Notes under the pieces: model-generated
What the model was told of the DNA's origin: nothing
Database searches by the model: none
The model's input: the letters and a program-made list of their open reading frames with translations, nothing else
Part shown: piece after piece, positions 1 to 58,443 of the stretch
How positions within the stretch are numbered: position 1 is the first letter of the stretch
Layout of the letters: each line of letters opens with the position of its first letter
Position numbers and translations under genes: made by a program
Source of the DNA: Bacteroidaceae bacterium
GTDB lineage: Bacteria; Bacteroidota; Bacteroidia; Bacteroidales; Bacteroidaceae
DNA: 58,443 nucleotides
NCBI GenBank assembly: GCA_017429525.1
Contig: JAFROT010000029.1
Location: 1-58,443 of the forward strand
Direction: 5' to 3'

Positions 1-146
1 GGCTGGACAGCCTTCAAAAAGTCCTGTTGTCTCTTCTTGCGCTGAGCCTTTGCCGCCTCGGCACAATGTTCTGAGCAATACCTCTGCGAGCCGCTGTTAC
101 AAGTGAACTCCTTTCCGCAGAAGGCGCATTTTCTTGTCTTTCTCAT
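1..146 (-). CDS. Small zinc-ribbon protein, 3' end outside the window
   Basis: Only the first 48 codons are visible; the gene runs off the left edge. The protein is basic and begins MRKTRKCAFCGKEF. Two cysteine pairs can be seen, C7-x2-C10 and C24-x3-C28 with H27 beside the second pair, which looks like a small zinc-binding ribbon. A lysine/arginine-rich helix follows. Proteins of this shape occur in Bacteroidetes accessory DNA, but no function can be assigned. A -7 box lies at 395-402, so the transcript would carry a leader of about 240 nt containing repeated TGTCAACC motifs. The start at 146 was chosen because it is the first ATG in frame and directly precedes the cysteine motif. Confidence 0.6.
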   Translation of the reverse strand, partial: MRKTRKCAFCGKEFTCNSGSQRYCSEHCAEAAKAQRKKRQQDFLKAVQ

Positions 147-518
147 TTGACTCCTTTTTATGTGGTTTTACAATCAATTTCATGCAAACCGCCACGGAGT
201 GAACTTTCGTCAATCATTGACACCCATTGTCAACTCATTCCACGATGTCACGCTCTTCAAATGAGGTCACTTCCTTGCTCCTTTCCCTCTCGTTCTTCTG
301 TCAACCGTTGTACACTTTTGTCAACCTTTGTCAACCATGTCCACGAGATGGCAAAATAAAAGCCCTCAAAATTCTCCGCGGTAGAAATGCGTTGCAAAGA
401 TAAGCGGATTTTTGAGAACCACCAAAAAGCAAGTCCGAAGTGTTAAATTCTAAAAGTGGTTGATATACAAAGATTTATCTCTATGTGTTTTTCATTGTTT
501 ATAGTTGTTTAGAGGTCT
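147..518. other. Intergenic stretch with promoter and TGTCAACC repeats
   Basis: No credible gene is seen here. TGTCAACC occurs at 299-306, 319-326 and 329-336, and a related TTGTCAAC at 227-234. Read on the minus strand these are GGTTGACA sites within the leader of the zinc-ribbon gene, so they could be operator or RNA-binding sites. The 70-codon plus-strand ORF at 147-359 has no protein-like character. Confidence 0.5.
395..402 (-). promoter_or_regulatory. -7 box of the zinc-ribbon gene
   Basis: TATCTTTG on the minus strand, an exact match to the Bacteroidetes -7 consensus TAnnTTTG. It predicts a transcript start near 390 and a leader of about 240 nt. Confidence 0.55.
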
Positions 519-914
519 CTAAATACAGTCACAGAACGCAAGATTGCCGATCTCGGTCACACTCTCGGGGATGGTCACCGAGGTCAGGCCACTGCAGCCA
601 TAGAACGCTTGCTCGCCGATCTCGGTCACACTCTCGGGGATGGTTACTGAAGTCAGGCCACTACAGCTATAGAACGAATTACTGCCAATGGAGGTCACGG
701 TATAGGTTGTCCCTCCTGTAGAGATACGTTTGGGGATAACGATACTGCCGGTGTAGAAATCGGCATTCCCGCTGCCATTCTCAACATACGTCACCGCTAC
801 GGTGTTGGTGCCCGTAATGTTGTAGTACACGCCATTCACATCAATGTCATAAGCGTGCACGCCAGTGCTGCCCAACAGGGTCAGCAGAAGAAATAATAGT
901 TGTCTTTTCCTCAT
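519..914 (-). pseudogene. Truncated BspA-type leucine-rich repeat secreted protein
   Basis: The 131-codon reading frame starts with a good signal peptide ([21 protein letters not shown]). A short beta-rich domain (about residues 22-70) follows. The C-terminal part is BspA-type (LRR_5) leucine-rich repeats of 23 residues, with the unit ending [15 protein letters not shown] visible twice. Full-length members carry many more repeats. Here the frame stops within the third repeat, right after FCDC, so the protein is probably a deletion remnant or has lost its C-terminal export or anchoring part. The units are almost identical at DNA level (69-bp period), which favours loss by recombination. Its ATG overlaps the stop codon of a decayed upstream frame (911-1063). 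Such proteins are surface exposed and bind host or bacterial ligands in relatives; whether this one is still made is unknown. Confidence 0.6.
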
Positions 915-1067
915 GATTTACTGATATTATATTTACTGAATTCATTATATACGCGCTCTGCATTCTCTGCAATCCAGTTCATGCATTCTTTAGGATCGCT
1001 CTTATGTGGTTTCGAAACGGTGAATATGTACCAGTTGTTTCGAGTCGACTGGTTTCCGTTTATTCAT
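911..1067 (-). pseudogene. Decayed small ORF upstream of the LRR fragment
   Basis: On the minus strand, 1063 down to 911 is open for 50 codons with protein-like composition. It contains NNWYIFTVSKPHKSDP and then MNWIAENAERVYNEF. It has no start codon because a TGA at 1064-1066 precedes it. An ATG at 1067-1065 opens the neighbouring frame (MNKRKPVDSKQ), so one frameshift near 1035 would restore a single ORF. Its TGA (913-911) overlaps the ATG of the LRR gene as ATGA, the layout of translationally coupled genes. The family is not recognised. Confidence 0.35.
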
Positions 1068-1100
1068 TACTGAAATCAAAGGTCACCACTAATTAGTTTG

Positions 1101-1108
1101 CAAATATA
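1101..1108 (-). promoter_or_regulatory. -7 box upstream of the LRR fragment
   Basis: TATATTTG on the minus strand, an exact TAnnTTTG match. The transcript would start near 1096, cross the decayed ORF and enter the LRR gene about 180 nt later. Confidence 0.45.
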
Positions 1109-1559
1109 ATCTCTTCTTCCGGTTCCATTTATGTCATTTCCATGTCATTTACAGAAAACCGACAAAAAAGGTACAGGAATGAGAGAAAGTGCTTCATATT
1201 GAATTCCTATAAAGGATGCCAAACAGGTGTAGAATGGATTTCTCAATACAAAAGAGGTACATTAGGTGGGGGCTTTTGACTAATTGAAGAATGAAGAGTG
1301 AATAACGTATATGTTCACTGAATGAGCGGATATTTTTTCTATGATTTTTGCCTGAATTTGCCTTCACGCCTTCACCTCGGTTCTATTCAATTGAAAAATA
1401 ACGGCTTACGAGTGAAAGATAAGGTGAAAGATAGGGTGAAGGGTGAAGGCAAGACCCGCTTTTTGGAGCAAAGACTCCATACGCGACTATAGGAATATGC
1501 GGAGCATGGCTCTTCACAGAGCAGTCGGGTGGAACCGCACGTCCAGTAGTTGCGGGTTG

Positions 1560-1669
1560 TCTCATCGGTGAGACAAACGAGTCTCATTAATGAGATAGGT
1601 CGGATCAAATAGATGAAAGGCTGACGACGAACGCACGAAAGAACGGCGACGAGCGCACGAAAGAATGGC
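1560..1669 (+). repeat. 22-bp period tandem array E (5 units)
   Basis: Units start at 1560, 1582, 1604, 1626 and 1648. The last two differ at only two positions (core CGCACGAAAGAA). The first two share TCTCAT-n3-TGAGA and each contains a dyad: TGTCTCA/TGAGACA at 1558-1575 and the perfect palindrome TCTCATTAATGAGA at 1582-1595. The middle unit matches the fourth at only about half its positions. The spacing and the CGNNCG-NACG-AAAG core resemble the arrays at 22015 and 56853. Confidence 0.55.
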
Positions 1670-2152
1670 GTAGAACGGGCGACAATTCCCGTGGGAGCAA
1701 TTGAACGGGGGTGGCATGCATGAACCGTTGTGGACCTGAATTGTTAAAACAGGCGTTAATAAAGTTTAAATCCTTCACCTTTCACCCCATCCTTCACCCT
1801 GTCTTTCACCCACTATATCACTGGATATTAAACAAATACGTACCAATGTGAAGGCGTGAAAGATAAATAGCGCAAAATAATAAGGTAGGTAAATGCACTA
1901 GAATAGCTTATACAATAAATTAATGGAGATTGACGTTTGGATTGATGTCGATTGACGTCTAAATCAAAATCCAACAATAGTTTTATTTGACGTCCGCTCG
2001 GCGCTTGCATGCTATGCTTTGGGGTTAAAAGCTCTGGCGAAACAGAAGCTTGCGAAAATTGAGCGGTGAAAAAACATGTGACCACTTTATGTCATTTCAA
2101 TGTCATTTGCGGAGAAATGATGAAAAAGGTGCAGGAATAAGAAAAAAATGCT

Positions 2153-2160
2153 TACTTTTG
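2153..2160 (+). promoter_or_regulatory. -7 box giving a near-leaderless transcript
   Basis: TACTTTTG, an exact consensus match ending 8 nt before the ATG at 2169. Transcription would begin almost at the start codon. This rules out the upstream in-frame ATG at 2148, which precedes the box. Confidence 0.6.
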
Positions 2161-2168
2161 CATTCGTA

Positions 2169-2744
2169 ATGAAGAAAGAGTACGAGAAACTGCTGAATGC
2201 CATTGAGCAGGAAGTAGGCAAGAAACTGCTGACACCGAAGGACTTCGAATGGCTGTCGGCGAAGGTGGAGGCGAGCACAAAGGCACACCTGAGCGAGTCG
2301 ACCCTGATGCGGCTGTGGGGCTACCGAACAAGAGTCGGTACGCGGCAGTCGACGCTCGACATTCTGTCGCGCTTCCTGGGCTATGCCGACTACGCGACGT
2401 TCTGCCAGTGGAAGCCTACGGGCAGGGGAAAGGATATAGAGAGCGACGAGGTGATAGCCCGCCACTTGCGCACAGCGGAACTGAAGGCAGGCACACGGTT
2501 GGTGCTGACGTGGTATCCTGAACGGCGCTGCGTGGTAGAGTTGCTCGATGATGGCTTCTTTAAGGTCTTAGAAGCAGAGAACACCCGGCTCTGCGTGGGC
2601 GACAAGTTTGAATGTAGTCTTATCGTGGAAGGCGAGCCTTTGTACATGAGCCAATTGGTTCATGAGGATAAGATGCCAATGGTGTATGTGGCCGGAAAGG
2701 TGAACGGGGTTCACTTCAGCTATCTCTCTGAAGTCGAGGAATAG
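2169..2744 (+). CDS. Conserved Bacteroidetes protein with HTH-like N-terminus
   Basis: 191 residues. The N-terminal 75 residues carry the pattern LLTPKDFEWLSAKV...LSESTLMRLWGY...TLDILSRFLGY, typical of a family very common in Prevotella and Bacteroides. It looks like a small helical, probably DNA-binding, domain. The C-terminal half has the family's conserved block LTWYPERRCVVELL...VLEAENTRLCVGDKFEC, a beta-rich segment of unknown role. No enzyme motif is seen. The start is placed at 2169 because a -7 box lies at 2153-2160; the earlier ATG at 2148 cannot be transcribed from it. The 3' end overlaps the convergent kinase gene by 25 bp. A decayed copy of its promoter region lies about 960 bp upstream. 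A regulatory role is inferred, not shown. Confidence 0.65.
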   Translation: MKKEYEKLLNAIEQEVGKKLLTPKDFEWLSAKVEASTKAHLSESTLMRLWGYRTRVGTRQSTLDILSRFLGYADYATFCQWKPTGRGKDIESDEVIARHLRTAELKAGTRLVLTWYPERRCVVELLDDGFFKVLEAENTRLCVGDKFECSLIVEGEPLYMSQLVHEDKMPMVYVAGKVNGVHFSYLSEVEE

Positions 2745-3970
2745 GTGTTGAGCGTCTCCTCGGCATAGTGGGTCACGTAATGTTCATGGTTCTTGATGAG
2801 AAACTTCGCACGTCGAACGATGTTGTCGTGCCATTGCTGCCAGCGGTCGAGCATCTGCTGGAGCACGTGCAGGCGCTCATCGTCGGTGAGGTCGGGGAGT
2901 GAGTCGAGGGCATAGTCGTAGGCGAAAGCATTGACGGAAAGGATCTTCTCATTAATCTGCGGATCGAGGTATTTCCACTGCGAGATGGTGTCCATCTGGC
3001 GGTTAAGTCCCGTTTCGGCTATCCGATGGTCGAGCTGGTTCAGGGCTTGCGACGTGATGGCGGGGAGCCGGTTGAGTTCGTTGAAGATGAGGCCCTGCCG
3101 AGCCGAGAACTGATGCCAGAGGACTGTACCTATGATGGTCAGCAGGAGGACGGGCACCGCAATGAATGATGCCAGGCGAAGACGCGAGGCCAGCTGGCGA
3201 TGGTTGGCAATCTCGTCCTGCATGGCAGCGACATTGGGGTAGCGCTGGTCGATGGGCAACGTGCAGCGGCGAGCCACATCAGCCCAATAGCCTTTCAGGG
3301 GCAGCTGGCCTATGATGACACCAACGGAATAGATGTCGTTGCGCCCGTCGGGAACAGTGCCGGTAGTCTGCTCGGGAGCCATATACTGACGGGTACCTGA
3401 GGGCTGCTTGAGGTAGGCATGGCTGTCGGTATCGGCAAGCGAGAAGTCGATAATCTTCACGTGCTGCCCGTTGCGGGTAATCATGATGTTGGAGGGCTTC
3501 AGGTCGCGATGAGTGACCGATGAGGCATGAATGTAGGACAAGGCATCGAGCAGTTCGTCGATGATGCGCTCGCAGGTCTTCGCACTGGTCAGCTGGTCTT
3601 CTGCCATCAAGTCGCTGAGGGCATCGCCTTCTATGAATTCGAGCACCAGACATTCGCCTACTGAGACCTGGCGACCTACGCTGTCGGTATAATCATCGAG
3701 GTGCTCAAGCCCCAGACAGCCTACGATATTGGGGTGGTTGAGTTGCATGAGCACTTCCATCTCCTTGACAAGCATCTGCCGATGGAACGTGCTGCCACGC
3801 AGCTCTGGGAGCAGCGCCTTGAGCAGATACCAGCGTCCGAAGCGCTTGGCACGGAAGAGCTGGTGGGTTGCCGTCTGCCGATAAAGGGTCACCTCAGTAA
3901 AACCGCGATGGAGCGATTCTGCCGTTTCGGTCACGTAGCCCGAGAAGGAGTCGTCTGAAGGTCTTTCCAT
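2720..3970 (-). CDS. Membrane-anchored Hanks-type Ser/Thr protein kinase
   Basis: 416 residues. The kinase domain covers about residues 20-260: K51 in WYLLKALL (VAIK lysine), E70 of helix C, catalytic loop HRDLKPSN at 154-161, APE at 198-200 and DIYSVGV for subdomain IX. A single membrane helix lies at about 266-286, followed by an approximately 130-residue helical domain without a recognised fold, probably periplasmic. Two things are odd: the glycine-rich loop has no glycines (LYRQTATHQLF), and the magnesium-binding DFG is DFS (175-177). The first is shared with a Bacteroidetes kinase family I recognise, while the DFS may lower activity. The start at 3970 lies 16 nt after the stop of the leucine-rich gene and is preferred over the ATG at 4039, which would overlap that gene. 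It forms an operon with 3987-4637. Confidence 0.75.
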   Translation of the reverse strand: MERPSDDSFSGYVTETAESLHRGFTEVTLYRQTATHQLFRAKRFGRWYLLKALLPELRGSTFHRQMLVKEMEVLMQLNHPNIVGCLGLEHLDDYTDSVGRQVSVGECLVLEFIEGDALSDLMAEDQLTSAKTCERIIDELLDALSYIHASSVTHRDLKPSNIMITRNGQHVKIIDFSLADTDSHAYLKQPSGTRQYMAPEQTTGTVPDGRNDIYSVGVIIGQLPLKGYWADVARRCTLPIDQRYPNVAAMQDEIANHRQLASRLRLASFIAVPVLLLTIIGTVLWHQFSARQGLIFNELNRLPAITSQALNQLDHRIAETGLNRQMDTISQWKYLDPQINEKILSVNAFAYDYALDSLPDLTDDERLHVLQQMLDRWQQWHDNIVRRAKFLIKNHEHYVTHYAEETLNTYSSTSER

Positions 3971-3986
3971 GTCGAGACTTGTCGTA

Positions 3987-4637
3987 TTATTCGTTTTGGA
4001 GTCCGTTATCACCTTGATAAAGGGGTATGGTCTCAGCATGATAGCGGAAACGGTAGCAGAGAGGATTGTTGAGATAGTCGTCGGCCGACTGGGCGGGGAG
4101 TACGACCGTGGCCATCTGGTAGGTCAGTTCATCGAAGGTGTCGTTGTTGTAGCTCTTGGGAGGCTTGGCAGGGTGCATGACAATGCGGCGCAAGCCTGTG
4201 CAGCCGATGAAGGCACGGGGATAGAACACCCGAAAGCTGTCGGGGATGACAATCTGGCGCAGCGACTTGCAGTCCTGAAACGACAGGTCGGAGACGCAAT
4301 AGAGGGTGGAAGGGAAATGGACTTCCTTGATGCCTCCGCAATTCTGGAAAGCACCTCGGGCAATCCATCGCATAGGTATCTGCCGTCCATCGGCCACCGT
4401 GATGCTCTCGGGCAGGAAGATCTCGCCTACGAAATCAGTGGGGAGGGCCGGATGGTCGTATTCTTGATAGCCCACAGCCACGCCAAGGCCGTCGCACCCT
4501 GGATCATTGCCCACATGAAAGGCCATCGGCACCATGCCTTTGCTGGTGCGGACGAGATGCTGAAACGGCGGCTCGTCCTGCGTGAGGCAGAAGGCGGAAA
4601 TGAGGAGCAGACAGGATAAGGAAAGGATGCGCTTCAT
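3987..4637 (-). CDS. Secreted BspA-like leucine-rich repeat protein
   Basis: 216 residues with a signal peptide (MKRILSLSCLLLISAFCLTQ). No proper lipobox is seen, so it is probably periplasmic or secreted. Residues about 75-170 hold LRR_5-type repeats: IPMRWIARGAFQNCGGIKEV, then LSFQDCKSLRQIVIP, then RAFIGCTGLRRIVMH. The C-terminal DDYLNNPLCYRF is the usual terminal strand of such proteins. LRR_5 proteins bind proteins or glycans in relatives. The gene is the first of a two-gene operon with the downstream membrane kinase, so the LRR protein could act with the kinase's outer domain; that is inference from gene order only. A -7 box lies at 4703-4710. Confidence 0.7.
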   Translation of the reverse strand: MKRILSLSCLLLISAFCLTQDEPPFQHLVRTSKGMVPMAFHVGNDPGCDGLGVAVGYQEYDHPALPTDFVGEIFLPESITVADGRQIPMRWIARGAFQNCGGIKEVHFPSTLYCVSDLSFQDCKSLRQIVIPDSFRVFYPRAFIGCTGLRRIVMHPAKPPKSYNNDTFDELTYQMATVVLPAQSADDYLNNPLCYRFRYHAETIPLYQGDNGLQNE

Positions 4638-4702
4638 TGTGAGTCAGATGAGCCGGTTCTTGTTTACAATCCAAGGCCACGTAGCGGCCTGCAATCTGGT
4701 TG

Positions 4703-4710
4703 CAAAGTTA
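4703..4710 (-). promoter_or_regulatory. -7 box of the LRR-kinase operon
   Basis: TAACTTTG on the minus strand, exact consensus. The expected leader is about 60 nt to the ATG at 4637. Confidence 0.55.
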
Positions 4711-4827
4711 CGAAAACAGCAGAAAATGCCAAAGAAAATCAGCTGAAATTGGTACAAAAACGAGGTTCGCGGCAAATTCTGGTAGGAGAAAGGTGACCTT
4801 GAGAGCAGAATTGTGCGTAGCAGCACC

Positions 4828-4857
4828 GAAAAAGGGCGGCCCACATGGGTCGCCCTT
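4828..4857 (-). terminator. Intrinsic terminator after tsf
   Basis: Stem AAGGGCG (4832-4838) pairs with CGCCCTT (4851-4857) around a CCCATGTGGG inner dyad. Read on the minus strand it is followed by a run of T. It closes the ribosomal protein/EF-Ts transcript about 40 nt after the tsf stop codon. Confidence 0.75.
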
Positions 4858-4898
4858 CATCAGATGTATTGCAAAAATGATTTGCTCAACGGGAATGT

Positions 4899-5894
4899 TT
4901 ACTCGGCGCGGAGGGTGAAGCGCTTGAAGGCGGTCACGGTGAGCTCCTTGTCGATGCTGTGGAGGTACTGAGCGACGGTCTGGTTCTTGTCCCAGATATA
5001 CTCTTGCTCGAGGAGGCAGTTCTCCTTGAAGAACTTCTTCAGACGGCCCTGAGCGATGTTCTGAATCATCTGCTCGGGGAGGTTGGCAGCCTTCTCCTCG
5101 GCAACCTTCACCTTGAGTTCGCGTACCATAGCAGCCTGCTCGGGGGTGATCCAGCCCTTAGCCATGTTGCTCTCGATGTGGTCGTCGCTGTCAACGTGTG
5201 CGGGGTTGACGCCAGCCTTGCGGATAGCGGCCTCGACAGCCTTGGCAATCTGCTCTTCCTTGGTCTTCTCGACGGCAACACGGAGCTCGCTGTCGATAGT
5301 CTCCTGAGGAACGGCGGTCTGGTCGATGGCCACGGGGTTAGCGCTTGCAATCTGCATAGCAACATTCTTACCGACGGTAGCATCTTCAGTAGCCTTGTTG
5401 AGGGCAACCATGACGCAGAGGGTGTGCTTGTTCTGGTGGTCGTAGGTAGCGATGTTCTCGCCTTCGACTACGCAGTAGCCGTCGAGTTCCATCTTCTCAC
5501 CCGTGATACCGCTACGAGCGACAACGGCGTCCTGAACGGTGCCTTCGCCCATGGGCAGAGCCTTCACCTCGTCGAGGGTCTTGCAGCGAGCTGCAACAGC
5601 GGCGTTGATGATTTCCTGGGTAAGAGCGACGAAATCGGCGTTGTTAGCGACGAAGTCTGTCTCGCACTTGAGGGCGATGATAGCGGCAAAGTTGCCGTCG
5701 ACCTTCACGAGAACGCAACCTTCAGAAGCCTCGCGGTCGCTACGCTTAGCAGCAACAGCCTGACCCTTCTTGCGGATGATCTCGATAGCGCCGTCGATGT
5801 TACCCTCGCTCTCCTCGAGAGCCTTCTTGCAGTCTGCCAGACCTGCACCAGTCATCTCGCGCAGCTTCTGGATATCTTTGATTGATACAGCCAT
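4899..5894 (-). CDS. tsf: Elongation factor Ts
   Basis: 331 residues. EF-Ts exchanges GDP for GTP on EF-Tu in the cytoplasm. The N-terminal UBA-like domain (IKDIQKLREMTGAGLADCKKAL) and the signature LKCETDFVANNADF are clear. Two core dimerisation-type subdomains follow, giving a length near that usual for Bacteroidetes and longer than the E. coli protein. It lies downstream of rpsB in the conserved order rpsB-tsf, with a 156-bp gap filled by an inverted-repeat element. No promoter of its own is visible, so it is probably cotranscribed from the rplM promoter. Confidence 0.97.
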   Translation of the reverse strand: MAVSIKDIQKLREMTGAGLADCKKALEESEGNIDGAIEIIRKKGQAVAAKRSDREASEGCVLVKVDGNFAAIIALKCETDFVANNADFVALTQEIINAAVAARCKTLDEVKALPMGEGTVQDAVVARSGITGEKMELDGYCVVEGENIATYDHQNKHTLCVMVALNKATEDATVGKNVAMQIASANPVAIDQTAVPQETIDSELRVAVEKTKEEQIAKAVEAAIRKAGVNPAHVDSDDHIESNMAKGWITPEQAAMVRELKVKVAEEKAANLPEQMIQNIAQGRLKKFFKENCLLEQEYIWDKNQTVAQYLHSIDKELTVTAFKRFTLRAE

Positions 5895-5900
5895 TGTAGT

Positions 5901-6033
5901 AAAATGAAAAATGAAAGAATGAAAAATGAAAAATAAATTTTACCTGTGCGAGCAGTGGGAGTCTGTGAAGAAAGTGAAGAATGTCAAGTGATTATTATTT
6001 ATCACTTTTCACTCTTTCACTTTTCACTTTTGA
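5901..6033. repeat. Inverted-repeat element in the rpsB-tsf gap
   Basis: The left arm (about 5901-5938) is built of GAAAAAT/GAAAGAAT heptamer-like repeats. The right arm (about 6000-6033) is its imperfect complement (CACTTTTCACTCTTTCAC), nearly all mismatches being G/A changes that still pair as G-T in RNA. It has the same design as the elements at 37886 and 49278 and could act as an attenuator between rpsB and tsf. Confidence 0.5.
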
Positions 6034-6050
6034 ATCGCTCGCGAATCAGG

Positions 6051-6845
6051 TTACTCCTCAGCGGGAGCCTCAGCCTCGGGCTCGTCCTCAACACGGGCGC
6101 TCTGCTTAGCAGCCTTCTCGCCCTTCTCGGTAGCGGCCTCAGCGTCGACGCGCTCAGCCTTGCGCTCCTCGATACCCTCGGCAATAGCCTCGCAGCAAGC
6201 GTCGAGGATCACCTCGATGCTCTTGCTGGCATCGTCGTTAGCGGGAATCACGAAGTCTACGTTGGAAGGATCGGAGTTGGTGTCGACGATAGCGAACACG
6301 GGGATGCCCAGACGGTTAGCCTCGCGAACGGCAATCTGCTCCTTGAGCACGTCGACCACGAAGAGGGCGGCGGGCAGGCGAGTCAGATCGGCCACGGAGC
6401 CGAGGTTCTTCTCGAGCTTAGCACGCTGGCGGCTGATCTGCAGAGCCTCGCGCTTGCTGAGGTTGGCATAGGTACCATCGGCAGTGAGCTTATCGATGTT
6501 GGCCATCTTCTTCACAGCCTTGCGGATGGTAGCGAAGTTGGTGAGCATGCCACCGGGCCAGCGCTCGATGACGTAAGGCATATTGATGGACGTAGCCTTC
6601 TCGGCGACGACCGGCTTGGCCTGTTTCTTTGTAGCAACAAACAGAATCTTGCGACCGCTCTTGGCAATGTTCTTCAGAGCCTCAGCAGCCTCGTCGACCT
6701 TGACAACGGTCTTGTGGAGGTCGATAATATGAATGCCATTCTTCTCCATGAAGATGTAAGGAGCCATGGCGGGATTCCACTTACGCTTGAGGTGACCGAA
6801 GTGTGCGCCAGCCTCGAGCAGTGCGTCGAAATTAGTTCTTGACAT
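6051..6845 (-). CDS. rpsB: 30S ribosomal protein S2
   Basis: 264 residues from MSRTNFDALLEAGAHFGHLK. The family motifs are present: GAHFGHLKRKWNP, IIDLHKT, FVATKKQ, YVIERWPGGMLTNF and PVFAIVDTNSDP. The C-terminus carries a long acidic, alanine-rich tail (from about 232) as in other Bacteroidales S2 proteins. The start at 6845 matches the family's N-terminus; the in-frame ATG at 6881 would add 12 residues not seen in the family. It is part of the rplM-rpsI-rpsB-tsf block. A 356-bp gap upstream contains stem-loops but no exact -7 box. Confidence 0.97.
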   Translation of the reverse strand: MSRTNFDALLEAGAHFGHLKRKWNPAMAPYIFMEKNGIHIIDLHKTVVKVDEAAEALKNIAKSGRKILFVATKKQAKPVVAEKATSINMPYVIERWPGGMLTNFATIRKAVKKMANIDKLTADGTYANLSKREALQISRQRAKLEKNLGSVADLTRLPAALFVVDVLKEQIAVREANRLGIPVFAIVDTNSDPSNVDFVIPANDDASKSIEVILDACCEAIAEGIEERKAERVDAEAATEKGEKAAKQSARVEDEPEAEAPAEE

Positions 6846-7201
6846 AATTGTTTTTAATTGGTGAGTCGGACAAGTAGACAAGTTGACGAGTTGTTAGTTG
6901 ACGAGTAGACAAGTTGTTAGTTGCAAGTTCTTCTCATCGAAACGAACAGGGCTCGGCAGGACGAGTTGTCAGTCCTCTTGTACATTGTTCAACTCGGGTG
7001 GTTTACTTTCTTTTTTGTTGTTTCTCAACCAACCTCACGGTAGTCCACGGGGAATCCGTAAGGTTTAGATACTAAACACTGTCATATTTACGATTCCAAG
7101 ATTTACGATTTACGATTATGCTCCTTTGCCTCTTGGATGCCGAAATCCGTAAGCAGTGAAAGATAAAAAGTAAAAAGTAAATTCGTAAAAAGTAAATCGA
7201 A
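6846..7201 (-). other. rpsI-rpsB gap with stem-loops and short repeats
   Basis: No gene. An inverted repeat AACCTCACGG/CCGTAAGGTT (7031-7063, one mismatch) could end rpsI transcripts or form part of an S2 leader. Nearer rpsB, CGAGTTG...CAACTCG (about 6962-6996) forms another stem. GACAAGTTG/GACGAGTTGTTAGTTG units repeat at 6869-6923, and ACGATTTACGATT-like and GTAAAAAGTAAA repeats occur at 7090-7200. No TAnnTTTG box was found on the minus strand. Confidence 0.45.
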
Positions 7202-7588
7202 TCAGCGCTTGCTGAACTGGAAGCGACGACGAGCCTTGGGCTGACCGGGCTTTTTACGCTCAACCTCACGGGGATCGCGTGTCATGAAGCCTTCAGCACG
7301 GAGAGCTTTCTTGTCCTCAGCATTGATCTTGACGAGTGCGCGGGCGATAGCGAGACGGAGTGCCTGGCTCTGCCCGGTGTAGCCTCCGCCGAAGAGATTC
7401 ACCTTGACATCATACTTCTCAGCGACGTCGAGCAGGTTCAGAGGCTGCTTCACGACATACTGGAGAATGGTGCTGGGGAAATACTCGGTCAGATCCTTCT
7501 TGTTGATGGTAATCTTACCAGTGCCCTCTGTTACATAAACGCGGGCAACGGCGCTCTTGCGGCGTCCTAATGCATTTACTACTGCCAT
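7202..7588 (-). CDS. rpsI: 30S ribosomal protein S9
   Basis: 128 residues, full length. It has the S9 pattern: NALGRRKSAVARVYV at the start, KDLTEYFP, LFGGGYTGQSQALRLAIARAL, and the basic tail KPGQPKARRRFQFSKR, whose last arginine reaches the P-site tRNA in the ribosome. It follows rplM with only 6 nt between the genes, the universal rplM-rpsI pair. Confidence 0.98.
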   Translation of the reverse strand: MAVVNALGRRKSAVARVYVTEGTGKITINKKDLTEYFPSTILQYVVKQPLNLLDVAEKYDVKVNLFGGGYTGQSQALRLAIARALVKINAEDKKALRAEGFMTRDPREVERKKPGQPKARRRFQFSKR

Positions 7589-7594
7589 TTCTGT

Positions 7595-8056
7595 TTACTT
7601 AAAGAGGTTAATATCAATGGCCTTGGGCTGCTGTGCCTCGTGCTTGTGCTCGGGACCCTCGTAGATGTAGAGGTTCATCAGCACATGGCTGGCCAGTTTG
7701 TTCTTGGGGAGCATACCCTTCACCACGCGGCGAATGAGCTTCTCGTAACCATTGGGCTTAGCGATGATGTCAGCAGGCGTGCTGGCCTTCTGACCGCCGG
7801 GATACATGCTGTAGCGCAGGTAAACGCGGTCCGTCATCTTCTTACCCGTGAGCTGAATCTTGTCAGCGTTGACGATGATAACGTTGTCACCACAGTCGAC
7901 GTGAGGCGTAAAGTTGGGTTTGTACTTGCCTCGCAGCAACTTAGCCACCTTCGAGGCCAGGCGACCCAGGATTTGGTCCGTAGCATCTACGACAACCCAC
8001 TCCTTCGTAGCGGTCACCTTGTTGACAGAAATGGTCTTGTAACTTAAAGTGTCCAT
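7595..8056 (-). CDS. rplM: 50S ribosomal protein L13
   Basis: 153 residues. Motifs WVVVDATDQILGRLASKVAKLLRGK, HVDCGDNVIIVNA and VVKGMLPKNKL are typical of L13, one of the first proteins to bind 23S rRNA. It is the first gene of the rplM-rpsI-rpsB-tsf block. A -7 box at 8235-8242 gives a leader of about 170 nt with two hairpins, a likely site of autoregulation by a ribosomal protein. Confidence 0.98.
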   Translation of the reverse strand: MDTLSYKTISVNKVTATKEWVVVDATDQILGRLASKVAKLLRGKYKPNFTPHVDCGDNVIIVNADKIQLTGKKMTDRVYLRYSMYPGGQKASTPADIIAKPNGYEKLIRRVVKGMLPKNKLASHVLMNLYIYEGPEHKHEAQQPKAIDINLFK

Positions 8057-8230
8057 TCTTCTTTTTTGTTAATACTTCTTGTTTGTTACTACTAATGTTT
8101 CTACTGCCGGGCTTCCACCGGCACGCTTTTTCGTCTGTACTGCGATTCACTAACCGCTTTCCCAGGCCAAAAGAAAAGCTATTAACACGCAGAAAGAGAG
8201 CCCATTAAGGGCTTCTCTGATAATAATCGG
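8057..8230 (-). promoter_or_regulatory. Structured rplM leader, candidate ribosomal-protein regulatory RNA
   Basis: The predicted leader contains a promoter-proximal hairpin (AGAGAAGCCC at 8218-8209 against GGGCTCTCT at 8203-8195, minus-strand reading) and a start-proximal hairpin (GCCGG/CCGGC at 8118-8122 and 8106-8110). Autoregulatory leaders upstream of rplM are known, and one class has been proposed for Bacteroidia. Membership here is inferred from position and structure only. Confidence 0.45.
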
Positions 8231-8234
8231 CTTG

Positions 8235-8242
8235 CAAAGGTA
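8235..8242 (-). promoter_or_regulatory. -7 box of the ribosomal protein operon
   Basis: TACCTTTG on the minus strand, with a TTG about 20 nt upstream as a -33 element. It is divergent from the promoter at 8341. Confidence 0.65.
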
Positions 8243-8340
8243 CTGCTTTTTCGTGAATCCACAAGTATTTTTGCAAAAATTTTTTCTTCTCACAAGTAAT
8301 AAAAAACGTAAAAGCGCCCTCATAACTCACAAATTATTAC

Positions 8341-8348
8341 TATCTTTG
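8341..8348 (+). promoter_or_regulatory. -7 box of the DUF4827 gene
   Basis: TATCTTTG, exact consensus. The start site is expected near 8354, about 80 nt before the chosen ATG. Confidence 0.6.
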
Positions 8349-8435
8349 CCGCCGATTTGAGGCTGCGACGCCTCTATCGCAAGCCGAGAGAATCACTTTT
8401 TGACTGCATCTTTATATATAATAATGTACGCGCAC

Positions 8436-9155
8436 ATGAGACATCATAGCATCATCAGCCGCCCAGTCAGCCTCATCATTCTGGCTCTCGCCCTCCTGAC
8501 CACGGCCTTCACCGCCTGCAGCAAAGGCGAGACCTACGCCGACCAGAAGGAGAAAGAGCGCAAGGCCATCAACAAATTCCTCAACCGCGATGTCGCCATC
8601 GTGAGCAATGAGGGCGACACCGTCATCCACGTAGGCCACATTAACGTCATCAGCGAGTCGCAGTTCTTTCGCCAGGACAGCCTGACCGACGTCTCGAAGA
8701 ACGAATACGTGCTCTTTGCAGGCACTGGCGTCTACATGCAGATCGTCCGCCCAGGCGTAGGCGAGAAGCTGCAGAGCGGACAGACAAAGCGCGTCATCAG
8801 CCGCTACCTGGAGTATAACATTCTGACGGACACCATCCAGTCGCGTTCGGACATCCTCTATTACTCCACCACCCCCGACATCATCGACATCACCAACAGC
8901 TATGGCACTTTCACCGCTTCGTTCAACACCGAGAACGGCGGCGGCGCGATGTACCGAATTTACGGCAACAGCACCGTAGTGCCTTCGGGATGGCTCATTC
9001 CCTTCACCTACATACGCATAGGACGTCAGATGACAGCCGACGACCAGATTGCCAAGGTGCGTCTGATCGTCCCTCACTCGCAGGGACAGGCCAACGCCAA
9101 GAGCGGCGTCTATCCCTGTTTCTACGAAATCACCTTCCAAGAGATGCGTAACTGA
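8436..9155 (+). CDS. DUF4827-type lipoprotein
   Basis: 239 residues from MRHHSIISR. A lipoprotein signal peptide ends in FTAC with the acylated cysteine at about position 28, so the protein should sit in the outer or inner membrane facing the periplasm. The conserved N-terminal block YADQKEKERKAINKFL and the segments NEYVLFAGTGVYMQIVRPG and AKVRLIVPHSQG fit the DUF4827 family, which has an FKBP-like fold in Bacteroidetes. No isomerase activity can be claimed. ATGs at 8424 and 8400 are alternative starts; 8436 gives the most normal signal peptide. The gene is divergent from rplM, a neighbourhood I recognise from other Bacteroidales. A 22-bp repeat array begins one base after its stop codon. 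Confidence 0.75.
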   Translation: MRHHSIISRPVSLIILALALLTTAFTACSKGETYADQKEKERKAINKFLNRDVAIVSNEGDTVIHVGHINVISESQFFRQDSLTDVSKNEYVLFAGTGVYMQIVRPGVGEKLQSGQTKRVISRYLEYNILTDTIQSRSDILYYSTTPDIIDITNSYGTFTASFNTENGGGAMYRIYGNSTVVPSGWLIPFTYIRIGRQMTADDQIAKVRLIVPHSQGQANAKSGVYPCFYEITFQEMRN

Positions 9156-9156
9156 A

Positions 9157-9266
9157 GCGACGCGACCGGATGCAACAAGCGACGCGACCGGATGTAGCAA
9201 GTGACGCGACCGGACGTAGCAAGCAACACGACTGGACGCAACAAGCGACGCGACCGGATGTGTGGC
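9157..9266 (+). repeat. 22-bp period tandem array A (5 units)
   Basis: Units start at 9157, 9179, 9201, 9223 and 9245, exactly 22 bp apart. The core is GCGACGCGACCGGA followed by a CAACAA/TAGCAA tail. Most differences are single C/T or G/A changes. The array starts one base past the stop codon of the DUF4827 gene, so it is transcribed as its 3' untranslated region. A further single degenerate unit (GACGCGACTGGACATGAGC) lies near 9398-9419. Confidence 0.75.
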
Positions 9267-9300
9267 ACGATGCCTCAAAAGGTGCATGCCGAAACGTCTG

Positions 9301-9342
9301 TATAAGAGAGGTGGATCACCATGGTGGTCCACCTCTCTTATA
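9301..9342. terminator. 42-bp palindrome, bidirectional terminator
   Basis: TATAAGAGAGGTGGA (9301-9315) is perfectly complementary to 9328-9342, and the centre CACCATGGTG is itself a palindrome. Only one pair is mismatched. It lies between the convergent DUF4827 and GH30 genes. U-runs are weak on both sides. Confidence 0.6.
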
Positions 9343-9448
9343 TAGATGAATTACGCGATTCATCTGTATGTTTTACACGTTTTGTCCAGATGCGTCGCTC
9401 GACGCGACTGGACATGAGCGGCGATTCATGCAGGAGCAAGAGTCCGAG

Positions 9449-11953
9449 TTACCGTCCAGTCACTAAGATCTTCTTGCCGCCACGGATGTAAAGGCCCCGA
9501 CTGACACCGAGATTCCCGCTCTTCATACGTGCCGAAGCAGCCAAACCAGTGAGCACCCGCCGTCCGCTCAAGTCGTAGAGATCAGCGCTTTGGCTTACAG
9601 CAGCGTCCGCGATGTCGCGAACGGCCGTATGGCCACCAGCAGCGAAGTCATCGGACAGGCGAAGCAGATGCCAATGGCGCTGGCCCGCACTGGCCGACGA
9701 GCCATAGGCGTACTGACCGACTACGGTGCCTACGGCATAACCCTCGTTTTTGAGGTCAAATGCCTTGGTGTCGTTCGTCATGATGCGACAGAAGTAATCC
9801 TCGACAGGCTGAATGGAAAGGGCAGATGCCGTCTCCTCGGACGTCTGCAGGGCATAGGAAGAGCCCACGCTGACCGCCTGTCCGGCATTATTGCGGAGTT
9901 GCCATTGGTCGCCATCGGCCTTCAACGTCCAGATGGCACGCTCAGCCACGGAAGCGCCATCAGCTGCCTCGTCAGCGGATGGAACTGAAGTAGGTACGGA
10001 GGCCAAGATGAGCTGACCCGCATCGTCGGTGGCCAGCGCCACTTCGGTGTTATACTGAGGAATGATCAGGTAGGGCACGTCGGCACGGAGCTGGCCGTCG
10101 TCGGGCGTGAGGTCAGTGAGGGGAATGATGAATGTAGCAATGCTGAGCGACGGGAGCGTATAGTGCAAGACGCCGTGCTCATCGAGCGTGACGTCGCCAA
10201 GCGGCTGAAGGTTGGCCTCGGCTGTGGTGACGAGTGCCGTGATGGCGCCTGCGTCGGGCGTTCCAAAGAGGATACGTGCAGAATGTGAAGACTCAGAGCC
10301 ATCGGTATTGATGGCCACGAGCACAAGGCTGTCGCGCCCAGGGCTGACGGCAGCCAACGTGCTGGCATTGAGCGAGCTGACGAAGGTATAACCCGCCTGT
10401 ATGAAGCGCGTGATGTGCTGATGGACATAATAGCTCTTGACGCGCTCGAAGGTTTGCCCGGAGAAGCTGCCACGCACGGTACACCACTGGTCGCCTTTCT
10501 CCTCGACATACTGCCAATCAATCCAAACCGTAGGCATGATGTAGCGGACATCGTCCATGAGGCGTTGCATGAGGCTAAGGTTGCCAGCGATGCCCGTACC
10601 GCTGCTACCGACCTCACTCATCCACAGACGCTTGCCTTCACTTCGGGCGAGCGAACCAATCTGTGCCCGTGAAGGGATTGTAGCCGTATAAGTATGCGTA
10701 TTCCATTGCCCGACGAGGTCCATAACGCCGGCCTTCTGGAACTCCTTGAAGCCCGAGACGGAGGTCGCAACGCTGGTCTCATCAGAGGCAGCAATAATCG
10801 TCTTGAGTCCGGATTCGGCCAGGATAGGCGCAAGCACCTTTAGGAATGCAATCTGCGAGCTGAAGCTGAAGTGACAGCCCTCCTGCCCGCCGTTGGCGCT
10901 CCAATAGTTGGTGTTCGGCTCATTGAATGGTTCGAGGGTGACGAACTCGATGCCGTACTCGTCCTTATAGTGCTTGCAGACGTCAACGAGGTAGTGCGCA
11001 AACTCCTTGTAGAACTCTGGTCGCAGGTTGTCGTCGCCGCCTTTGACCGCTCCTGCCACGCAACCGCTATAGGTCATGTAGAAGGGAGCCGAGTTGGAGA
11101 ATGCCTCGAAGATGGCGTCCGGACGTTTCTCCTTGATTTTGAGCATGATCTTGCGCTGAGCGGCATCGCGGTCCCAATGGTAAGAATCGCCACTATAATC
11201 CTTGAAGCCCTCCATCTCAGCACGCAAGCCTTTGCCATTGCCCATGTGGTGAGGCGTGCAGTTGGCATTATGCGGATCGTCGCCGCCACCGATATTGTAG
11301 CGGAAGATGTTGTAGTTCAAGCCCGTTGGGCTGACAAGCCAATCCACGAGCTGGTCGATCTTGGCATCGTCCCATTTGCCGCACATATTGGCCCACCAAC
11401 AGAGTGAGACGCCCCACCCCTCGCAGGGCTGGCGCAGGTCGGCGGGATTGACCAGGTACTGACGTACAACAGGATCCGGCTTAGCATCAGGGGTATCAGC
11501 GAAATACCAGAAATGGAGTTGGGCCGTTCCATTCTTGTCGGAGAAGACCGATGAGCCGTCGGTAGTATTGTCAACGCCCAGATATTTGTTGTTGCTCTTG
11601 CAGCGCAGACGTACATAGTTGCTCGTGCCCGTGGCCTCAACGAAATAATGAGCGACGGCGGCGGTGCCGTCCGTCTGGAAAGTTGTATTCCAATTTCCGG
11701 ACAAGGCCAGATAACGCAGCTCGCCACTATCGGTCGTCGTGGCTACGCTGACCGAACCATCGCTGTTGGGCAGGAGCTGTAACTTACGGGCCAGAGCATT
11801 GCCGGCCTCGACGATGACACCACGTTCCTTCGAGGCATCATAAGCGAGGATGAGCCCGCTGGAGTGCTTCACGTAGACCTCCTGTACCTGCGCACGGACA
11901 CATGCGGGAACCAACGCAAGCAGCAAGGCGAATAGGCGAACGAATTTCATCAT
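9449..11953 (-). CDS. Secreted GH30-family glycoside hydrolase with ricin-like domains
   Basis: 834 residues. A signal peptide (1-21) is followed by a ricin-type beta-trefoil-like region (about 25-155), then the TIM-barrel hydrolase (about 165-520). The barrel opens with CEGWGVSLCWWANM and GLNYNIFRYNIGGGDDP, the pattern of the endo-beta-1,6-galactanase-like GH30 group. The acid/base is E345 (EPFNEPN) and the nucleophile E447 (WMSEVGSSG). A beta-sandwich (about 525-610) and a second trefoil-like region (about 620-770) follow. The tail ends YDLSGRRV...SRGLYIRGGKKILV, also found in two other secreted proteins of this window and probably an export or surface-attachment signal. The substrate is likely a beta-1,6-linked or related plant or host glycan, but specificity cannot be read from sequence. 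It follows the EF-G2 gene after a terminator; no clear promoter was seen. Confidence 0.85.
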   Translation of the reverse strand: MMKFVRLFALLLALVPACVRAQVQEVYVKHSSGLILAYDASKERGVIVEAGNALARKLQLLPNSDGSVSVATTTDSGELRYLALSGNWNTTFQTDGTAAVAHYFVEATGTSNYVRLRCKSNNKYLGVDNTTDGSSVFSDKNGTAQLHFWYFADTPDAKPDPVVRQYLVNPADLRQPCEGWGVSLCWWANMCGKWDDAKIDQLVDWLVSPTGLNYNIFRYNIGGGDDPHNANCTPHHMGNGKGLRAEMEGFKDYSGDSYHWDRDAAQRKIMLKIKEKRPDAIFEAFSNSAPFYMTYSGCVAGAVKGGDDNLRPEFYKEFAHYLVDVCKHYKDEYGIEFVTLEPFNEPNTNYWSANGGQEGCHFSFSSQIAFLKVLAPILAESGLKTIIAASDETSVATSVSGFKEFQKAGVMDLVGQWNTHTYTATIPSRAQIGSLARSEGKRLWMSEVGSSGTGIAGNLSLMQRLMDDVRYIMPTVWIDWQYVEEKGDQWCTVRGSFSGQTFERVKSYYVHQHITRFIQAGYTFVSSLNASTLAAVSPGRDSLVLVAINTDGSESSHSARILFGTPDAGAITALVTTAEANLQPLGDVTLDEHGVLHYTLPSLSIATFIIPLTDLTPDDGQLRADVPYLIIPQYNTEVALATDDAGQLILASVPTSVPSADEAADGASVAERAIWTLKADGDQWQLRNNAGQAVSVGSSYALQTSEETASALSIQPVEDYFCRIMTNDTKAFDLKNEGYAVGTVVGQYAYGSSASAGQRHWHLLRLSDDFAAGGHTAVRDIADAAVSQSADLYDLSGRRVLTGLAASARMKSGNLGVSRGLYIRGGKKILVTGR

Positions 11954-12000
11954 AAAAAGATAACTAAGAAAGCAGTGAAAAGGATAACAAGCGAAGAATC

Positions 12001-12039
12001 AAAAGGGGACTTCCCCGACACGATGTCGGAGGAGCCCCC
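12001..12039 (-). terminator. Intrinsic terminator after the EF-G paralogue
   Basis: On the minus strand GGGGGCTCCTCCGACA pairs imperfectly with TGTCGGGGAAGTCCCC, followed by TTTTG. It separates the EF-G2 gene from GH30. Confidence 0.65.
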
Positions 12040-12107
12040 ACAAGAGATATAATCTGGTAAACGCTGGAAAGCGATGGCAAGAGGTCGGCCTCGGAAGAGG
12101 AGGATGA

Positions 12108-14261
12108 TTAGTTCTCCTCCTTCTGGCTCTCCTCGAACTCCTTCTGGAGCTTAGTCTGGACATCGATGGGCACGAGCTCGTAGCTGGCGAACTTCATCGA
12201 GAACGAACCGCGACCGCCGGTGATGGAACTGAGGGCTGTGGAGTAGGAAGACATCTCCTTCAAGGGCACCTTGGCATTGAGCTTCTCGATGCCGTTCTCG
12301 GAGTTCATGCCCATGATCATACCACGACGACCCTGGAGGTCACTCATGACGTCGCCCATACAGTCGCTGGGCACCAGGACCTCAACGTCGTAGATAGGCT
12401 CCAGCAACTTCGGACCAGCCTCACGGAAGGCCTGTACGAAAGCGTTTCGGCCAGCGAGCATGAACGAGAGTTCGTTGCTGTCCACGGGGTGCATCTTACC
12501 ATCATAGACGATGACGCGCACGTCGCGAGCGTAGGAACCGGTGAGCGGGCCCTGCTCCATCTTGCTGAGCACACCCTTGAGGATGGCAGGCATGAAGCGA
12601 GCATCGATGGCACCACCGACGACTGAGTTGATGAACACAAGCTTGCCGCCCCATTCGAGCTCGGTAACGTCCTCGCTCTTAGCGGTGATGCGGTACTCCT
12701 GACCACCGAAACGATAGACATCCTTCAGGGGTTCGCCCTCTACGTAAGGCTCCACAATGAGGTGTACCTCACCGAACTGACCGGCACCACCCGACTGCTT
12801 CTTGTGGCGATAGTCGGCACGAGCAGCCTTCGTGATGGTCTCGCGATAAGGAATCTTAGGCTCATCGAAGACGATGGGCATCTTGTCGTTGTTCTCCATG
12901 CGCCACTTGAGGGTACGCAGGTGGAACTCGCCCTGGCCCTTGACCAGGATCTGACGAAGTTCCTTCGACTGCTCGACGACCCATGTAGGATCTTCCTGCG
13001 ACATGCGCTGGAGGATATTCATCATCTTCTCGGTATCAGCCTCGTTCTGAGCGCGGATAGCACGGATATACTTGGGGTCGGGATATGTGATGGAGAAGCG
13101 GTTCTCGCAGTCCTTGCCATTGAGGGTGTTGCCCGTGCGGACATCCTTCAGCTTGACGGTGCAGCCGATGTCGCCAGCAGTGAGTTCGCTGACTTTGATA
13201 CGGTTGGCACCTGCACAGACGAAGAGCTGAGCAATGCGCTCCTTCGAGCCACGATCGGCGTTAGTGAGGTCGTCACCTTCGTGTACGGTACCGCTCATGA
13301 CCTTGAAATACTGAACCTCACCGATATGCGGCTCTACGCTGGTCTTGAAGAAGAACAGGCTGGTGAGGCCGTTGGAATCGGGCTTCACTTCCTCGCCGCG
13401 TGAGTTGTGTGCGGCAGGCATCTGATCGACGAAGGGAACGACATTGCCGAGGAATTCCATCAGACGGCGGACGCCCATGTCCTTGCCTGCGCAAACACAG
13501 AAGACGGGGAACATGCCACGAGAAGCCAGACCCGCGCGAATGCCATCGCGCATCTCGTCCTCGGTCAGGTTTTCGGTCTCGAAGAACTTCTCCATGAGGG
13601 TCTCATCGTGCTCAGCAGCAGCCTCAATCAGCGCCTGATGCATCTCAGTAGCCTTGTCGAGCTGGTCGGCAGGGATGTCCTCGATGATGGGAGCGCCACC
13701 TTCGGGCTTCCACGAGTACTTCTTCATCAACAGGACATCGATGAGGGCATTGAAGTCGGGACCCGTCTTGATGGGGTACTGGACGGGCACCACCTTCGAG
13801 CCATAGACGCTCTGCAGCTGCTCGAGGATATTATCGTAATCGCATTCGTCGTCGAGACGGTTAACAAGGAAGATGACGGGCTTCTTCATCTTCTCGGTCA
13901 GGCGGAAGTGGTTTTGCGTTGCCACCTCGGGGCCATTCTGCGCATTGATGAGCAGGACGGTCGTATCAGTAACGCTCATGGCCGTGATGGCAGCGCCTGC
14001 GAAGTCGTCAGAACCCGGGCAGTCGATGATATTCAGCTTCTTGTTGTTCCATTCCACATGGAAAGGAGTTGCGAAGACCGAGTAGCCGTACTCCTGCTCG
14101 ACGGGCAGATAGTCCGAAACGGTGTTCTTCTGCGTGATGCGTCCGCGACGCGAAATGATGCCGCTCTCGAAGAGCAGCGCTTCGGTGAGGGTGGTCTTAC
14201 CAGCCCCGTCACTGCCAAGCAAGGCAATGTTCTTGATTTCTTTCGTCTGATAGTTCTTCAT
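12108..14261 (-). CDS. EF-G paralogue (EF-G2 type) lacking GTPase catalytic residues
   Basis: 717 residues with all five EF-G domains. G1 is GSDGAGKTT (16-24). Switch I has lost the canonical RGIT (here EYGYSVF, 58-64). G3 reads DCPGSDDF (80-87) instead of DTPGHVDF, so the catalytic histidine is serine 84. G4 is NRLD rather than NKxD. Domain IV, which enters the A site, is intact (SGGAGQFGEV; HPVDSNELSFMLAG). In Bacteroides thetaiotaomicron a second EF-G that promotes translocation without GTP hydrolysis supports gut colonisation and is induced on carbon starvation; this gene looks like the same type. It is therefore unlikely to be the housekeeping fusA, which normally sits in the str operon. 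It is divergent from hemW. The best promoter candidate (TAACTTGC near 14350) has mismatches. Confidence 0.85.
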   Translation of the reverse strand: MKNYQTKEIKNIALLGSDGAGKTTLTEALLFESGIISRRGRITQKNTVSDYLPVEQEYGYSVFATPFHVEWNNKKLNIIDCPGSDDFAGAAITAMSVTDTTVLLINAQNGPEVATQNHFRLTEKMKKPVIFLVNRLDDECDYDNILEQLQSVYGSKVVPVQYPIKTGPDFNALIDVLLMKKYSWKPEGGAPIIEDIPADQLDKATEMHQALIEAAAEHDETLMEKFFETENLTEDEMRDGIRAGLASRGMFPVFCVCAGKDMGVRRLMEFLGNVVPFVDQMPAAHNSRGEEVKPDSNGLTSLFFFKTSVEPHIGEVQYFKVMSGTVHEGDDLTNADRGSKERIAQLFVCAGANRIKVSELTAGDIGCTVKLKDVRTGNTLNGKDCENRFSITYPDPKYIRAIRAQNEADTEKMMNILQRMSQEDPTWVVEQSKELRQILVKGQGEFHLRTLKWRMENNDKMPIVFDEPKIPYRETITKAARADYRHKKQSGGAGQFGEVHLIVEPYVEGEPLKDVYRFGGQEYRITAKSEDVTELEWGGKLVFINSVVGGAIDARFMPAILKGVLSKMEQGPLTGSYARDVRVIVYDGKMHPVDSNELSFMLAGRNAFVQAFREAGPKLLEPIYDVEVLVPSDCMGDVMSDLQGRRGMIMGMNSENGIEKLNAKVPLKEMSSYSTALSSITGGRGSFSMKFASYELVPIDVQTKLQKEFEESQKEEN

Positions 14262-14413
14262 TACGTAAAGTATTTAGTAATAGTTTATAAGATGCAGCAA
14301 AAACAGGTCTTCAGATGTGCCTCTTAGGCTCATTTTACACGAAAACGCCCGCAAGTTAGCAATAAATCTTCAAACTACGCCCATCTTTTTACCTTTTTTT
14401 GCTAAAAAAACAC

Positions 14414-14421
14414 TATCTTTG
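14414..14421 (+). promoter_or_regulatory. -7 box of hemW, near-leaderless
   Basis: TATCTTTG ends 7 nt before the ATG at 14429, so the transcript starts practically at the start codon. It excludes the in-frame ATG at 14399. Confidence 0.6.
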
Positions 14422-14428
14422 CCGCAAA

Positions 14429-15643
14429 ATGACCACAGGCATCTACGTTCACGTCCCTTTTTGTCGCTCCAGATGTGTTTATTGCGACTTCTTTTCCACC
14501 ATTCGCGAGGAGATGGCGGCCAGTTATGTCGAAGCCCTCTGCCGAGAAATCACAGCCCGTCGCCATGAGCTGCCCCACGCGCACGTCCGTACCATATATT
14601 TCGGTGGGGGGACGCCCTCACTGCTCTCCCCCGCCCTGCTTCGTCAGGTCCTCGAGACCATCTACGAGCACTATGACGTCGACGCCGATGCCGAAGTGAC
14701 CTTGGAAATGAATCCCGACGACTGGCCCTTCACCGTCTCGCCATGCAAAGGTGAAGACGTATCGGCCGCGAGAGACGATTCGGACCTGACAGCCCTCTTG
14801 CACCAGGGGACAGCCGGAAAAGGTCGTTTCAACCGCGTCTCGCTCGGCATCCAATCTTTCGACGACGCCCTGCTGCGCCTCGTCCACCGTCGCCATGACG
14901 CAGCCACAGCCATCCAAGTCGTTCGCGCTCTGCAGCACGAGGGCATCGACAACATCAGCATCGACCTCATCTACGGGCTCCCCGGCCAGACGATGGCACA
15001 GTGGGAACATGACCTCGACACAGCATTCAGCCTTGGCGTGCAGCACCTCTCGGCCTACGCGCTCTCGTATGAGTCTGGGACGCTACTTACCCGCTGGCGC
15101 GACGAAGGGCTCGTCCGCGAGGTGACCGACGAACAATCCGTAAAGATGTACGAGCGCCTGTGCCAACGCGCCCGCGAGGCAGGCTTCGAGCACTACGAGA
15201 TTTCCAACTTCGCCCGCCCCGGCTTCCACTCCCGCCACAACAGCAGCTACTGGCAAGGACTCCCCTACCTTGGCTTCGGCCCCGGCGCTCACAGCTATGA
15301 CGGGCTGCGCACACGGCGCGCCAACCGTCCGACACTCGACGAGTACCTCCGTGGCCCCATTCCCTACGACCTCGAGGTCCTCACCGACGATGAGCTCTAC
15401 GATGAAGCCATCATGTGCGGCTTGCGTACCTCTCGCGGTATCGCCCTGCACGACATCGAGCACCGCTTCGGCCCCGAACGACTCCTCTTCCTCATGCACA
15501 TGGCTGAGCCCCACCTCTCCGCTGGCCGACTCATCCTCGACTGTACGTCCCCTTCAGCGTCTTCCTCATCGGCCAGTCACCTTCGTCTTGCCGAATCAGC
15601 CATCATGATTTCCGATGACATCATGAGTGATTTGATGTCGTGA
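14429..15643 (+). CDS. hemW: HemW-like radical SAM protein
   Basis: 404 residues from MTTGIYVHVPFC. The radical-SAM cluster motif C12-x3-C16-x2-C19 (CRSRCVYC) is followed by YFGGGTPSLL, MNPDDW, RVSLGIQSFDD, DLIYGLPGQT and EISNFARPG...HNSSYW, the signature order of HemW and oxygen-independent coproporphyrinogen oxidase-like proteins. HemW inserts haem into respiratory enzymes; true HemN enzymes have a different N-terminus. A short low-complexity insertion (about residues 107-130, CKGEDVSAARDDSD) separates MNPDDW from RVSLGIQSF and is not usual. The start is fixed by the -7 box 7 nt upstream. Confidence 0.85.
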   Translation: MTTGIYVHVPFCRSRCVYCDFFSTIREEMAASYVEALCREITARRHELPHAHVRTIYFGGGTPSLLSPALLRQVLETIYEHYDVDADAEVTLEMNPDDWPFTVSPCKGEDVSAARDDSDLTALLHQGTAGKGRFNRVSLGIQSFDDALLRLVHRRHDAATAIQVVRALQHEGIDNISIDLIYGLPGQTMAQWEHDLDTAFSLGVQHLSAYALSYESGTLLTRWRDEGLVREVTDEQSVKMYERLCQRAREAGFEHYEISNFARPGFHSRHNSSYWQGLPYLGFGPGAHSYDGLRTRRANRPTLDEYLRGPIPYDLEVLTDDELYDEAIMCGLRTSRGIALHDIEHRFGPERLLFLMHMAEPHLSAGRLILDCTSPSASSSSASHLRLAESAIMISDDIMSDLMS

Positions 15644-15660
15644 CATTCTTATCCTCCTAC

Positions 15661-15761
15661 ATAAAAAGGAGCAAGAGAATATATAATTTTATGTTAACAA
15701 CTAAGAATTAGCAGGGCTAAACTAAAGGAAAATGTTAAAGTTTGGCTCTGCTCCTTTTTAT
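15661..15761. terminator. Long-range inverted repeat after hemW
   Basis: ATAAAAAGGAGCA (15661-15673) pairs perfectly with TGCTCCTTTTTAT (15749-15761) across 75 nt, and the right arm ends in a T run. A TTAGC/GCTAA pair lies inside. It probably ends hemW transcription; the unusually large loop suggests a structured RNA element. Confidence 0.4.
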
Positions 15762-15797
15762 TCTTTTTCATTTCTTCTTGTCCCTGATTCTAATCCA

Positions 15798-15805
15798 TAC
15801 CTTTG
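15798..15805 (+). promoter_or_regulatory. -7 box of the blaI-blaR1 operon
   Basis: TACCTTTG with TTG about 20 nt upstream (near 15777). The leader to the ATG at 15827 is about 16 nt, and the in-frame ATG at 15803 lies inside the box. Confidence 0.65.
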
Positions 15806-15826
15806 CAACAACAAAAACGAAAAGAG

Positions 15827-16219
15827 ATGAAGAACGAGAAGACATTGAAAGCACTCACCAAGGGAGAGATGGAGGTCATGAATATCCTCTGGGATGCTCC
15901 GCAGGCTCTCACCGTCCACGAGATCGTAGCTCACTACGCCGAGCCAAGGCCCGCCTATACAACAGTGGGCACCTTTCTGAAGATACTGGAAGCGAAAGGC
16001 TACGTAGAGCACCATAGAAGAGATGTCACTGGCCGTACCTTTTATTACTCGCCCATGCTCACGCGTGAGAAATACACTATTCAAGTGCTAAACGACGTTA
16101 AGGATTCACTATTCGGTTGCTCCGCCAAGCGTTTTTGCTCTTTCCTCATTCAGAACGAAGAACTCTCCAACGAGGACCTCAGAGAAATCATGGAGATGAT
16201 AGAGAAGGAAGATGTTTAA
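15827..16219 (+). CDS. BlaI/MecI-family transcriptional repressor
   Basis: 130 residues. A winged-helix domain occupies residues 5-80: LTKGEMEVMNILWDAPQALTVHEIV, then PAYTTVGTFLKILEAKGYVEHHR as recognition helix and wing. A C-terminal dimerisation helix follows (LREIMEMIEKE). BlaI repressors leave DNA when the partner BlaR1-type membrane protease is activated. The partner gene starts 24 nt downstream. In Bacteroidetes such pairs are widespread and not limited to beta-lactam resistance; no beta-lactamase is seen nearby. It probably represses its own operon at the 15798 promoter. Confidence 0.88.
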   Translation: MKNEKTLKALTKGEMEVMNILWDAPQALTVHEIVAHYAEPRPAYTTVGTFLKILEAKGYVEHHRRDVTGRTFYYSPMLTREKYTIQVLNDVKDSLFGCSAKRFCSFLIQNEELSNEDLREIMEMIEKEDV

Positions 16220-16243
16220 TCTGCAATTCGGCAATAAAGCTTT

Positions 16244-17767
16244 ATGTTACTATATCTACTGAAATCCGCCCTTCTGCTGGCACTCCTTTACGGATGCTTT
16301 GCTCTGTTGCTGAGCCGCGAGACGTTTCATCGTTTCAATCGCGTGGCATTGCTCTGCGTGCTCGTGGCTTCGCTCTTGTTGCCTCTGGTACAACTGACGT
16401 TGGACAAGCCTGACTTCCTGAGTTTTAATACCTCTTCAGCATCAGGCTTCGCTACCAACTCCTCTCCCTTGGACGTGGAGGAAGCGTTGAACGGCGAGGT
16501 CATCCAACCTGGGGACGGAACCATTTCCCAAGCCCCTTGGAGAGGGATAGAGGGTGCGTCGCTCCTTTCTCTTCTCTACTTAGCAGGACTATTGGCGTCC
16601 GTCGGCATGTGCGTGTTCCTGCTTTTCCGCTTCCGGCAGGAGGCGAAGGGCGGCACTCGTACTCGCGATGACAAGGGCAACACCGTCATCATACATGGAG
16701 GCGACTTCGCGCCCTACAGTTTCTTCCACTATATCTTTATCAGCGTATCTGATTACGAGCAGAATCGCAAGCCCATTCTCGCACATGAGCAGGCCCATAT
16801 CCGCCTTGGGCATTCATGGGATCTGCTGCTTTTGGAGATGGTAAAGAGCATACAATGGTTCAATCCCTTTGTCTATCTCTTAGGACGCGACTTGAAGGCC
16901 GTCCACGAATACGAGGCAGACAACGCAGTACTCAACCTTGGCATCGATGCAAAATCATATCAATTATTACTCGTGACGAAGGCCGTTGGCAACCGACTGC
17001 AGACGCTTGGCAACAATCTGAGTCACCATTCACTTAAAAAGAGAATCGCAATGATGAACAAGAATCGTTCCAATCGCTGGCTGATGACCAAGGCTGTCGT
17101 CCTGCCGGCGCTGATGGCAATGGCTGTCGTCGCCTTTGCCCGTCAGAAAACTGAGATACTTCCTGTTTCGAATGAACAAGAAAGCAGTATGCCCCATCGC
17201 ACCTTCACACTTGATTTCAGCAAGCCAAATGGCTCCGATGTTTCCATCAAGGAATGGGTCAGCCTTGGCCCTTCCGTTCTCAGAATCGATGGCGAGTCCG
17301 TCACTTCGCCTCTCAGCGGCGACTGGCTTAATGACATCGACCTCAGTAGGGTCACCGTGACCAAGGACGAACAAAGCAATATCGTACAGATAGACCTTCA
17401 CTCTAAAGCCGCTGCAACGCCCACGGCCGCATCGCTCGCCGACGATGACAAGATATACGACAACGTCGAGGTCATGCCAGCCTTCCCAGGCGGTCCAGAG
17501 GCTTTATACAAATGGCTGGCCAATACCTTACGCTACCCTGAGGCAGCGCAGAAGCAGAAGGTCCAAGGAAGAGTCTTCGTACAATTTGTCGTAGAGATAG
17601 ACGGAAGTATCACCAATGCCAAAGCGGCAAAGTCGCCCAGTGAACTGTTGTCGGACGAAGCCCTGCGTGTTGTCAAACTGATGCCTCGCTGGGAACCGGG
17701 TAAAGTCAAAGGCAAGCCCGTCCGCACGTACTTCAATCTACCCGTCGTGTTCAAGCTTCCAAAGTAA
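16244..17767 (+). CDS. BlaR1-type M56 membrane metallopeptidase with TonB C-terminus
   Basis: 507 residues. Three N-terminal membrane segments (about 1-22, 35-53, 105-128) precede the cytoplasmic M56 zinc peptidase domain, with HEQAH at 181-185 and the downstream glutamate in AVHEYEADNAVL. A fourth membrane segment (about 283-300, AVVLPALMAMAVVAFA) leads to a periplasmic linker and a TonB C-terminal domain (about 415-507, PAFPGGPEALYKWL...KVQGRVFVQFVV...YFNLPVVFKL). The TonB domain replaces the penicillin sensor of classical BlaR1, so the signal is probably another envelope state. It forms an operon with the BlaI-type repressor, which it would inactivate. Confidence 0.85.
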   Translation: MLLYLLKSALLLALLYGCFALLLSRETFHRFNRVALLCVLVASLLLPLVQLTLDKPDFLSFNTSSASGFATNSSPLDVEEALNGEVIQPGDGTISQAPWRGIEGASLLSLLYLAGLLASVGMCVFLLFRFRQEAKGGTRTRDDKGNTVIIHGGDFAPYSFFHYIFISVSDYEQNRKPILAHEQAHIRLGHSWDLLLLEMVKSIQWFNPFVYLLGRDLKAVHEYEADNAVLNLGIDAKSYQLLLVTKAVGNRLQTLGNNLSHHSLKKRIAMMNKNRSNRWLMTKAVVLPALMAMAVVAFARQKTEILPVSNEQESSMPHRTFTLDFSKPNGSDVSIKEWVSLGPSVLRIDGESVTSPLSGDWLNDIDLSRVTVTKDEQSNIVQIDLHSKAAATPTAASLADDDKIYDNVEVMPAFPGGPEALYKWLANTLRYPEAAQKQKVQGRVFVQFVVEIDGSITNAKAAKSPSELLSDEALRVVKLMPRWEPGKVKGKPVRTYFNLPVVFKLPK

Positions 17768-17793
17768 GTAAATCGGAAAAGAGGAGAAAGTAA

Positions 17794-17830
17794 GCCCCGC
17801 TGTGTTGAGATGACGCGGCGGGGCATTTCA
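17794..17830 (+). terminator. Terminator after blaR1-like gene
   Basis: GCCCCGC (17794-17800) pairs with GCGGGGC (17818-17824), followed by ATTTC. It sits about 30 nt after the stop codon. Confidence 0.6.
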
Positions 17831-17971
17831 ATAGATTTCGGACTGAGTGACCGTATCCAAAAAGCGAATTGCATAAGTCGTGTCAAACATCTTTTGGGTA
17901 AAAATGCGAGCGTTTGGCTAATGCAAACACTTTGCAAATTGTTTTTATGCCATTTATAAAAAGAGAATGAC

Positions 17972-17979
17972 TATCTTTG
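17972..17979 (+). promoter_or_regulatory. -7 box of the 18005 lipoprotein
   Basis: TATCTTTG, exact consensus; leader of about 20 nt to the ATG at 18005. Confidence 0.6.
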
Positions 17980-18004
17980 CAAGCGCTTAACAATCATGTA
18001 AACG

Positions 18005-18466
18005 ATGAAGATACGCATCTGTTTATTCGTAAGCTTACTATTGGTAGCTTGCAACTCTTCCAAGAGACCTCGACGCGAGAGACTGCTGCAAGGAGCGTGG
18101 CTGTTGTCGAAAGTGGAATACCCAATGGGCGGCATCGAGACCTTCCCTGTTCAAGGCATGAGGCCGCTACGGATCTATGAGGGCGACAGCTTGATGCTTC
18201 AATGCGGCTTGACGCAGACCGCATCGGCTATGGTAGTCCATCAGCCATACGATCAATGCGGCATCACGGTCATCGACAAAGGTGGCGGTGAATGTCTCTA
18301 TCTGGAGGACCACGATCCGCATCCGCTGACCATGATTGACGATACGACGATGACCATTCAACTCAATGGAATTTCCGCAAGGTCTTATCTGCGTCCTTGG
18401 AGTATTCTACTCTATACATTACAGGCTATCGAAATATTGCCGCATCTCATCAGGAGTGCTGCATGA
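18005..18466 (+). CDS. Small lipoprotein, unknown function
   Basis: 153 residues. A lipoprotein signal (MKIRICLFVSLLLVAC, cysteine 16) is followed by LLQGAWLLSKVEYPMGGIETF and a beta-rich body, which is reminiscent of the lipocalin-like lipoproteins of Bacteroidetes, but the match is weak. The last 28 or so residues (after QLNGISARSYL) are hydrophobic and unlike the rest. They overlap by 48 bp a convergent 55-codon gene on the other strand, so the natural stop may have been lost by a small indel and the frame now reads through into foreign sequence. The -7 box 26 nt upstream supports the start. Confidence 0.6.
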   Translation: MKIRICLFVSLLLVACNSSKRPRRERLLQGAWLLSKVEYPMGGIETFPVQGMRPLRIYEGDSLMLQCGLTQTASAMVVHQPYDQCGITVIDKGGGECLYLEDHDPHPLTMIDDTTMTIQLNGISARSYLRPWSILLYTLQAIEILPHLIRSAA

Positions 18467-18586
18467 AATGGTTTCACCTTTGGCATATTCCTCACGAGCT
18501 TTCTGCATCCGTTTGTATAATGCAGGCGAGATGCTGTTGTCATCCGTCACTCGGACCGTTCGCACAGACGCCACACCGCGTATCAT
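18419..18586 (-). CDS. Orphan antitoxin-like small protein
   Basis: 55 codons, starting MIRGVASVRTVRVTDDN. The C-terminal part SPALYKRMQKAREEYAKG followed by ETISCSTPDEMRQYFDSL closely resembles the ends of small Bacteroidetes antitoxin-like proteins, with a helix and a conserved C-terminal strand that would contact a toxin. Good codon use and this pattern support a real gene despite its size. No toxin gene follows it: downstream is the antisense lipoprotein gene. An in-frame TGA 24 bp before the ATG suggests the N-terminus may be lost. A possible -7 box TATATTGG near 18657-18664 has one mismatch. Confidence 0.5.
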   Translation of the reverse strand: MIRGVASVRTVRVTDDNSISPALYKRMQKAREEYAKGETISCSTPDEMRQYFDSL

Positions 18587-18755
18587 TTTCAACGTTTTCT
18601 TGACCTCGGCTCAGTTTTCTCGCTTCTTCGAGCTAAGCGAGGCACTCTAGAGCCAATATATCACACTACGTCCTTGACGAAGGCCCAAGGACGATTATTG
18701 ACAGCATAGAATCGTTTTTCGCCTGCTTTTCTTTGGCCATTCCGCATTTTCGGGC

Positions 18756-18763
18756 TACCTTTG
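18756..18763 (+). promoter_or_regulatory. -7 box of the double-thioredoxin gene
   Basis: TACCTTTG. It lies downstream of the ATG at 18733 and so rules that start out; leader of about 55 nt to 18823. Confidence 0.6.
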
Positions 18764-18822
18764 CGGCGAAAAAATTCGAAAAAGAGCCATTCCTTATCAC
18801 TAAAAATACTATTTCTAAGCCT

Positions 18823-21800
18823 ATGCTGAAAAGATTACACTTGTTCTTTGTCCTGCTGCTCATGGCAGGAGTGGCAGGTGCGCAGAAGATCGCTATCAAC
18901 GACTCCCACCGTTTGCCCGAGATTCCCACAACACAGCGTATGCCGCTGATGCGTTTCCAACAATCGCCGCGTTTCGTCCCGCGTCGGCCAGCCATCACCG
19001 TCGACCCCGACAACCAACTATGGTGGGGCTACTATCCCGACACTCAGATTTCCTCGGTAGCTCTCGGCAGTCAAGGACTCGACGAATATTGGGTTGCCAT
19101 GGGCATCCCTACAAGCGAGCAACTGCCCCAGGGCAAGAGTATCAAGGCCGTGCGCTTCGCGCTGGCCGGCACAGCAGGCCTGTCCGATTTCCACCTCTGG
19201 TTAGCCGAGTCGCTGCCTCATAGCCTGTCCGACGTGGCTGTCGACGTTCCCGTGAAGACCGCCGACCTCATCGACCAGAACTTTACCGAAGTCGAACTGC
19301 CCCAAGCCTACGAGGTACCCGCCGGCCGTACGCTCTACGTCGGCTATACGTTCAAGGTCACCGAGCTCGTCGAAGGTGCCGACTACCCCGTCATCATCCG
19401 TTACAACGGAGCCAACATCGACGAGTCGTGCTGGGTGAATATCCACGCCTTGACCTACGGCGAATGGACCGACCAGTTCAAGCAATACGGCCCCGTCGCC
19501 ATGCACGTGTTGCTCGACGGCGAGTTCCAGCACAACGCCGTCAGCGTCTCCGAGTCGTTTGTCGACATCTTTGCCGTTCCCGGCGGCACGGCTGAAGCTA
19601 CCGTCACCCTGACCAGTCAGGGCCTGGGCGAAGTCAAGAGCATTGATTACATCGTAGGCGATGCCAACACCGAGAGCGAGGAACGCCACCTCGACCTCGT
19701 GCCCTTCGAAGGCATCGGCTCACAGCAGACCATCAAGATTCCCATGACAGCCGATGCTGAGATCGGACGCTCACCCCGCTACATCACCATCACCAAGGTC
19801 AACGGCGTGGAGAATGCCGTCGAGGACGCTATCGCCTCGGGCTACTGCGTCACCGTCTCCAAGGCCGCTCCGCGCAAGACCGTCGTCGAGGAGTTCACCG
19901 GCACATGGTGCGGCTGGTGCCCGATGGGCATCACCGGCATGCAGAAGGTCAACGAGCAGTTCCCCAACGAAGCCATCACCCTCATCATCCATAGCGACGA
20001 CCCGATGCAAGTCAGCTATGGCGCCAGCGCTCCCTCCTACCCCTATGCGATGGTCAATCGCAGCACACCCGCCAGCCCTTACTACGGCATCGCAGACAAG
20101 CCCCTCGGCATCTGCGACCTCGTGGCCGAGAAGAACAGCGAGACGCCCGAGGCCAGCGTCGTGCTCCAACAGCCGGTGCTCACCAAGTCGGGCAGCATCA
20201 CCTTCAAGACCGACGTCACCTTCTACTACAACAACACGAAGTCCAACTACACTATGGGCTACGTCCTCCTCTCCGACGACCTGAAAGGCGAGGGACGCAA
20301 TTGGGCGCAAGCCAACTACTTCTGTCAGGAAGAAAACAAAGCGTACTATGCCGACGACGAATACCTGCGTCCGTGGGTCGAAGGTTCACCCTACATGAAG
20401 ATGACCTACGACCACGTCGTCATCGACTCCAAGGACATGGACGCTGAGGGCACCATCATCAAAGCGCCCATCGTGGACGGCGACGTTCGCACCCTCTCCT
20501 CGTCCTTCTCGCTCACCGGCAACACGGTGATGCAGCACTTCGAAGGGCTCAGCGTCGTCGCCGTGCTGTTCAACAAGGCTACGGGCTCCATCGTCAATGC
20601 CGACATCCAACCTGTCACGATTGCCGAGGACTTTGCCGCCAACAAGGCACAGCTGAAGAACTTCAACCCGACCACCGTCCTCAAGAGCAGCGAGAGCAAG
20701 GTCGTCGTGCCCGTGGCTAACTTCGGTACCGAAGGCATCAAGAGCCTCGACTACACCGTCAGCACAGGCACGACCGAGATCGAGAAGCGTCATCTCGACC
20801 TGAACGAACCCATCACGACCTTCGGCATCTACACACCCGTGGAGTTCGCCCTTACCACCCCCGACGAGACGGGCGTCAGCAAGTACACCATTACGCTCAC
20901 CGCCGTCAACGGCAAGGACAACGAGGCCACGACCGGAAAGGTGTCGGCCAACAACCTGACCACCATCCTCAAGAATTCGCCCCGCAAGACCGTCATCGAG
21001 GAGTACACCGGCACGTGGTGCCCCTGGTGCCCCCGCGGCCTGGCAGCCCTGAAGCGCGCCAGCGTAGAGTATCCGAATGACGCCGTCCTGCTGTCCATCC
21101 ACAGCGGCAGCGGCGACAGCTCCGACCCCATGCAAGTGGCCACCTTCAGCAACCTGATTAAAGGCCATCAGTTCCCCTCGGCCGACGTCAACCGCTATCG
21201 CGCCGTCGATCCCTACTACGGCGAAGGCGACAGCGGATGGGGCCTCGGAGCAGTCATCGAGGACGAGCAGAGCCATCTCACCGAGGCTGCCATCGACCTC
21301 CAACAGCCCGTTCTCGACGAGCTCACGAACGTCATCAGCTTCACGACCGACGTCACCTTCCAAATCAACCGCGCCACGTCGCCCTACCTCCTCAGCTTTG
21401 TCCTCGTGGCCGACGGCCTCACCGGTACCGGCAGCAGCTGGACACAAGCCAACTACTATCCCTATTTCGGCGCCGATGAGAGCGACCCCTATATGGCCGA
21501 GATTGTCAGCTGGCCCGTCATGGTCGAAGGCTTAGTCTACGACCACGTAGCCATCGCTGCCATCGGCATCGACGGCGGCTTAGCCAACAGCCTGAAGTCG
21601 CCCGTCGAAGAGGGACAGGTGCAGAGCTATTCGGGACGCTTCAACATCAAGAACAATACGCTCGCCAAACAGGCTAAGACCCTGCGCGTTGCTGCCCTGT
21701 TGTACGACAAGACCCGCAAGTGCTTCATCAACGCCGACCAGAAAGACGTCATGACGATGGCCGACGGCATTCATGACACCGCTCTCGGCACTGAAGCCCG

Positions 21801-21909
21801 CGAGGCTGAGCGCTACGCCACCGACGGACGTCGCCTCACCGCCCCCGCACGCGGCATCAACATCGTCCGCATGAGTGACGGTCAAGTCCGTAAGGTGATG
21901 GTGAAATAG
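18823..21909 (+). CDS. Secreted Omp28-like protein with two thioredoxin-fold domains
   Basis: 1028 residues. A signal peptide (MLKRLHLFFVLLLMAGVAGA) is followed by a jelly-roll-like region (about 60-235), then two copies of an Ig-like plus thioredoxin-like module. The first thioredoxin motif is TWCGWCPMG (C363, C366), the second TWCPWCPRG (C733, C736). Each is preceded by RKTVxEEyTGTWC, and each Ig-like segment ends in an ERHLDL/KRHLDL motif, so the protein arose by internal duplication with a period of about 370 residues. Omp28-related proteins of this type are outer-membrane or secreted proteins of Bacteroidetes. The C-x2-C pairs suggest disulfide chemistry outside the cytoplasm, which is not proven. 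The tail YATDGRRL...RGINIVRM...VRKVMVK resembles those of the GH30 and discoidin proteins here. Confidence 0.8.
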   Translation: MLKRLHLFFVLLLMAGVAGAQKIAINDSHRLPEIPTTQRMPLMRFQQSPRFVPRRPAITVDPDNQLWWGYYPDTQISSVALGSQGLDEYWVAMGIPTSEQLPQGKSIKAVRFALAGTAGLSDFHLWLAESLPHSLSDVAVDVPVKTADLIDQNFTEVELPQAYEVPAGRTLYVGYTFKVTELVEGADYPVIIRYNGANIDESCWVNIHALTYGEWTDQFKQYGPVAMHVLLDGEFQHNAVSVSESFVDIFAVPGGTAEATVTLTSQGLGEVKSIDYIVGDANTESEERHLDLVPFEGIGSQQTIKIPMTADAEIGRSPRYITITKVNGVENAVEDAIASGYCVTVSKAAPRKTVVEEFTGTWCGWCPMGITGMQKVNEQFPNEAITLIIHSDDPMQVSYGASAPSYPYAMVNRSTPASPYYGIADKPLGICDLVAEKNSETPEASVVLQQPVLTKSGSITFKTDVTFYYNNTKSNYTMGYVLLSDDLKGEGRNWAQANYFCQEENKAYYADDEYLRPWVEGSPYMKMTYDHVVIDSKDMDAEGTIIKAPIVDGDVRTLSSSFSLTGNTVMQHFEGLSVVAVLFNKATGSIVNADIQPVTIAEDFAANKAQLKNFNPTTVLKSSESKVVVPVANFGTEGIKSLDYTVSTGTTEIEKRHLDLNEPITTFGIYTPVEFALTTPDETGVSKYTITLTAVNGKDNEATTGKVSANNLTTILKNSPRKTVIEEYTGTWCPWCPRGLAALKRASVEYPNDAVLLSIHSGSGDSSDPMQVATFSNLIKGHQFPSADVNRYRAVDPYYGEGDSGWGLGAVIEDEQSHLTEAAIDLQQPVLDELTNVISFTTDVTFQINRATSPYLLSFVLVADGLTGTGSSWTQANYYPYFGADESDPYMAEIVSWPVMVEGLVYDHVAIAAIGIDGGLANSLKSPVEEGQVQSYSGRFNIKNNTLAKQAKTLRVAALLYDKTRKCFINADQKDVMTMADGIHDTALGTEAREAERYATDGRRLTAPARGINIVRMSDGQVRKVMVK

Positions 21910-21935
21910 GCATCATCCGAAATATACTTCAATAG

Positions 21936-21968
21936 AAAAGGGAGCCTTGATTCTGAGGCTCCCTTTTT
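21936..21968 (+). terminator. Intrinsic terminator after the Omp28-like gene
   Basis: AAAAGGGAGCCT (21936-21947) pairs with AGGCTCCCTTTT (21956-21967) and ends in a T run. Confidence 0.85.
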
Positions 21969-22014
21969 CGCTCCTTCTGGTCGATTGGAAGGAAAGAATG
22001 AGAGACCTCCAACA

Positions 22015-22190
22015 TGCATCTCCAAACGCATGCCCTTGCACATACTCATCTTCAGGCCTGCCCGTATATATGTAAAGGCCTACACGTATATATGTAAAGC
22101 CTTGCACGTATAAACGTATCGCCTCTCACGTATATACGTGAAAGACGATGCGAGCGGACGTGAAAGACGATGCGTATGGACGATCAAGGC
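22015..22190 (+). repeat. 22-bp period tandem array B (8 units)
   Basis: Units start at 22015, 22037, 22059, 22081, 22103, 22125, 22147 and 22169. Spacing stays exactly 22 bp while the sequence drifts from CGTATATATG cores to CGAGCGGACG cores. The sixth unit contains the perfect palindrome CACGTATATACGTG. Conserved elements are CG or TG steps eight bases apart, then AAAG, then GCC or GAC. It follows the terminator at 21936 and lies between convergent genes. Confidence 0.75.
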
Positions 22191-22241
22191 CGACTTACAG
22201 GTAAGTTTGCTGCGAAGAAGAAACGGACTCGACAGGGATGC

Positions 22242-22281
22242 AAAGAAAAAGGCGAGCTGACCATTCTCGGGTCAGCCCGCC
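22242..22281 (-). terminator. Intrinsic terminator after DPP IV
   Basis: On the minus strand GGCGGGCTGACC (22281-22270) pairs with GGTCAGCTCGCC (22262-22251), followed by TTTTTC. Confidence 0.8.
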
Positions 22282-22307
22282 ATAGTTATAGCGTATACAA
22301 CTGGAGA

Positions 22308-24515
22308 TCACTTGCGCATGTGGTCGTCGAACCAACGGACGATGCTGCGGTAGAGGTGGAGGCGCGTATTGGCGCCGTAGATACTGTGGTTGCGGTTGGT
22401 ATAGACGAGCTGCATAAAAGGCTTATCGGCCTGCACAAGGGCCTCGGTGAACTCGGCTGTGTTGCGGAAATGGACGTTATCGTCGGCCGAGCCGTGACAG
22501 ATGAGAAGGTCGCCATGGAGCTGCGAGGCACGGGTGATGGGGTTGCAGTCGTAGCCCGAGGGATTCTCCTGGGGCGTACGCATGAAGCGCTCGGTGTAGA
22601 CGCTGTCATAGTAGCGATAGCTGGTGACAGGTGCCACGGCAACGCCTGCAGCAAAGACACCGCGGCCCTCGGTCATGGACATCAAGGTCATGAAGCCGCC
22701 GTAGGACCAGCCCCAGATGGCGATGCGGTCCTTGTCGACGTAAGATTGCTGACCAAGGTAGAGTGCGGTCTCCACCTGATCGCGCGCCTCAAGGAGGCCG
22801 AGGTGCTGATAGGTCTGCTTCTCGAACTTAGCGCCGCGACCTCCGGTGCCGCGACCGTCAACGCAGACGCAGATGTAGCCTTGCTGAGCCAGGTAGTGCT
22901 CGAAGAGGCAGCCGCCCATGTTGCCCGCCGACCACGAGTCGAGCACCTGCTGTGAGCCCGGGCCGCTGTACTGATACATGACGACGGGATAGCGCTTTGA
23001 AGGCTGGAAATCGGCGGGTTTGACCATATAGCCATTGAGCTCAGCGCCCTCGGAGGTGGTGAAGGTGAAGAACTCTGGCTTGGAAAGGCTGAGCGCCGAG
23101 AGTTTGGCCGTGAGCGAAGAATTGTCCTCGAGCGTCTTCACGGGCTTGCCCGTAGCCGAGAGGTTGAGGGTGGTCACGGGCGGCGTCGAAACATTGGAAT
23201 AGACGTTGAGGAAGTACTTGAAGCCCCGCGAGAAGATGGCGCTGTTGGTGCCGCGCTGCTGGCTGAGCTTGGTCACCTTGCCCTTGGCATCAGCGCGGTA
23301 GACAGCCTGATAGGGTGCGCCCTCCTCGTCGGAGGCAAAGTAGCAAGCGCCCGTGGCCGGGTCGTAGCCATAGAAGTCCTTGACCACGAAGTTGCCGCTG
23401 GTGAGCGTGCGGCGGAGGCCTCCGTTGAGGTCGTAGAGGTAGAGATGGTTGAAGCCCGAACGCTCGCTCATGAGGACGAAGCCGCCATCGAAGAGCTGCA
23501 GGTTCTTATAAGGTTCCTCGGTGATATAAGGCTCAACCTGATCACGCACAAGGAGTTTGCACTCCGTAGAACGGGGATTGGCCGCGTAGATGTCGAGGCG
23601 GTCCTGATGACGGTTCTGCGTGAGCACAAGGAGTTTCTCGGGCTCCTTGGTGAAGCGTATGCGAGGCACATAGCCATCGGCATCGAGTGGCAGCTTCATC
23701 TGACGGATGACGTGGCTCTTGATGTCGTAGCTGTGAACAGTGACCTTGGCGTTCTGCTCGCCCGCGATGGGATACTTGTAGGAGTAGGCACCGGGATAGC
23801 CTGCGAACTCTTCGCGTGCGGGGGCTGCGCCACGGTAGAGGGGGAAGGAGAATTCGCGCACGGCCGACTCGTCATAGCGTATCCAGGCGAGCATGGTCCC
23901 GTCGGCATTGAAGTCGAAAGCGCGGGCGAAGGAGAACTCCTCCTCATTGACCCAGTCGGGCTTGCCGTTGATGATGCGGTTGTACTCGCCGTCCTTCGTG
24001 ACCTGGCTCTCGGCATTGTTGAAGAGCAGCTTGACGAGGAAGAGGTTGTTCTGGCGCACGAAGGCTATCATCGTGCCGTCGGGCGAGAAGGCGGGCACTT
24101 CCTGGGGGCCTCCGTCGGAAAGGGGGACGAGGGTGCGATTCCGTACATTATATATATAGAATACGGCCGTGAAGGAATGGCGATAGATGCGTTGGGTCTG
24201 GGTCTGGACGAGGATGTACTGCTCGTCGGGACTCATGATGTAGCCCTCGATGCGGTCGAGGTGGACGTCGCCCTTGGTGTTGCCGACATCAAAGAGGACA
24301 TCTGTCTGCTCGCCCGTGCGGAACGAGCGGGCGATGATCTGCCGTGCATCAGGCGAGAGCTGGCTGTAGCGCTCACCATCGTTGAGGGGACGCACTCCCG
24401 AGATGGAACGTGCAGCATAATAACCACGTGTAAGATCCTCAAGACTGAGGTCAGCTGCCTGAACGACCAGCATAGACGCGCAAAATGCGAGCAGGATGGA
24501 TAGGAAACGTTTCAT
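22308..24515 (-). CDS. Dipeptidyl peptidase IV (S9 family)
   Basis: 735 residues with a signal peptide (MKRFLSILLAFCASMLVVQA). The N-terminal beta-propeller domain (about 50-480) includes WVNEEEFSFARAF, whose glutamates bind the substrate's amino terminus. The C-terminal alpha/beta hydrolase has S604 in GWSYGG, D678 in GSADDNVH and H710 in NRNHSI, the complete triad. The enzyme removes Xaa-Pro or Xaa-Ala dipeptides from peptide N-termini, probably in the periplasm, supporting amino-acid-based growth; the neighbouring divergent gene encodes glutamate dehydrogenase. Promoter at 24571-24578; terminator at 22242-22281. Confidence 0.93.
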   Translation of the reverse strand: MKRFLSILLAFCASMLVVQAADLSLEDLTRGYYAARSISGVRPLNDGERYSQLSPDARQIIARSFRTGEQTDVLFDVGNTKGDVHLDRIEGYIMSPDEQYILVQTQTQRIYRHSFTAVFYIYNVRNRTLVPLSDGGPQEVPAFSPDGTMIAFVRQNNLFLVKLLFNNAESQVTKDGEYNRIINGKPDWVNEEEFSFARAFDFNADGTMLAWIRYDESAVREFSFPLYRGAAPAREEFAGYPGAYSYKYPIAGEQNAKVTVHSYDIKSHVIRQMKLPLDADGYVPRIRFTKEPEKLLVLTQNRHQDRLDIYAANPRSTECKLLVRDQVEPYITEEPYKNLQLFDGGFVLMSERSGFNHLYLYDLNGGLRRTLTSGNFVVKDFYGYDPATGACYFASDEEGAPYQAVYRADAKGKVTKLSQQRGTNSAIFSRGFKYFLNVYSNVSTPPVTTLNLSATGKPVKTLEDNSSLTAKLSALSLSKPEFFTFTTSEGAELNGYMVKPADFQPSKRYPVVMYQYSGPGSQQVLDSWSAGNMGGCLFEHYLAQQGYICVCVDGRGTGGRGAKFEKQTYQHLGLLEARDQVETALYLGQQSYVDKDRIAIWGWSYGGFMTLMSMTEGRGVFAAGVAVAPVTSYRYYDSVYTERFMRTPQENPSGYDCNPITRASQLHGDLLICHGSADDNVHFRNTAEFTEALVQADKPFMQLVYTNRNHSIYGANTRLHLYRSIVRWFDDHMRK

Positions 24516-24570
24516 TTCGACTTACTATTTATTTTAAATATGAATGGCGTTTAGATTCGCTTTTGAGCCA

Positions 24571-24578
24571 CAAAGTTA
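24571..24578 (-). promoter_or_regulatory. -7 box of the DPP IV gene
   Basis: TAACTTTG on the minus strand; leader of about 50 nt. It is divergent from the gdhA promoter 140 bp away. Confidence 0.6.
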
Positions 24579-24718
24579 GCAATTGTTTCTCGTACTGCCA
24601 AATTTACGTCCTTTTTGTTGCATTTTTTTACAGAAAAGCGGCCAAAGCGCCAAATCGGAGCGAGAGAAGGGACAAAGAAAAAAAAGCGAAAATCTTTTGG
24701 TAGGAACGAGAAAAAACG

Positions 24719-24726
24719 TACTTTTG
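24719..24726 (+). promoter_or_regulatory. -7 box of gdhA
   Basis: TACTTTTG, exact consensus; leader of about 50 nt to the ATG at 24784. Confidence 0.6.
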
Positions 24727-24783
24727 TGCATCGAAACAAATATTTTAACCCTATAACTAACACTTTTTTCATTCCTTCGCACC

Positions 24784-26121
24784 ATGAAGATTGAAACAAT
24801 TATGGCCAACCTGGAGGCCAAACATCCAGGCGAAAAAGAGTACTTGCAGGCTGTCCGCGAGGTGCTCATGAGTATCGAAGAAGTCTACAACCAGCATCCC
24901 GAGTTCGAGAAGGCCAAACTGATCGAGCGTCTGGTTGAGCCCGAGCGCATCATCACGTTCCGCGTGCCCTGGGTCGACGACAAGGGCGAGGTTCAGGTGA
25001 ACCTTGGCTACCGCGTGCAGTTCAACAGCGCTATTGGCCCGTACAAAGGCGGCCTGCGCTTCCACGCTAGCGTCAACCTCTCGATCCTGAAGTTCCTCGG
25101 CTTCGAGCAGACCTTCAAGAATGCCTTGACGACGCTGCCCATGGGCGGTGGTAAGGGCGGTTCAGACTTCAGCCCCCGCGGCAAGAGCGATGCCGAGATC
25201 ATGCGCTTCTGCCAGGCTTTCATGAGCGAGTTGTTCCGCTACATCGGTCCTGAAGTGGACGTTCCTGCCGGCGACATTGGCGTAGGCGCTCGCGAGATCG
25301 GCTATCTCTTCGGTCAATACAAGAAGCTGACGCGCGACTGGAGCGGCGTGCTTACCGGCAAGGGCCTCGAATACGGAGGCTCGCTCGTGCGTCCTGAGGC
25401 AACGGGCTTCGGCGGCCTCTACTTCGTCAACGAGATGCTGAACACCCACGGCAAGGACATCAAGGGTAAGACGGTGGCCATCTCGGGCTTCGGCAACGTC
25501 GCCTGGGGTGCAGCCACGAAGGCTACGCAACTGGGTGCCAAGGTGGTCACCATCAGCGGTCCCGATGGCTACATCTACGACCCAGACGGCATCAGCGGCG
25601 AGAAGATTGACTACATGCTTGAGCTCCGCGCCAGCGGCAACGACATCTGCGCTCCCTATGCCGAGGAGTTCCCCGGCTCGCAGTTCTTCCCCGGCAAGAA
25701 GCCTTGGGAGGTCAAGTGCGACATCGCCCTGCCTTGTGCTACGCAGAACGAGCTCAATGGCGAGGATGCCCGTCAGCTCATCGCCAACGGCGTACAATGC
25801 GTAGGCGAAATCTCCAACATGGGTTGCACGCCCGAAGCCATCGATGCCTTCATCGAGGCTAAGATGATCTTCGCTCCCGGCAAGGCCGTCAACGCAGGCG
25901 GTGTGGCTACCTCCGGCCTGGAGATGAGCCAGAACGCGATGCACATCAGCTGGAGCGCCCAGGAGGTCGACCAGCGTCTGCACGGCATCATGCATGCCAT
26001 CCATGCCCAATGCGTCAAGTACGGCACAGAGCCCGACGGCTACGTCAACTATGTCAAGGGCGCCAACATCGCTGGCTTCATGAAGGTGGCCAAGGCCATG
26101 ATGGCACAGGGCATCGTCTGA
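24784..26121 (+). CDS. gdhA: Glutamate dehydrogenase, hexameric
   Basis: 445 residues, the usual size of the small hexameric enzymes. It interconverts glutamate and 2-oxoglutarate plus ammonia, the main ammonia-assimilation route in Prevotella. Visible motifs: GPYKGGLRFHASVN and LPMGGGKGGSDF (substrate and catalytic lysines), VPAGDIGVGAREIGYLFGQYK, the dinucleotide fold SGFGNVAWGAA, and APGKAVNAGGVATSGLEMSQN. Where E. coli has AEGANMPTT this protein reads GEISNMGCT, keeping the glutamate and asparagine. NADP versus NAD preference cannot be decided safely. It is monocistronic, with its own promoter and a strong terminator. Confidence 0.95.
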   Translation: MKIETIMANLEAKHPGEKEYLQAVREVLMSIEEVYNQHPEFEKAKLIERLVEPERIITFRVPWVDDKGEVQVNLGYRVQFNSAIGPYKGGLRFHASVNLSILKFLGFEQTFKNALTTLPMGGGKGGSDFSPRGKSDAEIMRFCQAFMSELFRYIGPEVDVPAGDIGVGAREIGYLFGQYKKLTRDWSGVLTGKGLEYGGSLVRPEATGFGGLYFVNEMLNTHGKDIKGKTVAISGFGNVAWGAATKATQLGAKVVTISGPDGYIYDPDGISGEKIDYMLELRASGNDICAPYAEEFPGSQFFPGKKPWEVKCDIALPCATQNELNGEDARQLIANGVQCVGEISNMGCTPEAIDAFIEAKMIFAPGKAVNAGGVATSGLEMSQNAMHISWSAQEVDQRLHGIMHAIHAQCVKYGTEPDGYVNYVKGANIAGFMKVAKAMMAQGIV

Positions 26122-26143
26122 CAGCCCTGGTCATAGGATACAT

Positions 26144-26184
26144 CAATAGCGGCTTTGCCTGTCAATCAGGCAAAGCCGCTATTG
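26144..26184. terminator. Strong terminator between gdhA and nadD
   Basis: CAATAGCGGCTTTGCCTG (26144-26161) is perfectly complementary to 26167-26184 with a 5-nt loop, an 18-bp stem. It lies 22 nt after the gdhA stop and can serve both convergent transcripts. Confidence 0.8.
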
Positions 26185-26241
26185 TCATACTTCTATTCCG
26201 CGCCCCTACAGGGTTCGCTGGGCACTCCTATATTACCGCCT

Positions 26242-26817
26242 TCAAAAATAGTAGTGGTGACGCTTTATCTCTGCCCACACTCGAGGGGCAAGGCCTGCGC
26301 CATCATAGGAGGGGTCGGCGGCGATGGCCTGACGAATCTGTGTGGACGAGATGTCGAGGAGAGGCGTTGCCACGAGCTGCACGCCATCAGGCAGCGAAGC
26401 CTCGTCGAGGTCGTAGCCGGGACGTGGATAGACGAGCAGACGATGGCGACGGAGTATTTCGTCTGGCTTATGCCAATGGCTGAAATCGAGCCAGTTGTCG
26501 GCTCCTACCACCAAGACGAATTCACGCTCTGGGTAAGCCTCGCGCAGCGCCGAGAGGGTATCGACCATAAACGAAGGGCGCGGTAGGCCGAATTCGAAGT
26601 CGCTCACCCGCAAGCCTTTCCTCCGCCCCACGGCCAGGCGGGCCAAATGCAGGCGCACGCTGTCAGCGAGCAGGCCATCGGCGGGCTTAAGCGGATTCTG
26701 CGGCGAGACCATGAACCACAACTCGTCGACCAGACCTTTGCGCACAAGCCACTGACCAAGCGCCAAATGGCCCTGATGGAAAGGATTGAAGCTGCCGCCG
26801 TAGATTGCCGTAGCCAT
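26242..26817 (-). CDS. nadD: Nicotinate-nucleotide adenylyltransferase
   Basis: 191 residues. It adenylates nicotinate mononucleotide in NAD synthesis. The nucleotidyltransferase motif GGSFNPFHQGH at the start and ISSTQIR near the C-terminus are diagnostic; VGADNWLDFSHWHKPDEIL is the NadD-specific stretch. It is the third gene of the yicC-gmk-nadD operon, starting 17 nt after gmk. Confidence 0.96.
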   Translation of the reverse strand: MATAIYGGSFNPFHQGHLALGQWLVRKGLVDELWFMVSPQNPLKPADGLLADSVRLHLARLAVGRRKGLRVSDFEFGLPRPSFMVDTLSALREAYPEREFVLVVGADNWLDFSHWHKPDEILRRHRLLVYPRPGYDLDEASLPDGVQLVATPLLDISSTQIRQAIAADPSYDGAGLAPRVWAEIKRHHYYF

Positions 26818-26834
26818 GGCGAATGTGGACCTCT

Positions 26835-27401
26835 TTAACCGTTCAGGAAATGGCTGACGATCTCATAAGCCTCCGCCTTGGCGGTCTCGAGATCATCGTT
26901 GACGAGGACACGGTCAAAACGATCGGCAAAGGTGAGTTCGTACCCTGCACGGGACAGACGCTCCTCAATGACCTCGGGAGCATCCGTGCCACGTCCCTCA
27001 AGACGGCGACGCAGTTCTTCAATGCTGGGCGGTTGAATAAAGAGGCTGAGGGCTCGGTCGCCGAAGTACTTCTTCAGGTTTACGCCTCCATGCACGTCGA
27101 CATCGAAGACAAGGTTCTGCCCAGCAGCCAACTGCTTCTCGACTTGTGCCTTGAGGGTGCCATAATAGCGGTCCTCATAGACCTCCTCGTACTCGATGAA
27201 ATCATCGGCTGCGATATGTTCGCGAAACTGATCGGGCGAGAGAAAGATATATTCAACGCCGTCACGCTCCTCACCTCGAGGCGCACGCGTAGTCGCCGAG
27301 ATGGAGAAAGCCAGGCACAACTCTTCGTGAGGCATCAGGCTGTTGATAATAGTGGACTTACCGCTGCCACTGGGGGCAGAAACGATGATGACTTTATTCA
27401 T
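26835..27401 (-). CDS. gmk: Guanylate kinase
   Basis: 188 residues. P-loop SAPSGSGKST near the N-terminus, the GMP-binding segment SISATTRAPRGEERDGVEYIF, and FIQPPSIEELRRRLEGRGTD of the lid. It phosphorylates GMP to GDP. Middle gene of the yicC-gmk-nadD operon; the pairing with yicC is widely conserved. Confidence 0.97.
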   Translation of the reverse strand: MNKVIIVSAPSGSGKSTIINSLMPHEELCLAFSISATTRAPRGEERDGVEYIFLSPDQFREHIAADDFIEYEEVYEDRYYGTLKAQVEKQLAAGQNLVFDVDVHGGVNLKKYFGDRALSLFIQPPSIEELRRRLEGRGTDAPEVIEERLSRAGYELTFADRFDRVLVNDDLETAKAEAYEIVSHFLNG

Positions 27402-27445
27402 ATTCGTTCAGCGTTTTAGATGATGATCTTGCGTATGACGGGGAA

Positions 27446-28324
27446 CTACATGACATTCAATACCTGCTCCTTGATCTGCTCGAGTTCATCCTTCATGCGG
27501 ACGACGATGTTCTGCATTTCAGCGATATTAGACTTGCTGCCCGTCGTGTTGATCTCGCGTCCCATCTCCTGAGCGATGAAACCGAGTTTCTTGCCCTGGC
27601 CATGACCCGTCGCCATCGTCTCGCGGAAGTAGCGGAGATGGTTGGCCAGCCGTTGTTTCTCCTCGTTGATGTCGAGCTTCTCGATGTAGTAGATCATCTC
27701 CTGTTCGAGACGATTGCGATCGACTTGTACCTCGGGGATGGAATTGAGTCCCTCGACGATGCGGCCACGGATCTTCTCAACGCGTGCTTTCTCGAAGGGT
27801 TCGATTTGTGCCAGCAGTGCTTCGATATTGTCAACCTTCTCCGTGAATTTCTTCTCGAGAGCAGCACCTTCCTGGCGACGGAAATCCATGAGCGAACTAA
27901 CGGCCTGCTCAGCAACCGATCGAGCTACGGCCCATTCCTCGTCGCTCAGCTCTACGACCTCGGTGCGAGAGAGCACATCGGGCATGCGCAGGAGCGTGGG
28001 CATCCAGTGCTCTTCGGGCTCGTCGAGTTCAAATTCGTCGACAATCGAGCGAATCTGCTCGACATAGGATTTCAGAACAATTCGATTAATCGGAGTGGCT
28101 GCGCTGTCATCGTCGCGCTCAATGTAAAGACTGAAGTCAACCTTGCCGCGCTCCAGTGCCTGAGCAATCATACTGCGCAGCTCCATCTCCTTCTCGCGGT
28201 AGATGGGAGCAATGCGAGCTTGCAGGTCGAGAGCCTTGCTGTTGACTGACTTGATTTCTGCCGTTATTTTCTTGCCACGGAAGTCAGCAGAAGCCTTGCC
28301 GTAGCCCGTCATAGAGAGGATCAT
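27446..28324 (-). CDS. yicC: YicC/YloC-family endoribonuclease
   Basis: 292 residues. The N-terminus MILSMTGYGKA and the stretches EIKSVNSKALDL and GRINTTGSKS-like MGREINTTGSKSN are the family hallmarks. YicC proteins are RNA endonucleases taking part in small-RNA turnover; in E. coli YicC promotes decay of RyhB. The last third is strongly helical. It is the first gene of the operon, with a -7 box at 28416-28423 and a leader of about 85 nt containing CGGTTATCG twice, 21 bp apart. Confidence 0.92.
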   Translation of the reverse strand: MILSMTGYGKASADFRGKKITAEIKSVNSKALDLQARIAPIYREKEMELRSMIAQALERGKVDFSLYIERDDDSAATPINRIVLKSYVEQIRSIVDEFELDEPEEHWMPTLLRMPDVLSRTEVVELSDEEWAVARSVAEQAVSSLMDFRRQEGAALEKKFTEKVDNIEALLAQIEPFEKARVEKIRGRIVEGLNSIPEVQVDRNRLEQEMIYYIEKLDINEEKQRLANHLRYFRETMATGHGQGKKLGFIAQEMGREINTTGSKSNIAEMQNIVVRMKDELEQIKEQVLNVM

Positions 28325-28415
28325 TTGATTTTCGTTTATCGGTTAACGGTTATCGATCATGCTTGACCGGTTATCGGTGATAGGGCCCGAATCGCCTATC
28401 AGCACTTATCGGGCG

Positions 28416-28423
28416 CAAAGGTA
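28416..28423 (-). promoter_or_regulatory. -7 box of the yicC-gmk-nadD operon
   Basis: TACCTTTG on the minus strand, exact consensus. Confidence 0.62.
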
Positions 28424-28485
28424 ATGAAAAAGTTTAAAGATTAAGGCTAATGGCTTAAAGTTTTTGCATCTGCAAGGCCAATTCT

Positions 28486-31400
28486 TCACTCTTTCAGGTC
28501 TCCGACCGCAATTTGGTATTCATGCCAAAGCGCATCGACGGTACTGGGACGACCGAGCGCGTAGGTCATAGCGGCGTCCCACGACCAGGGCACCACCTCG
28601 AGGCACGAACGGTTGATTTTGCGAATGAAATCTTTGTCCTTTGTGCGTCGGAGCCAATCAAAGAAATAGCCGATATGGCGATAGCCGTCGGTATAGCTGC
28701 CACCGCGCGGACGGTCGGCCTCGCCATGGAAGCCGCCACAAGCCACGCGCACAGCGTCGGCCGTGCCCTCGATAAGCTGCCACACGACGGGGTTCTGGCC
28801 GTAGGCGCCAATGCCCTGCGGTTCAAGTTGGAAAGCGTGGGTGAGCTCGTGGAGCAGCACGCCGCGCGTCTCGAAATCCATGCGTGCGGTGTCGTCGTCG
28901 GCAAACGACTTCTCGACGTGACGCGTACTGTAGAATATCTCTACGAACCCATTGCCACCGCCCTTAGCCGAAATGCCGGGGTCGTCCTTGATGATGTAGC
29001 GCAGGCGACGGAGCTGGGGGATGCTGTCGCCGGGCGTGAAATAAAGGCATTGCATCACCTCGCGGGCCACGCGACGGATGTAAGCATCGGGATCGGAAAT
29101 GAGGCGATGGTAAATGTCCGAGCCACGGCTCTGGGGTGCTTCGTCGACGAAGACTATTTGATTGAGATGCCTGTCCCATGAGCCTCCTCCTTGTACGTCT
29201 TCAACAGGAAGAGGGGGAACAGGCTCCATCGAGAACGGCTTATCCTCGAGTTTCAAGCCCCGTTGGGTGTTGGGCTTGCTGCTCATCTCGAATTCTATGA
29301 CACAGCCTTCAGTCAACTGTTTGTGAGTGAGGTAAAGGCGGCTGAAGGGCTGGCCGTTGAATTTGACGCGGCGGACGTAGCAGTTGCGGTCGCTCACCTT
29401 CGGAGCCTTGACTATGATATGTCGGCCGTTGGGCAGGGCGACGTCGGCATAGGGCAGATAGGGCGCGCCGAGGACATACTGATCGGTGCCCGGGCATACG
29501 GGATAGAAACCGAGGGCCGAGAAGATGAACCAAGCCGACATCTGGCCACAGTCGTCGTTGCCGCCGAGGCCGCGTATGTCGTTGCGGTACATGCGATTCA
29601 TAATCGTGCGCAGCCACAGCTGCGTCTTCCAAGGCTGCGACGTCCATGCGTAGAGATAAGGTACGTGATGGCTGGGTTCATTGCCGTGGACATAACCACC
29701 TACGAGGCAATCGTCGGTGATATCTTCGTTGTCAGCATAATACTGCTGGGGCAGGTGCATCGTGAAGAGTTGGTCGAGGCGCTGACGGAAGACATCCTCG
29801 CCGCCTATCACAGCCATCAACCCATTGACGTCATGCGGGACATGGAACGAGAAATTCCACGAGTTGCCCTCAATGAAACCTTCTCCATAGGTCTGCAGCG
29901 GGTCCATCGGTGTCTTGAAGCGGCCGTCGGCATAGCGCGGTGTTGCGAAGCCTGTGGCCGGATCAAATGTGTTACGGTAGTAGCGTGCCCGAGCCTCGAA
30001 CTCGTCGGTCATGCGTCTGTCGCCCAACGCCCGTGCTGCGGCAACCACGGCAAAATCGTCGTAGGCATACTCCAACGTATTAGAGGCTGCCGTGGCGTCG
30101 CGGTCAAAGGGTGCATAGCCCTGTTTCATATAAGTCTCGAGACCCGGGAAACGCGGCCAAGTGGCGGTAGCCTTGAGCGCTCGAAGCACAGCATCGCGCT
30201 CCAATGCCGCTCCCTTGACAACAGCATCGGCCACGGCACTTACGGCGTGGTAGCCTGTCATACACCAGCCCTCGTTACCCATCAGGCTCCATACGGGTAG
30301 AATGTGATTGGCACTTTGCTGCTGATGTGCCAGCATAGAACGCACCATGTCGGTGTTGCGCTCGGGCTGGATGAGGCCCAGCAGAGGATGCAAGGCGCGG
30401 TAGGTGTCCCACAGCGAGAAGACCGTATAGTTCTGAAAGCCAGCGGGCTCGTGCACGGCGCCGTCTACGCCACGATAGCGTCCGTCGACGTCGGAGTAGA
30501 CCGAGGGGTTGATCATCGTGTGATAGAGTGAGGTGTAGAGCATCGCCTTCTGGTCCTCGGTGCCTTCGACCTTGATGGCCGAGAGCTCTCGCTGCCAGGT
30601 TGCCCGCGTCTCGGCGCAGACCTGCTCAAACGTCTTGCCGCCCACTTCCGCACGGAGGTTTTTGAGCGCGCCCTCGACAGAAACGGCCGAGAGGGCTACC
30701 TTCGCCAGCAATGGGGTTCGTGAAGCTTCGAATTCGAAATAGGCCACCACGCTTCTGCCGCCCATATCGGGAAAATTGCGGTGGCGGTCGAGCTTGCCCC
30801 AGAAGCCCGTATAGGGCTCGGGACGGCGGTCGGCATAGCCATAGTTACTGATGGGTTGCGAGAAGGAAATGGCGAAATAGGTGTAGTTGCAACGCGCCCA
30901 GCCTTCGGTGATGCGATAGCCGGTAAGCAACGTGTCGTTCTCTATGCGCAGACTGCTCCAGAGCGTCTTGCCTTCGTAATTGTAGATACCGTGCGTCAGG
31001 TCGATGATAATGCGCTCGACGTTAACGTCGCTGGGGAAGGTGTAGCGATGGACGCCCACACGCTGGGTGGCCGTCAACTGCGCGCGCACGCCATTATCAG
31101 TGAGCGTCACTTCGTAGTAGCCGGGACTGGCCTTCTCCGTTGCATGGCTGTAACGCTGCCGATAGCCGCCGTCAGGGCCCTCACGCGTGCCGGGCGTCAG
31201 TTGCAGCGTCCCCGTCTGCGGCATCACGAGAATATCGCCCAGGTCGCTGTGGCCCGTTCCGCTGAGGTGCGTGTGGCTGAAGCCCACAATCGTCGGGTCG
31301 TCGTAGCGATAGCCTGCGCAGTAGTTGTAGACATCGGCCTGGTAGTGGCCTTTGACGTTATGAGGAATGGTATCGGTATCGGGACTGAGTTGTACAGCTC

Positions 31401-31593
31401 CGAAGGGCGCGCAGGCACCAGGAAAGGTGTGCCCCATTCCTGCCGTCCCGATAAAGGGGTTGACATAGTCGACTGCGGCCTTAACAGGACGAGCGGCATC
31501 GGACTCAGCCGCAAAGACCCATGACGGGGCGACCACAGACGCCATCACGAACAAGAGGGCTGACATCTGTTGAAAGGACTTCTTCATCTTCAC
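28486..31593 (-). CDS. GH92 alpha-mannosidase fused to a zinc peptidase (BSP) domain
   Basis: 1035 residues. A signal peptide (about 1-28) is followed by a GH92 enzyme (about 42-790): DYVNPFIGTAGMGHTFPGA, the aromatic FSLWDTYRALHPLL, EGNSWNFSFHVPHD with a candidate acid, and GNDDCGQMSAWFIFSALGFYPVCPG with the acidic base residues. GH92 enzymes are calcium-dependent exo-alpha-mannosidases acting on N-glycans and fungal mannans. The C-terminal region (about 820-1035) is a basic-secretory-protein type zincin with HELTH at 915-919 and a third ligand candidate E942 (IEGTADAVR). A single chain trimming mannose and cutting peptide suggests degradation of mannosylated glycoproteins; this is inference. 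Its own promoter is at 31646-31653. Confidence 0.88.
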   Translation of the reverse strand: MKMKKSFQQMSALLFVMASVVAPSWVFAAESDAARPVKAAVDYVNPFIGTAGMGHTFPGACAPFGAVQLSPDTDTIPHNVKGHYQADVYNYCAGYRYDDPTIVGFSHTHLSGTGHSDLGDILVMPQTGTLQLTPGTREGPDGGYRQRYSHATEKASPGYYEVTLTDNGVRAQLTATQRVGVHRYTFPSDVNVERIIIDLTHGIYNYEGKTLWSSLRIENDTLLTGYRITEGWARCNYTYFAISFSQPISNYGYADRRPEPYTGFWGKLDRHRNFPDMGGRSVVAYFEFEASRTPLLAKVALSAVSVEGALKNLRAEVGGKTFEQVCAETRATWQRELSAIKVEGTEDQKAMLYTSLYHTMINPSVYSDVDGRYRGVDGAVHEPAGFQNYTVFSLWDTYRALHPLLGLIQPERNTDMVRSMLAHQQQSANHILPVWSLMGNEGWCMTGYHAVSAVADAVVKGAALERDAVLRALKATATWPRFPGLETYMKQGYAPFDRDATAASNTLEYAYDDFAVVAAARALGDRRMTDEFEARARYYRNTFDPATGFATPRYADGRFKTPMDPLQTYGEGFIEGNSWNFSFHVPHDVNGLMAVIGGEDVFRQRLDQLFTMHLPQQYYADNEDITDDCLVGGYVHGNEPSHHVPYLYAWTSQPWKTQLWLRTIMNRMYRNDIRGLGGNDDCGQMSAWFIFSALGFYPVCPGTDQYVLGAPYLPYADVALPNGRHIIVKAPKVSDRNCYVRRVKFNGQPFSRLYLTHKQLTEGCVIEFEMSSKPNTQRGLKLEDKPFSMEPVPPLPVEDVQGGGSWDRHLNQIVFVDEAPQSRGSDIYHRLISDPDAYIRRVAREVMQCLYFTPGDSIPQLRRLRYIIKDDPGISAKGGGNGFVEIFYSTRHVEKSFADDDTARMDFETRGVLLHELTHAFQLEPQGIGAYGQNPVVWQLIEGTADAVRVACGGFHGEADRPRGGSYTDGYRHIGYFFDWLRRTKDKDFIRKINRSCLEVVPWSWDAAMTYALGRPSTVDALWHEYQIAVGDLKE

Positions 31594-31645
31594 GTTTTTA
31601 GGTTAAAAAGAGGTTTCAGACACGACATTTTCGCATTTTCAAGCG

Positions 31646-31653
31646 CAAAGATA
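31646..31653 (-). promoter_or_regulatory. -7 box of the GH92 fusion gene
   Basis: TATCTTTG on the minus strand; leader of about 45 nt. Confidence 0.6.
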
Positions 31654-31728
31654 CGCTTTTCCGTCGGTCTCTAAGCCCAAACTAACGTTATTTTTTACTA
31701 AACCTGCGAAAATGCCAATTGTTTTTTT

Positions 31729-31736
31729 TACCTTTG
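31729..31736 (+). promoter_or_regulatory. -7 box of the tsaB operon
   Basis: TACCTTTG; leader of about 15 nt to the tsaB ATG. It is the only exact -7 box found ahead of the six-gene series 31756-37860. Confidence 0.62.
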
Positions 31737-31755
31737 CACGCAAATTATTAAAAAT

Positions 31756-32454
31756 ATGGCTTGCATATTACATATTGAGACGAGTACGAAGGTGTGCTCG
31801 GTGGCTGTCACTGAGGATGCCCACGTCATCTTCGAGCAGACAGACGCCGAGGGCCCCAATCATGCTACTCGCTGTGGTGTCTTCGTCGATGAGGCACTGA
31901 GTTTTGCCGAAAGTCACGCCATTCCACTGGATGCAGTAGCTGTATCAGAAGGTCCTGGAAGCTATACAGGTTTGCGTATCGGCGTGTCGATGGCTAAGGG
32001 CGTCGCCTACGGCCGTGGCGTTCCCCTCGTAGCAGTCCCCACACTTGAGCTCTTGTGCGTGCCTGTGTTGCTCTATCGCGATGACATCCCTGATGAGGCG
32101 CTTTTTGTGCCCATGATTGACGCCCGCCGAATGGAGGTCTACGCCGCTGTCTACGACCGCGCGCTACGTCCGCTGCGCCCGGTACAGGCTGACATCGTGG
32201 AAGCCGACACCTATCGCGAGTGGCTCAATCAAGCGCCTGTCTATTTCTTTGGTGACGGTGCTGCGAAATGCAAAGAAGTGATTACGCATCCCAACGCGCA
32301 CTTCCTCGATGACATCAAGCCGCTGGCCAAACACATGTATCCGCTCGCAGCACGGGCTCTCTCGCGCGACGAGACGGTTGATGTCGCCTATTTCGAACCT
32401 TTCTATCTCAAGGATTTCATCGCGACAAAGCCGAAGAACCCGCTTAGCATTTAA
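31756..32454 (+). CDS. tsaB: tRNA threonylcarbamoyladenosine factor TsaB
   Basis: 232 residues. The N-terminal ASKHA strand ILHIETSTKVCSVAV and the signature SEGPGSYTGLRIGVSMAKGVAYG identify TsaB, the partner that activates TsaD in making t6A at position 37 of ANN-decoding tRNAs. It lacks the metal-binding histidines of TsaD, as expected. It is the first gene of a six-gene series. Confidence 0.95.
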   Translation: MACILHIETSTKVCSVAVTEDAHVIFEQTDAEGPNHATRCGVFVDEALSFAESHAIPLDAVAVSEGPGSYTGLRIGVSMAKGVAYGRGVPLVAVPTLELLCVPVLLYRDDIPDEALFVPMIDARRMEVYAAVYDRALRPLRPVQADIVEADTYREWLNQAPVYFFGDGAAKCKEVITHPNAHFLDDIKPLAKHMYPLAARALSRDETVDVAYFEPFYLKDFIATKPKNPLSI

Positions 32455-32513
32455 TGTTTAGCGTCATTAGTTAAGCGGAGAAGAAAATTTGAAAATCCCA
32501 ACATTCACATTCA

Positions 32514-33104
32514 ATGATTTATAATACGCAACGCGAGAAAATGATTCTGCCCGAGTACGGGCGGACGATTCAGGAGATGGTGGATATCTGCTTGCAGATT
32601 GAAGACCGAAGCGAACGGCAAATATGCGCAGAGACGATTATCGAGATTATGAGGGCCATGAATCCGAATGTGCGTCAACAGCCCGACTACGAGCACAAAT
32701 TGTGGGACCAGCTGGCCATTCTCTCCGACTACAAGCTGGACATTGACTATCCCTATGAAGTCATCCAGCGCGAAGAGATGAACGCCAAGCCCAAGCCTCT
32801 CAAATATCCGATGCAGCGCATCCGCTACCGCCACTACGGGCACCTCACTGAAGCCTTCATGAAGGAGCTCAAGGAGATGCCCGATAGTCCCGAGCGCACG
32901 CGCCTCACTGAGATGATTGCCAACTATATGAAACGTAGTCTCTACAACTGGAATCGCGACGCGATGGACGAGCGTAAAGTGGCTGCTGACATCGACAATT
33001 ACACCGAAGGCAACGTGAACCTGCCCGAAGGGATGCGCTTCGCCTCGGTCAGCAACGGACACCTGCCTGGCAGCAACGCCAGCAAGAAGAAGCGCCGGAA
33101 GTGA
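32514..33104 (+). CDS. DUF4290 protein
   Basis: 196 residues, soluble and helical, no signal peptide. Segments YNTQREKMILPEYGRTIQEMVD, MRAMNPNVRQ and DYEHKLWDQLAI match the DUF4290 family, found throughout Bacteroidetes immediately upstream of murA. The function is unknown; constant linkage with murA hints at a role in envelope synthesis or its control. The C-terminus is basic (SKKKRRK). A 33-nt gap separates it from murA. Confidence 0.85.
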   Translation: MIYNTQREKMILPEYGRTIQEMVDICLQIEDRSERQICAETIIEIMRAMNPNVRQQPDYEHKLWDQLAILSDYKLDIDYPYEVIQREEMNAKPKPLKYPMQRIRYRHYGHLTEAFMKELKEMPDSPERTRLTEMIANYMKRSLYNWNRDAMDERKVAADIDNYTEGNVNLPEGMRFASVSNGHLPGSNASKKKRRK

Positions 33105-33137
33105 CCCTTTTCGTTGAACTTTTAACGAAGGAAAAAA

Positions 33138-34448
33138 ATGAGCCTATTCAAGATTGAAGGAGGGAGCCGCCTCGCAGGCGAGATTACGCCGCAAGGCGCC
33201 AAGAACGAGGCCTTACAGGTGCTGTGCGCCGTGCTGCTCACCGACGAGCCTGTTCACATCACCAACGTGCCCGATATCATCGACGTGAACAATCAGATTG
33301 AATTGCTCCGCAAGATTGGTGTCAAGATCCAGAAGAACGGAAAAGGCGATTTCACGTTCCAGGCCGACAGCGTCGACTTGCAATACCTGCAGAGCGACGA
33401 ATTTCTTGGCCGCAGCGCCAAACTCCGCGGCAGTGTCATGTTTATGGGACCGCTGCTCACACGCTACGGGCGGGCTATGGTCTCGAAACCAGGCGGCGAC
33501 AAGATAGGTCGCAGACGCGTCGACACTCACTTCCTGGGCATGGAGCGCCTCGGGGCCCGCTTCCGCTATGATGCAGAGCGCTATGTCTTCGATATCACGG
33601 CCAACCACCTCAAGGGCGCCTATATGCTGCTGGATGAAGCCTCTATCACGGGCACGGCCAACATCATCATGGCAGCCGTGCTGGCGGAAGGCACGACGAC
33701 TATCTACAATGCCGCATGCGAGCCCTATATCCAACAACTTTGCCGTATGCTCAACCGCATGGGAGCGCATATTGAAGGCATCGCCTCCAATCTGCTTACC
33801 ATTCACGGCGTCAAAAGCCTACACGGCACTGACCATCGCATCCTGCCCGACATGATTGAGGTTGGCTCTTTCATCGGCATGGCCGCCATGTGCGGAGATG
33901 GTATCCGGATCAAAGATGTTAGCTACGACGATCTGGGTATCATCCCCTACACCTTCCGACGACTTGGCATCTCAGTCCAGCGACAGGGCGATGACATCTA
34001 TATACCCTGCCACGAGCATTATGAAATTGAGTCCTTCATCGACGGCTCGTTCATGACCTTCAGCGATGCCCCGTGGCCAGGACTGACGCCCGACCTACTG
34101 AGTGTGCTGCTCGTCGTGTCGACGCAGGCCAAGGGATCTGTACTTATCCATCAGAAGATGTTCGAGAGCCGATTGTTCTTCGTCGACAAGCTCATCGACA
34201 TGGGCGCACAAATCATCCTCTGTGACCCACATCGCGCAGTTGTCGTGGGGCACGACCACCAGATTCGCCTGCGCGGCGGGCGTATGACCTCGCCCGACAT
34301 CCGAGCCGGTATCGCCCTACTCATAGCCGCTATGAGCGCCGAAGGCACCAGCACAATCAGTAACATCGAACAGATTGACCGCGGCTACGAGGACATCGAA
34401 GGACGCTTCAACGCGCTCGGTGCCCGAATCACGCGAATCAACGACTGA
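33138..34448 (+). CDS. murA: UDP-GlcNAc 1-carboxyvinyltransferase, Asp-type active site
   Basis: 436 residues. It catalyses the first committed step of peptidoglycan synthesis, moving enolpyruvyl from PEP to UDP-GlcNAc. Motifs: GAKNEALQVLCAVLL with the catalytic lysine 22 and asparagine 23, and RGSVMFMGPLL. In the mobile loop, where most enzymes have cysteine (PGGC), this one reads PGGDKIGRR with Asp121. Cys-to-Asp enzymes are not alkylated by fosfomycin, as known from mycobacteria and chlamydiae. It is followed by rimM. Confidence 0.95.
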   Translation: MSLFKIEGGSRLAGEITPQGAKNEALQVLCAVLLTDEPVHITNVPDIIDVNNQIELLRKIGVKIQKNGKGDFTFQADSVDLQYLQSDEFLGRSAKLRGSVMFMGPLLTRYGRAMVSKPGGDKIGRRRVDTHFLGMERLGARFRYDAERYVFDITANHLKGAYMLLDEASITGTANIIMAAVLAEGTTTIYNAACEPYIQQLCRMLNRMGAHIEGIASNLLTIHGVKSLHGTDHRILPDMIEVGSFIGMAAMCGDGIRIKDVSYDDLGIIPYTFRRLGISVQRQGDDIYIPCHEHYEIESFIDGSFMTFSDAPWPGLTPDLLSVLLVVSTQAKGSVLIHQKMFESRLFFVDKLIDMGAQIILCDPHRAVVVGHDHQIRLRGGRMTSPDIRAGIALLIAAMSAEGTSTISNIEQIDRGYEDIEGRFNALGARITRIND

Positions 34449-34514
34449 TGCGTTTACAGGTTACAATGAAGATATAGCGTTAGACGAAATAACGAGCGCC
34501 TAAACGAAAGAAGA

Positions 34515-35075
34515 ATGATCAAAGAGGAAGAAGTATATAAAATAGGAACGCTCACGCGCACGCACGGAGTGCGCGGGGAAATAGCTTTTCAATTCACCGA
34601 CGATGTCTGGGATCGCGTTGAGGCCGACTTCCTTTTCTTGCGACTCGACGGTCTGCTCGTGCCTTTCTTCCTCGAAGAATGGCGTTTTCGTTCCGACAGC
34701 ACGGCCTTGCTGAAATTCGAGGGCATTGACGACGCTAACGCCGCTTCACGACTTGTCGGGGCCGAGGTCTGCTTTCCCAAGTCTCTCACCCCTTCCGAGG
34801 TCGACGAGGAGAGCTTGACTTGGCAGATGTTCTCGGGGTTCGAAGTCTGGAGGGAGACGGTTCCCGAACAGGCTCAGGAGACGGTGCACGACTATCTGCT
34901 CGGCACCGTCAGCATGGTCCTTGACCAGACGGCCAACGTACTGCTGGAAGTGACTACACCCGAGGGACACAGCCTTCTCATCCCCGCTCACGAGGACTTT
35001 GTACTCCGCGCCGACCACCGCGAACGCCGCCTCTACGTCAACGTCCCCGACGACCTACTCACGCTAAACATATAA
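34515..35075 (+). CDS. rimM: Ribosome maturation factor RimM
   Basis: 186 residues. The N-terminal beta-barrel begins YKIGTLTRTHGVRGEIAFQF; the C-terminal PRC barrel ends LLIPAHEDFVLRADHRERRLYVNVPDDLL. RimM helps mature the head of the 30S subunit by binding S19. In many bacteria it sits with rpsP and trmD; here it sits between murA and dxr, the Bacteroidetes arrangement. Confidence 0.93.
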   Translation: MIKEEEVYKIGTLTRTHGVRGEIAFQFTDDVWDRVEADFLFLRLDGLLVPFFLEEWRFRSDSTALLKFEGIDDANAASRLVGAEVCFPKSLTPSEVDEESLTWQMFSGFEVWRETVPEQAQETVHDYLLGTVSMVLDQTANVLLEVTTPEGHSLLIPAHEDFVLRADHRERRLYVNVPDDLLTLNI

Positions 35076-35120
35076 TCCGCTTTGCCCGCTGCGACGCGAG
35101 CACAATAAGCTGGACACAAC

Positions 35121-36287
35121 ATGAAGGAAACTACGAAAAAACAAATCGCAATCCTCGGCAGCACTGGCAGCATCGGCACGCAGGCCCTGCAGGTCATCGC
35201 CGAGCACCCCGACCGTTTCGAGGCGCGCATCCTCACAGCCAACAACCATTGGGAACTACTGGCCCAGCAGGCTCGACAGTTCCTGCCTGCCGCCGTAGTT
35301 ATTGCCAACGACATTCACTACCCAGCCCTCAGCCAGGCTCTTTCCGACCTACCCATCGCCGTCTATACGGGCGCCGATGCACTCTGTCAGGTCGTCCAGT
35401 CCGCTGAGGTCGACATCGTCCTCACGGCAATGGTAGGTTTCGCAGGTCTGCCTCCGACGATTGCTGCCATCCGTTCCGGCAAGCCCATTGCACTGGCCAA
35501 CAAAGAGACGATGGTCGTGGCGGGTGAACTCATAAACGGTCTCTGCCGACAATATCAGGTGTCGATTCTGCCCGTCGACAGTGAGCACTCGGCCATTTTC
35601 CAAAGCATCATCGGTGAGGTATCTCCCATCGAGAAAATCATACTCACCGCCTCGGGAGGTCCTTTCCGAACCTTCACGCGCGAACAATTGGCCGACGTCA
35701 CACCCGCTATGGCATTGAAACACCCCAATTGGGACATGGGCGCCAAGATCACCATCGACTCCGCTTCGATGATGAACAAAGGATTCGAGGTTATCGAGGC
35801 CAAATGGCTCTTCGGCGTTGAGCCTGAGCACATTCAGGTTGTCGTTCATCCGCAGAGCGTGGTTCACTCAGCCGTGCAGTTTGCCGACGGCGCCGTCAAG
35901 GCCCAACTCGGCGTCCCCGATATGCGTGTGCCCATCCAGCTGGCCTTCTCCTACCCCGAGCGCCTCCAGAGCTCCTTCGAGCGCTTAGACTGGTACTCGA
36001 TGCACGACCTGACTTTCGAACGCCCCGACACCGAGCGCTTCCGCTGCCTGGCCCTCGCTTACGAAAGCCTTCACCGTGGCGGAAACATGCCTTGTATCCT
36101 CAATGCAGCCAACGAAATCGTCAATCGTGCCTTCCTTGAAGAGCGTTGCCGCTTCCTCGATATGCCCAAAATCATCGAGCAGACCATGCAGCGCGCCTCC
36201 TTCATCCAACAGCCCACCTACGAGGATTACCTGGCCACCGACACTGAGGCACGGCAGATAGCAGCCTCACTCCTCTCGCCACGATAG
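35121..36287 (+). CDS. dxr: 1-deoxy-D-xylulose 5-phosphate reductoisomerase
   Basis: 388 residues. NADPH-binding LGSTGSIGTQALQVI at the N-terminus, the metal-binding region PVDSEHSAIFQ, TASGGPF, and HPNWDMGAKITIDSASMMNKGFEVIEA are all present. It makes methylerythritol 4-phosphate, the committed step of the MEP isoprenoid pathway, and is the target of fosmidomycin. It is followed after 163 bp of repeat-containing DNA by rseP, the usual order. Confidence 0.97.
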   Translation: MKETTKKQIAILGSTGSIGTQALQVIAEHPDRFEARILTANNHWELLAQQARQFLPAAVVIANDIHYPALSQALSDLPIAVYTGADALCQVVQSAEVDIVLTAMVGFAGLPPTIAAIRSGKPIALANKETMVVAGELINGLCRQYQVSILPVDSEHSAIFQSIIGEVSPIEKIILTASGGPFRTFTREQLADVTPAMALKHPNWDMGAKITIDSASMMNKGFEVIEAKWLFGVEPEHIQVVVHPQSVVHSAVQFADGAVKAQLGVPDMRVPIQLAFSYPERLQSSFERLDWYSMHDLTFERPDTERFRCLALAYESLHRGGNMPCILNAANEIVNRAFLEERCRFLDMPKIIEQTMQRASFIQQPTYEDYLATDTEARQIAASLLSPR

Positions 36288-36450
36288 TGATTGCTCGGCG
36301 CAAAGCGATGCTCCTCAACAATCACTTCGTTAGCGCTCGGCTCGAAGAGACGCTTCACACTTGAAGAATGAGCGAACAAGTTCGAGCGCACACTTGAAGA
36401 ACGACAACCAAAACAATCTCTAAAACAACGAAACAACGACTATAATAGAC

Positions 36451-37860
36451 ATGAGCGTATTCTGGATTAAGACCCTACAACTACTTCTCTGTTTTGCCCT
36501 CCTCATCGTCCTGCACGAGGGCGGGCACTTCTTCTTCGCCAAGCTTTTTGGCGTGCGTGTCGAGAAATTCTTCATGTTTTTCGACTACAAATTCCACCTC
36601 TTCTCCACCCGCGACAAATGGTTCGCTCGTCTCTTCCCCAAAGCGTCCAAGAACGAGACTGAATATGGTATCGGCTGGATCCCCCTCGGTGGTTATGTCA
36701 AGATTGCCGGCATGATCGACGAGAGTTTAGACACCGAGCAGATGCAACAACCCGTACAGCCCGACGAGTTCCGCGCCAAGCCTGTGTGGCAGCGCTTCCT
36801 CATCATGGTCGGTGGCGTGCTGGTCAACTTCCTGCTGGCGCTCTTCATCTATGCAATGATTCTGTACACCTGGGGGCGCGACACGCTACCCATGGAGAAT
36901 ATCAGCTACGGCTTCGCCTACAACGAGATGGCCGAAGGACTCGGTTTCCAAGACGGGGACATCCCCGTGAAGGCCGATGGAGAGCATATCGAGGCTTGGG
37001 ACGCCGATGTATATCGCACTCTCTCGAAGGCTGAGACCGTCACCGTCCTGCGCGACGGAGCCGAGGTCACGATCGCGATGCCCGAAGGCGGCGTCAATCT
37101 GCTCGAGATGATCGAGCAAGACCCACGCTTTCTCAGCGTCAACGTGCCAGCGCGCGTAGACAGCGTACTCCCCAGTTCCGCGGCTGCCAAGGCAGGCATG
37201 AAGAGCGGCGCGCGTATCTTGGCCGTCGATGGGCAGGACGTAGACTGGTGGGGAGATTTCGACCAACTGATGGGACGGCGAGCCGACGTGCTCGCGGCCG
37301 ACTGCTCACACGCTGATAGCCTACGCCTGCGTTCGCTGCCGATAGTCTTCTCCAACGAAGAGGGTACGACTCCCGACACCGTCGTTCTGCAACTCGATGA
37401 GCACTACATGCTGGGCATCGTCAAGCTCCCCTATCAACTCTTCTACAAGGACGATTACGTCCACCACGACTACGGCTTCTGGGAGAGCATCCCTGCCGGC
37501 ATCGCCTACGGATGGGAGACGCTGAAAGGGTACGTCAGCGACCTTCGCTACGTCTTCACCAAGAAAGGCGCGCAGAGTGTAGGCTCGTTCGGCACTATCG
37601 GCAATCTCTTCCCCGCCGTGTGGGACTGGGCTGCATTCTGGAGCATCACCGCCTTCATCTCCATCATCCTGGCCGTCATGAATATCCTGCCCATACCGGG
37701 CCTCGACGGCGGACATATCTTCTTCCTCCTCGTGGAGGCCATCACTCGCCGTCCGCCCTCCGACAAGTTCATGGAGCGAGCCCAATACGTCGGTATGGTC
37801 CTACTCCTCGCCCTCATGGCGCTTGCGCTATTCAACGACGCTATGAAATTCCTGTTCTGA
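36451..37860 (+). CDS. rseP: Site-2 protease RseP
   Basis: 469 residues. An intramembrane zinc protease cutting membrane-bound regulators such as anti-sigma factors and leftover signal peptides. HEGGH at 22-26 in the first membrane segment and LPIPGLDGGHIFF in the third supply the zinc ligands. At least one PDZ domain lies between (about 185-300), with a second PDZ-like segment before it. The four-helix layout fits the family. Last gene of the tsaB-rseP series; an inverted-repeat element follows as a likely terminator. Confidence 0.95.
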   Translation: MSVFWIKTLQLLLCFALLIVLHEGGHFFFAKLFGVRVEKFFMFFDYKFHLFSTRDKWFARLFPKASKNETEYGIGWIPLGGYVKIAGMIDESLDTEQMQQPVQPDEFRAKPVWQRFLIMVGGVLVNFLLALFIYAMILYTWGRDTLPMENISYGFAYNEMAEGLGFQDGDIPVKADGEHIEAWDADVYRTLSKAETVTVLRDGAEVTIAMPEGGVNLLEMIEQDPRFLSVNVPARVDSVLPSSAAAKAGMKSGARILAVDGQDVDWWGDFDQLMGRRADVLAADCSHADSLRLRSLPIVFSNEEGTTPDTVVLQLDEHYMLGIVKLPYQLFYKDDYVHHDYGFWESIPAGIAYGWETLKGYVSDLRYVFTKKGAQSVGSFGTIGNLFPAVWDWAAFWSITAFISIILAVMNILPIPGLDGGHIFFLLVEAITRRPPSDKFMERAQYVGMVLLLALMALALFNDAMKFLF

Positions 37861-37885
37861 TAGGGAATGAATGAACTGCATTAAA

Positions 37886-37968
37886 GAAAGAAAAGTGAAA
37901 AGTGAAAAATAAGAATTACGCTCAGCAGAAGGAGGTAACCCATATTTTTCACTTTTCACTTTTCTTTT
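37886..37968. repeat. Perfect long inverted-repeat element after rseP
   Basis: AAAAGTGAAAAGTGAAAAAT (37891-37910) is perfectly complementary to 37944-37963, and pairing extends outward through 37886 and 37968, giving about 24 bp. The centre has TTAC (37916-37919) facing GTAA (37935-37938). Further TTATCACTTTTCAC units follow to about 38010. It lies between convergent genes and could terminate both. Confidence 0.7.
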
Positions 37969-37997
37969 ATCACTTTTCACTTATCACTTTTCACTTA

Positions 37998-38474
37998 TCA
38001 CTTTTCATTCATCACTTCCACCTCCTCGCTCTTGTCGATGTCGATCTTGCGGACGTAGAACTTCGCCTTCGCACAGAGCTCATCAAAATGCTGCTGCATC
38101 TCGAAGAGAAGGCGTTGCTGCTCATAATACGCCTCATTCGTGCGGCCCGCAACCCGCGGTTGCATACTCGCGAAGCGCTCCCGCTCACGATTAAGCACCT
38201 GCTCATAGCTTGCCACGCTGTCACGCGTCTGCAGCAGCTCTATGCTATCCAGCGTCAAGATAGCCGCCCGACGAACGTTCAAGGCCGTTGGATGGTGCTG
38301 ACGTAGGCTGAAAATGGTGTCACGCGCAGCCGTATAGCGCTTCTGATCCAAGAGCTGGCGCGCCTCGTCAAGCAATTTTCCTGCCGAGACCTCAGCCAAT
38401 TCCTCGCTGGCCTTACATCCCGTGAGGGCCACCAAAAGCGAGAGCAACAGATATGAATAGCCGTGATATTTCAT
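37998..38474 (-). CDS. Small coiled lipoprotein, unknown function
   Basis: 158 residues from MKYHGYSYLL. Lipoprotein signal LLSLLVALTGC with cysteine at 20. The rest is helical and charged, with one TPR-like segment (GKLLDEARQLLDQKRYTAARDTI, about 31-53) and a long coiled region (EQVLNRERERF to DELCAKAKFYV). The family name is not recognised with certainty; similar lipoproteins are common in Bacteroidales. The start at 38474 follows from a -7 box only 10 nt upstream; the in-frame ATG at 38534 lies before that box. Confidence 0.7.
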   Translation of the reverse strand: MKYHGYSYLLLSLLVALTGCKASEELAEVSAGKLLDEARQLLDQKRYTAARDTIFSLRQHHPTALNVRRAAILTLDSIELLQTRDSVASYEQVLNRERERFASMQPRVAGRTNEAYYEQQRLLFEMQQHFDELCAKAKFYVRKIDIDKSEEVEVMNEK

Positions 38475-38483
38475 TTCGGATGG

Positions 38484-38491
38484 CAAATATA
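38484..38491 (-). promoter_or_regulatory. -7 box, near-leaderless lipoprotein transcript
   Basis: TATATTTG on the minus strand, ending 9 nt before the ATG at 38474, which implies a leader of only a few bases. Confidence 0.55.
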
Positions 38492-38544
38492 AGTCATTTT
38501 GTAAAAAAAACAGCAACCGAAGCCCCTTCCTCAACTTTTTTTAT

Positions 38545-38552
38545 TACTTTTG
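38545..38552 (+). promoter_or_regulatory. -7 box of cca
   Basis: TACTTTTG; the predicted leader of about 140 nt is GC-rich with several short stems. Confidence 0.58.
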
Positions 38553-38700
38553 CAGCCGTTTTTAACAACCTTCAACCTTACGAGGCCGCTTACGCCCGCG
38601 TTTCGCGTTAAGCTTACAGCACCTGCCTCGCTCCCTGGCGTGTCGAAGCGCCCCTCCGTGCCGAGCGTTCGTCATCGTCTATAAAAAATTATCGTCCCAT

Positions 38701-40332
38701 ATGAGACACCTTGACCGCACACAACTGACAGCCCTGCTCGACCGCCCCATATTCCACCTGATTGGTCAGGTGGCCGATGAGATGGGCGTGGAGTGTTACG
38801 TCGTAGGCGGCTATGTACGCGACCTTTTCCTCGAGCGTCCGTCCAAGGACATCGATGTCGTCTGCGTGGGCAGCGGCATCGAGCTCGCCCGCGCCGTAGC
38901 ACGGCGCATCGGTCGCAAGGCCCACCTCTCCGTGTTCCGCAACTTCGGCACGGCGCAGGTCAAGGTGCACAGATTCAACGATAAGCGTGCTACGTCAAAC
39001 GACTTGACCGAAGGCCATTCAGCAGCGAACGAAGGTCCTGTCGACAGCCTCGAACTCGAGTTCGTAGGCGCTCGCCGCGAGAGCTATAGCCACGATTCGC
39101 GCAAGCCTATCGTCGAGGATGGTACACTCCAGGACGACCAGCGCCGTCGCGACTTCACCATCAACGCCCTCGCCATTTGTCTCAACGCCGACCGCTTCGG
39201 CGAGCTCGTAGACCCCTTCGAAGGCGTCTGGGATATGGAGGACAGGCTCATCGCTACACCTCTGGACCCCGATGTAACCTTCTCTGACGACCCCCTGCGC
39301 ATGATGCGCGCCATCCGCTTTGCCACGCAGCTCAACTTCGAGATCGAGGCCGAAACCCTCGACGCACTCAGCCGCAACCGCGACCGCATCAGCATCGTCT
39401 CTGCCGAGCGCATCTCTGACGAACTGCAGAAGATGATGGCCTCTGATGCGCCAGCACGCGGCTTCGAGCTCCTCTTCCAATGCGGGCTCCTCGATCTCAT
39501 CCTGCCCGAACTCGCAGCCCTCCAAGGCGTCGAAACCCGCAACGGACGCGCCCACAAGGACAACTTCTGGCATACCCTCGAGGTACTGACGAATGTGGTA
39601 AAGCAGCAGAAGGCCCACCCCGAGGACTCTTCAGACTCTTCCCCTGCGGAAGAAAGAAAAGGAAGTTCCGTCCAGACTGTATCGGGGGGAGACTCAAAGC
39701 CTTCGGGAGGAGAGCCTGGAACCTCCCTTGCTGAGGGATTTTTATGGCTCCGCTGGGCTGCCCTCCTCCATGACATCGGCAAGCCGCGCTCCAAACGCTT
39801 CGACCCCGTGCAAGGATGGACATTCCACAACCACAACGCCATCGGCGAGAAGATGGTTCCCCAAATTTTCCGCCGCTTGAAGTTGCCACTTGACGAGCGC
39901 ATGAAATACGTTCAGAAGCTCGTAGGACTGCACATGCGGCCCATCGCCATCGCCGACGACGAGGTTACGGATTCCGCCGTGCGCCGTCTCCTATTTGAGG
40001 CGGGCGACGACATCGACGACCTGATGCTCCTCTGCGAGGCCGACATCACCTCCAAGAACCAGCAGCGCAAGCAGCGCTTCCTTGACAATTTCCAACTCGT
40101 GCGACAGAAACTCGTAGACCTCGAGGAGCGTGACCGCATCCGCAACTTCCAGCCCCCCGTAAGCGGCGACGAAATCATGGCCCGCTACGGCCTCGCTCCG
40201 TCAAGGCCCGTAGGAACGCTCAAGGAAGCCGTCAAGGACGCCATCCTCGACGGTATCATCCCCAACGACCACGACGCCGCACTCGCATTCGTCGACCAAC
40301 AAGCCGCCAAGCTCGGACTCACCCCCCAATGA
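38701..40332 (+). CDS. cca: CCA-adding tRNA nucleotidyltransferase with HD domain
   Basis: 543 residues. The polymerase beta-type head has the flexible-loop and nucleotidyl motifs VVGGYVRDLFL and SKDIDVV, followed by DDQRRRDFTINALA, DPLRMMRAIRFATQL and an HD phosphohydrolase domain with LRWAALLHDIGKPRSKRF. It adds or repairs the 3' CCA of tRNAs. Relatives I know from Bacteroides are about 475-490 residues. The excess is two insertions: about 22 residues near residue 103 (ATSNDLTEGHSAANEG) and about 37 residues near 308 (DSSDSSPAEERKGSSVQ onward) just ahead of the HD motif. Both are hydrophilic and low in complexity. The N-terminus fits the family directly, so 38701 is kept as start. Confidence 0.93.
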   Translation: MRHLDRTQLTALLDRPIFHLIGQVADEMGVECYVVGGYVRDLFLERPSKDIDVVCVGSGIELARAVARRIGRKAHLSVFRNFGTAQVKVHRFNDKRATSNDLTEGHSAANEGPVDSLELEFVGARRESYSHDSRKPIVEDGTLQDDQRRRDFTINALAICLNADRFGELVDPFEGVWDMEDRLIATPLDPDVTFSDDPLRMMRAIRFATQLNFEIEAETLDALSRNRDRISIVSAERISDELQKMMASDAPARGFELLFQCGLLDLILPELAALQGVETRNGRAHKDNFWHTLEVLTNVVKQQKAHPEDSSDSSPAEERKGSSVQTVSGGDSKPSGGEPGTSLAEGFLWLRWAALLHDIGKPRSKRFDPVQGWTFHNHNAIGEKMVPQIFRRLKLPLDERMKYVQKLVGLHMRPIAIADDEVTDSAVRRLLFEAGDDIDDLMLLCEADITSKNQQRKQRFLDNFQLVRQKLVDLEERDRIRNFQPPVSGDEIMARYGLAPSRPVGTLKEAVKDAILDGIIPNDHDAALAFVDQQAAKLGLTPQ

Positions 40333-40355
40333 TTTTTTAGCAGAACAACAAATTG

Positions 40356-40385
40356 AGAGGAGGCATCCACACGGGTGCCTCCTCT
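40356..40385 (+). terminator. Terminator after cca
   Basis: AGAGGAGGCATCC (40356-40368) pairs with GGGTGCCTCCTCT (40373-40385), a 13-bp stem with one G-T pair and a 4-nt loop. The T run after it is weak. Confidence 0.7.
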
Positions 40386-40420
40386 GGCTGTTTATAGCTC
40401 ATTACTGGTTCTGAGTCTCG

Positions 40421-40574
40421 TCACGACCGCTCGCGAGGCCCTTCGCCTCCATATGTGAGACCCTTCACGACCGTTCGCATCGCCCTTCACGACTGTTCGC
40501 ATCGCCCTTCGCGACCGTTCGTAAAAGGCCTCACGTACGAATGTGCAAGACCTCGTGACTATTTGCTCTAATCA
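40421..40574 (+). repeat. 22-bp period tandem array C (7 units)
   Basis: Units start at 40421, 40443, 40465, 40487, 40509, 40531 and 40553. Units 3 and 4 differ at one position (core CACGACCGTTCGCATCGCCC). Unit 2 has the different core CCTCCATATGTGAGACCC, which also opens array D. The last unit is degenerate. The rest of the cca-cyclophilin gap (40575-40775) shows no gene and no further period. Confidence 0.78.
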
Positions 40575-40775
40575 TCTCGCATCTTCAGGAAGATTCGGAA
40601 GTATGCTAATCCTCATTGAGCCAAAGCTACGGCGGGCCTGAGAGGGATACACAAAAGTGTCTAATCGACAAAAGGTCGAGCGGCCAGCCATTATCAGAAG
40701 CCTACGGCATCAACTGCAAAACCTCAGAAAAGCATAGACGAACGCGCAAGCAAAAGGACTGGAAAGAAACGGGAA

Positions 40776-41708
40776 CTATTGTTTCGTAATCGTGATGCGC
40801 TTGATGCTGACGGCTTTCCGAGGGCGTTCGCGGGCGTCGACAGGCGTGCGGCCGATGCGGAGGGCAATAGGCATGCCTTCGACTACCTCGCCGAAGACGG
40901 TGTATTCGCCGTCGAGATGGGGAGCGCCGCCGATGCGGGCGTAGGTCTGACGCTGCACCTCGGTGAAGGGCGCTGGCGGGTTGGCGGCGACGGCTTGTTC
41001 AGCCTCCACCTGCAGGTCGTTAAGGAGCTGCTGCTGGGCTGCACGATCAGTGGCCAGCAAGCGCGCGAGTTCGTCGGCATGACTGCGCTGCAGTTGATCG
41101 AAGCGAGCCGCCACCTTAGCCTCGTACAAAAGGGCCTGCAGCTCGGAGAGTTCGGCTGAGGTCTGCTTTTTGCCTGTGACGATATACCACTGCAAGGAGC
41201 TGGAGAGACGCCCTGGATTGATACTGTCGGGCTCACGAGCAGCAGCGAGGGCTCCCTGCTTGTGGAAATGGCGGGGATAGATAATCTCGGGAGGAAGCAG
41301 GGAACCCGAAGACTCGGGCCCCGCAGAGGACCCCTCCAAATCTCCCCGTGAGGAGAGACTATCCTGTCCGCTTGCCATCACCCTCGACGAGTTCGACACC
41401 GCGCCAGTCTCTCCCCGAAGGGGTTGGGCCTTCAACGCTGTATCGCCTGCTTGAATGACCATCTCGGGCACGATGCGGTTGAAGAGGAGGCCGTCGTAAA
41501 GGCCCGCCTCGACATTATGGATAAAGTTGTCGCGATGGATCGGGGTATCATCATAAAGACGGACGACAATATCGCCTTCGGAAGTCTCGATGAGGACTTC
41601 GGTCTTGCCGATAGCATCGCGCTTGGAGTCGCCGGCACAGCCAAGCAGGAGCGCCGACAGAACAAAAAAGGCAAAAAAGGGGAGATTGGACTTCAAAATC
41701 GCATTCAT
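40776..41708 (-). CDS. Cyclophilin-type peptidyl-prolyl isomerase lipoprotein
   Basis: 310 residues. Lipoprotein signal ending LLLGC (cysteine 24), then a cyclophilin domain: VLIETSEGDIVVRLYDDTPIH, FNRIVPEMVIQAGD, REPDSINPGRLSSSLQWYIV and GEYTVFGEVVEGMPIALRI. It should assist proline isomerisation of periplasmic proteins. Two interruptions are visible. About 35 low-complexity residues (VSNSSRVMASGQDSLSSRG onward) separate QAGDTALKAQP from LPPEIIYPRHFHKQGAL; and a helical stretch of about 75 residues (SAELSELQALLYEAKV to VAANPPAP), usual in Bacteroidetes members, precedes the final strands. The first insertion resembles the one in cca. Confidence 0.88.
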   Translation of the reverse strand: MNAILKSNLPFFAFFVLSALLLGCAGDSKRDAIGKTEVLIETSEGDIVVRLYDDTPIHRDNFIHNVEAGLYDGLLFNRIVPEMVIQAGDTALKAQPLRGETGAVSNSSRVMASGQDSLSSRGDLEGSSAGPESSGSLLPPEIIYPRHFHKQGALAAAREPDSINPGRLSSSLQWYIVTGKKQTSAELSELQALLYEAKVAARFDQLQRSHADELARLLATDRAAQQQLLNDLQVEAEQAVAANPPAPFTEVQRQTYARIGGAPHLDGEYTVFGEVVEGMPIALRIGRTPVDARERPRKAVSIKRITITKQ

Positions 41709-41781
41709 AAAGGGTGTGGCGTTTAGTGATTCAGCTGTTTAGCATTAGCGCTTTCGTTAGCGTTAAAGCCTTGTTTTGCCG

Positions 41782-41789
41782 CAAAGTTA
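41782..41789 (-). promoter_or_regulatory. -7 box of the cyclophilin gene
   Basis: TAACTTTG on the minus strand; leader of about 70 nt. Confidence 0.58.
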
Positions 41790-41853
41790 CAAAAATAGCC
41801 GGTTATTAGTGATTTTTCACGCTCTATTTTTGCTTTTTTTCTCATTTTATCAG

Positions 41854-41861
41854 TATCTTTG
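41854..41861 (+). promoter_or_regulatory. -7 box of the tamB-tamL pair
   Basis: TATCTTTG. It overlaps the in-frame ATG at 41859 and so excludes it; leader of about 50 nt to 41916. Confidence 0.6.
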
Positions 41862-41915
41862 CGCAGAAATAAGCGAAAACAAGGAGCAAAAGAGAATCTA
41901 CTACTGCCACTCATC

Positions 41916-44900
41916 ATGAATCGTCTGCTGAAATGGATAGGAGCTGCGGTGGTCACGCCCATCGCCGTCGCTGCGGTGGCAGCGGTGGCGCTGTACCTGC
42001 CTCCCGTACAGGACTTCGCCGTAAAACATCTGGCGCGCTACGCGTCGGAGCAGACGGGCATGGACATCAGCATTGGTCGACTGCGGCTGAGCCCATGGGC
42101 CGACCTGCGGCTGGACGATTTCACGGCTGTGGACGCTGATGGCGACACCGTGGTCGCGGCACGTGAGGCTACAGTAGACCTGCGACTTAAGGACGTCTTC
42201 AAGAAAAAGATAGGCATTGAAGGCGTGACGCTCGACGGAGCACGCGTGAACACGAAGGACATGGTGGCCGAGGCCGACATACGCGGCAGCCTCGACCACT
42301 TTGAATTGCACGACGACGTGGACCTGGGGCGCAAACATGTCGACCTGAAGAAGATTGCAGGCAGAGGCCTTGAATTAGATATTTCCCTGCGCGATACGAC
42401 TGTCGAGGACACCACCAAATCAGAGCCTCTCACGTGGACAGCCGCTGTCAAGCGCGCCCAGATAGAGGACTCCCACCTGCGCTTCGCCACGGCTGGCGAC
42501 TCGCTCGTGGCCGACGCCGACATCGAACATCTGTCAATCGACGAGGCTGAGGTTGACCTTGGACGACAGCTATATAAGGCCAAGAAGGCTCAACTGAAAG
42601 GGACTCTGAAGGAGTTGAAAGGCGCGGGCGTGCTGGAGAACGTTAACGGGAACGGGAGTTCACAGCAAAACAACGCTTCAAACCTGAAGAACGATAACGG
42701 GAACCATTACGGGGAAAAGGGGCTTCCGCTTGAACTTAAGCTGGAAGACGTGGCCTACGACGGCGAGCGGCAACACGTCAGTTTGCCGAGCATCGACCTG
42801 AAGACACCGACGTCGCAATTCAAGGGCGGCACAGAACTGGACCTGAAGGCTTTCGGCCCCGACGGCGACGGTGCGATGGACCTGAACTTCGAGACGGACC
42901 TCTCGAAAGCCGACATCCGTCGCATTGCAGGGAAAAACCTGCCTAAAGGCTTCGACCAATCGTACCCCGAGCAGTTGCTGCATGTAAAGGGCACGGGCCG
43001 TGGCAACCTGCAACGCATGACGCTCAACCACTTCGAGGCGACGCTGCCGGGCGCGTTCACGATGGACGGACGCGGCGAGCTGGCGGGCTTGAACGACTCC
43101 ACGGGGCTCAAGGCCGACATCGACTACAACCTGGAAACGAAAGACGTGAACTGGCTGCGCGGAATGGCCGACGGCACCCTCGACGACATTCGACTGCCGC
43201 AGATGAGTCTGGCCGGTAACGTCAAGGCCGACGGCACTCACTACTCGACGCTCTCGACACTACGCGAGGGGGGAGGCATGGCCGTTGTGAAAGCCGACAT
43301 CGACACGCGCGACAACCTCATCTTCGATGCCGACGTGCGCGCCAAGGCGCTGCGACTGAAGGACTTCATGCCGTCACTGCCCGTGAGTCCGCTGACGGGA
43401 ACGCTGGCGCTGAAAGGGACGGGCACCGACATCAACAGCCGCGCTACGCATATCAACGCCAAAGCCAAGATAGCCACCCTGCGCTACGACAAGATTAACC
43501 TGGACGGCACGACGCTCGATGCTGAACTTAGGAACGGACGCGCACGCGCACGTGTCACCGCCGATAATCCGCTTCTGACCATGCAGGCCGACCTCGATGG
43601 GATTCTCAACGTTAGAGGGAACGATAATGTCAACGGGCGCTCAGCGCACAGCGATGCTTCAACCTCGGAGCGCTCAACCTCTGGTCGCCTCGACGCTCCG
43701 AAGAACGGCAAGGGAAGCCTAAACGGGAAACGACCGAGCGCCCCCCTGTCCGACCTCTCGTTCTCGGTAGACCTAAGCCGCGCGGACCTGCAGGGACTCG
43801 GACTGGTTGACGACCCGCTGAAGGTGGCCGCTTGCATGCACCTCGAAGGGACAACCGACCTGAAGAGCCGCCATCGCGTCAGCGGCACGATTACTGACAT
43901 CATACTGCAGCCCGGCGACACGCTCTTCCGCCCCGAGGACGTGACGCTCGAAGCTCTGTTGCGGCCCGACACGACCTACGCCCACGTCAGCAGCGGTGAC
44001 CTCGTCATGACCGCCCGTGGTCGCACCAGCTACGACCGTCTGCTCAAACAGCTGCAACAGCTGGCCGACGAGGCGACGACACAGATGAAGGAGCACCGCT
44101 TAGTACCCGGCGAACTGAAACGCCGACTGCCTCAGATGGACGTCCACCTGACGGCAGGACAGCACAATCCTGCGTATGACATTCTGAAGTCAATGGGCTA
44201 TGACTACGAGGCAGCCGACCTCGACCTGAGCATGAGCCCCTCGACCGGCATCAACGGCGGCGGGCACATTCATCAGCTCAACGCAGGCACCATCCTGCTG
44301 GACACCATCAATTTCCACGCCGTACAGGACTCCACGGGCATCGCCCTCGATGCACGCGTACACAACGGACGGCGCAACCCACAAATCAGCTTCGACTCGC
44401 GACTGGCGGCCCATCTCGGCGACGATGGGCGCGCAAATGCCAACCTACTGTTCTACGATGACCGCGGGCAGAAGGGCATCGACTTAGGCCTTCAGACCGC
44501 CGTCAGGAACGACAGCCTCGTCATTCACCTCGACCCGCTCAACCCCGTCATCGCCTACCGACGCTTCCACCTCAATGAGGATAACACCATCCGACTGGGC
44601 AAGAAGAACCGCGTGACGGCCAACGTCGACCTACTGGCCGACGATGGAACGGGCCTGAAAATCTACTCGGCCGACAACGACGACGCGCTGCAAGACCTGA
44701 CCGTCTCGGTGAACCACCTCAATCTGGGCGAGCTGATGACAGTGCTGCCTTACGCACCGCGCATCACTGGCTACCTGCACGGCGACGCACATCTCATCCA
44801 GACGGCTGAGCACTTGAGCGTCTCGACCGACATGACCGTCGACGACCTGACCTACGAAGGTGCCGCACTCGGACAAGTAGGCCTCGAGGGCGTCTACCTG

Positions 44901-46574
44901 CCCAACACCGACGGCAGCCACTACGTTGACGGCAGCCTCCTGCACACGGGTATGCCCGTAGCCACCTTTAATGGCACCTACACGCCCCGTGGCGAGCAGG
45001 GCCTGCTCGACATCAACGCCTCACTGGACCGTCTGCCCTTCGCGTTGGCCAACGGCTTCTTCCCCGACGGCGTGGCAACACTAAGCGGCGTGGCCATCGG
45101 CGACGTCCACGTGGGCGGCACGACAGCGCGACCGCGCGTAGACGGATCCATCGTGACCAGCGATTTGCTCGTGCGCTCGGCACCCTACAGCCTCAGCCTA
45201 CGTGTGGCCGACGATACGCTACGCTTCGACAACAGCCATTTGAAATTAGACAATGTCCGCATCTACTCTACTGGCCGCAACCCGCTCACTGCCAATGCCG
45301 ACGTTGATTTCACCACTACCGACAAGATTCGCGTCAACGCTACTTTGGCGGCAACCAACTACGAACTCATCAACGCCAAGAAAACTTCGCAGGCCGTGGC
45401 CTATGGAAAGGTCTACGTAGACCTCAACACGATGGTACGCGGCACGCTCGACGACCTGCGGATGTACGGTCGTCTGAAGGTACTGGGCAGCACCGACCTG
45501 ACCTACGTACTCACCGACTCACCACTGACAGTCGAGGACCAGCTGGCCGACCTCGTGGAATTCGTGGACTTCACCGATACAGTGACCGTGGTAGAGCAGA
45601 AGCATGAGCGCCCGCAGAACCTGAATATCACCATGAGCGTCAGCATCGATGACGCCGCCCAGGTCCACTGCCTACTCAGTGCCGACGGCTCCAGCTATGT
45701 CGATCTCGAGGGCGGCGGCGACCTGACGCTGACCTATTCACCCGAGAAGGACCTGCAGATGAATGGCCGCTACACCGTTAATAGCGGTACGCTCAAATAC
45801 ACAATGATGGTCATCCCACTGAAGGAGTTCACCATCAAGAGCGGCAGCTATGCCGAGTTCCGCGGGCCGTTAATGAATCCGACGCTCAACATTAGCGCTA
45901 CCGAACGCCTGCGCACTACCATCACAGAGAACCAGCAACCGCGATCGGTCAACTTCGACGTCGGTATGAATATCACGCAGACACTCGAAGACCTTGGCCT
46001 GGAGTTCACGCTCGACGCCCCCGAGGACCTCAGCATTCGCAACGAGCTGGCCGCCATGTCGGCCGAGCAGCGAGGACGCGTAGCCGTAACAATGCTGGCC
46101 ACAGGCATGTATATCACTGACGCCAATAGTGCCTCGAGCGGAGGCTTCTCGACGCAGAACGCCCTCAACGCCTTCCTGCAGAGCCAGATCTCGAACATCA
46201 CCAGCAAGGCGCTGAAGAGCGTCGATCTCTCATTAGGCATGGAGCAAGGCACGAGTGCCACTGGCTCGACGACAACCGACTACAGTTTCCGCTTCGCCAA
46301 GCGCTTCTGGGGCAACCGCATCAGCGTCATCGTAGGCGGAAAAGTGAGCACCGGAGCCAACGCACAGAACACTGGGCAGTCACTCATCGACAACGTCAGC
46401 ATCGAGTACCGCCTCGATCAGAGCGCCAGCCGCTACGTCAAGGTCTACTACGACAAGAACTACGAATCGCTGCTCGAGAGCGAAGTCACCGAGATGGGAG
46501 CGGGCCTCGTCCTGCGCCGCAAGACGACTCGCCTCGGCGACCTTTTCTTGTTCAAAAAGAAAAAAGAAGAATAA
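41916..46574 (+). CDS. tamB: TamB-like envelope biogenesis protein
   Basis: 1552 residues. A single N-terminal membrane anchor (IGAAVVTPIAVAAVAAVALYL) is followed by a very long beta-rich region with AsmA-type features (GRLRLSPWADLRLDDF) and the C-terminal TamB (DUF490) domain ending GNRISVIVGGKVSTGAN...IEYRLDQ. TamB-type proteins span the periplasm as lipid-carrying beta-taco rods and work with a TamA/TamL barrel; the gene for that partner is next. Two in-frame insertions (42637-42716 and 43605-43735), rich in Asn, Ser and Gly, share AACGTTA-n2-GGGAACG, a GCTTCAA-CCT block and GAAGAACG, and look like copies of one element. The start is set by the promoter and by the position of the anchor. 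Confidence 0.88.
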   Translation: MNRLLKWIGAAVVTPIAVAAVAAVALYLPPVQDFAVKHLARYASEQTGMDISIGRLRLSPWADLRLDDFTAVDADGDTVVAAREATVDLRLKDVFKKKIGIEGVTLDGARVNTKDMVAEADIRGSLDHFELHDDVDLGRKHVDLKKIAGRGLELDISLRDTTVEDTTKSEPLTWTAAVKRAQIEDSHLRFATAGDSLVADADIEHLSIDEAEVDLGRQLYKAKKAQLKGTLKELKGAGVLENVNGNGSSQQNNASNLKNDNGNHYGEKGLPLELKLEDVAYDGERQHVSLPSIDLKTPTSQFKGGTELDLKAFGPDGDGAMDLNFETDLSKADIRRIAGKNLPKGFDQSYPEQLLHVKGTGRGNLQRMTLNHFEATLPGAFTMDGRGELAGLNDSTGLKADIDYNLETKDVNWLRGMADGTLDDIRLPQMSLAGNVKADGTHYSTLSTLREGGGMAVVKADIDTRDNLIFDADVRAKALRLKDFMPSLPVSPLTGTLALKGTGTDINSRATHINAKAKIATLRYDKINLDGTTLDAELRNGRARARVTADNPLLTMQADLDGILNVRGNDNVNGRSAHSDASTSERSTSGRLDAPKNGKGSLNGKRPSAPLSDLSFSVDLSRADLQGLGLVDDPLKVAACMHLEGTTDLKSRHRVSGTITDIILQPGDTLFRPEDVTLEALLRPDTTYAHVSSGDLVMTARGRTSYDRLLKQLQQLADEATTQMKEHRLVPGELKRRLPQMDVHLTAGQHNPAYDILKSMGYDYEAADLDLSMSPSTGINGGGHIHQLNAGTILLDTINFHAVQDSTGIALDARVHNGRRNPQISFDSRLAAHLGDDGRANANLLFYDDRGQKGIDLGLQTAVRNDSLVIHLDPLNPVIAYRRFHLNEDNTIRLGKKNRVTANVDLLADDGTGLKIYSADNDDALQDLTVSVNHLNLGELMTVLPYAPRITGYLHGDAHLIQTAEHLSVSTDMTVDDLTYEGAALGQVGLEGVYLPNTDGSHYVDGSLLHTGMPVATFNGTYTPRGEQGLLDINASLDRLPFALANGFFPDGVATLSGVAIGDVHVGGTTARPRVDGSIVTSDLLVRSAPYSLSLRVADDTLRFDNSHLKLDNVRIYSTGRNPLTANADVDFTTTDKIRVNATLAATNYELINAKKTSQAVAYGKVYVDLNTMVRGTLDDLRMYGRLKVLGSTDLTYVLTDSPLTVEDQLADLVEFVDFTDTVTVVEQKHERPQNLNITMSVSIDDAAQVHCLLSADGSSYVDLEGGGDLTLTYSPEKDLQMNGRYTVNSGTLKYTMMVIPLKEFTIKSGSYAEFRGPLMNPTLNISATERLRTTITENQQPRSVNFDVGMNITQTLEDLGLEFTLDAPEDLSIRNELAAMSAEQRGRVAVTMLATGMYITDANSASSGGFSTQNALNAFLQSQISNITSKALKSVDLSLGMEQGTSATGSTTTDYSFRFAKRFWGNRISVIVGGKVSTGANAQNTGQSLIDNVSIEYRLDQSASRYVKVYYDKNYESLLESEVTEMGAGLVLRRKTTRLGDLFLFKKKKEE

Positions 46575-46684
46575 TTAGGAGAGTGAAAAGAGAGTACTTT
46601 CGGAACAGCAAGCGCCATGAGAGTTCGCTTACGAATGGCCAAGTCGTGACGAAAGGTAACGAAGTTAAAAATGAATCGTGAAAG

Positions 46685-49276
46685 ATGAGACATAAGACTA
46701 TCTATAGTAACAGTATTGCGCGTGTGTTACGCTCCTGGCATAACACGCTCTTATTCTTCATCCTTCTTTCCTCATCCTTCATCCTCGTCACCTCCTGCTC
46801 CACGACTGAGAAGCTGCCCGAGGGCGACGTCCTCTATACGGGCATCTCGGAGATAGCCTACGGCCGCAAAGCCAAAAACAAGAGTACCCAAACCGGCGCC
46901 AAGGACTCCACGGGCGTGATCACCGCCATGGCTAAGGCTTACAATACCGTCGAAAACCTGCTCACGGGTAATGTCCGTGCCGAGGACCTGCGCGCCTTGC
47001 TCAGCAAGAACGACAGCCTCAGCCGCGAGCAACGCGACTCGATAGCTCGCTGCGCAGCTGTGCTCGAACAGGCAAATGAAGCCGTTCGCGAAGAGGTCGA
47101 TGCGGCTCTCGCCTATCCGCCCAACAACAATGTCTTTGGCAGTTCGTCGGCACGCTGGCCACTGCCCATAGGCCTTTGGTTCTACAATGGTTTTGCGGGA
47201 GCCGAAAGCCGCTTCGGCAAATGGATGTTCAACAGCTTTGCCTCGACGCCTCACACCATCGCTACCGCCAACCCACAACTGCGTACGCAAGTAGCGCGCA
47301 ACACGTTGCGCAACTACGGCTTCTTCCGCGGACGTGTCGACTACGAGGTCCAGCCCAACGACCGCAACCCGCGCAAGGCCAAGATCGGCTACTCGGTCTA
47401 TCCCGGTCCGCTATTCCGATTCGGCACAATCGAATACCAGAATTTCGACGCCGTCACCGACAGCATCATCCGCGCCACAGCCGACAAGAGCCTGCTCCAT
47501 AGTGGCGACGCCTTCAACGTTCCTAACCTCGATGCCGAGCGGCAGCGCCTCAGCACGCTCTTCCGCAACAACGGCTTCTTCTATTTCCGTCCCGAACTCA
47601 TCGCCTACCGCGCCGATACGCTGCAGACACCCTTCACGGCCCACCTGCAGATCCGGCCGCGTCCCGACCTGCCGCCGCAGGTGCGCAACCGCTACAAGAT
47701 GGGCGAGACCACAATTACGGTCATGCCCTACGACGACTACCGCATCACCGACAGTCTGGCGCTGCGCGAGTTCAAGTACCGTTGGAGCGGCGACACGCGC
47801 AAACCGCCCCTTCGCTTCGGAGCCATCCGTCACTACCTCTTCTACCAGCAAGGCTCGCCCTATCGCGCCAGCGTCCACGAGATTATCCAGCAAAAGCTCT
47901 CCGGCATGGGTGTCTTCTCGAACATACAGATAAGCTACGCTCCGCATGACACCACCGATACGTGCTCTACGCTCGACGTCAACATCTTCGGCATCCTCGA
48001 CAAGCCCTTCGACAGCGAACTTGAAGCGAAGATCACCAACAAAAGTAACGGATTGCTGGGTCCAGGACTGGCTTGGGGGATGAGTAAGCGCAATGCCTTC
48101 CGTGGCGCCGAGCAGCTCTCGTTCAAGGTCCATGGCAGCTACGAATGGCAGACAGGAGCCTCGGCTACAGAGGGCCACAACGGCCTGCTCAACTCCTTCG
48201 AACTGGGCGCTACTGCAGGACTCACCTACCCTCGCCTACGCTTCTTCAACCTGCCTTTCATCAGGCAGATGGGCCGCCGTGCCGAAGCGACGACGGCCTA
48301 CAAGATGGACGTCGACTGGATGAATCGCGCTGGGTTCTTCCAACTGCTCAATTTCAGTGGACGCCTCACCTATACCTATTGGAACCTGCGACACCGCCGT
48401 CTGCGCCATGAGTTGACGCCCGCCCGCCTCGACTATACGATGCTGGCCCACCGCTCGCAGCGCTTCGACTCGCTCATGACAGCCAACCCAGCCCTCTACA
48501 TCAGTATGCGCAACCAGCTGGTACCTTCGATGGCCTATACGCTCACCTACTCGACCCTGCGCCCTGGAACGATAACCAACAATAATGTCCACTCGCGCAC
48601 GATTATCATCAGCGCCAAGCAAGCTGGACATATCGTCAACGGAATCTACGCCCTCGCCGGACACGACCGCAAGGAACGGAATAAGAAACTGCTCGGCGTA
48701 CCCTACGCACAATTTCTTAAACTCTCGGCCGAATGGCGAGAGACCTTCCCCGTGACCCTACATTCACGCATCGCGGCCCGCGCCTATCTCGGTGCAGTCT
48801 GGAGCTACGGCAACTCGACCATGGCGCCTTACTCAGACCTCTTCAATGTAGGAGGTGCCAACAGCATCCGAGCCTTTGGCGTCCGTACGCTGGGGCCTGG
48901 TCGCTATCATCCGGCCACGTCAGGATGGAGCTACGTAGACCAAGTCGGAAACCTCAAGCTGGAGGCTAACGTTGAGTATCGCTTCCCGCTCGTAGGAGCC
49001 CTCGAAGGTGCCGTCTTCCTCGATGCCGGAAACGTATGGCTGATGCAGCCCGATGAGCACCGACCGGGCGCCGCCATCAATGCCAGCGAATTCCTCAACG
49101 ATATCGCCCTCGGAACGGGCCTCGGCTTCCGCTACGATCTTGACTTTCTCGTCCTCCGCTTTGATATTGGCGTAGGCCTGCATGCGCCCTATGCTACAGG
49201 GCGAACCGGCTACTACAATATGCCGAGATTCAAAGACTCTCTCGGCTTCCATATCGCCGTAGGATATCCGTTCTAG
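46685..49276 (+). CDS. tamL: TamL: lipoprotein BamA/TamA-family outer-membrane barrel
   Basis: 863 residues. A lipoprotein signal ends LVTSC (cysteine 38), then an N-terminal region with POTRA-like segments (NTLRNYGFFRGRVDYEVQ, LFRNNGFFYFRPEL, IIQQKLSGMGVFSNIQISY). The C-terminal Omp85 barrel (about 470-863) carries LFNVGGANSIRAFGVRTLGPG and ends in the aromatic GFHIAVGYPF. The combination of lipid anchor and Omp85 barrel is the Bacteroidetes TamL type, encoded with tamB. Expected role: insertion of outer-membrane components together with TamB. It begins 110 nt after tamB and probably shares its transcript. Confidence 0.88.
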   Translation: MRHKTIYSNSIARVLRSWHNTLLFFILLSSSFILVTSCSTTEKLPEGDVLYTGISEIAYGRKAKNKSTQTGAKDSTGVITAMAKAYNTVENLLTGNVRAEDLRALLSKNDSLSREQRDSIARCAAVLEQANEAVREEVDAALAYPPNNNVFGSSSARWPLPIGLWFYNGFAGAESRFGKWMFNSFASTPHTIATANPQLRTQVARNTLRNYGFFRGRVDYEVQPNDRNPRKAKIGYSVYPGPLFRFGTIEYQNFDAVTDSIIRATADKSLLHSGDAFNVPNLDAERQRLSTLFRNNGFFYFRPELIAYRADTLQTPFTAHLQIRPRPDLPPQVRNRYKMGETTITVMPYDDYRITDSLALREFKYRWSGDTRKPPLRFGAIRHYLFYQQGSPYRASVHEIIQQKLSGMGVFSNIQISYAPHDTTDTCSTLDVNIFGILDKPFDSELEAKITNKSNGLLGPGLAWGMSKRNAFRGAEQLSFKVHGSYEWQTGASATEGHNGLLNSFELGATAGLTYPRLRFFNLPFIRQMGRRAEATTAYKMDVDWMNRAGFFQLLNFSGRLTYTYWNLRHRRLRHELTPARLDYTMLAHRSQRFDSLMTANPALYISMRNQLVPSMAYTLTYSTLRPGTITNNNVHSRTIIISAKQAGHIVNGIYALAGHDRKERNKKLLGVPYAQFLKLSAEWRETFPVTLHSRIAARAYLGAVWSYGNSTMAPYSDLFNVGGANSIRAFGVRTLGPGRYHPATSGWSYVDQVGNLKLEANVEYRFPLVGALEGAVFLDAGNVWLMQPDEHRPGAAINASEFLNDIALGTGLGFRYDLDFLVLRFDIGVGLHAPYATGRTGYYNMPRFKDSLGFHIAVGYPF

Positions 49277-49277
49277 A

Positions 49278-49425
49278 ATGACGAATAATATAATGAAGAA
49301 TGAAGAATAAGGATTACCTTTTGAATGTGCAGGTAACTTGTATTCGTCATTTATCATTCGTCATTCGTCATTATATTATTCGTCATTTGTCATTCGTCAT
49401 TCGTCATTATATTATTCTTCATTCT
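49278..49425. repeat. Inverted and tandem repeats between tamL and the sulfatase
   Basis: AATGACGAATAATATAATGA, starting at 49278, has perfect complements in the right arm, where the TCATTATATTATTCGTCATT block sits inside a roughly 38-bp tandem duplication (about 49358-49420). The centre holds TTACC (49314-49318) facing GGTAA (49331-49335). It has the same plan as the elements at 5901 and 37886, with different arm sequence. Confidence 0.6.
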
Positions 49426-49427
49426 CC

Positions 49428-50948
49428 ATGCGACTCTCATTAGCAGCTATTGCGGCAGCAGCCGCATCCTCGGCCTCAGCGGCCACGCCTCCGCCTAACA
49501 TCGTCCTCATTCTGGCCGACGACCTCGGGTACGGCGACGTCAGTGCCTACGGACAGGCCACCATTCAGACGCCGAACATCGACCGCCTGGCTCGCGGTGG
49601 CGTCTGCTTCACCGACGGTCACGCGACATCGGCCACATCCACGCCCAGCCGCTACGGACTCTTCACGGGCATGTATCCATGGCGCAACAAGGACGCGCAC
49701 ATCCTCCCCGGCGACGCTCCTCTCATCGTCGACCCACAGCAGTTCACGCTCCCTCGTATGCTCCAGCAGGCAGGCTACACGACGGCCGCCATCGGAAAAT
49801 GGCACCTCGGCATGGGCATTGGTAAGATCAACTGGAATGATTTGATCACGCCAGGCGCACGAGAGATAGGGTTCGACTACTCGTGCATCATCGCGGCCAC
49901 GGTAGACCGCGTGCCTACGGTCTACGTCGAGAACGGGCGCGTCGTAGGCCTCGACCCTTCCGACCCCATTGAGGTGGACTACAACCGCAACTTCCCCGGC
50001 GAGCCGACGGCCCTCAACAACCCCGAACTCGTCACGCTGCCTTGGTCGCACGGCCACAACAACGCTGTTATCAACGGGATCGGGCGCATCGGCTTCATGA
50101 AAGGCGGAAAGGCCGCGCGCTGGAAGGACGACGAGATGGCGCAGTACTTCCTCGACCACTGCACTGCCTTCATCGACGAGAACCGCCAACGGCCGTTCTT
50201 CCTCTACTACGGTCTCCATGAACCTCACGTGCCCCGCGTCCCCGATGCGCGTTTCGTCGGCCGTACGCCTCTCGGTCCGCGTGGCGATGTCATCGTTGAG
50301 GCCGACTGGTGCGTGGGGCAGCTCATCGACAAGCTGGAGCGCGAAGGTCTGCTCGACAACACACTCATCATCTTCTCGTCAGACAACGGCCCCGTCCTCG
50401 ACGACGGCTACAAGGACGGAGCCCGCGAGTCGGCTCCCCTCCACGACCCCAAGGGCGGACTGCGCGGAGGCAAATACAGCCTGTTCGAAGCAGGCACACG
50501 CGTGCCTTTCTTCGTCTACTGGCGCGGCCATGTCCGACCGCTCGTCAGCGACGCCATGGTCTCACAGCAAGACCTTCTGGCCTCGCTTGCCGCACTCGTC
50601 CATCAGCCTGTACCTGCAGGTCTCGACTCCGAGAATCACCTGTCCACCTTCCTCGGCCGCTCGCGCAAAGCACGAAAGGAAATGATTGTCGAGGCCGCCG
50701 GTCGTCTGGCCTACCGCAATGGTCGCTATGCCCTCGTCCCTCCTTACCGCGGTGCACGCACGAATCTCACGGGCAACGAGCTCGGCGTCGTCGATCGCTA
50801 CACGCTCTACGACCTGCAGGCTGACCCCTCGCAGCAGCGCGACATCACGGAGAGCAACCCACGCCTCGTCGAACGTCTGCGTCGTCGCTTCCTGCGTCTC
50901 GTAGGCAATCACTATAAGGAAGACCGACAACAGGAAGCCCTCAAATGA
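49428..50948 (+). CDS. Secreted Ser-type sulfatase
   Basis: 506 residues from MRLSLAAIAAAAASSASAA, a signal peptide. Metal-binding LILADDLGYGD (D31, D32) precedes the sulfatase signature S71-T-P-S-R (TSTPSRYGLFTG). Here serine, not cysteine, must be converted to formylglycine, which in anaerobes is done by the radical-SAM enzyme anSME. AAIGKWHLGMG supplies the catalytic lysine and histidine, and IIFSSDNGP the second metal site. It removes sulfate esters from glycans, with substrate unknown. The longer in-frame ORF from 49338 only translates the tandem repeat, so the start is placed at 49428. Confidence 0.88.
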   Translation: MRLSLAAIAAAAASSASAATPPPNIVLILADDLGYGDVSAYGQATIQTPNIDRLARGGVCFTDGHATSATSTPSRYGLFTGMYPWRNKDAHILPGDAPLIVDPQQFTLPRMLQQAGYTTAAIGKWHLGMGIGKINWNDLITPGAREIGFDYSCIIAATVDRVPTVYVENGRVVGLDPSDPIEVDYNRNFPGEPTALNNPELVTLPWSHGHNNAVINGIGRIGFMKGGKAARWKDDEMAQYFLDHCTAFIDENRQRPFFLYYGLHEPHVPRVPDARFVGRTPLGPRGDVIVEADWCVGQLIDKLEREGLLDNTLIIFSSDNGPVLDDGYKDGARESAPLHDPKGGLRGGKYSLFEAGTRVPFFVYWRGHVRPLVSDAMVSQQDLLASLAALVHQPVPAGLDSENHLSTFLGRSRKARKEMIVEAAGRLAYRNGRYALVPPYRGARTNLTGNELGVVDRYTLYDLQADPSQQRDITESNPRLVERLRRRFLRLVGNHYKEDRQQEALK

Positions 50949-51097
50949 CCTGCGAACAGGACTAACGGAAACTACGCCCTTATCATTTCGAGCCTAAGCT
51001 CATCTCAGGCACAGCGACACGGAGGCACAAAGACACAAGCTTTGTTTCTCGTGTCTCCGTATGCTACAATATCTTGATTCTTATACAGCCCCAAAAC

Positions 51098-51132
51098 AAT
51101 CCTCCCCCATCCGAACCGGACGAGGGAGGATT
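51098..51132. terminator. Terminator hairpin between convergent genes
   Basis: AATCCTCCC (51098-51106) pairs with GGGAGGATT (51124-51132). On the minus strand GTTTTG follows. A second imperfect stem (ACGGAG/CTCCGT, about 51028-51061) lies nearer the sulfatase gene. Confidence 0.55.
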
Positions 51133-51177
51133 CTTCTATGGTTTGAACGTTAATCGCCAGACAATGGTCATCAGTCG

Positions 51178-54100
51178 CTACTTGACGAGAACCTTGCGGC
51201 CACGAGTGATGTAGAGGCCGTTCTTAGCGGGCACGATGACACGGCGGCCACCGAGGTCGTAGATGTTCTCGTTGCCAGCAAAGGTCTTGTCGGCATCGGT
51301 CGTGATGGCACGGATAGCGTCGCTCAGCTGCGTACCGCACGTCAGGACGAGGTCGGCCGTCTCACCCGTAGGCTGGCAGAGGCTGGCACGGATGTAACCG
51401 CTAAGGCCAGGAATCGTAGTGATGCGTTCGGTCGTAGCGGCGACCTTATTATTGCGGATGTATCCGAGGCCCTCCTCCTCGAGGTCGATGCCTCCGATGG
51501 CGCTGACGAGTCCGTTGGCTTCAACCGATGCGAGCGGGTCGACCTCCGTGGGACGCGGGACGAAGAGGTTCTCCGTGGGATGCTCGGCCGTCTCGTCCTC
51601 GAAATCACCGAAGGTCAGGATGAAGGCTTCGCCAGCGGCGATGGCCTCCTTCTCGACGAGTTCCAGAGTGGTCGTGCCGTCATCGTTGACCACGACAGCG
51701 CTAAGGCCGTAGGTGTGGGCGTCGCCTGCGCTAAGCTTGGATAGGCTGCGGTCCTCAGGAATATCGAAGGGCAGCGACATGATGCTGACGGTGTTCATCT
51801 GAACGGGCATCGTGAGCACCTGAGTGTCGAGCACTTCCTTGAGCGTCCAGCAGGAGGCGTTGCCATGCTCCTCGCGCCAACCTACCAGCGGGGCGCCGTT
51901 GCGCTCTTGAGCATGAAGCGGCACGTAGCTGCCGTTGACGTTCAGGCTGTCCTGCGAGAAGAACAGCAGCTCGCCTGCACCGTAGTACTTGATGAGATAA
52001 GGATAGGGCTCCTCGCACTGTACGGGGCGTCCGTCGCCGTCACCGACAATCTTAGTCGGGCCGACGTAGTGACCCGTTGCCATGTTCTGGATAGCTACGA
52101 AGTCCGTACCTTCGATGGGCACGAAACGCCAGAAGGCATTGGCAGCGTCGCCGTAGGTAGCATCGTCGTTCTCAAGGTCGTAGTAGCCGAAGGTGATGGG
52201 GTCGCCGATGGCATAGTCCTTCGTGGCGATAGCCTTGCCCGAGCAGTAGCCGTTGACGATCGTCACCACTTCATTACCCTCTTCATCGTAGGAGATACTC
52301 TCGCTCCACTTGGCTGCGTTGACGATATTGTACCAATGGTTCATCTCAGGCATGCGCACCTTCGATTCGAGGGTGGCCATGGCGTCCGTGAGTTTGACGA
52401 CCTCGGCGTCCATCTGCGGCTGGAGGGTGTGGCCGTAGGCTACCTTCTCAGCAGCATCGGCAGCAGCGGCGAGGGTCGTGATGATGTCCTGCGAAGGCAC
52501 GTAACCGAAGTCAGTGCCGACAGCAGCATGAGCCACCATGTCGCGTGCATCGGCAATCTTGGCGCGGAGCTCGTCGTTGTGGACGTAGGAGCTGTCCAGC
52601 TTGGCCAGAGCCTCCTCGAAGGCCTCGATGTCGCGCGGCCAGATATCATACTTGTCCTTGTCCTGATTCTCGGCAATGAGCTGTGCCAGACGGTCGGCCC
52701 AGAACTTGACATCAGGTACGTAGGCGTACTGAATCTCGGAGGCGTCGACCTCGCGAATCAGTTGGAACTCGGCCAGCGTGAAGAAGCACATGCCCTGCAG
52801 GTCGTGACGGTCCATCGTCCCCGACGTGTTCATCCACGTGTCGTTGACCACCATGCGGATGTAGCGGTGGCCGCCGAAGTCGATGTCCTCCGACGTCCAC
52901 TGGAGCATCGGCTCCCCGGGCAGACCCTCGTTGATATTCATGAGGAAAGTCCAGTCGTCCGACGAACTGAGCACGTTGCTGCCGATCTCGTCGTCGTTGG
53001 TCACGTAGAGGTCGATGTCCTGCGGCATATCGAAATAGTAGCTGTTGCGGCCCACCAGACGCAGCTTGGCAGTGGTGAGGGGCTCGCCCATGTCGACCTG
53101 CAGATGGTGCTTGGCGCCGTAGGTGCCGTCGGGGTTCTGCGCGCCGTCGTCCCAGTCGGTCGAGAAGTGGCTGCCGAAGTCGCCGTCGAGGATGCTGTTG
53201 AACGAGCCTTCGCGGATCTTGGAATTAGCCTGGAACTGCGAGCCGTCGTGGATCAGCTTCGTGATGGTCTCGGTAGCATCGTTGTAGGCCTTCTCAGCCT
53301 CGGGCAGCAAGCTGGCCAGCTGCTGGGCAAGTTTCGTATGGTCGACGTAGAGGTCGTTGACCGCCTTGACAGCCTCTTGGAGGGCATTGACGTCGGGACG
53401 CGTGATCTTGTCCTTACGCGCCAGTTCCTCCTTGATGGCAATCAGTTTGTCGACGGCTTCCTTCATGCCCTCGGCATTGACGTACTGCGAGTGGACCTTG
53501 TCGTAGTCGTAGGAATAGACTTGGAACTCCGACATCGTGAAGTAGTGGATGCCTGTGTTGCTGTTGGTGCGGTGCATGTAGGTGTCGAGCACCTCGAACT
53601 TGAGGTAGCGGTAGGGCGTAGCCGGACGAATCTCGGGCGAGACGTAGGTCATCGTGACGTCCGTGGGGAATCCGCTGGTGGGATGTTCAATCTCAGTCCA
53701 CGTGCTGGGATCGTCCCACGCGCTGATGTCGTTGGAACCGTAGACGATCACGTCCAGCGGGATATCCAGGTACGCCGAGTTGCGGGGCGTGAAGGTCCAG
53801 AAGAAGCGCTCGGCCGCCGTGCCCAGGTCGGCGAACAGGGCGTGGTTGTCGCTGGTCATGGAGTTGGCGGCATTCGTGGACCACTCCGAGTGGAAGAAGT
53901 TGCCCGTGTTGCCGTCGATGAGGTTCTCGAGCGAGCCCTCGTTGTGCTCCAGAGCGTTGGACCATAGCTGCGACACCGAGGGGTCGTTGTCGTTGGAGAC
54001 GGTGGTGATGTACGGCACGTACTCCATCGACGACATCACGGCCTTGTTGGCCTCGAGCATCGCTGCATTGTAGTCGCGCTGGATGCTCGCGTCGTCGCTG

Positions 54101-55500
54101 AGGGCCTTGACACGCTCGAACTCCTCGTCGCTGACGGGATAGATGTACCATACGCTGTTGGGCTCGTCGGCATTACCCCAAGGCACGATATAGCCTTCGG
54201 TACCCGCGCCGCCGTTGTGGCTCTCGGTGTGATACGGGACGTTGTACTTCGTGTTGAAAATCGTGAAGCGTCCGATGGTCCTCGAGGCAATGATCTGCTC
54301 GGTTGTCTGCTCCTCGACCATCGGCACGTGCGAGCTCGTGGCGGCAATATAATCTATATAGGTACCCGTGGACATGCTCTGGATGGAGAAGTTACCATTG
54401 TCGAGCAGGGTGAAGCGCCAGATGGCCGCCATGTCGTCGGGGTCGTAGGTGCCCCAGCGCAGCCACTTGCCGTCGTCGCTCGGACGCATCGCCTTCTCGA
54501 CGCCCTGATTGATGTAGTAGGCATCGTTGGAGCTGATGATGCGGTAATAGCCCGTGCCCAGCTTGATCTGCGAGGCCACGAGGGCCGCGTAGGTGGCGCG
54601 CAGCTGCAGGATCATCTCGTCGACCTCCTCGTTGGTGGGGGCCTGCGAGGGCATGGCGTCAGCAGCCACGATGGCACGCTCAAACACCTCCATGAACGCG
54701 TCGACCTCCTCGGCTCCGTAGAAGCCCGGTGTATCGCCCTTGAACTCGTCCTGGATGCCGTACATCTGCATGCCCAGGTTGTAGAAAGGCTCAAGCGCGA
54801 TGTTCAGGCGCTCCTGCGGGTCGTCCACCAGGCGAGCAGGATAGAGCTGCATCTCGGCCATATTCCAGAAGTACTGGCCGTAGGTGCCCTCCGTGCGGCG
54901 GCTGAACGTGCGGTTGACCACCATGCGGACGTAGCGGTACGCGCCGTCGAAGGTGATCATCGGGCTGGTGTACTCCTGCCCCATCATGTCGCTCGTGCTG
55001 CCATACCGCGAGAACATATCGGTCAAGTGGATAGCCTCGGTCCACGACTTAGCCTCGTCGGGCGTGTTGGTGACGAGGATGGTCACGTCGTCGGGCGTGT
55101 CGTTGTAGGCACTGTTGCGGATCGTCCACGTGAAGAAGATGGCCGTCTGCGGGTCATCGAGTTCAAACTGTATCCAGTGCTTCTCGGCCGGATAGAGGTT
55201 GTTGATGGTCTGCTGGTTACCCTCCTCGTCGGTGATCGTCGAGGTGGGACCGTAGGACGAGTGGAACCACGTGCCCGCATCGCCGTCGATGAGGGCGTCG
55301 AGGCCACCGCCGTCGCTGTAGTGGATAGCGTTGACCGTCATCTGGTCGGCATAGCCAATCAAGGGCGATTCCAGGTCGGGCGCATAGATGTCCTCGACCG
55401 TCTCGCCATCGCCCACCAACGGCGTCGTGGGCGCTGCAGCCTGCACCTGCCAGCCCGCGAGGAGCAGCAGTGCGGCAAGGATGAGTCTCAGTTTCTTCAT
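51178..55500 (-). CDS. Very large secreted protein with three discoidin-like domains
   Basis: 1440 residues with a signal peptide (MKKLRLILAALLLLAGWQVQA). Three F5/8-type C (discoidin) domains are visible at about 45-225, 500-690 and 785-960. Each opens with a DGxxxTxFHS-type turn (LIDGDAGTWFHSSY, LIDGNTGNFFHSEW, ILDGDFGSHFSTDW) and ends with an YRYVRMVVN-like strand. Helical spacers with repeated pattern follow each (VDAFMEVFERAI, MKEAVDKLIAIKEEL, IEAFEEALAKL). Ricin-like regions occur at about 310-450 and 1090-1210. No catalytic domain is recognised, so a glycan-binding or adhesion role is the best guess. The tail IYDLGGRRVIVPAKNGLYI...GRKVLVK matches those of GH30 and the Omp28-like protein. 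Confidence 0.75.
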   Translation of the reverse strand: MKKLRLILAALLLLAGWQVQAAAPTTPLVGDGETVEDIYAPDLESPLIGYADQMTVNAIHYSDGGGLDALIDGDAGTWFHSSYGPTSTITDEEGNQQTINNLYPAEKHWIQFELDDPQTAIFFTWTIRNSAYNDTPDDVTILVTNTPDEAKSWTEAIHLTDMFSRYGSTSDMMGQEYTSPMITFDGAYRYVRMVVNRTFSRRTEGTYGQYFWNMAEMQLYPARLVDDPQERLNIALEPFYNLGMQMYGIQDEFKGDTPGFYGAEEVDAFMEVFERAIVAADAMPSQAPTNEEVDEMILQLRATYAALVASQIKLGTGYYRIISSNDAYYINQGVEKAMRPSDDGKWLRWGTYDPDDMAAIWRFTLLDNGNFSIQSMSTGTYIDYIAATSSHVPMVEEQTTEQIIASRTIGRFTIFNTKYNVPYHTESHNGGAGTEGYIVPWGNADEPNSVWYIYPVSDEEFERVKALSDDASIQRDYNAAMLEANKAVMSSMEYVPYITTVSNDNDPSVSQLWSNALEHNEGSLENLIDGNTGNFFHSEWSTNAANSMTSDNHALFADLGTAAERFFWTFTPRNSAYLDIPLDVIVYGSNDISAWDDPSTWTEIEHPTSGFPTDVTMTYVSPEIRPATPYRYLKFEVLDTYMHRTNSNTGIHYFTMSEFQVYSYDYDKVHSQYVNAEGMKEAVDKLIAIKEELARKDKITRPDVNALQEAVKAVNDLYVDHTKLAQQLASLLPEAEKAYNDATETITKLIHDGSQFQANSKIREGSFNSILDGDFGSHFSTDWDDGAQNPDGTYGAKHHLQVDMGEPLTTAKLRLVGRNSYYFDMPQDIDLYVTNDDEIGSNVLSSSDDWTFLMNINEGLPGEPMLQWTSEDIDFGGHRYIRMVVNDTWMNTSGTMDRHDLQGMCFFTLAEFQLIREVDASEIQYAYVPDVKFWADRLAQLIAENQDKDKYDIWPRDIEAFEEALAKLDSSYVHNDELRAKIADARDMVAHAAVGTDFGYVPSQDIITTLAAAADAAEKVAYGHTLQPQMDAEVVKLTDAMATLESKVRMPEMNHWYNIVNAAKWSESISYDEEGNEVVTIVNGYCSGKAIATKDYAIGDPITFGYYDLENDDATYGDAANAFWRFVPIEGTDFVAIQNMATGHYVGPTKIVGDGDGRPVQCEEPYPYLIKYYGAGELLFFSQDSLNVNGSYVPLHAQERNGAPLVGWREEHGNASCWTLKEVLDTQVLTMPVQMNTVSIMSLPFDIPEDRSLSKLSAGDAHTYGLSAVVVNDDGTTTLELVEKEAIAAGEAFILTFGDFEDETAEHPTENLFVPRPTEVDPLASVEANGLVSAIGGIDLEEEGLGYIRNNKVAATTERITTIPGLSGYIRASLCQPTGETADLVLTCGTQLSDAIRAITTDADKTFAGNENIYDLGGRRVIVPAKNGLYITRGRKVLVK

Positions 55501-55635
55501 AGTGCGTTAGTTGAATGATTAGGTTGAATAGGTTAGTTTTATGTCTTGGTTCGTCTTCATGGCTCAGGCATTAGGCGGTCAACGAGATGAAGTCAATCGC
55601 CTGTCGGAACCCCGCCGAGCGCCGTTTTACCATAG

Positions 55636-55643
55636 CAAAGGTA
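55636..55643 (-). promoter_or_regulatory. -7 box of the discoidin-protein gene
   Basis: TACCTTTG on the minus strand; leader of about 130 nt. The divergent promoter at 55815 and this box are the only recognisable items in the 369-bp gap 55501-55869. Confidence 0.6.
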
Positions 55644-55814
55644 AGGCAGAATCGACTTGTAGCTACAAAGAGGTTGTTAAAAAATTTAAAACGAAAGCAA
55701 ATAAACCTTTTTTGAGTGTCAAACGCCCACTCTTTCAAGCCTATCTCAGCGGCTTAACATCAAATAAGCCGTCACTTTTTTCACCTTTTTTGCTTGCAGT
55801 TCAGAAGAAATATG

Positions 55815-55822
55815 TACCTTTG
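55815..55822 (+). promoter_or_regulatory. -7 box of the nucleotidyltransferase gene
   Basis: TACCTTTG; leader of about 40 nt to the ATG at 55870. Confidence 0.62.
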
Positions 55823-55869
55823 CGGGCAGAAATCCAGAAATCAATCTTTTTAACTAAAACAAAACAGAC

Positions 55870-56781
55870 ATGAAACCAACTCTTTTCCTCCTTGCTGCCG
55901 GCATGGGCAGCCGCTACGGCGGCCTCAAGCAGCTCGACGCACTCGGCCCCAACGGCGAGACCATCATGGACTACTCTATCTACGACGCCATCCAGGCAGG
56001 CTTCGGTAAGATTGTGTGGGTCATCCGTCGCGACTTCGAGGATCAGTTCCGCAACCAGATCCTGAAGAAGTACGAAGGTCAGGTGCCCTGCGAACTCTGC
56101 TTCCAGGCCCTCGACGACCTCCCCGAAGGCTTCAGCGTTCCCGAAGGCCGCGTCAAGCCCTGGGGCACTAACCACGCCGTGCTCATGGGCAAGGACGTCA
56201 TCAAGGAGCCCTTCTGCGTCATCAACTGCGACGACTTCTACAACCGCGACGCCTTCATGACCATCGGCAAGTTCCTCGCCGAGCTGCCCGAAGGCTCCAA
56301 GGGCAAGTACGCCATGGTAGGCTTCCGCGTGGGCAACACGCTCTCTGAGAACGGCAGCGTGGCACGCGGCGTATGCGGCAAGGATGCCGAAGGCAACCTG
56401 ACCGACGTCGTGGAGCGCACCGAGATCGAGCGCATCGACGGCGAGATCTGCTACAAGGAAGACGGCGAATGGAAGCCCGTCGGCGGCGAGAACGTACCCG
56501 TCTCGATGAACATGTGGGGCTTCACGCCCGACTACTTCGCCTACAGCGAGGAGTACTTCAAGGAGTTCCTCTCCGACCCGAAGAACATGGAGAACCTCAA
56601 GGCCGAGTTCTTCATCCCCCTCATGGTCGACAAGCTCATCCGCGAAGGCACTGCCACCGTCAAGGTCCTCGACACCACCTCCAAGTGGTTCGGCGTCACC
56701 TATGCCGCCGACCGTCCCGGCACCGTAGAGCGCATCAAGCAGCTCGTCGACGAGGGCGTCTACCCCTCACCCCTCTTCTGA
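55870..56781 (+). CDS. Sugar-phosphate nucleotidyltransferase family protein
   Basis: 303 residues. The N-terminal FLLAAGMGSRYGGLKQLD is the nucleotide-binding loop of NTP-transferases (GlmU/RfbA/MurU type), with PWGTNHAVLMG and VINCDDFYN as substrate and metal motifs (D in NCDD). GNTLSENGSVARGVC and MNMWGFTPDYF are conserved in the Bacteroidetes subgroup. It should join a nucleoside triphosphate to a sugar 1-phosphate, but the sugar cannot be named. In relatives the gene sits beside a sugar kinase of the aminoglycoside-phosphotransferase type; here it stands alone, with its own promoter and terminator, directly before the rRNA operon. Confidence 0.8.
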   Translation: MKPTLFLLAAGMGSRYGGLKQLDALGPNGETIMDYSIYDAIQAGFGKIVWVIRRDFEDQFRNQILKKYEGQVPCELCFQALDDLPEGFSVPEGRVKPWGTNHAVLMGKDVIKEPFCVINCDDFYNRDAFMTIGKFLAELPEGSKGKYAMVGFRVGNTLSENGSVARGVCGKDAEGNLTDVVERTEIERIDGEICYKEDGEWKPVGGENVPVSMNMWGFTPDYFAYSEEYFKEFLSDPKNMENLKAEFFIPLMVDKLIREGTATVKVLDTTSKWFGVTYAADRPGTVERIKQLVDEGVYPSPLF

Positions 56782-56805
56782 ACCACCTCCCCCCACATCA
56801 ACGAT

Positions 56806-56841
56806 AATCCCCCGTCGCACAATCCTGCAGCGGGGGATTTT
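56806..56841 (+). terminator. Intrinsic terminator after the nucleotidyltransferase
   Basis: AATCCCCCG (56806-56814) pairs with CGGGGGATT (56831-56839), ending in TTTT. Confidence 0.85.
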
Positions 56842-56852
56842 CAGTCTATCCT

Positions 56853-57028
56853 GAACCTCCATACGCGAGCCCCTTCACGACCGCATCTTCAGCCCTTAAC
56901 GACCGCACGTGAAAGCCGTTGCGACCGCTCCTTCAGCCCTTAACGACCGCTCGTGAAAGCCGTTGCGACCGCTCGTGAAGGGCTACACATATAGACGCAT
57001 CGCCCTGCGCGACTATATGTGTGCGTTA
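56853..57028 (+). repeat. 22-bp period tandem array D (8 units)
   Basis: Units start at 56853, 56875, 56897, 56919, 56941, 56963, 56985 and 57007. Units 3 and 5 are nearly identical (AACGACCGCTCGTGAAAGCC), and units 4 and 6 share GCGACCGCTC, so a two-unit (44-bp) higher-order repeat is visible. Unit 1 (CCTCCATACGCGAGCCCC) matches unit 2 of array C. Units 7 and 8 contain CACATATAG and its complement CTATATGTG. Confidence 0.8.
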
Positions 57029-57049
57029 TTCGGTCGCGACCGAATAACG
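57024..57049. repeat. 26-bp perfect palindrome at the end of array D
   Basis: CGTTATTCGGTCG (57024-57036) is followed directly by its exact complement CGACCGAATAACG (57037-57049) with no loop. The inner CGGTCGCGACCG relates to the CGACCG core of the neighbouring array. Confidence 0.8.
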
Positions 57050-57683
57050 AAGTCCTCTATATCAATTCACCGATTCCTCCAGCCAACTTGTCCTGCACGA
57101 CCAAAGCTTTCTTCCTCATTGACCCGTCAACAAACCTCCGTCCTCCAGCCTCCATTTTCCCGTTCCCTATATTCTGCCACGCGCGCACGCGCACGTAAAA
57201 ACTTTTGCGAGCACCTACACTTTAGCACTCTTTTATGCTCATTTGTCTGATTAACAGTGGAATAACATTATGAAAAACGGTGTAGTTTGGGTGTAATTTA
57301 CAGTGCTAAAGTGTAGTTTGTGCCTCAGAATCGCCGAAAATGTCGTCAAAACAAGGCAGATCTCGTCAAAAACCGTTCACGAATCCCTTTCGTAAGATTG
57401 CCGCTTCTTAAAGTGGCCGCTGCCCGACCGATACGTGACATCCGGATCATCTTATTTCTCACTTCTCATTTTCCACTTTTCCCTTTCCTCTCATTCCCCG
57501 TTTCCCCTCTATCAGTTCATCTTATTTTTCACTTTTCATTTTCCACTTTTCACTTCCCGCTCTTTCCACGTTCCCGTGGATATAATTAAAGGTACGCGCG
57601 CGAGGCGGTTGACATAAATCACCCTGTGGAAAAATTTTTGTAAAAAAGTCCTCAAAAGATTTGGCGGTTTGGAAAAGTCGCCG
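57050..57683. other. Gene-free stretch upstream of the rRNA promoter
   Basis: No credible gene. It contains an alternating CACGCGCGCACGCGCACG tract near 57178-57195; a perfect 15-bp inverted repeat CTACACTTTAGCACT (57215-57229) against 57302-57316 with 72 nt between; GTGTAGTTTG twice (near 57279 and 57311); and a pyrimidine-rich 35-bp direct repeat (57447-57481 and 57517-57551, 70 bp apart) similar to the right arms of the inverted-repeat elements elsewhere. Confidence 0.5.
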
Positions 57684-57691
57684 TACCTTTG
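57684..57691 (+). promoter_or_regulatory. -7 box of the rRNA operon
   Basis: TACCTTTG with TTTGG about 20 nt upstream (57660-57664). The start is expected near 57697, giving a leader of about 225 nt to 16S that contains a CCCCTGCGTGGCAGGGG hairpin near 57714-57730. Confidence 0.65.
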
Positions 57692-57923
57692 CACCCGCAA
57701 ACGAGAAAGGGACACCCCTGCGTGGCAGGGGCTGTAGGTCACGCTCTCCGCTTTGCGCCCCTCCGAGGGCTACGATCTTTGAAAGACTGACCAACGAGAC
57801 ATAGTAGTACAGGAAACAATGAACGAACCGTCATTCCTGGAGCCAATACAATGCATGCGGGGTCGAATACTCGGACGATGGGTCCTTACAAGACAAGACA
57901 GTACATTAGTACTAGGATACATT

Positions 57924-58443
57924 ACAATGAAGAGTTTGATCCTGGCTCAGGATGAACGCTAGCTACAGGCTTAACACATGCAAGTCGAGGGGCAGCGGGA
58001 GAGTAGCTTGCTACTCTTGCCGGCGACCGGCGCACGGGTGAGTAACACGTATCCAACCTGCCCATGACCCGGGGATAGCCCTCTGAAAGGAGGATTAATA
58101 CCCGATATGGTTGACCAGGGACATCCCCGGTCAACCAAAGATTCATCGGTCACGGATGGGGATGCGTCTGATTAGCTTGTCGGCGGGGTAACGGCCCACC
58201 GAGGCAACGATCAGTAGGGGTTCTGAGAGGAAGGTCCCCCACATAGGAACTGAGACACGGTCCTAACTCCTACGGGAGGCAGCAGTGAGGAATATTGGTC
58301 AATGGTCGGGAGACTGAACCAGCCAAGTAGCGTGAAGGATGACTGCCCTATGGGTTGTAAACTTCTTTTATGCGGGAATAAAGTGTGCCACGCGTGCCAT
58401 TTTGCATGTACCGCATGAATAAGCATCGGCTAATTCCGTGCCA
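57924..58443 (+). rRNA. rrs: 16S ribosomal RNA, 5' part
   Basis: The universal AGAGTTTGATCCTGGCTCAG starts at 57931, which is E. coli position 8, so the mature 5' end is placed at 57924. ACTCCTACGGGAGGCAGCAG (near 58267-58286) and the following GAATATTGGTCAATGG fit Bacteroidales. V1-V3 sequence (AAGTCGAGGGGCAGCGGGAG and GAATAAGCATCGGCTAATTC) points to Prevotellaceae. The gene continues beyond the right edge. Confidence 0.98.

Follow-up and report, generated by a model that had tools for sequence, protein, structure and literature searches.

Non-coding arrays that keep a 22-bp spacing while their letters change between species suggest a putative landing strip for a DNA-binding protein in rumen Prevotella-like bacteria

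Why would a bacterium keep the spacing of a tandem repeat exact to the base while its letters are allowed to change? This question is raised by a 58,443-nt stretch of DNA, here called the window, for which five intergenic arrays with a period of exactly 22 bp and strongly diverged units had been predicted. Rumen Prevotella-like bacteria indeed carry many such non-coding arrays, chiefly between convergent genes, and the fact that their spacing is kept while the letters change between species suggests a putative landing strip for a DNA-binding protein.

Results

Arrays and associated elements in the window

All five predicted arrays were recovered, four of them strongly. A self-match scan of the window at lags 8-59 (88-bp window, self-match of ≥60%) gave loci at lags 14, 21, 22, 36 and 44 only. 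Lag 22 marked four loci (9113-9303, 22003-22196, 40394-40582 and 56859-56992), which include all three lag-44 loci, and those at lags 14, 21 and 36 belong to different repeats, located at 37.9 and 49.3 kb. The array at 1560-1669 is the weakest member, because it was found only with a lag-22 self-match of 50/88 and a family-model E of about 0.1. The elements are listed below; the name pcnB is used for the poly(A)-polymerase/tRNA-nucleotidyltransferase-type gene beside the array at 40424..40555.

1560..1683, unstranded: weak lattice array; two palindromes, TCTCATCGGTGAGA and TCTCATTAATGAGA, at a distance of 22 bp, followed by units of the CGAACGCACG / CGAGCGCACG type
9163..9272, unstranded: 5-unit array of the CGACCGGATG type, flanked by convergent genes
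9301..9342, unstranded: long near-perfect palindrome TATAAGAGAGGTGGATCACCATGGTGGTCCACCTCTCTTATA, lattice-centred (L235)
9339..9426, unstranded: second array segment, in register with the first at a distance of 8 x 22 bp
22063..22194, unstranded: array of CGTATATACG / CGAGCGGACG units, convergent genes on either side
40424..40555, unstranded: array of CGACCGTTCG units, convergent pcnB / cyclophilin gene pair
56856..57031, unstranded: array of CGACCGCTCG units that also show a higher-order repeat of 44 bp
57026..57047, unstranded: perfect 22-bp palindrome TTATTCGGTCGCGACCGAATAA, in register, ending the 56856..57031 array
57048..57371, minus strand: non-coding leader repeat

The frame proposed for the unit (CG, six variable bases, then CG or TG) was visible when the window units were printed in phase. 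Furthermore, the arrays at 9.2, 22.1 and 40.4 kb do lie between convergent genes, and the last array is located between a plus-strand ORF (end 56781) and the 16S rRNA (start 57924). The first reading had missed the segment at 9339-9426, the palindromes at 9309-9334 and 57026-57047, and the leader at 57048-57371. At gathering score, Rfam matched only an SSU rRNA and an L13 leader in the window. A CRISPR was rejected, the printed units having, by eye, no division into constant repeat and unique spacer.

Recurrence of the 22-bp period

The arrays extend beyond the window and to other genomes. In 91 loci of this 3.3-Mb genome (741 kb, overlaps included) we identified 82 distinct arrays with 469 units, a number that gives no density estimate because many loci were chosen by model match and overlaps are present. 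When 20 stretches of this genome (361 kb) were scanned together with the window, 15 loci appeared at lag 22 (≥60%), and 0, 8, 1, 2, 0 and 6 at lags 20, 21, 23, 24, 25 and 28, respectively. Outside long ORFs (66-bp window, ≥42 matches), our sample of this genome (554 kb) held 14 lag-22 loci, 13 at lag 14, and 0/11/1/2 at lags 20/21/23/24. Same-genus genomes without a model match (356 kb) gave 13 lag-22 loci and 0/3/2/0 at these four lags, and 80 pcnB loci (1.48 Mb) gave 29 and 2/16/6/5. No lag-22 locus was detected in 273 kb from 20 other Bacteroidales families, several of these stretches being short.

Heptad repeats account for nearly all lag-21 loci: a locus at lag 7, 14 or 28 overlapped 10/11 of them in this genome, 3/3 in the same-genus set and 13/16 in the pcnB set. 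The corresponding numbers for lag-22 loci were 0/14, 0/13 and 0/29. With the heptads set aside, counts at lags 20-24 lack the equality that would have spoken against the original observation, and lag-22 loci are enriched in this genome, in same-genus genomes and in other Prevotellaceae.

Units read as alternating half-sites

Units were collected with a scorer that favours symmetric units because it was built from a symmetrised alignment. On reversed sequence it returned 5 arrays versus 90 (82 distinct), and none on shuffles. Across the 469 units of the 82 arrays, picked by a scorer that itself favours these letters, the frame runs C 95%, G 78% (A 18%), A/T 100%, A/C 93%, C/T 98%, A/G 97%, G/T 93%, A/T 99%, C 80% (T 18%), G 93%. 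Single positions display near-strict two-letter degeneracy, and the composition of the columns is unchanged by reverse complementation (r 0.97). The dyad z was 6.2 for the 469 units and 5.8 for 22 unsymmetrised training rows, which (22 stretches, 15 arrays) had also been phased by the symmetric score. Tested singly, only 5/14 arrays of this genome reached p<0.05. Two cultured species also carry arrays, Segatella baroniae DSM 16972 (L126:11473-11635) and Hallella mizrahii (L099:7651-7837), and the latter did not pass the dyad test. On its letters, the array here reads as a series of putative 11-bp half-sites, R-K-W-C-G-Y-R-W-A-G-S, in alternating orientation.

A repeating paired structure, one of the causes offered for the period, was not borne out in this genome, where the halves do not covary overall. 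Complementarity of unit halves was 0.490 about the core (0.508 expected) and 0.493 about the spacer (0.513 expected), and re-dealing the halves within arrays left it unchanged (0.490 vs 0.492). Such independence is the pattern of two half-sites read separately. Of the core-dyad pairs, 1 and 3 match above expectation (z 3.3 and 2.5) and pair 2 below it (z -3.4).

Register, palindromes and leader

The spacing proved to be a conserved feature, as seen from the phase across gaps, from the leader copies and from the unrelated units of other genomes. Of seven secondary segments found at most 300 bp from an array, six kept its phase modulo 22 across degenerate gaps (p 6e-8 against 1/22). The palindrome core at 9309-9334 is one of 14 copies in the genome (≤3 mismatches) and occurs in 12/139 genus genomes, this one included. 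The flanks of the shared palindrome (138 rows, 18 loci, 11 other genomes) are symmetric about its exact centre, an axis that ranked 1 of 22 (0.338 vs 0.250, sd 0.003). This test covered 18 of 23 loci from other genomes, five being left out as off-centre at contig ends or lacking a pattern match, and rows that are perfect palindromes themselves were set aside. The palindrome at 57026..57047 has 33 genome copies (20 exact; backward control 0). In each of the 31 contexts examined, an in-register array adjoined it on one side (3-unit score 26-61), and the opposite side stayed below the array threshold of 17 (14.9 in L266).

A leader of about 325 bp accompanies 15 of these 31 palindrome-linked arrays, with about 60-88% identity depending on the pair. 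The window copy is made up of 132 bp, a CG/TG tract and then the inverted repeat CTACACTTTAGCAC...GTGCTAAAGTGTAG; the 132 bp resemble lattice rows by eye only. Leader rows average only 68% identity, and the spacing is kept in most copies. Of the 15 leaders, 14 have the row -3 landmark at exactly 66 bp from the palindrome, the exception being L155, where it was not found. For the row -6 landmark the distance is 126 bp in 11 leaders, 148 bp (+22) in L036, 85 bp in L171 and 112 bp in L155 (not found in L045). Outer landmarks are shifted by -2, -4, +14, +20 and about +60 in single copies, and gapped pairwise alignment (105 pairs) gave 118 gap events versus 3337 substitutions. A coding role for the leader was rejected, with stops in the common frame of several copies and identity alike across codon phases (0.68, 0.71, 0.66). 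Among 162 flanks, 75 BLAST matches joined different arrays, several per pair. A mobile gene beside the arrays was likewise rejected: an all-against-all comparison of 2014 nearby frames gave no such cluster, and the clusters, read by eye, were array and leader translations and ordinary paralogues.

Gene setting

Convergent gene pairs flank 37/70 arrays against 25/142 gaps in a background that includes array-bearing gaps (Fisher p 3e-7). Gene orientation was taken from a purpose-made codon-usage ORF caller, and the 70 exclude those of the 82 arrays at edges (9) or inside predicted genes (3). For 32 of the 37 convergent arrays, secondary segments left out, terminator-like hairpins were counted between gene end and array on 9/38 sides, where shuffles gave 1.5, and within the array itself on 3/38, the shuffles covering the first of these counts.

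The idea of a conserved site downstream of pcnB was rejected, since array presence there varies between relatives. In 79 of the 80 pcnB loci (L115 was too short), lag 22 was the best lag in three (L075, L078 and L126); L124 carries an 11/22-bp array and L076 a 20-bp array. In 16 further relatives (L153 without the pcnB 3′ end), the family scorer at a lowered threshold gave two matches near pcnB, of which neither adjoins the 3′ end of the gene. One is L148 (score 14.3), at a distance of about 1 kb past that end, and the other L149 (score 21.1), on the 5′ side. The family model, run on the other 15 relatives, returned L149 only; both tests detect this genome's unit type only.

Variation between genomes

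This genome's unit type is common to 32/139 genus members. Other genomes keep the 22-bp register with unrelated unit sequences, and many of their arrays have dyad symmetry. In G120, G130, G143 and G157 (L245 and L253 being attributed to G157 by elimination), halves match better within units than between neighbouring units (0.44-0.60 vs 0.29-0.41), and within-unit complementarity exceeded between-unit complementarity in 14/18 other-genome loci (mean 0.465 vs 0.369). In the orthologous array of L294 and L305, the gaps (1 and 3 bases) and 25/27 substitutions fall outside the array rows. In one array, the difference between two close genomes is exactly one unit of 22 bp. Slippage or recombination is at work, in steps of whole units of 22 bp, and the constant period is therefore no evidence against unit turnover. 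The original suggestion, selection on spacing rather than recent slippage, is partly supported: the spacing is conserved, and the dismissal of slippage has to be revised.

Discussion

A candidate platform for a dimeric protein

The reading that we prefer, and hold tentatively, is that the 22-bp arrays form a DNA platform for a putative cooperative dimeric protein. In its favour stand the 22-bp register, a symmetric unit consensus, constraint at single positions, palindromes in register, a preference for convergent gene pairs and units that vary from genome to genome. Alternating 11-bp half-sites would present a dyad each 11 bp and a full unit each 22 bp, which is two turns of DNA, and a dimeric DNA-binding protein could bind cooperatively to dyad after dyad along a single helix face. 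The spacing would be selected because 22 bp aligns neighbouring dimers, and the unit sequence would drift because the specificity of the protein differs between species. The near-invariant palindromes may be strong anchor sites. The likely outcome would be a protein block in the convergent spacer, i.e. a roadblock, an insulator or a chromosome-organising site. The matched halves in G120, G130, G143 and G157 count against the platform, because one protein with one specificity would need none. So do the deviating core-dyad pairs of this genome, the few arrays that pass the dyad test singly, leader lengths that are not fully constant and a pcnB-side position that is not conserved. A bolder version, which we regard as rather doubtful, makes the arrays a family-wide class of Prevotellaceae sites, in which the 11/22-bp lattice of alternating half-sites is conserved and the sequence is not. 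Lineage-specific half-site dictionaries would presumably co-evolve with a putative dimeric DNA-binding protein that changes fast and covers gene-end spacers by the tens to hundreds in each genome.

Another explanation, which we consider unlikely, makes each 22-bp unit a small hairpin with a 5-bp stem, a 4-nt loop and an 8-nt linker. It would matter in the form of single-stranded DNA, cruciform or RNA, for instance at transcript 3′ ends. The complementarity of G130 units centres on the bases 3-7 bp from the dyad and is higher than for re-dealt halves (0.527 vs 0.382, z 6.8, over unselected rows within ±4), as is the case in G120 (z 4.4). Of 10 G130 loci, 2 had no centre and were dropped. On either strand, the units of G130, G120 and G152 have a more stable fold than their re-dealt counterparts (z -2.8 to -4.8), the 14/18 loci above point the same way, and whole arrays fold better than shuffled ones in this genome (62 arrays, -0.322 vs -0.254 kcal/mol per nt) and in G130 (-0.329 vs -0.267). 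However, the units of this genome fold slightly worse than re-dealt units (z 1.7 to 3.4), their halves are indistinguishable from re-dealt halves, and a unit is predicted to reach only about -3 kcal/mol, alike on both strands. Terminator-like hairpins, moreover, were counted chiefly between gene end and array, and a hairpin leaves the fixed phase across degenerate gaps unexplained.

It is improbable, too, that the arrays are a selfish or neutral minisatellite, spread in part as a BrickBuilt-like leader-array and best tolerated between convergent genes, with its period kept by whole-unit slippage and gene conversion. The repeated leader and the flank matches, the one-unit difference between close genomes, the 44-bp higher-order repeat, the variable presence beside pcnB and the parallel with BrickBuilt all agree with such an origin, but copying alone would be expected to yield neither a two-letter positional constraint with independent halves nor a phase that persists through gaps whose sequence has ceased to match the unit. 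Very improbable is a gyrase or other wrapping protein that reads helically phased bendability, as held for strong gyrase sites of E. coli. Arrays of 4-8 units (88-176 bp) are near the length of a gyrase wrap and lie between convergent genes, and period-11 power is raised for YR steps in this genome (2.19, se 0.11). Nevertheless, in its 82 arrays this power is below controls for roll (0.31) and GC (0.59), phased G/C being a feature named for strong gyrase sites (PMC12393610, in the part available). In 37 other-genome arrays, roll, YR and GC (0.88, 1.32 and 0.81; se 0.16-0.22) were not clearly above column-permuted controls, the roll values coming from a table entered by hand. Helical bending was rejected accordingly, the harmonic analysis having no clear 11-bp signal in other genomes and only one of three measures raised here.

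To our knowledge, little is known of chromosome organisation and the insulation of convergent genes in Bacteroidota. A repeat that keeps its phase while changing its letters would offer a direct handle on this organisation, and the platform reading predicts a 22-bp footprint. At least 82 candidate sites are present in this genome, and the candidate anchor sequence GTGGATCACCATGGTGRTCCAC is common to several genomes.

Comparison with described repeats

No description of 22-bp arrays in Prevotellaceae was recognised in the open-access literature, which was largely screened by listing. BrickBuilt, PINSR and REP/BIME come nearest among described repeats and are compared here on the available parts of the cited reports. 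The REP and BIME elements are species-specific extragenic palindromes, BIMEs being regularly spaced with alternating orientation, and are sited 3′ of genes as well as between convergent or unidirectional genes (PMC2817692, PMC3733652, PMC6006769). Regularly spaced palindromic units of alternating orientation are found here as well, and are extragenic (3/82 in predicted genes). REP and BIME are further described with a RAYT (Y1) transposase, a GTRG or CGTC tag and complementary changes that keep the palindromes (same sources). The present arrays differ in their 22-bp period, in their independent halves in this genome and in that no full-length Y1 transposase (PF01797) was found in this genome, a RAYT origin being rejected on that ground; a missed gene is possible because the assembly is 86% complete. 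One 47-position match (22.7 bits) within a 433-aa frame passes the cut-off only with its neighbours, and among 23 same-genus genomes, this one included, six have any match, strong in G012 and G021 only. Stem-type complementary changes are absent overall in this genome and present in G120, G130, G143 and G157; by eye, no GTRG or CGTC tag was evident at the palindrome foot in the printed units.

The claim that no such element had been described in Prevotellaceae was too strong, given PINSR (PMC4755523) in this family and BrickBuilt (PMC4596501), which is close in design. PINSR, of the Prevotella intermedia/nigrescens group, is likewise non-coding, intergenic and lineage-specific and, apparently as here, without terminal inverted repeats. 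The published element is a dispersed repeat of 188 bp with a single consensus, at 177 and 184 copies in two P. intermedia strains, and the accessible text reports no 22-bp sub-structure (PMC4755523). Direct repeats of 22, 23 and 41 nt are mentioned for Porphyromonas gingivalis W83 (PMC4596501), the first of which shares, by this mention only, a 22-nt period within Bacteroidales. BrickBuilt of P. gingivalis consists of a leader, 23-nt repeats and a tail. It has up to 22.8 units at 19 loci with one unit consensus, carries IS5-like 12-bp terminal inverted repeats and occurs in P. gingivalis and P. gulae; in-register invariant palindromes and a half-site lattice are not among the features given in the part of the report at hand (PMC4596501). 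The present period is 22 rather than 23 nt, lag 23 marking one locus in this genome. Both elements come from the same order and consist of imperfect tandem repeats, dispersed and intergenic, whose unit spans about two helical turns and has dyad symmetry; both have a one-sided leader, here beside 15/31 palindrome-bearing arrays, and a copy number that varies by whole units (PMC4596501). The arrays may join two isolated reports, BrickBuilt and PINSR, to a wider phenomenon.

Results

A self-match lag scan of the window detected dispersed recurrence only at lag 22 and its double, 44, and lags 14, 21 and 36 were each confined to single loci located elsewhere than the lag-22 arrays. The original prediction had proposed five arrays with a 22-bp period; the lag scan and a family model showed four of these to be strong, whereas the first (1560-1669) was weak. 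When 361 kb of other stretches from the own genome were scanned together with the window, 15 loci reached at least 60% self-match at lag 22; lags 20 and 25 gave none, lag 23 one and lag 24 two, and lags 21 and 28 gave 8 and 6. Outside long ORFs, lag-22 loci numbered 14 in 554 kb of the own genome and 29 in 1.48 Mb from 80 named loci of pcnB, the gene adjoining the array at 40.4 kb; ten same-genus genomes that the family model had not matched (none at E<=0.01 or, in the genus search, 1e-5) contributed 13 in 356 kb. The 273 kb sampled across 20 other Bacteroidales families held none, and the chance of zero there is 5e-5 at the same-genus rate and 0.005 at the pcnB rate. Tandem Repeats Finder concurred: outside long ORFs, and counting periods of at least 9 bp, period 22 was the most frequent, with 12 arrays in the own sample and 28 in the named loci (periods 21, 14 and 23 gave 11, 9 and 6 in the latter). 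Period 11 was also raised among such repeats, with 15 arrays in the named loci.

Lag 21 outside long ORFs yielded 11 own, 3 same-genus and 16 named pcnB loci, and none in the other families. Heptad loci overlapped 10 of 11, 3 of 3 and 13 of 16 of these, respectively, and none of the lag-22 loci in the same three samples. Heptads (TTTTCAC/TTATCAC, ATTCGTC, AAAATGA) form a second array class, which accounts for most lag-21 loci outside long ORFs in the own genome and its relatives and which, by look, we take to resemble the WATCACW heptads to which the omega RHH protein binds.

Other repeats and elements in the window
524-698, 69-bp repeats inside a BspA-type LRR frame
5901-5934, heptad array
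6002-6031, heptad array
7086-7117, heptad array
7159-7196, heptad array
8144-8214, minus strand, L13-Bacteroidia ribosomal protein leader (Rfam RF03127)
37946-38017, heptad array
49342-49423, heptad array

When 91 own loci (741 kb, overlaps included) were scanned with position weights, 82 distinct arrays with 469 units were recovered, against 5 arrays in reversed sequence and none in shuffles. Arrays in the own loci comprised 3-12 units (mode 5), each consisting of C-G-W-M-Y-R-K-W-C-G and a 12-bp spacer, of the type TGAAGGCCTTCA. The column make-up of the unit matches its own reverse complement (r 0.97; z 5.8 by permutation with unsymmetrised rows). No overall covariation between the halves of own units was found, single pairs deviating both ways, and re-dealing halves within own arrays made no change (0.490 versus 0.492). 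An array can therefore be described as 11-bp half-sites in alternating orientation. Since control periods also passed a dyad test on single arrays, the dyad by itself is not peculiar to period 22.

Arrays passing the single-array dyad test (p<0.05)
Period; own genome; same genus; named loci
14; 3/13; 2/5; 5/17
21; 3/11; 2/3; 4/16
22; 5/14; 10/13; 14/29
23; 0/1; 0/2; 1/6
28; 3/7; 2/2; 6/10

Six of seven detached segments close to an array were in phase with it, the seventh being off by one. Palindrome TTATTCGGTCGCGACCGAATAA had 33 own-genome copies, 20 of them exact (backward control 0), with an in-register array on one side in all 31 contexts examined. Palindrome GTGGATCACCATGGTGRTCCAC had 14 own-genome copies; of the 139 genus genomes, 12 carried it, the own one among them (control 0 among the genomes listed). 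It stands in register with rows that differ by genome, although centring could not be shown at 5 of 26 loci. The symmetry axis of the rows around it falls exactly at the palindrome centre. In relative G078, six places among the matches listed held a pair of GTGGATCACCATGGTGRTCCAC spaced by exactly 66 bp. In G077, identical copies of the variant GGTGGATCACCATGGTGGGACACC occupied 11 places among the matches listed, which suggests recent spread.

A non-coding leader accompanies 15 of the palindrome-linked copies, its homology reaching up to about 325 bp. The row -3 landmark of this leader lay 66 bp from the palindrome in 14 of the 15 copies. For the row -6 landmark the distance was 126 bp in 11 copies, 148 (+22) in L036, 112 in L155 and 85 in L171, and L045 showed none; landmarks farther out were displaced by other amounts in single copies. 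The leader at 57048-57371 (minus strand) and at L261, L262 and L264 also contains two arms of an inverted repeat, CTACACTTTAGCAC and GTGCTAAAGTGTAG, with a spacing of about 90 bp, as well as a tract of alternating CG/TG, ACGTGCGCGTGCGCGCG, with the potential to adopt the Z-DNA form.

The family model (80 columns, from 22 array stretches taken in both orientations) gave 224 own-genome matches at E<=0.1 with 150 of 1104 candidates scored, each strand and overlapping matches being counted separately. At E<=0.01, 8 of 61 genomes matched, own included, and none of the 24 genomes of other families; a genus search with stricter filters (E<=1e-5) matched 32 of 139 members, own included. Lag-22 arrays can also occur in genomes without a model match, built of other unit sequences (G076 TTGCATCTACATGTAGATGCAA; G016 TGGTTnnnnnnAACCA; G011 TTAACC...GGTTAA). 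Named carriers of lag-22 arrays include contigs of Hallella mizrahii and Segatella baroniae.

For 70 arrays a gene was called on either side; 37 of them lay between convergent genes, 22 between co-directional and 11 between divergent ones, against 25, 81 and 36 for all gaps of at least 130 bp (Fisher p 3e-7 for the convergent excess; divergent p 0.12). Terminator-like hairpins separated gene end from array on 9 of 38 sides (shuffles 1.5). The position beside pcnB is not conserved: the own unit type was absent there in relatives with a visible 3′ end, except about 1 kb beyond in L148, and a lag-22 array of any type was the best signal in 3 of 79 named loci. Downstream of pcnB, direct repeats of 11 bp (L124, from 11555) and 20 bp (L076, from 11562) stand where others have 22.

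In four relatives (G120, G130, G143 and G157), units vary but the two halves of any one unit match; in G130 this matching lies mainly 3-7 bp from the dyad. Units of G130, G120 and G152 fold more stably than re-dealt units on both strands. When G130 and G143 are compared, one orthologous array is longer in one of them by exactly one 22-bp unit, and its 328 aligned bases include 6 substitutions. A second such array (L294/L305) shows gaps of 1 and 3 bases and 27 substitutions; the gaps and 25 of the substitutions fall outside the array rows. At L290-L292 and L304 of G130 and G143, arrays combine distinct palindromes, perfect or nearly so (TTTTTGCCACTGGTGGCAAAAT, CGAGTTCCACCGGTGGAACTCG, CTTTTCTCACCAGTGAGAAAAC), in a single 22-bp register, as though specificities had shifted while units were being added.

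Discussion

Cooperative DNA binding by a putative dimeric protein may best explain the combination of spacing and symmetry with free sequence change, the likeness of the strands and the setting in spacers of convergent genes, a reading we hold tentatively. That each unit is instead a small hairpin seems rather unlikely: this would explain why halves match in some relatives, yet it leaves the fixed phase unexplained and does not account for the own genome. Matching halves and stable unit folding, like the unconserved position beside pcnB, weigh against a reading with one dimeric protein; the first two would be left by small hairpins or by several dimeric proteins.

We give a similarly low probability to a selfish minisatellite family. 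Turnover and leaders would follow from it, and the 75 BLAST matches among 162 flanks of different arrays favour spread by copying, yet neither the single-position constraint nor the phase kept across gaps is explained. Tests supported neither phased bending nor RAYT-driven REPs, the latter on a search of an assembly that is 86% complete.

The nearest described repeats are BrickBuilt (PMC4596501) and PINSR (PMC4755523), and the nearest in arrangement is REP/BIME. As none of the three matches on every feature tested, we file the 22-bp arrays under none of them, but as a new variant within the broad kind 'intergenic palindromic repeat'.
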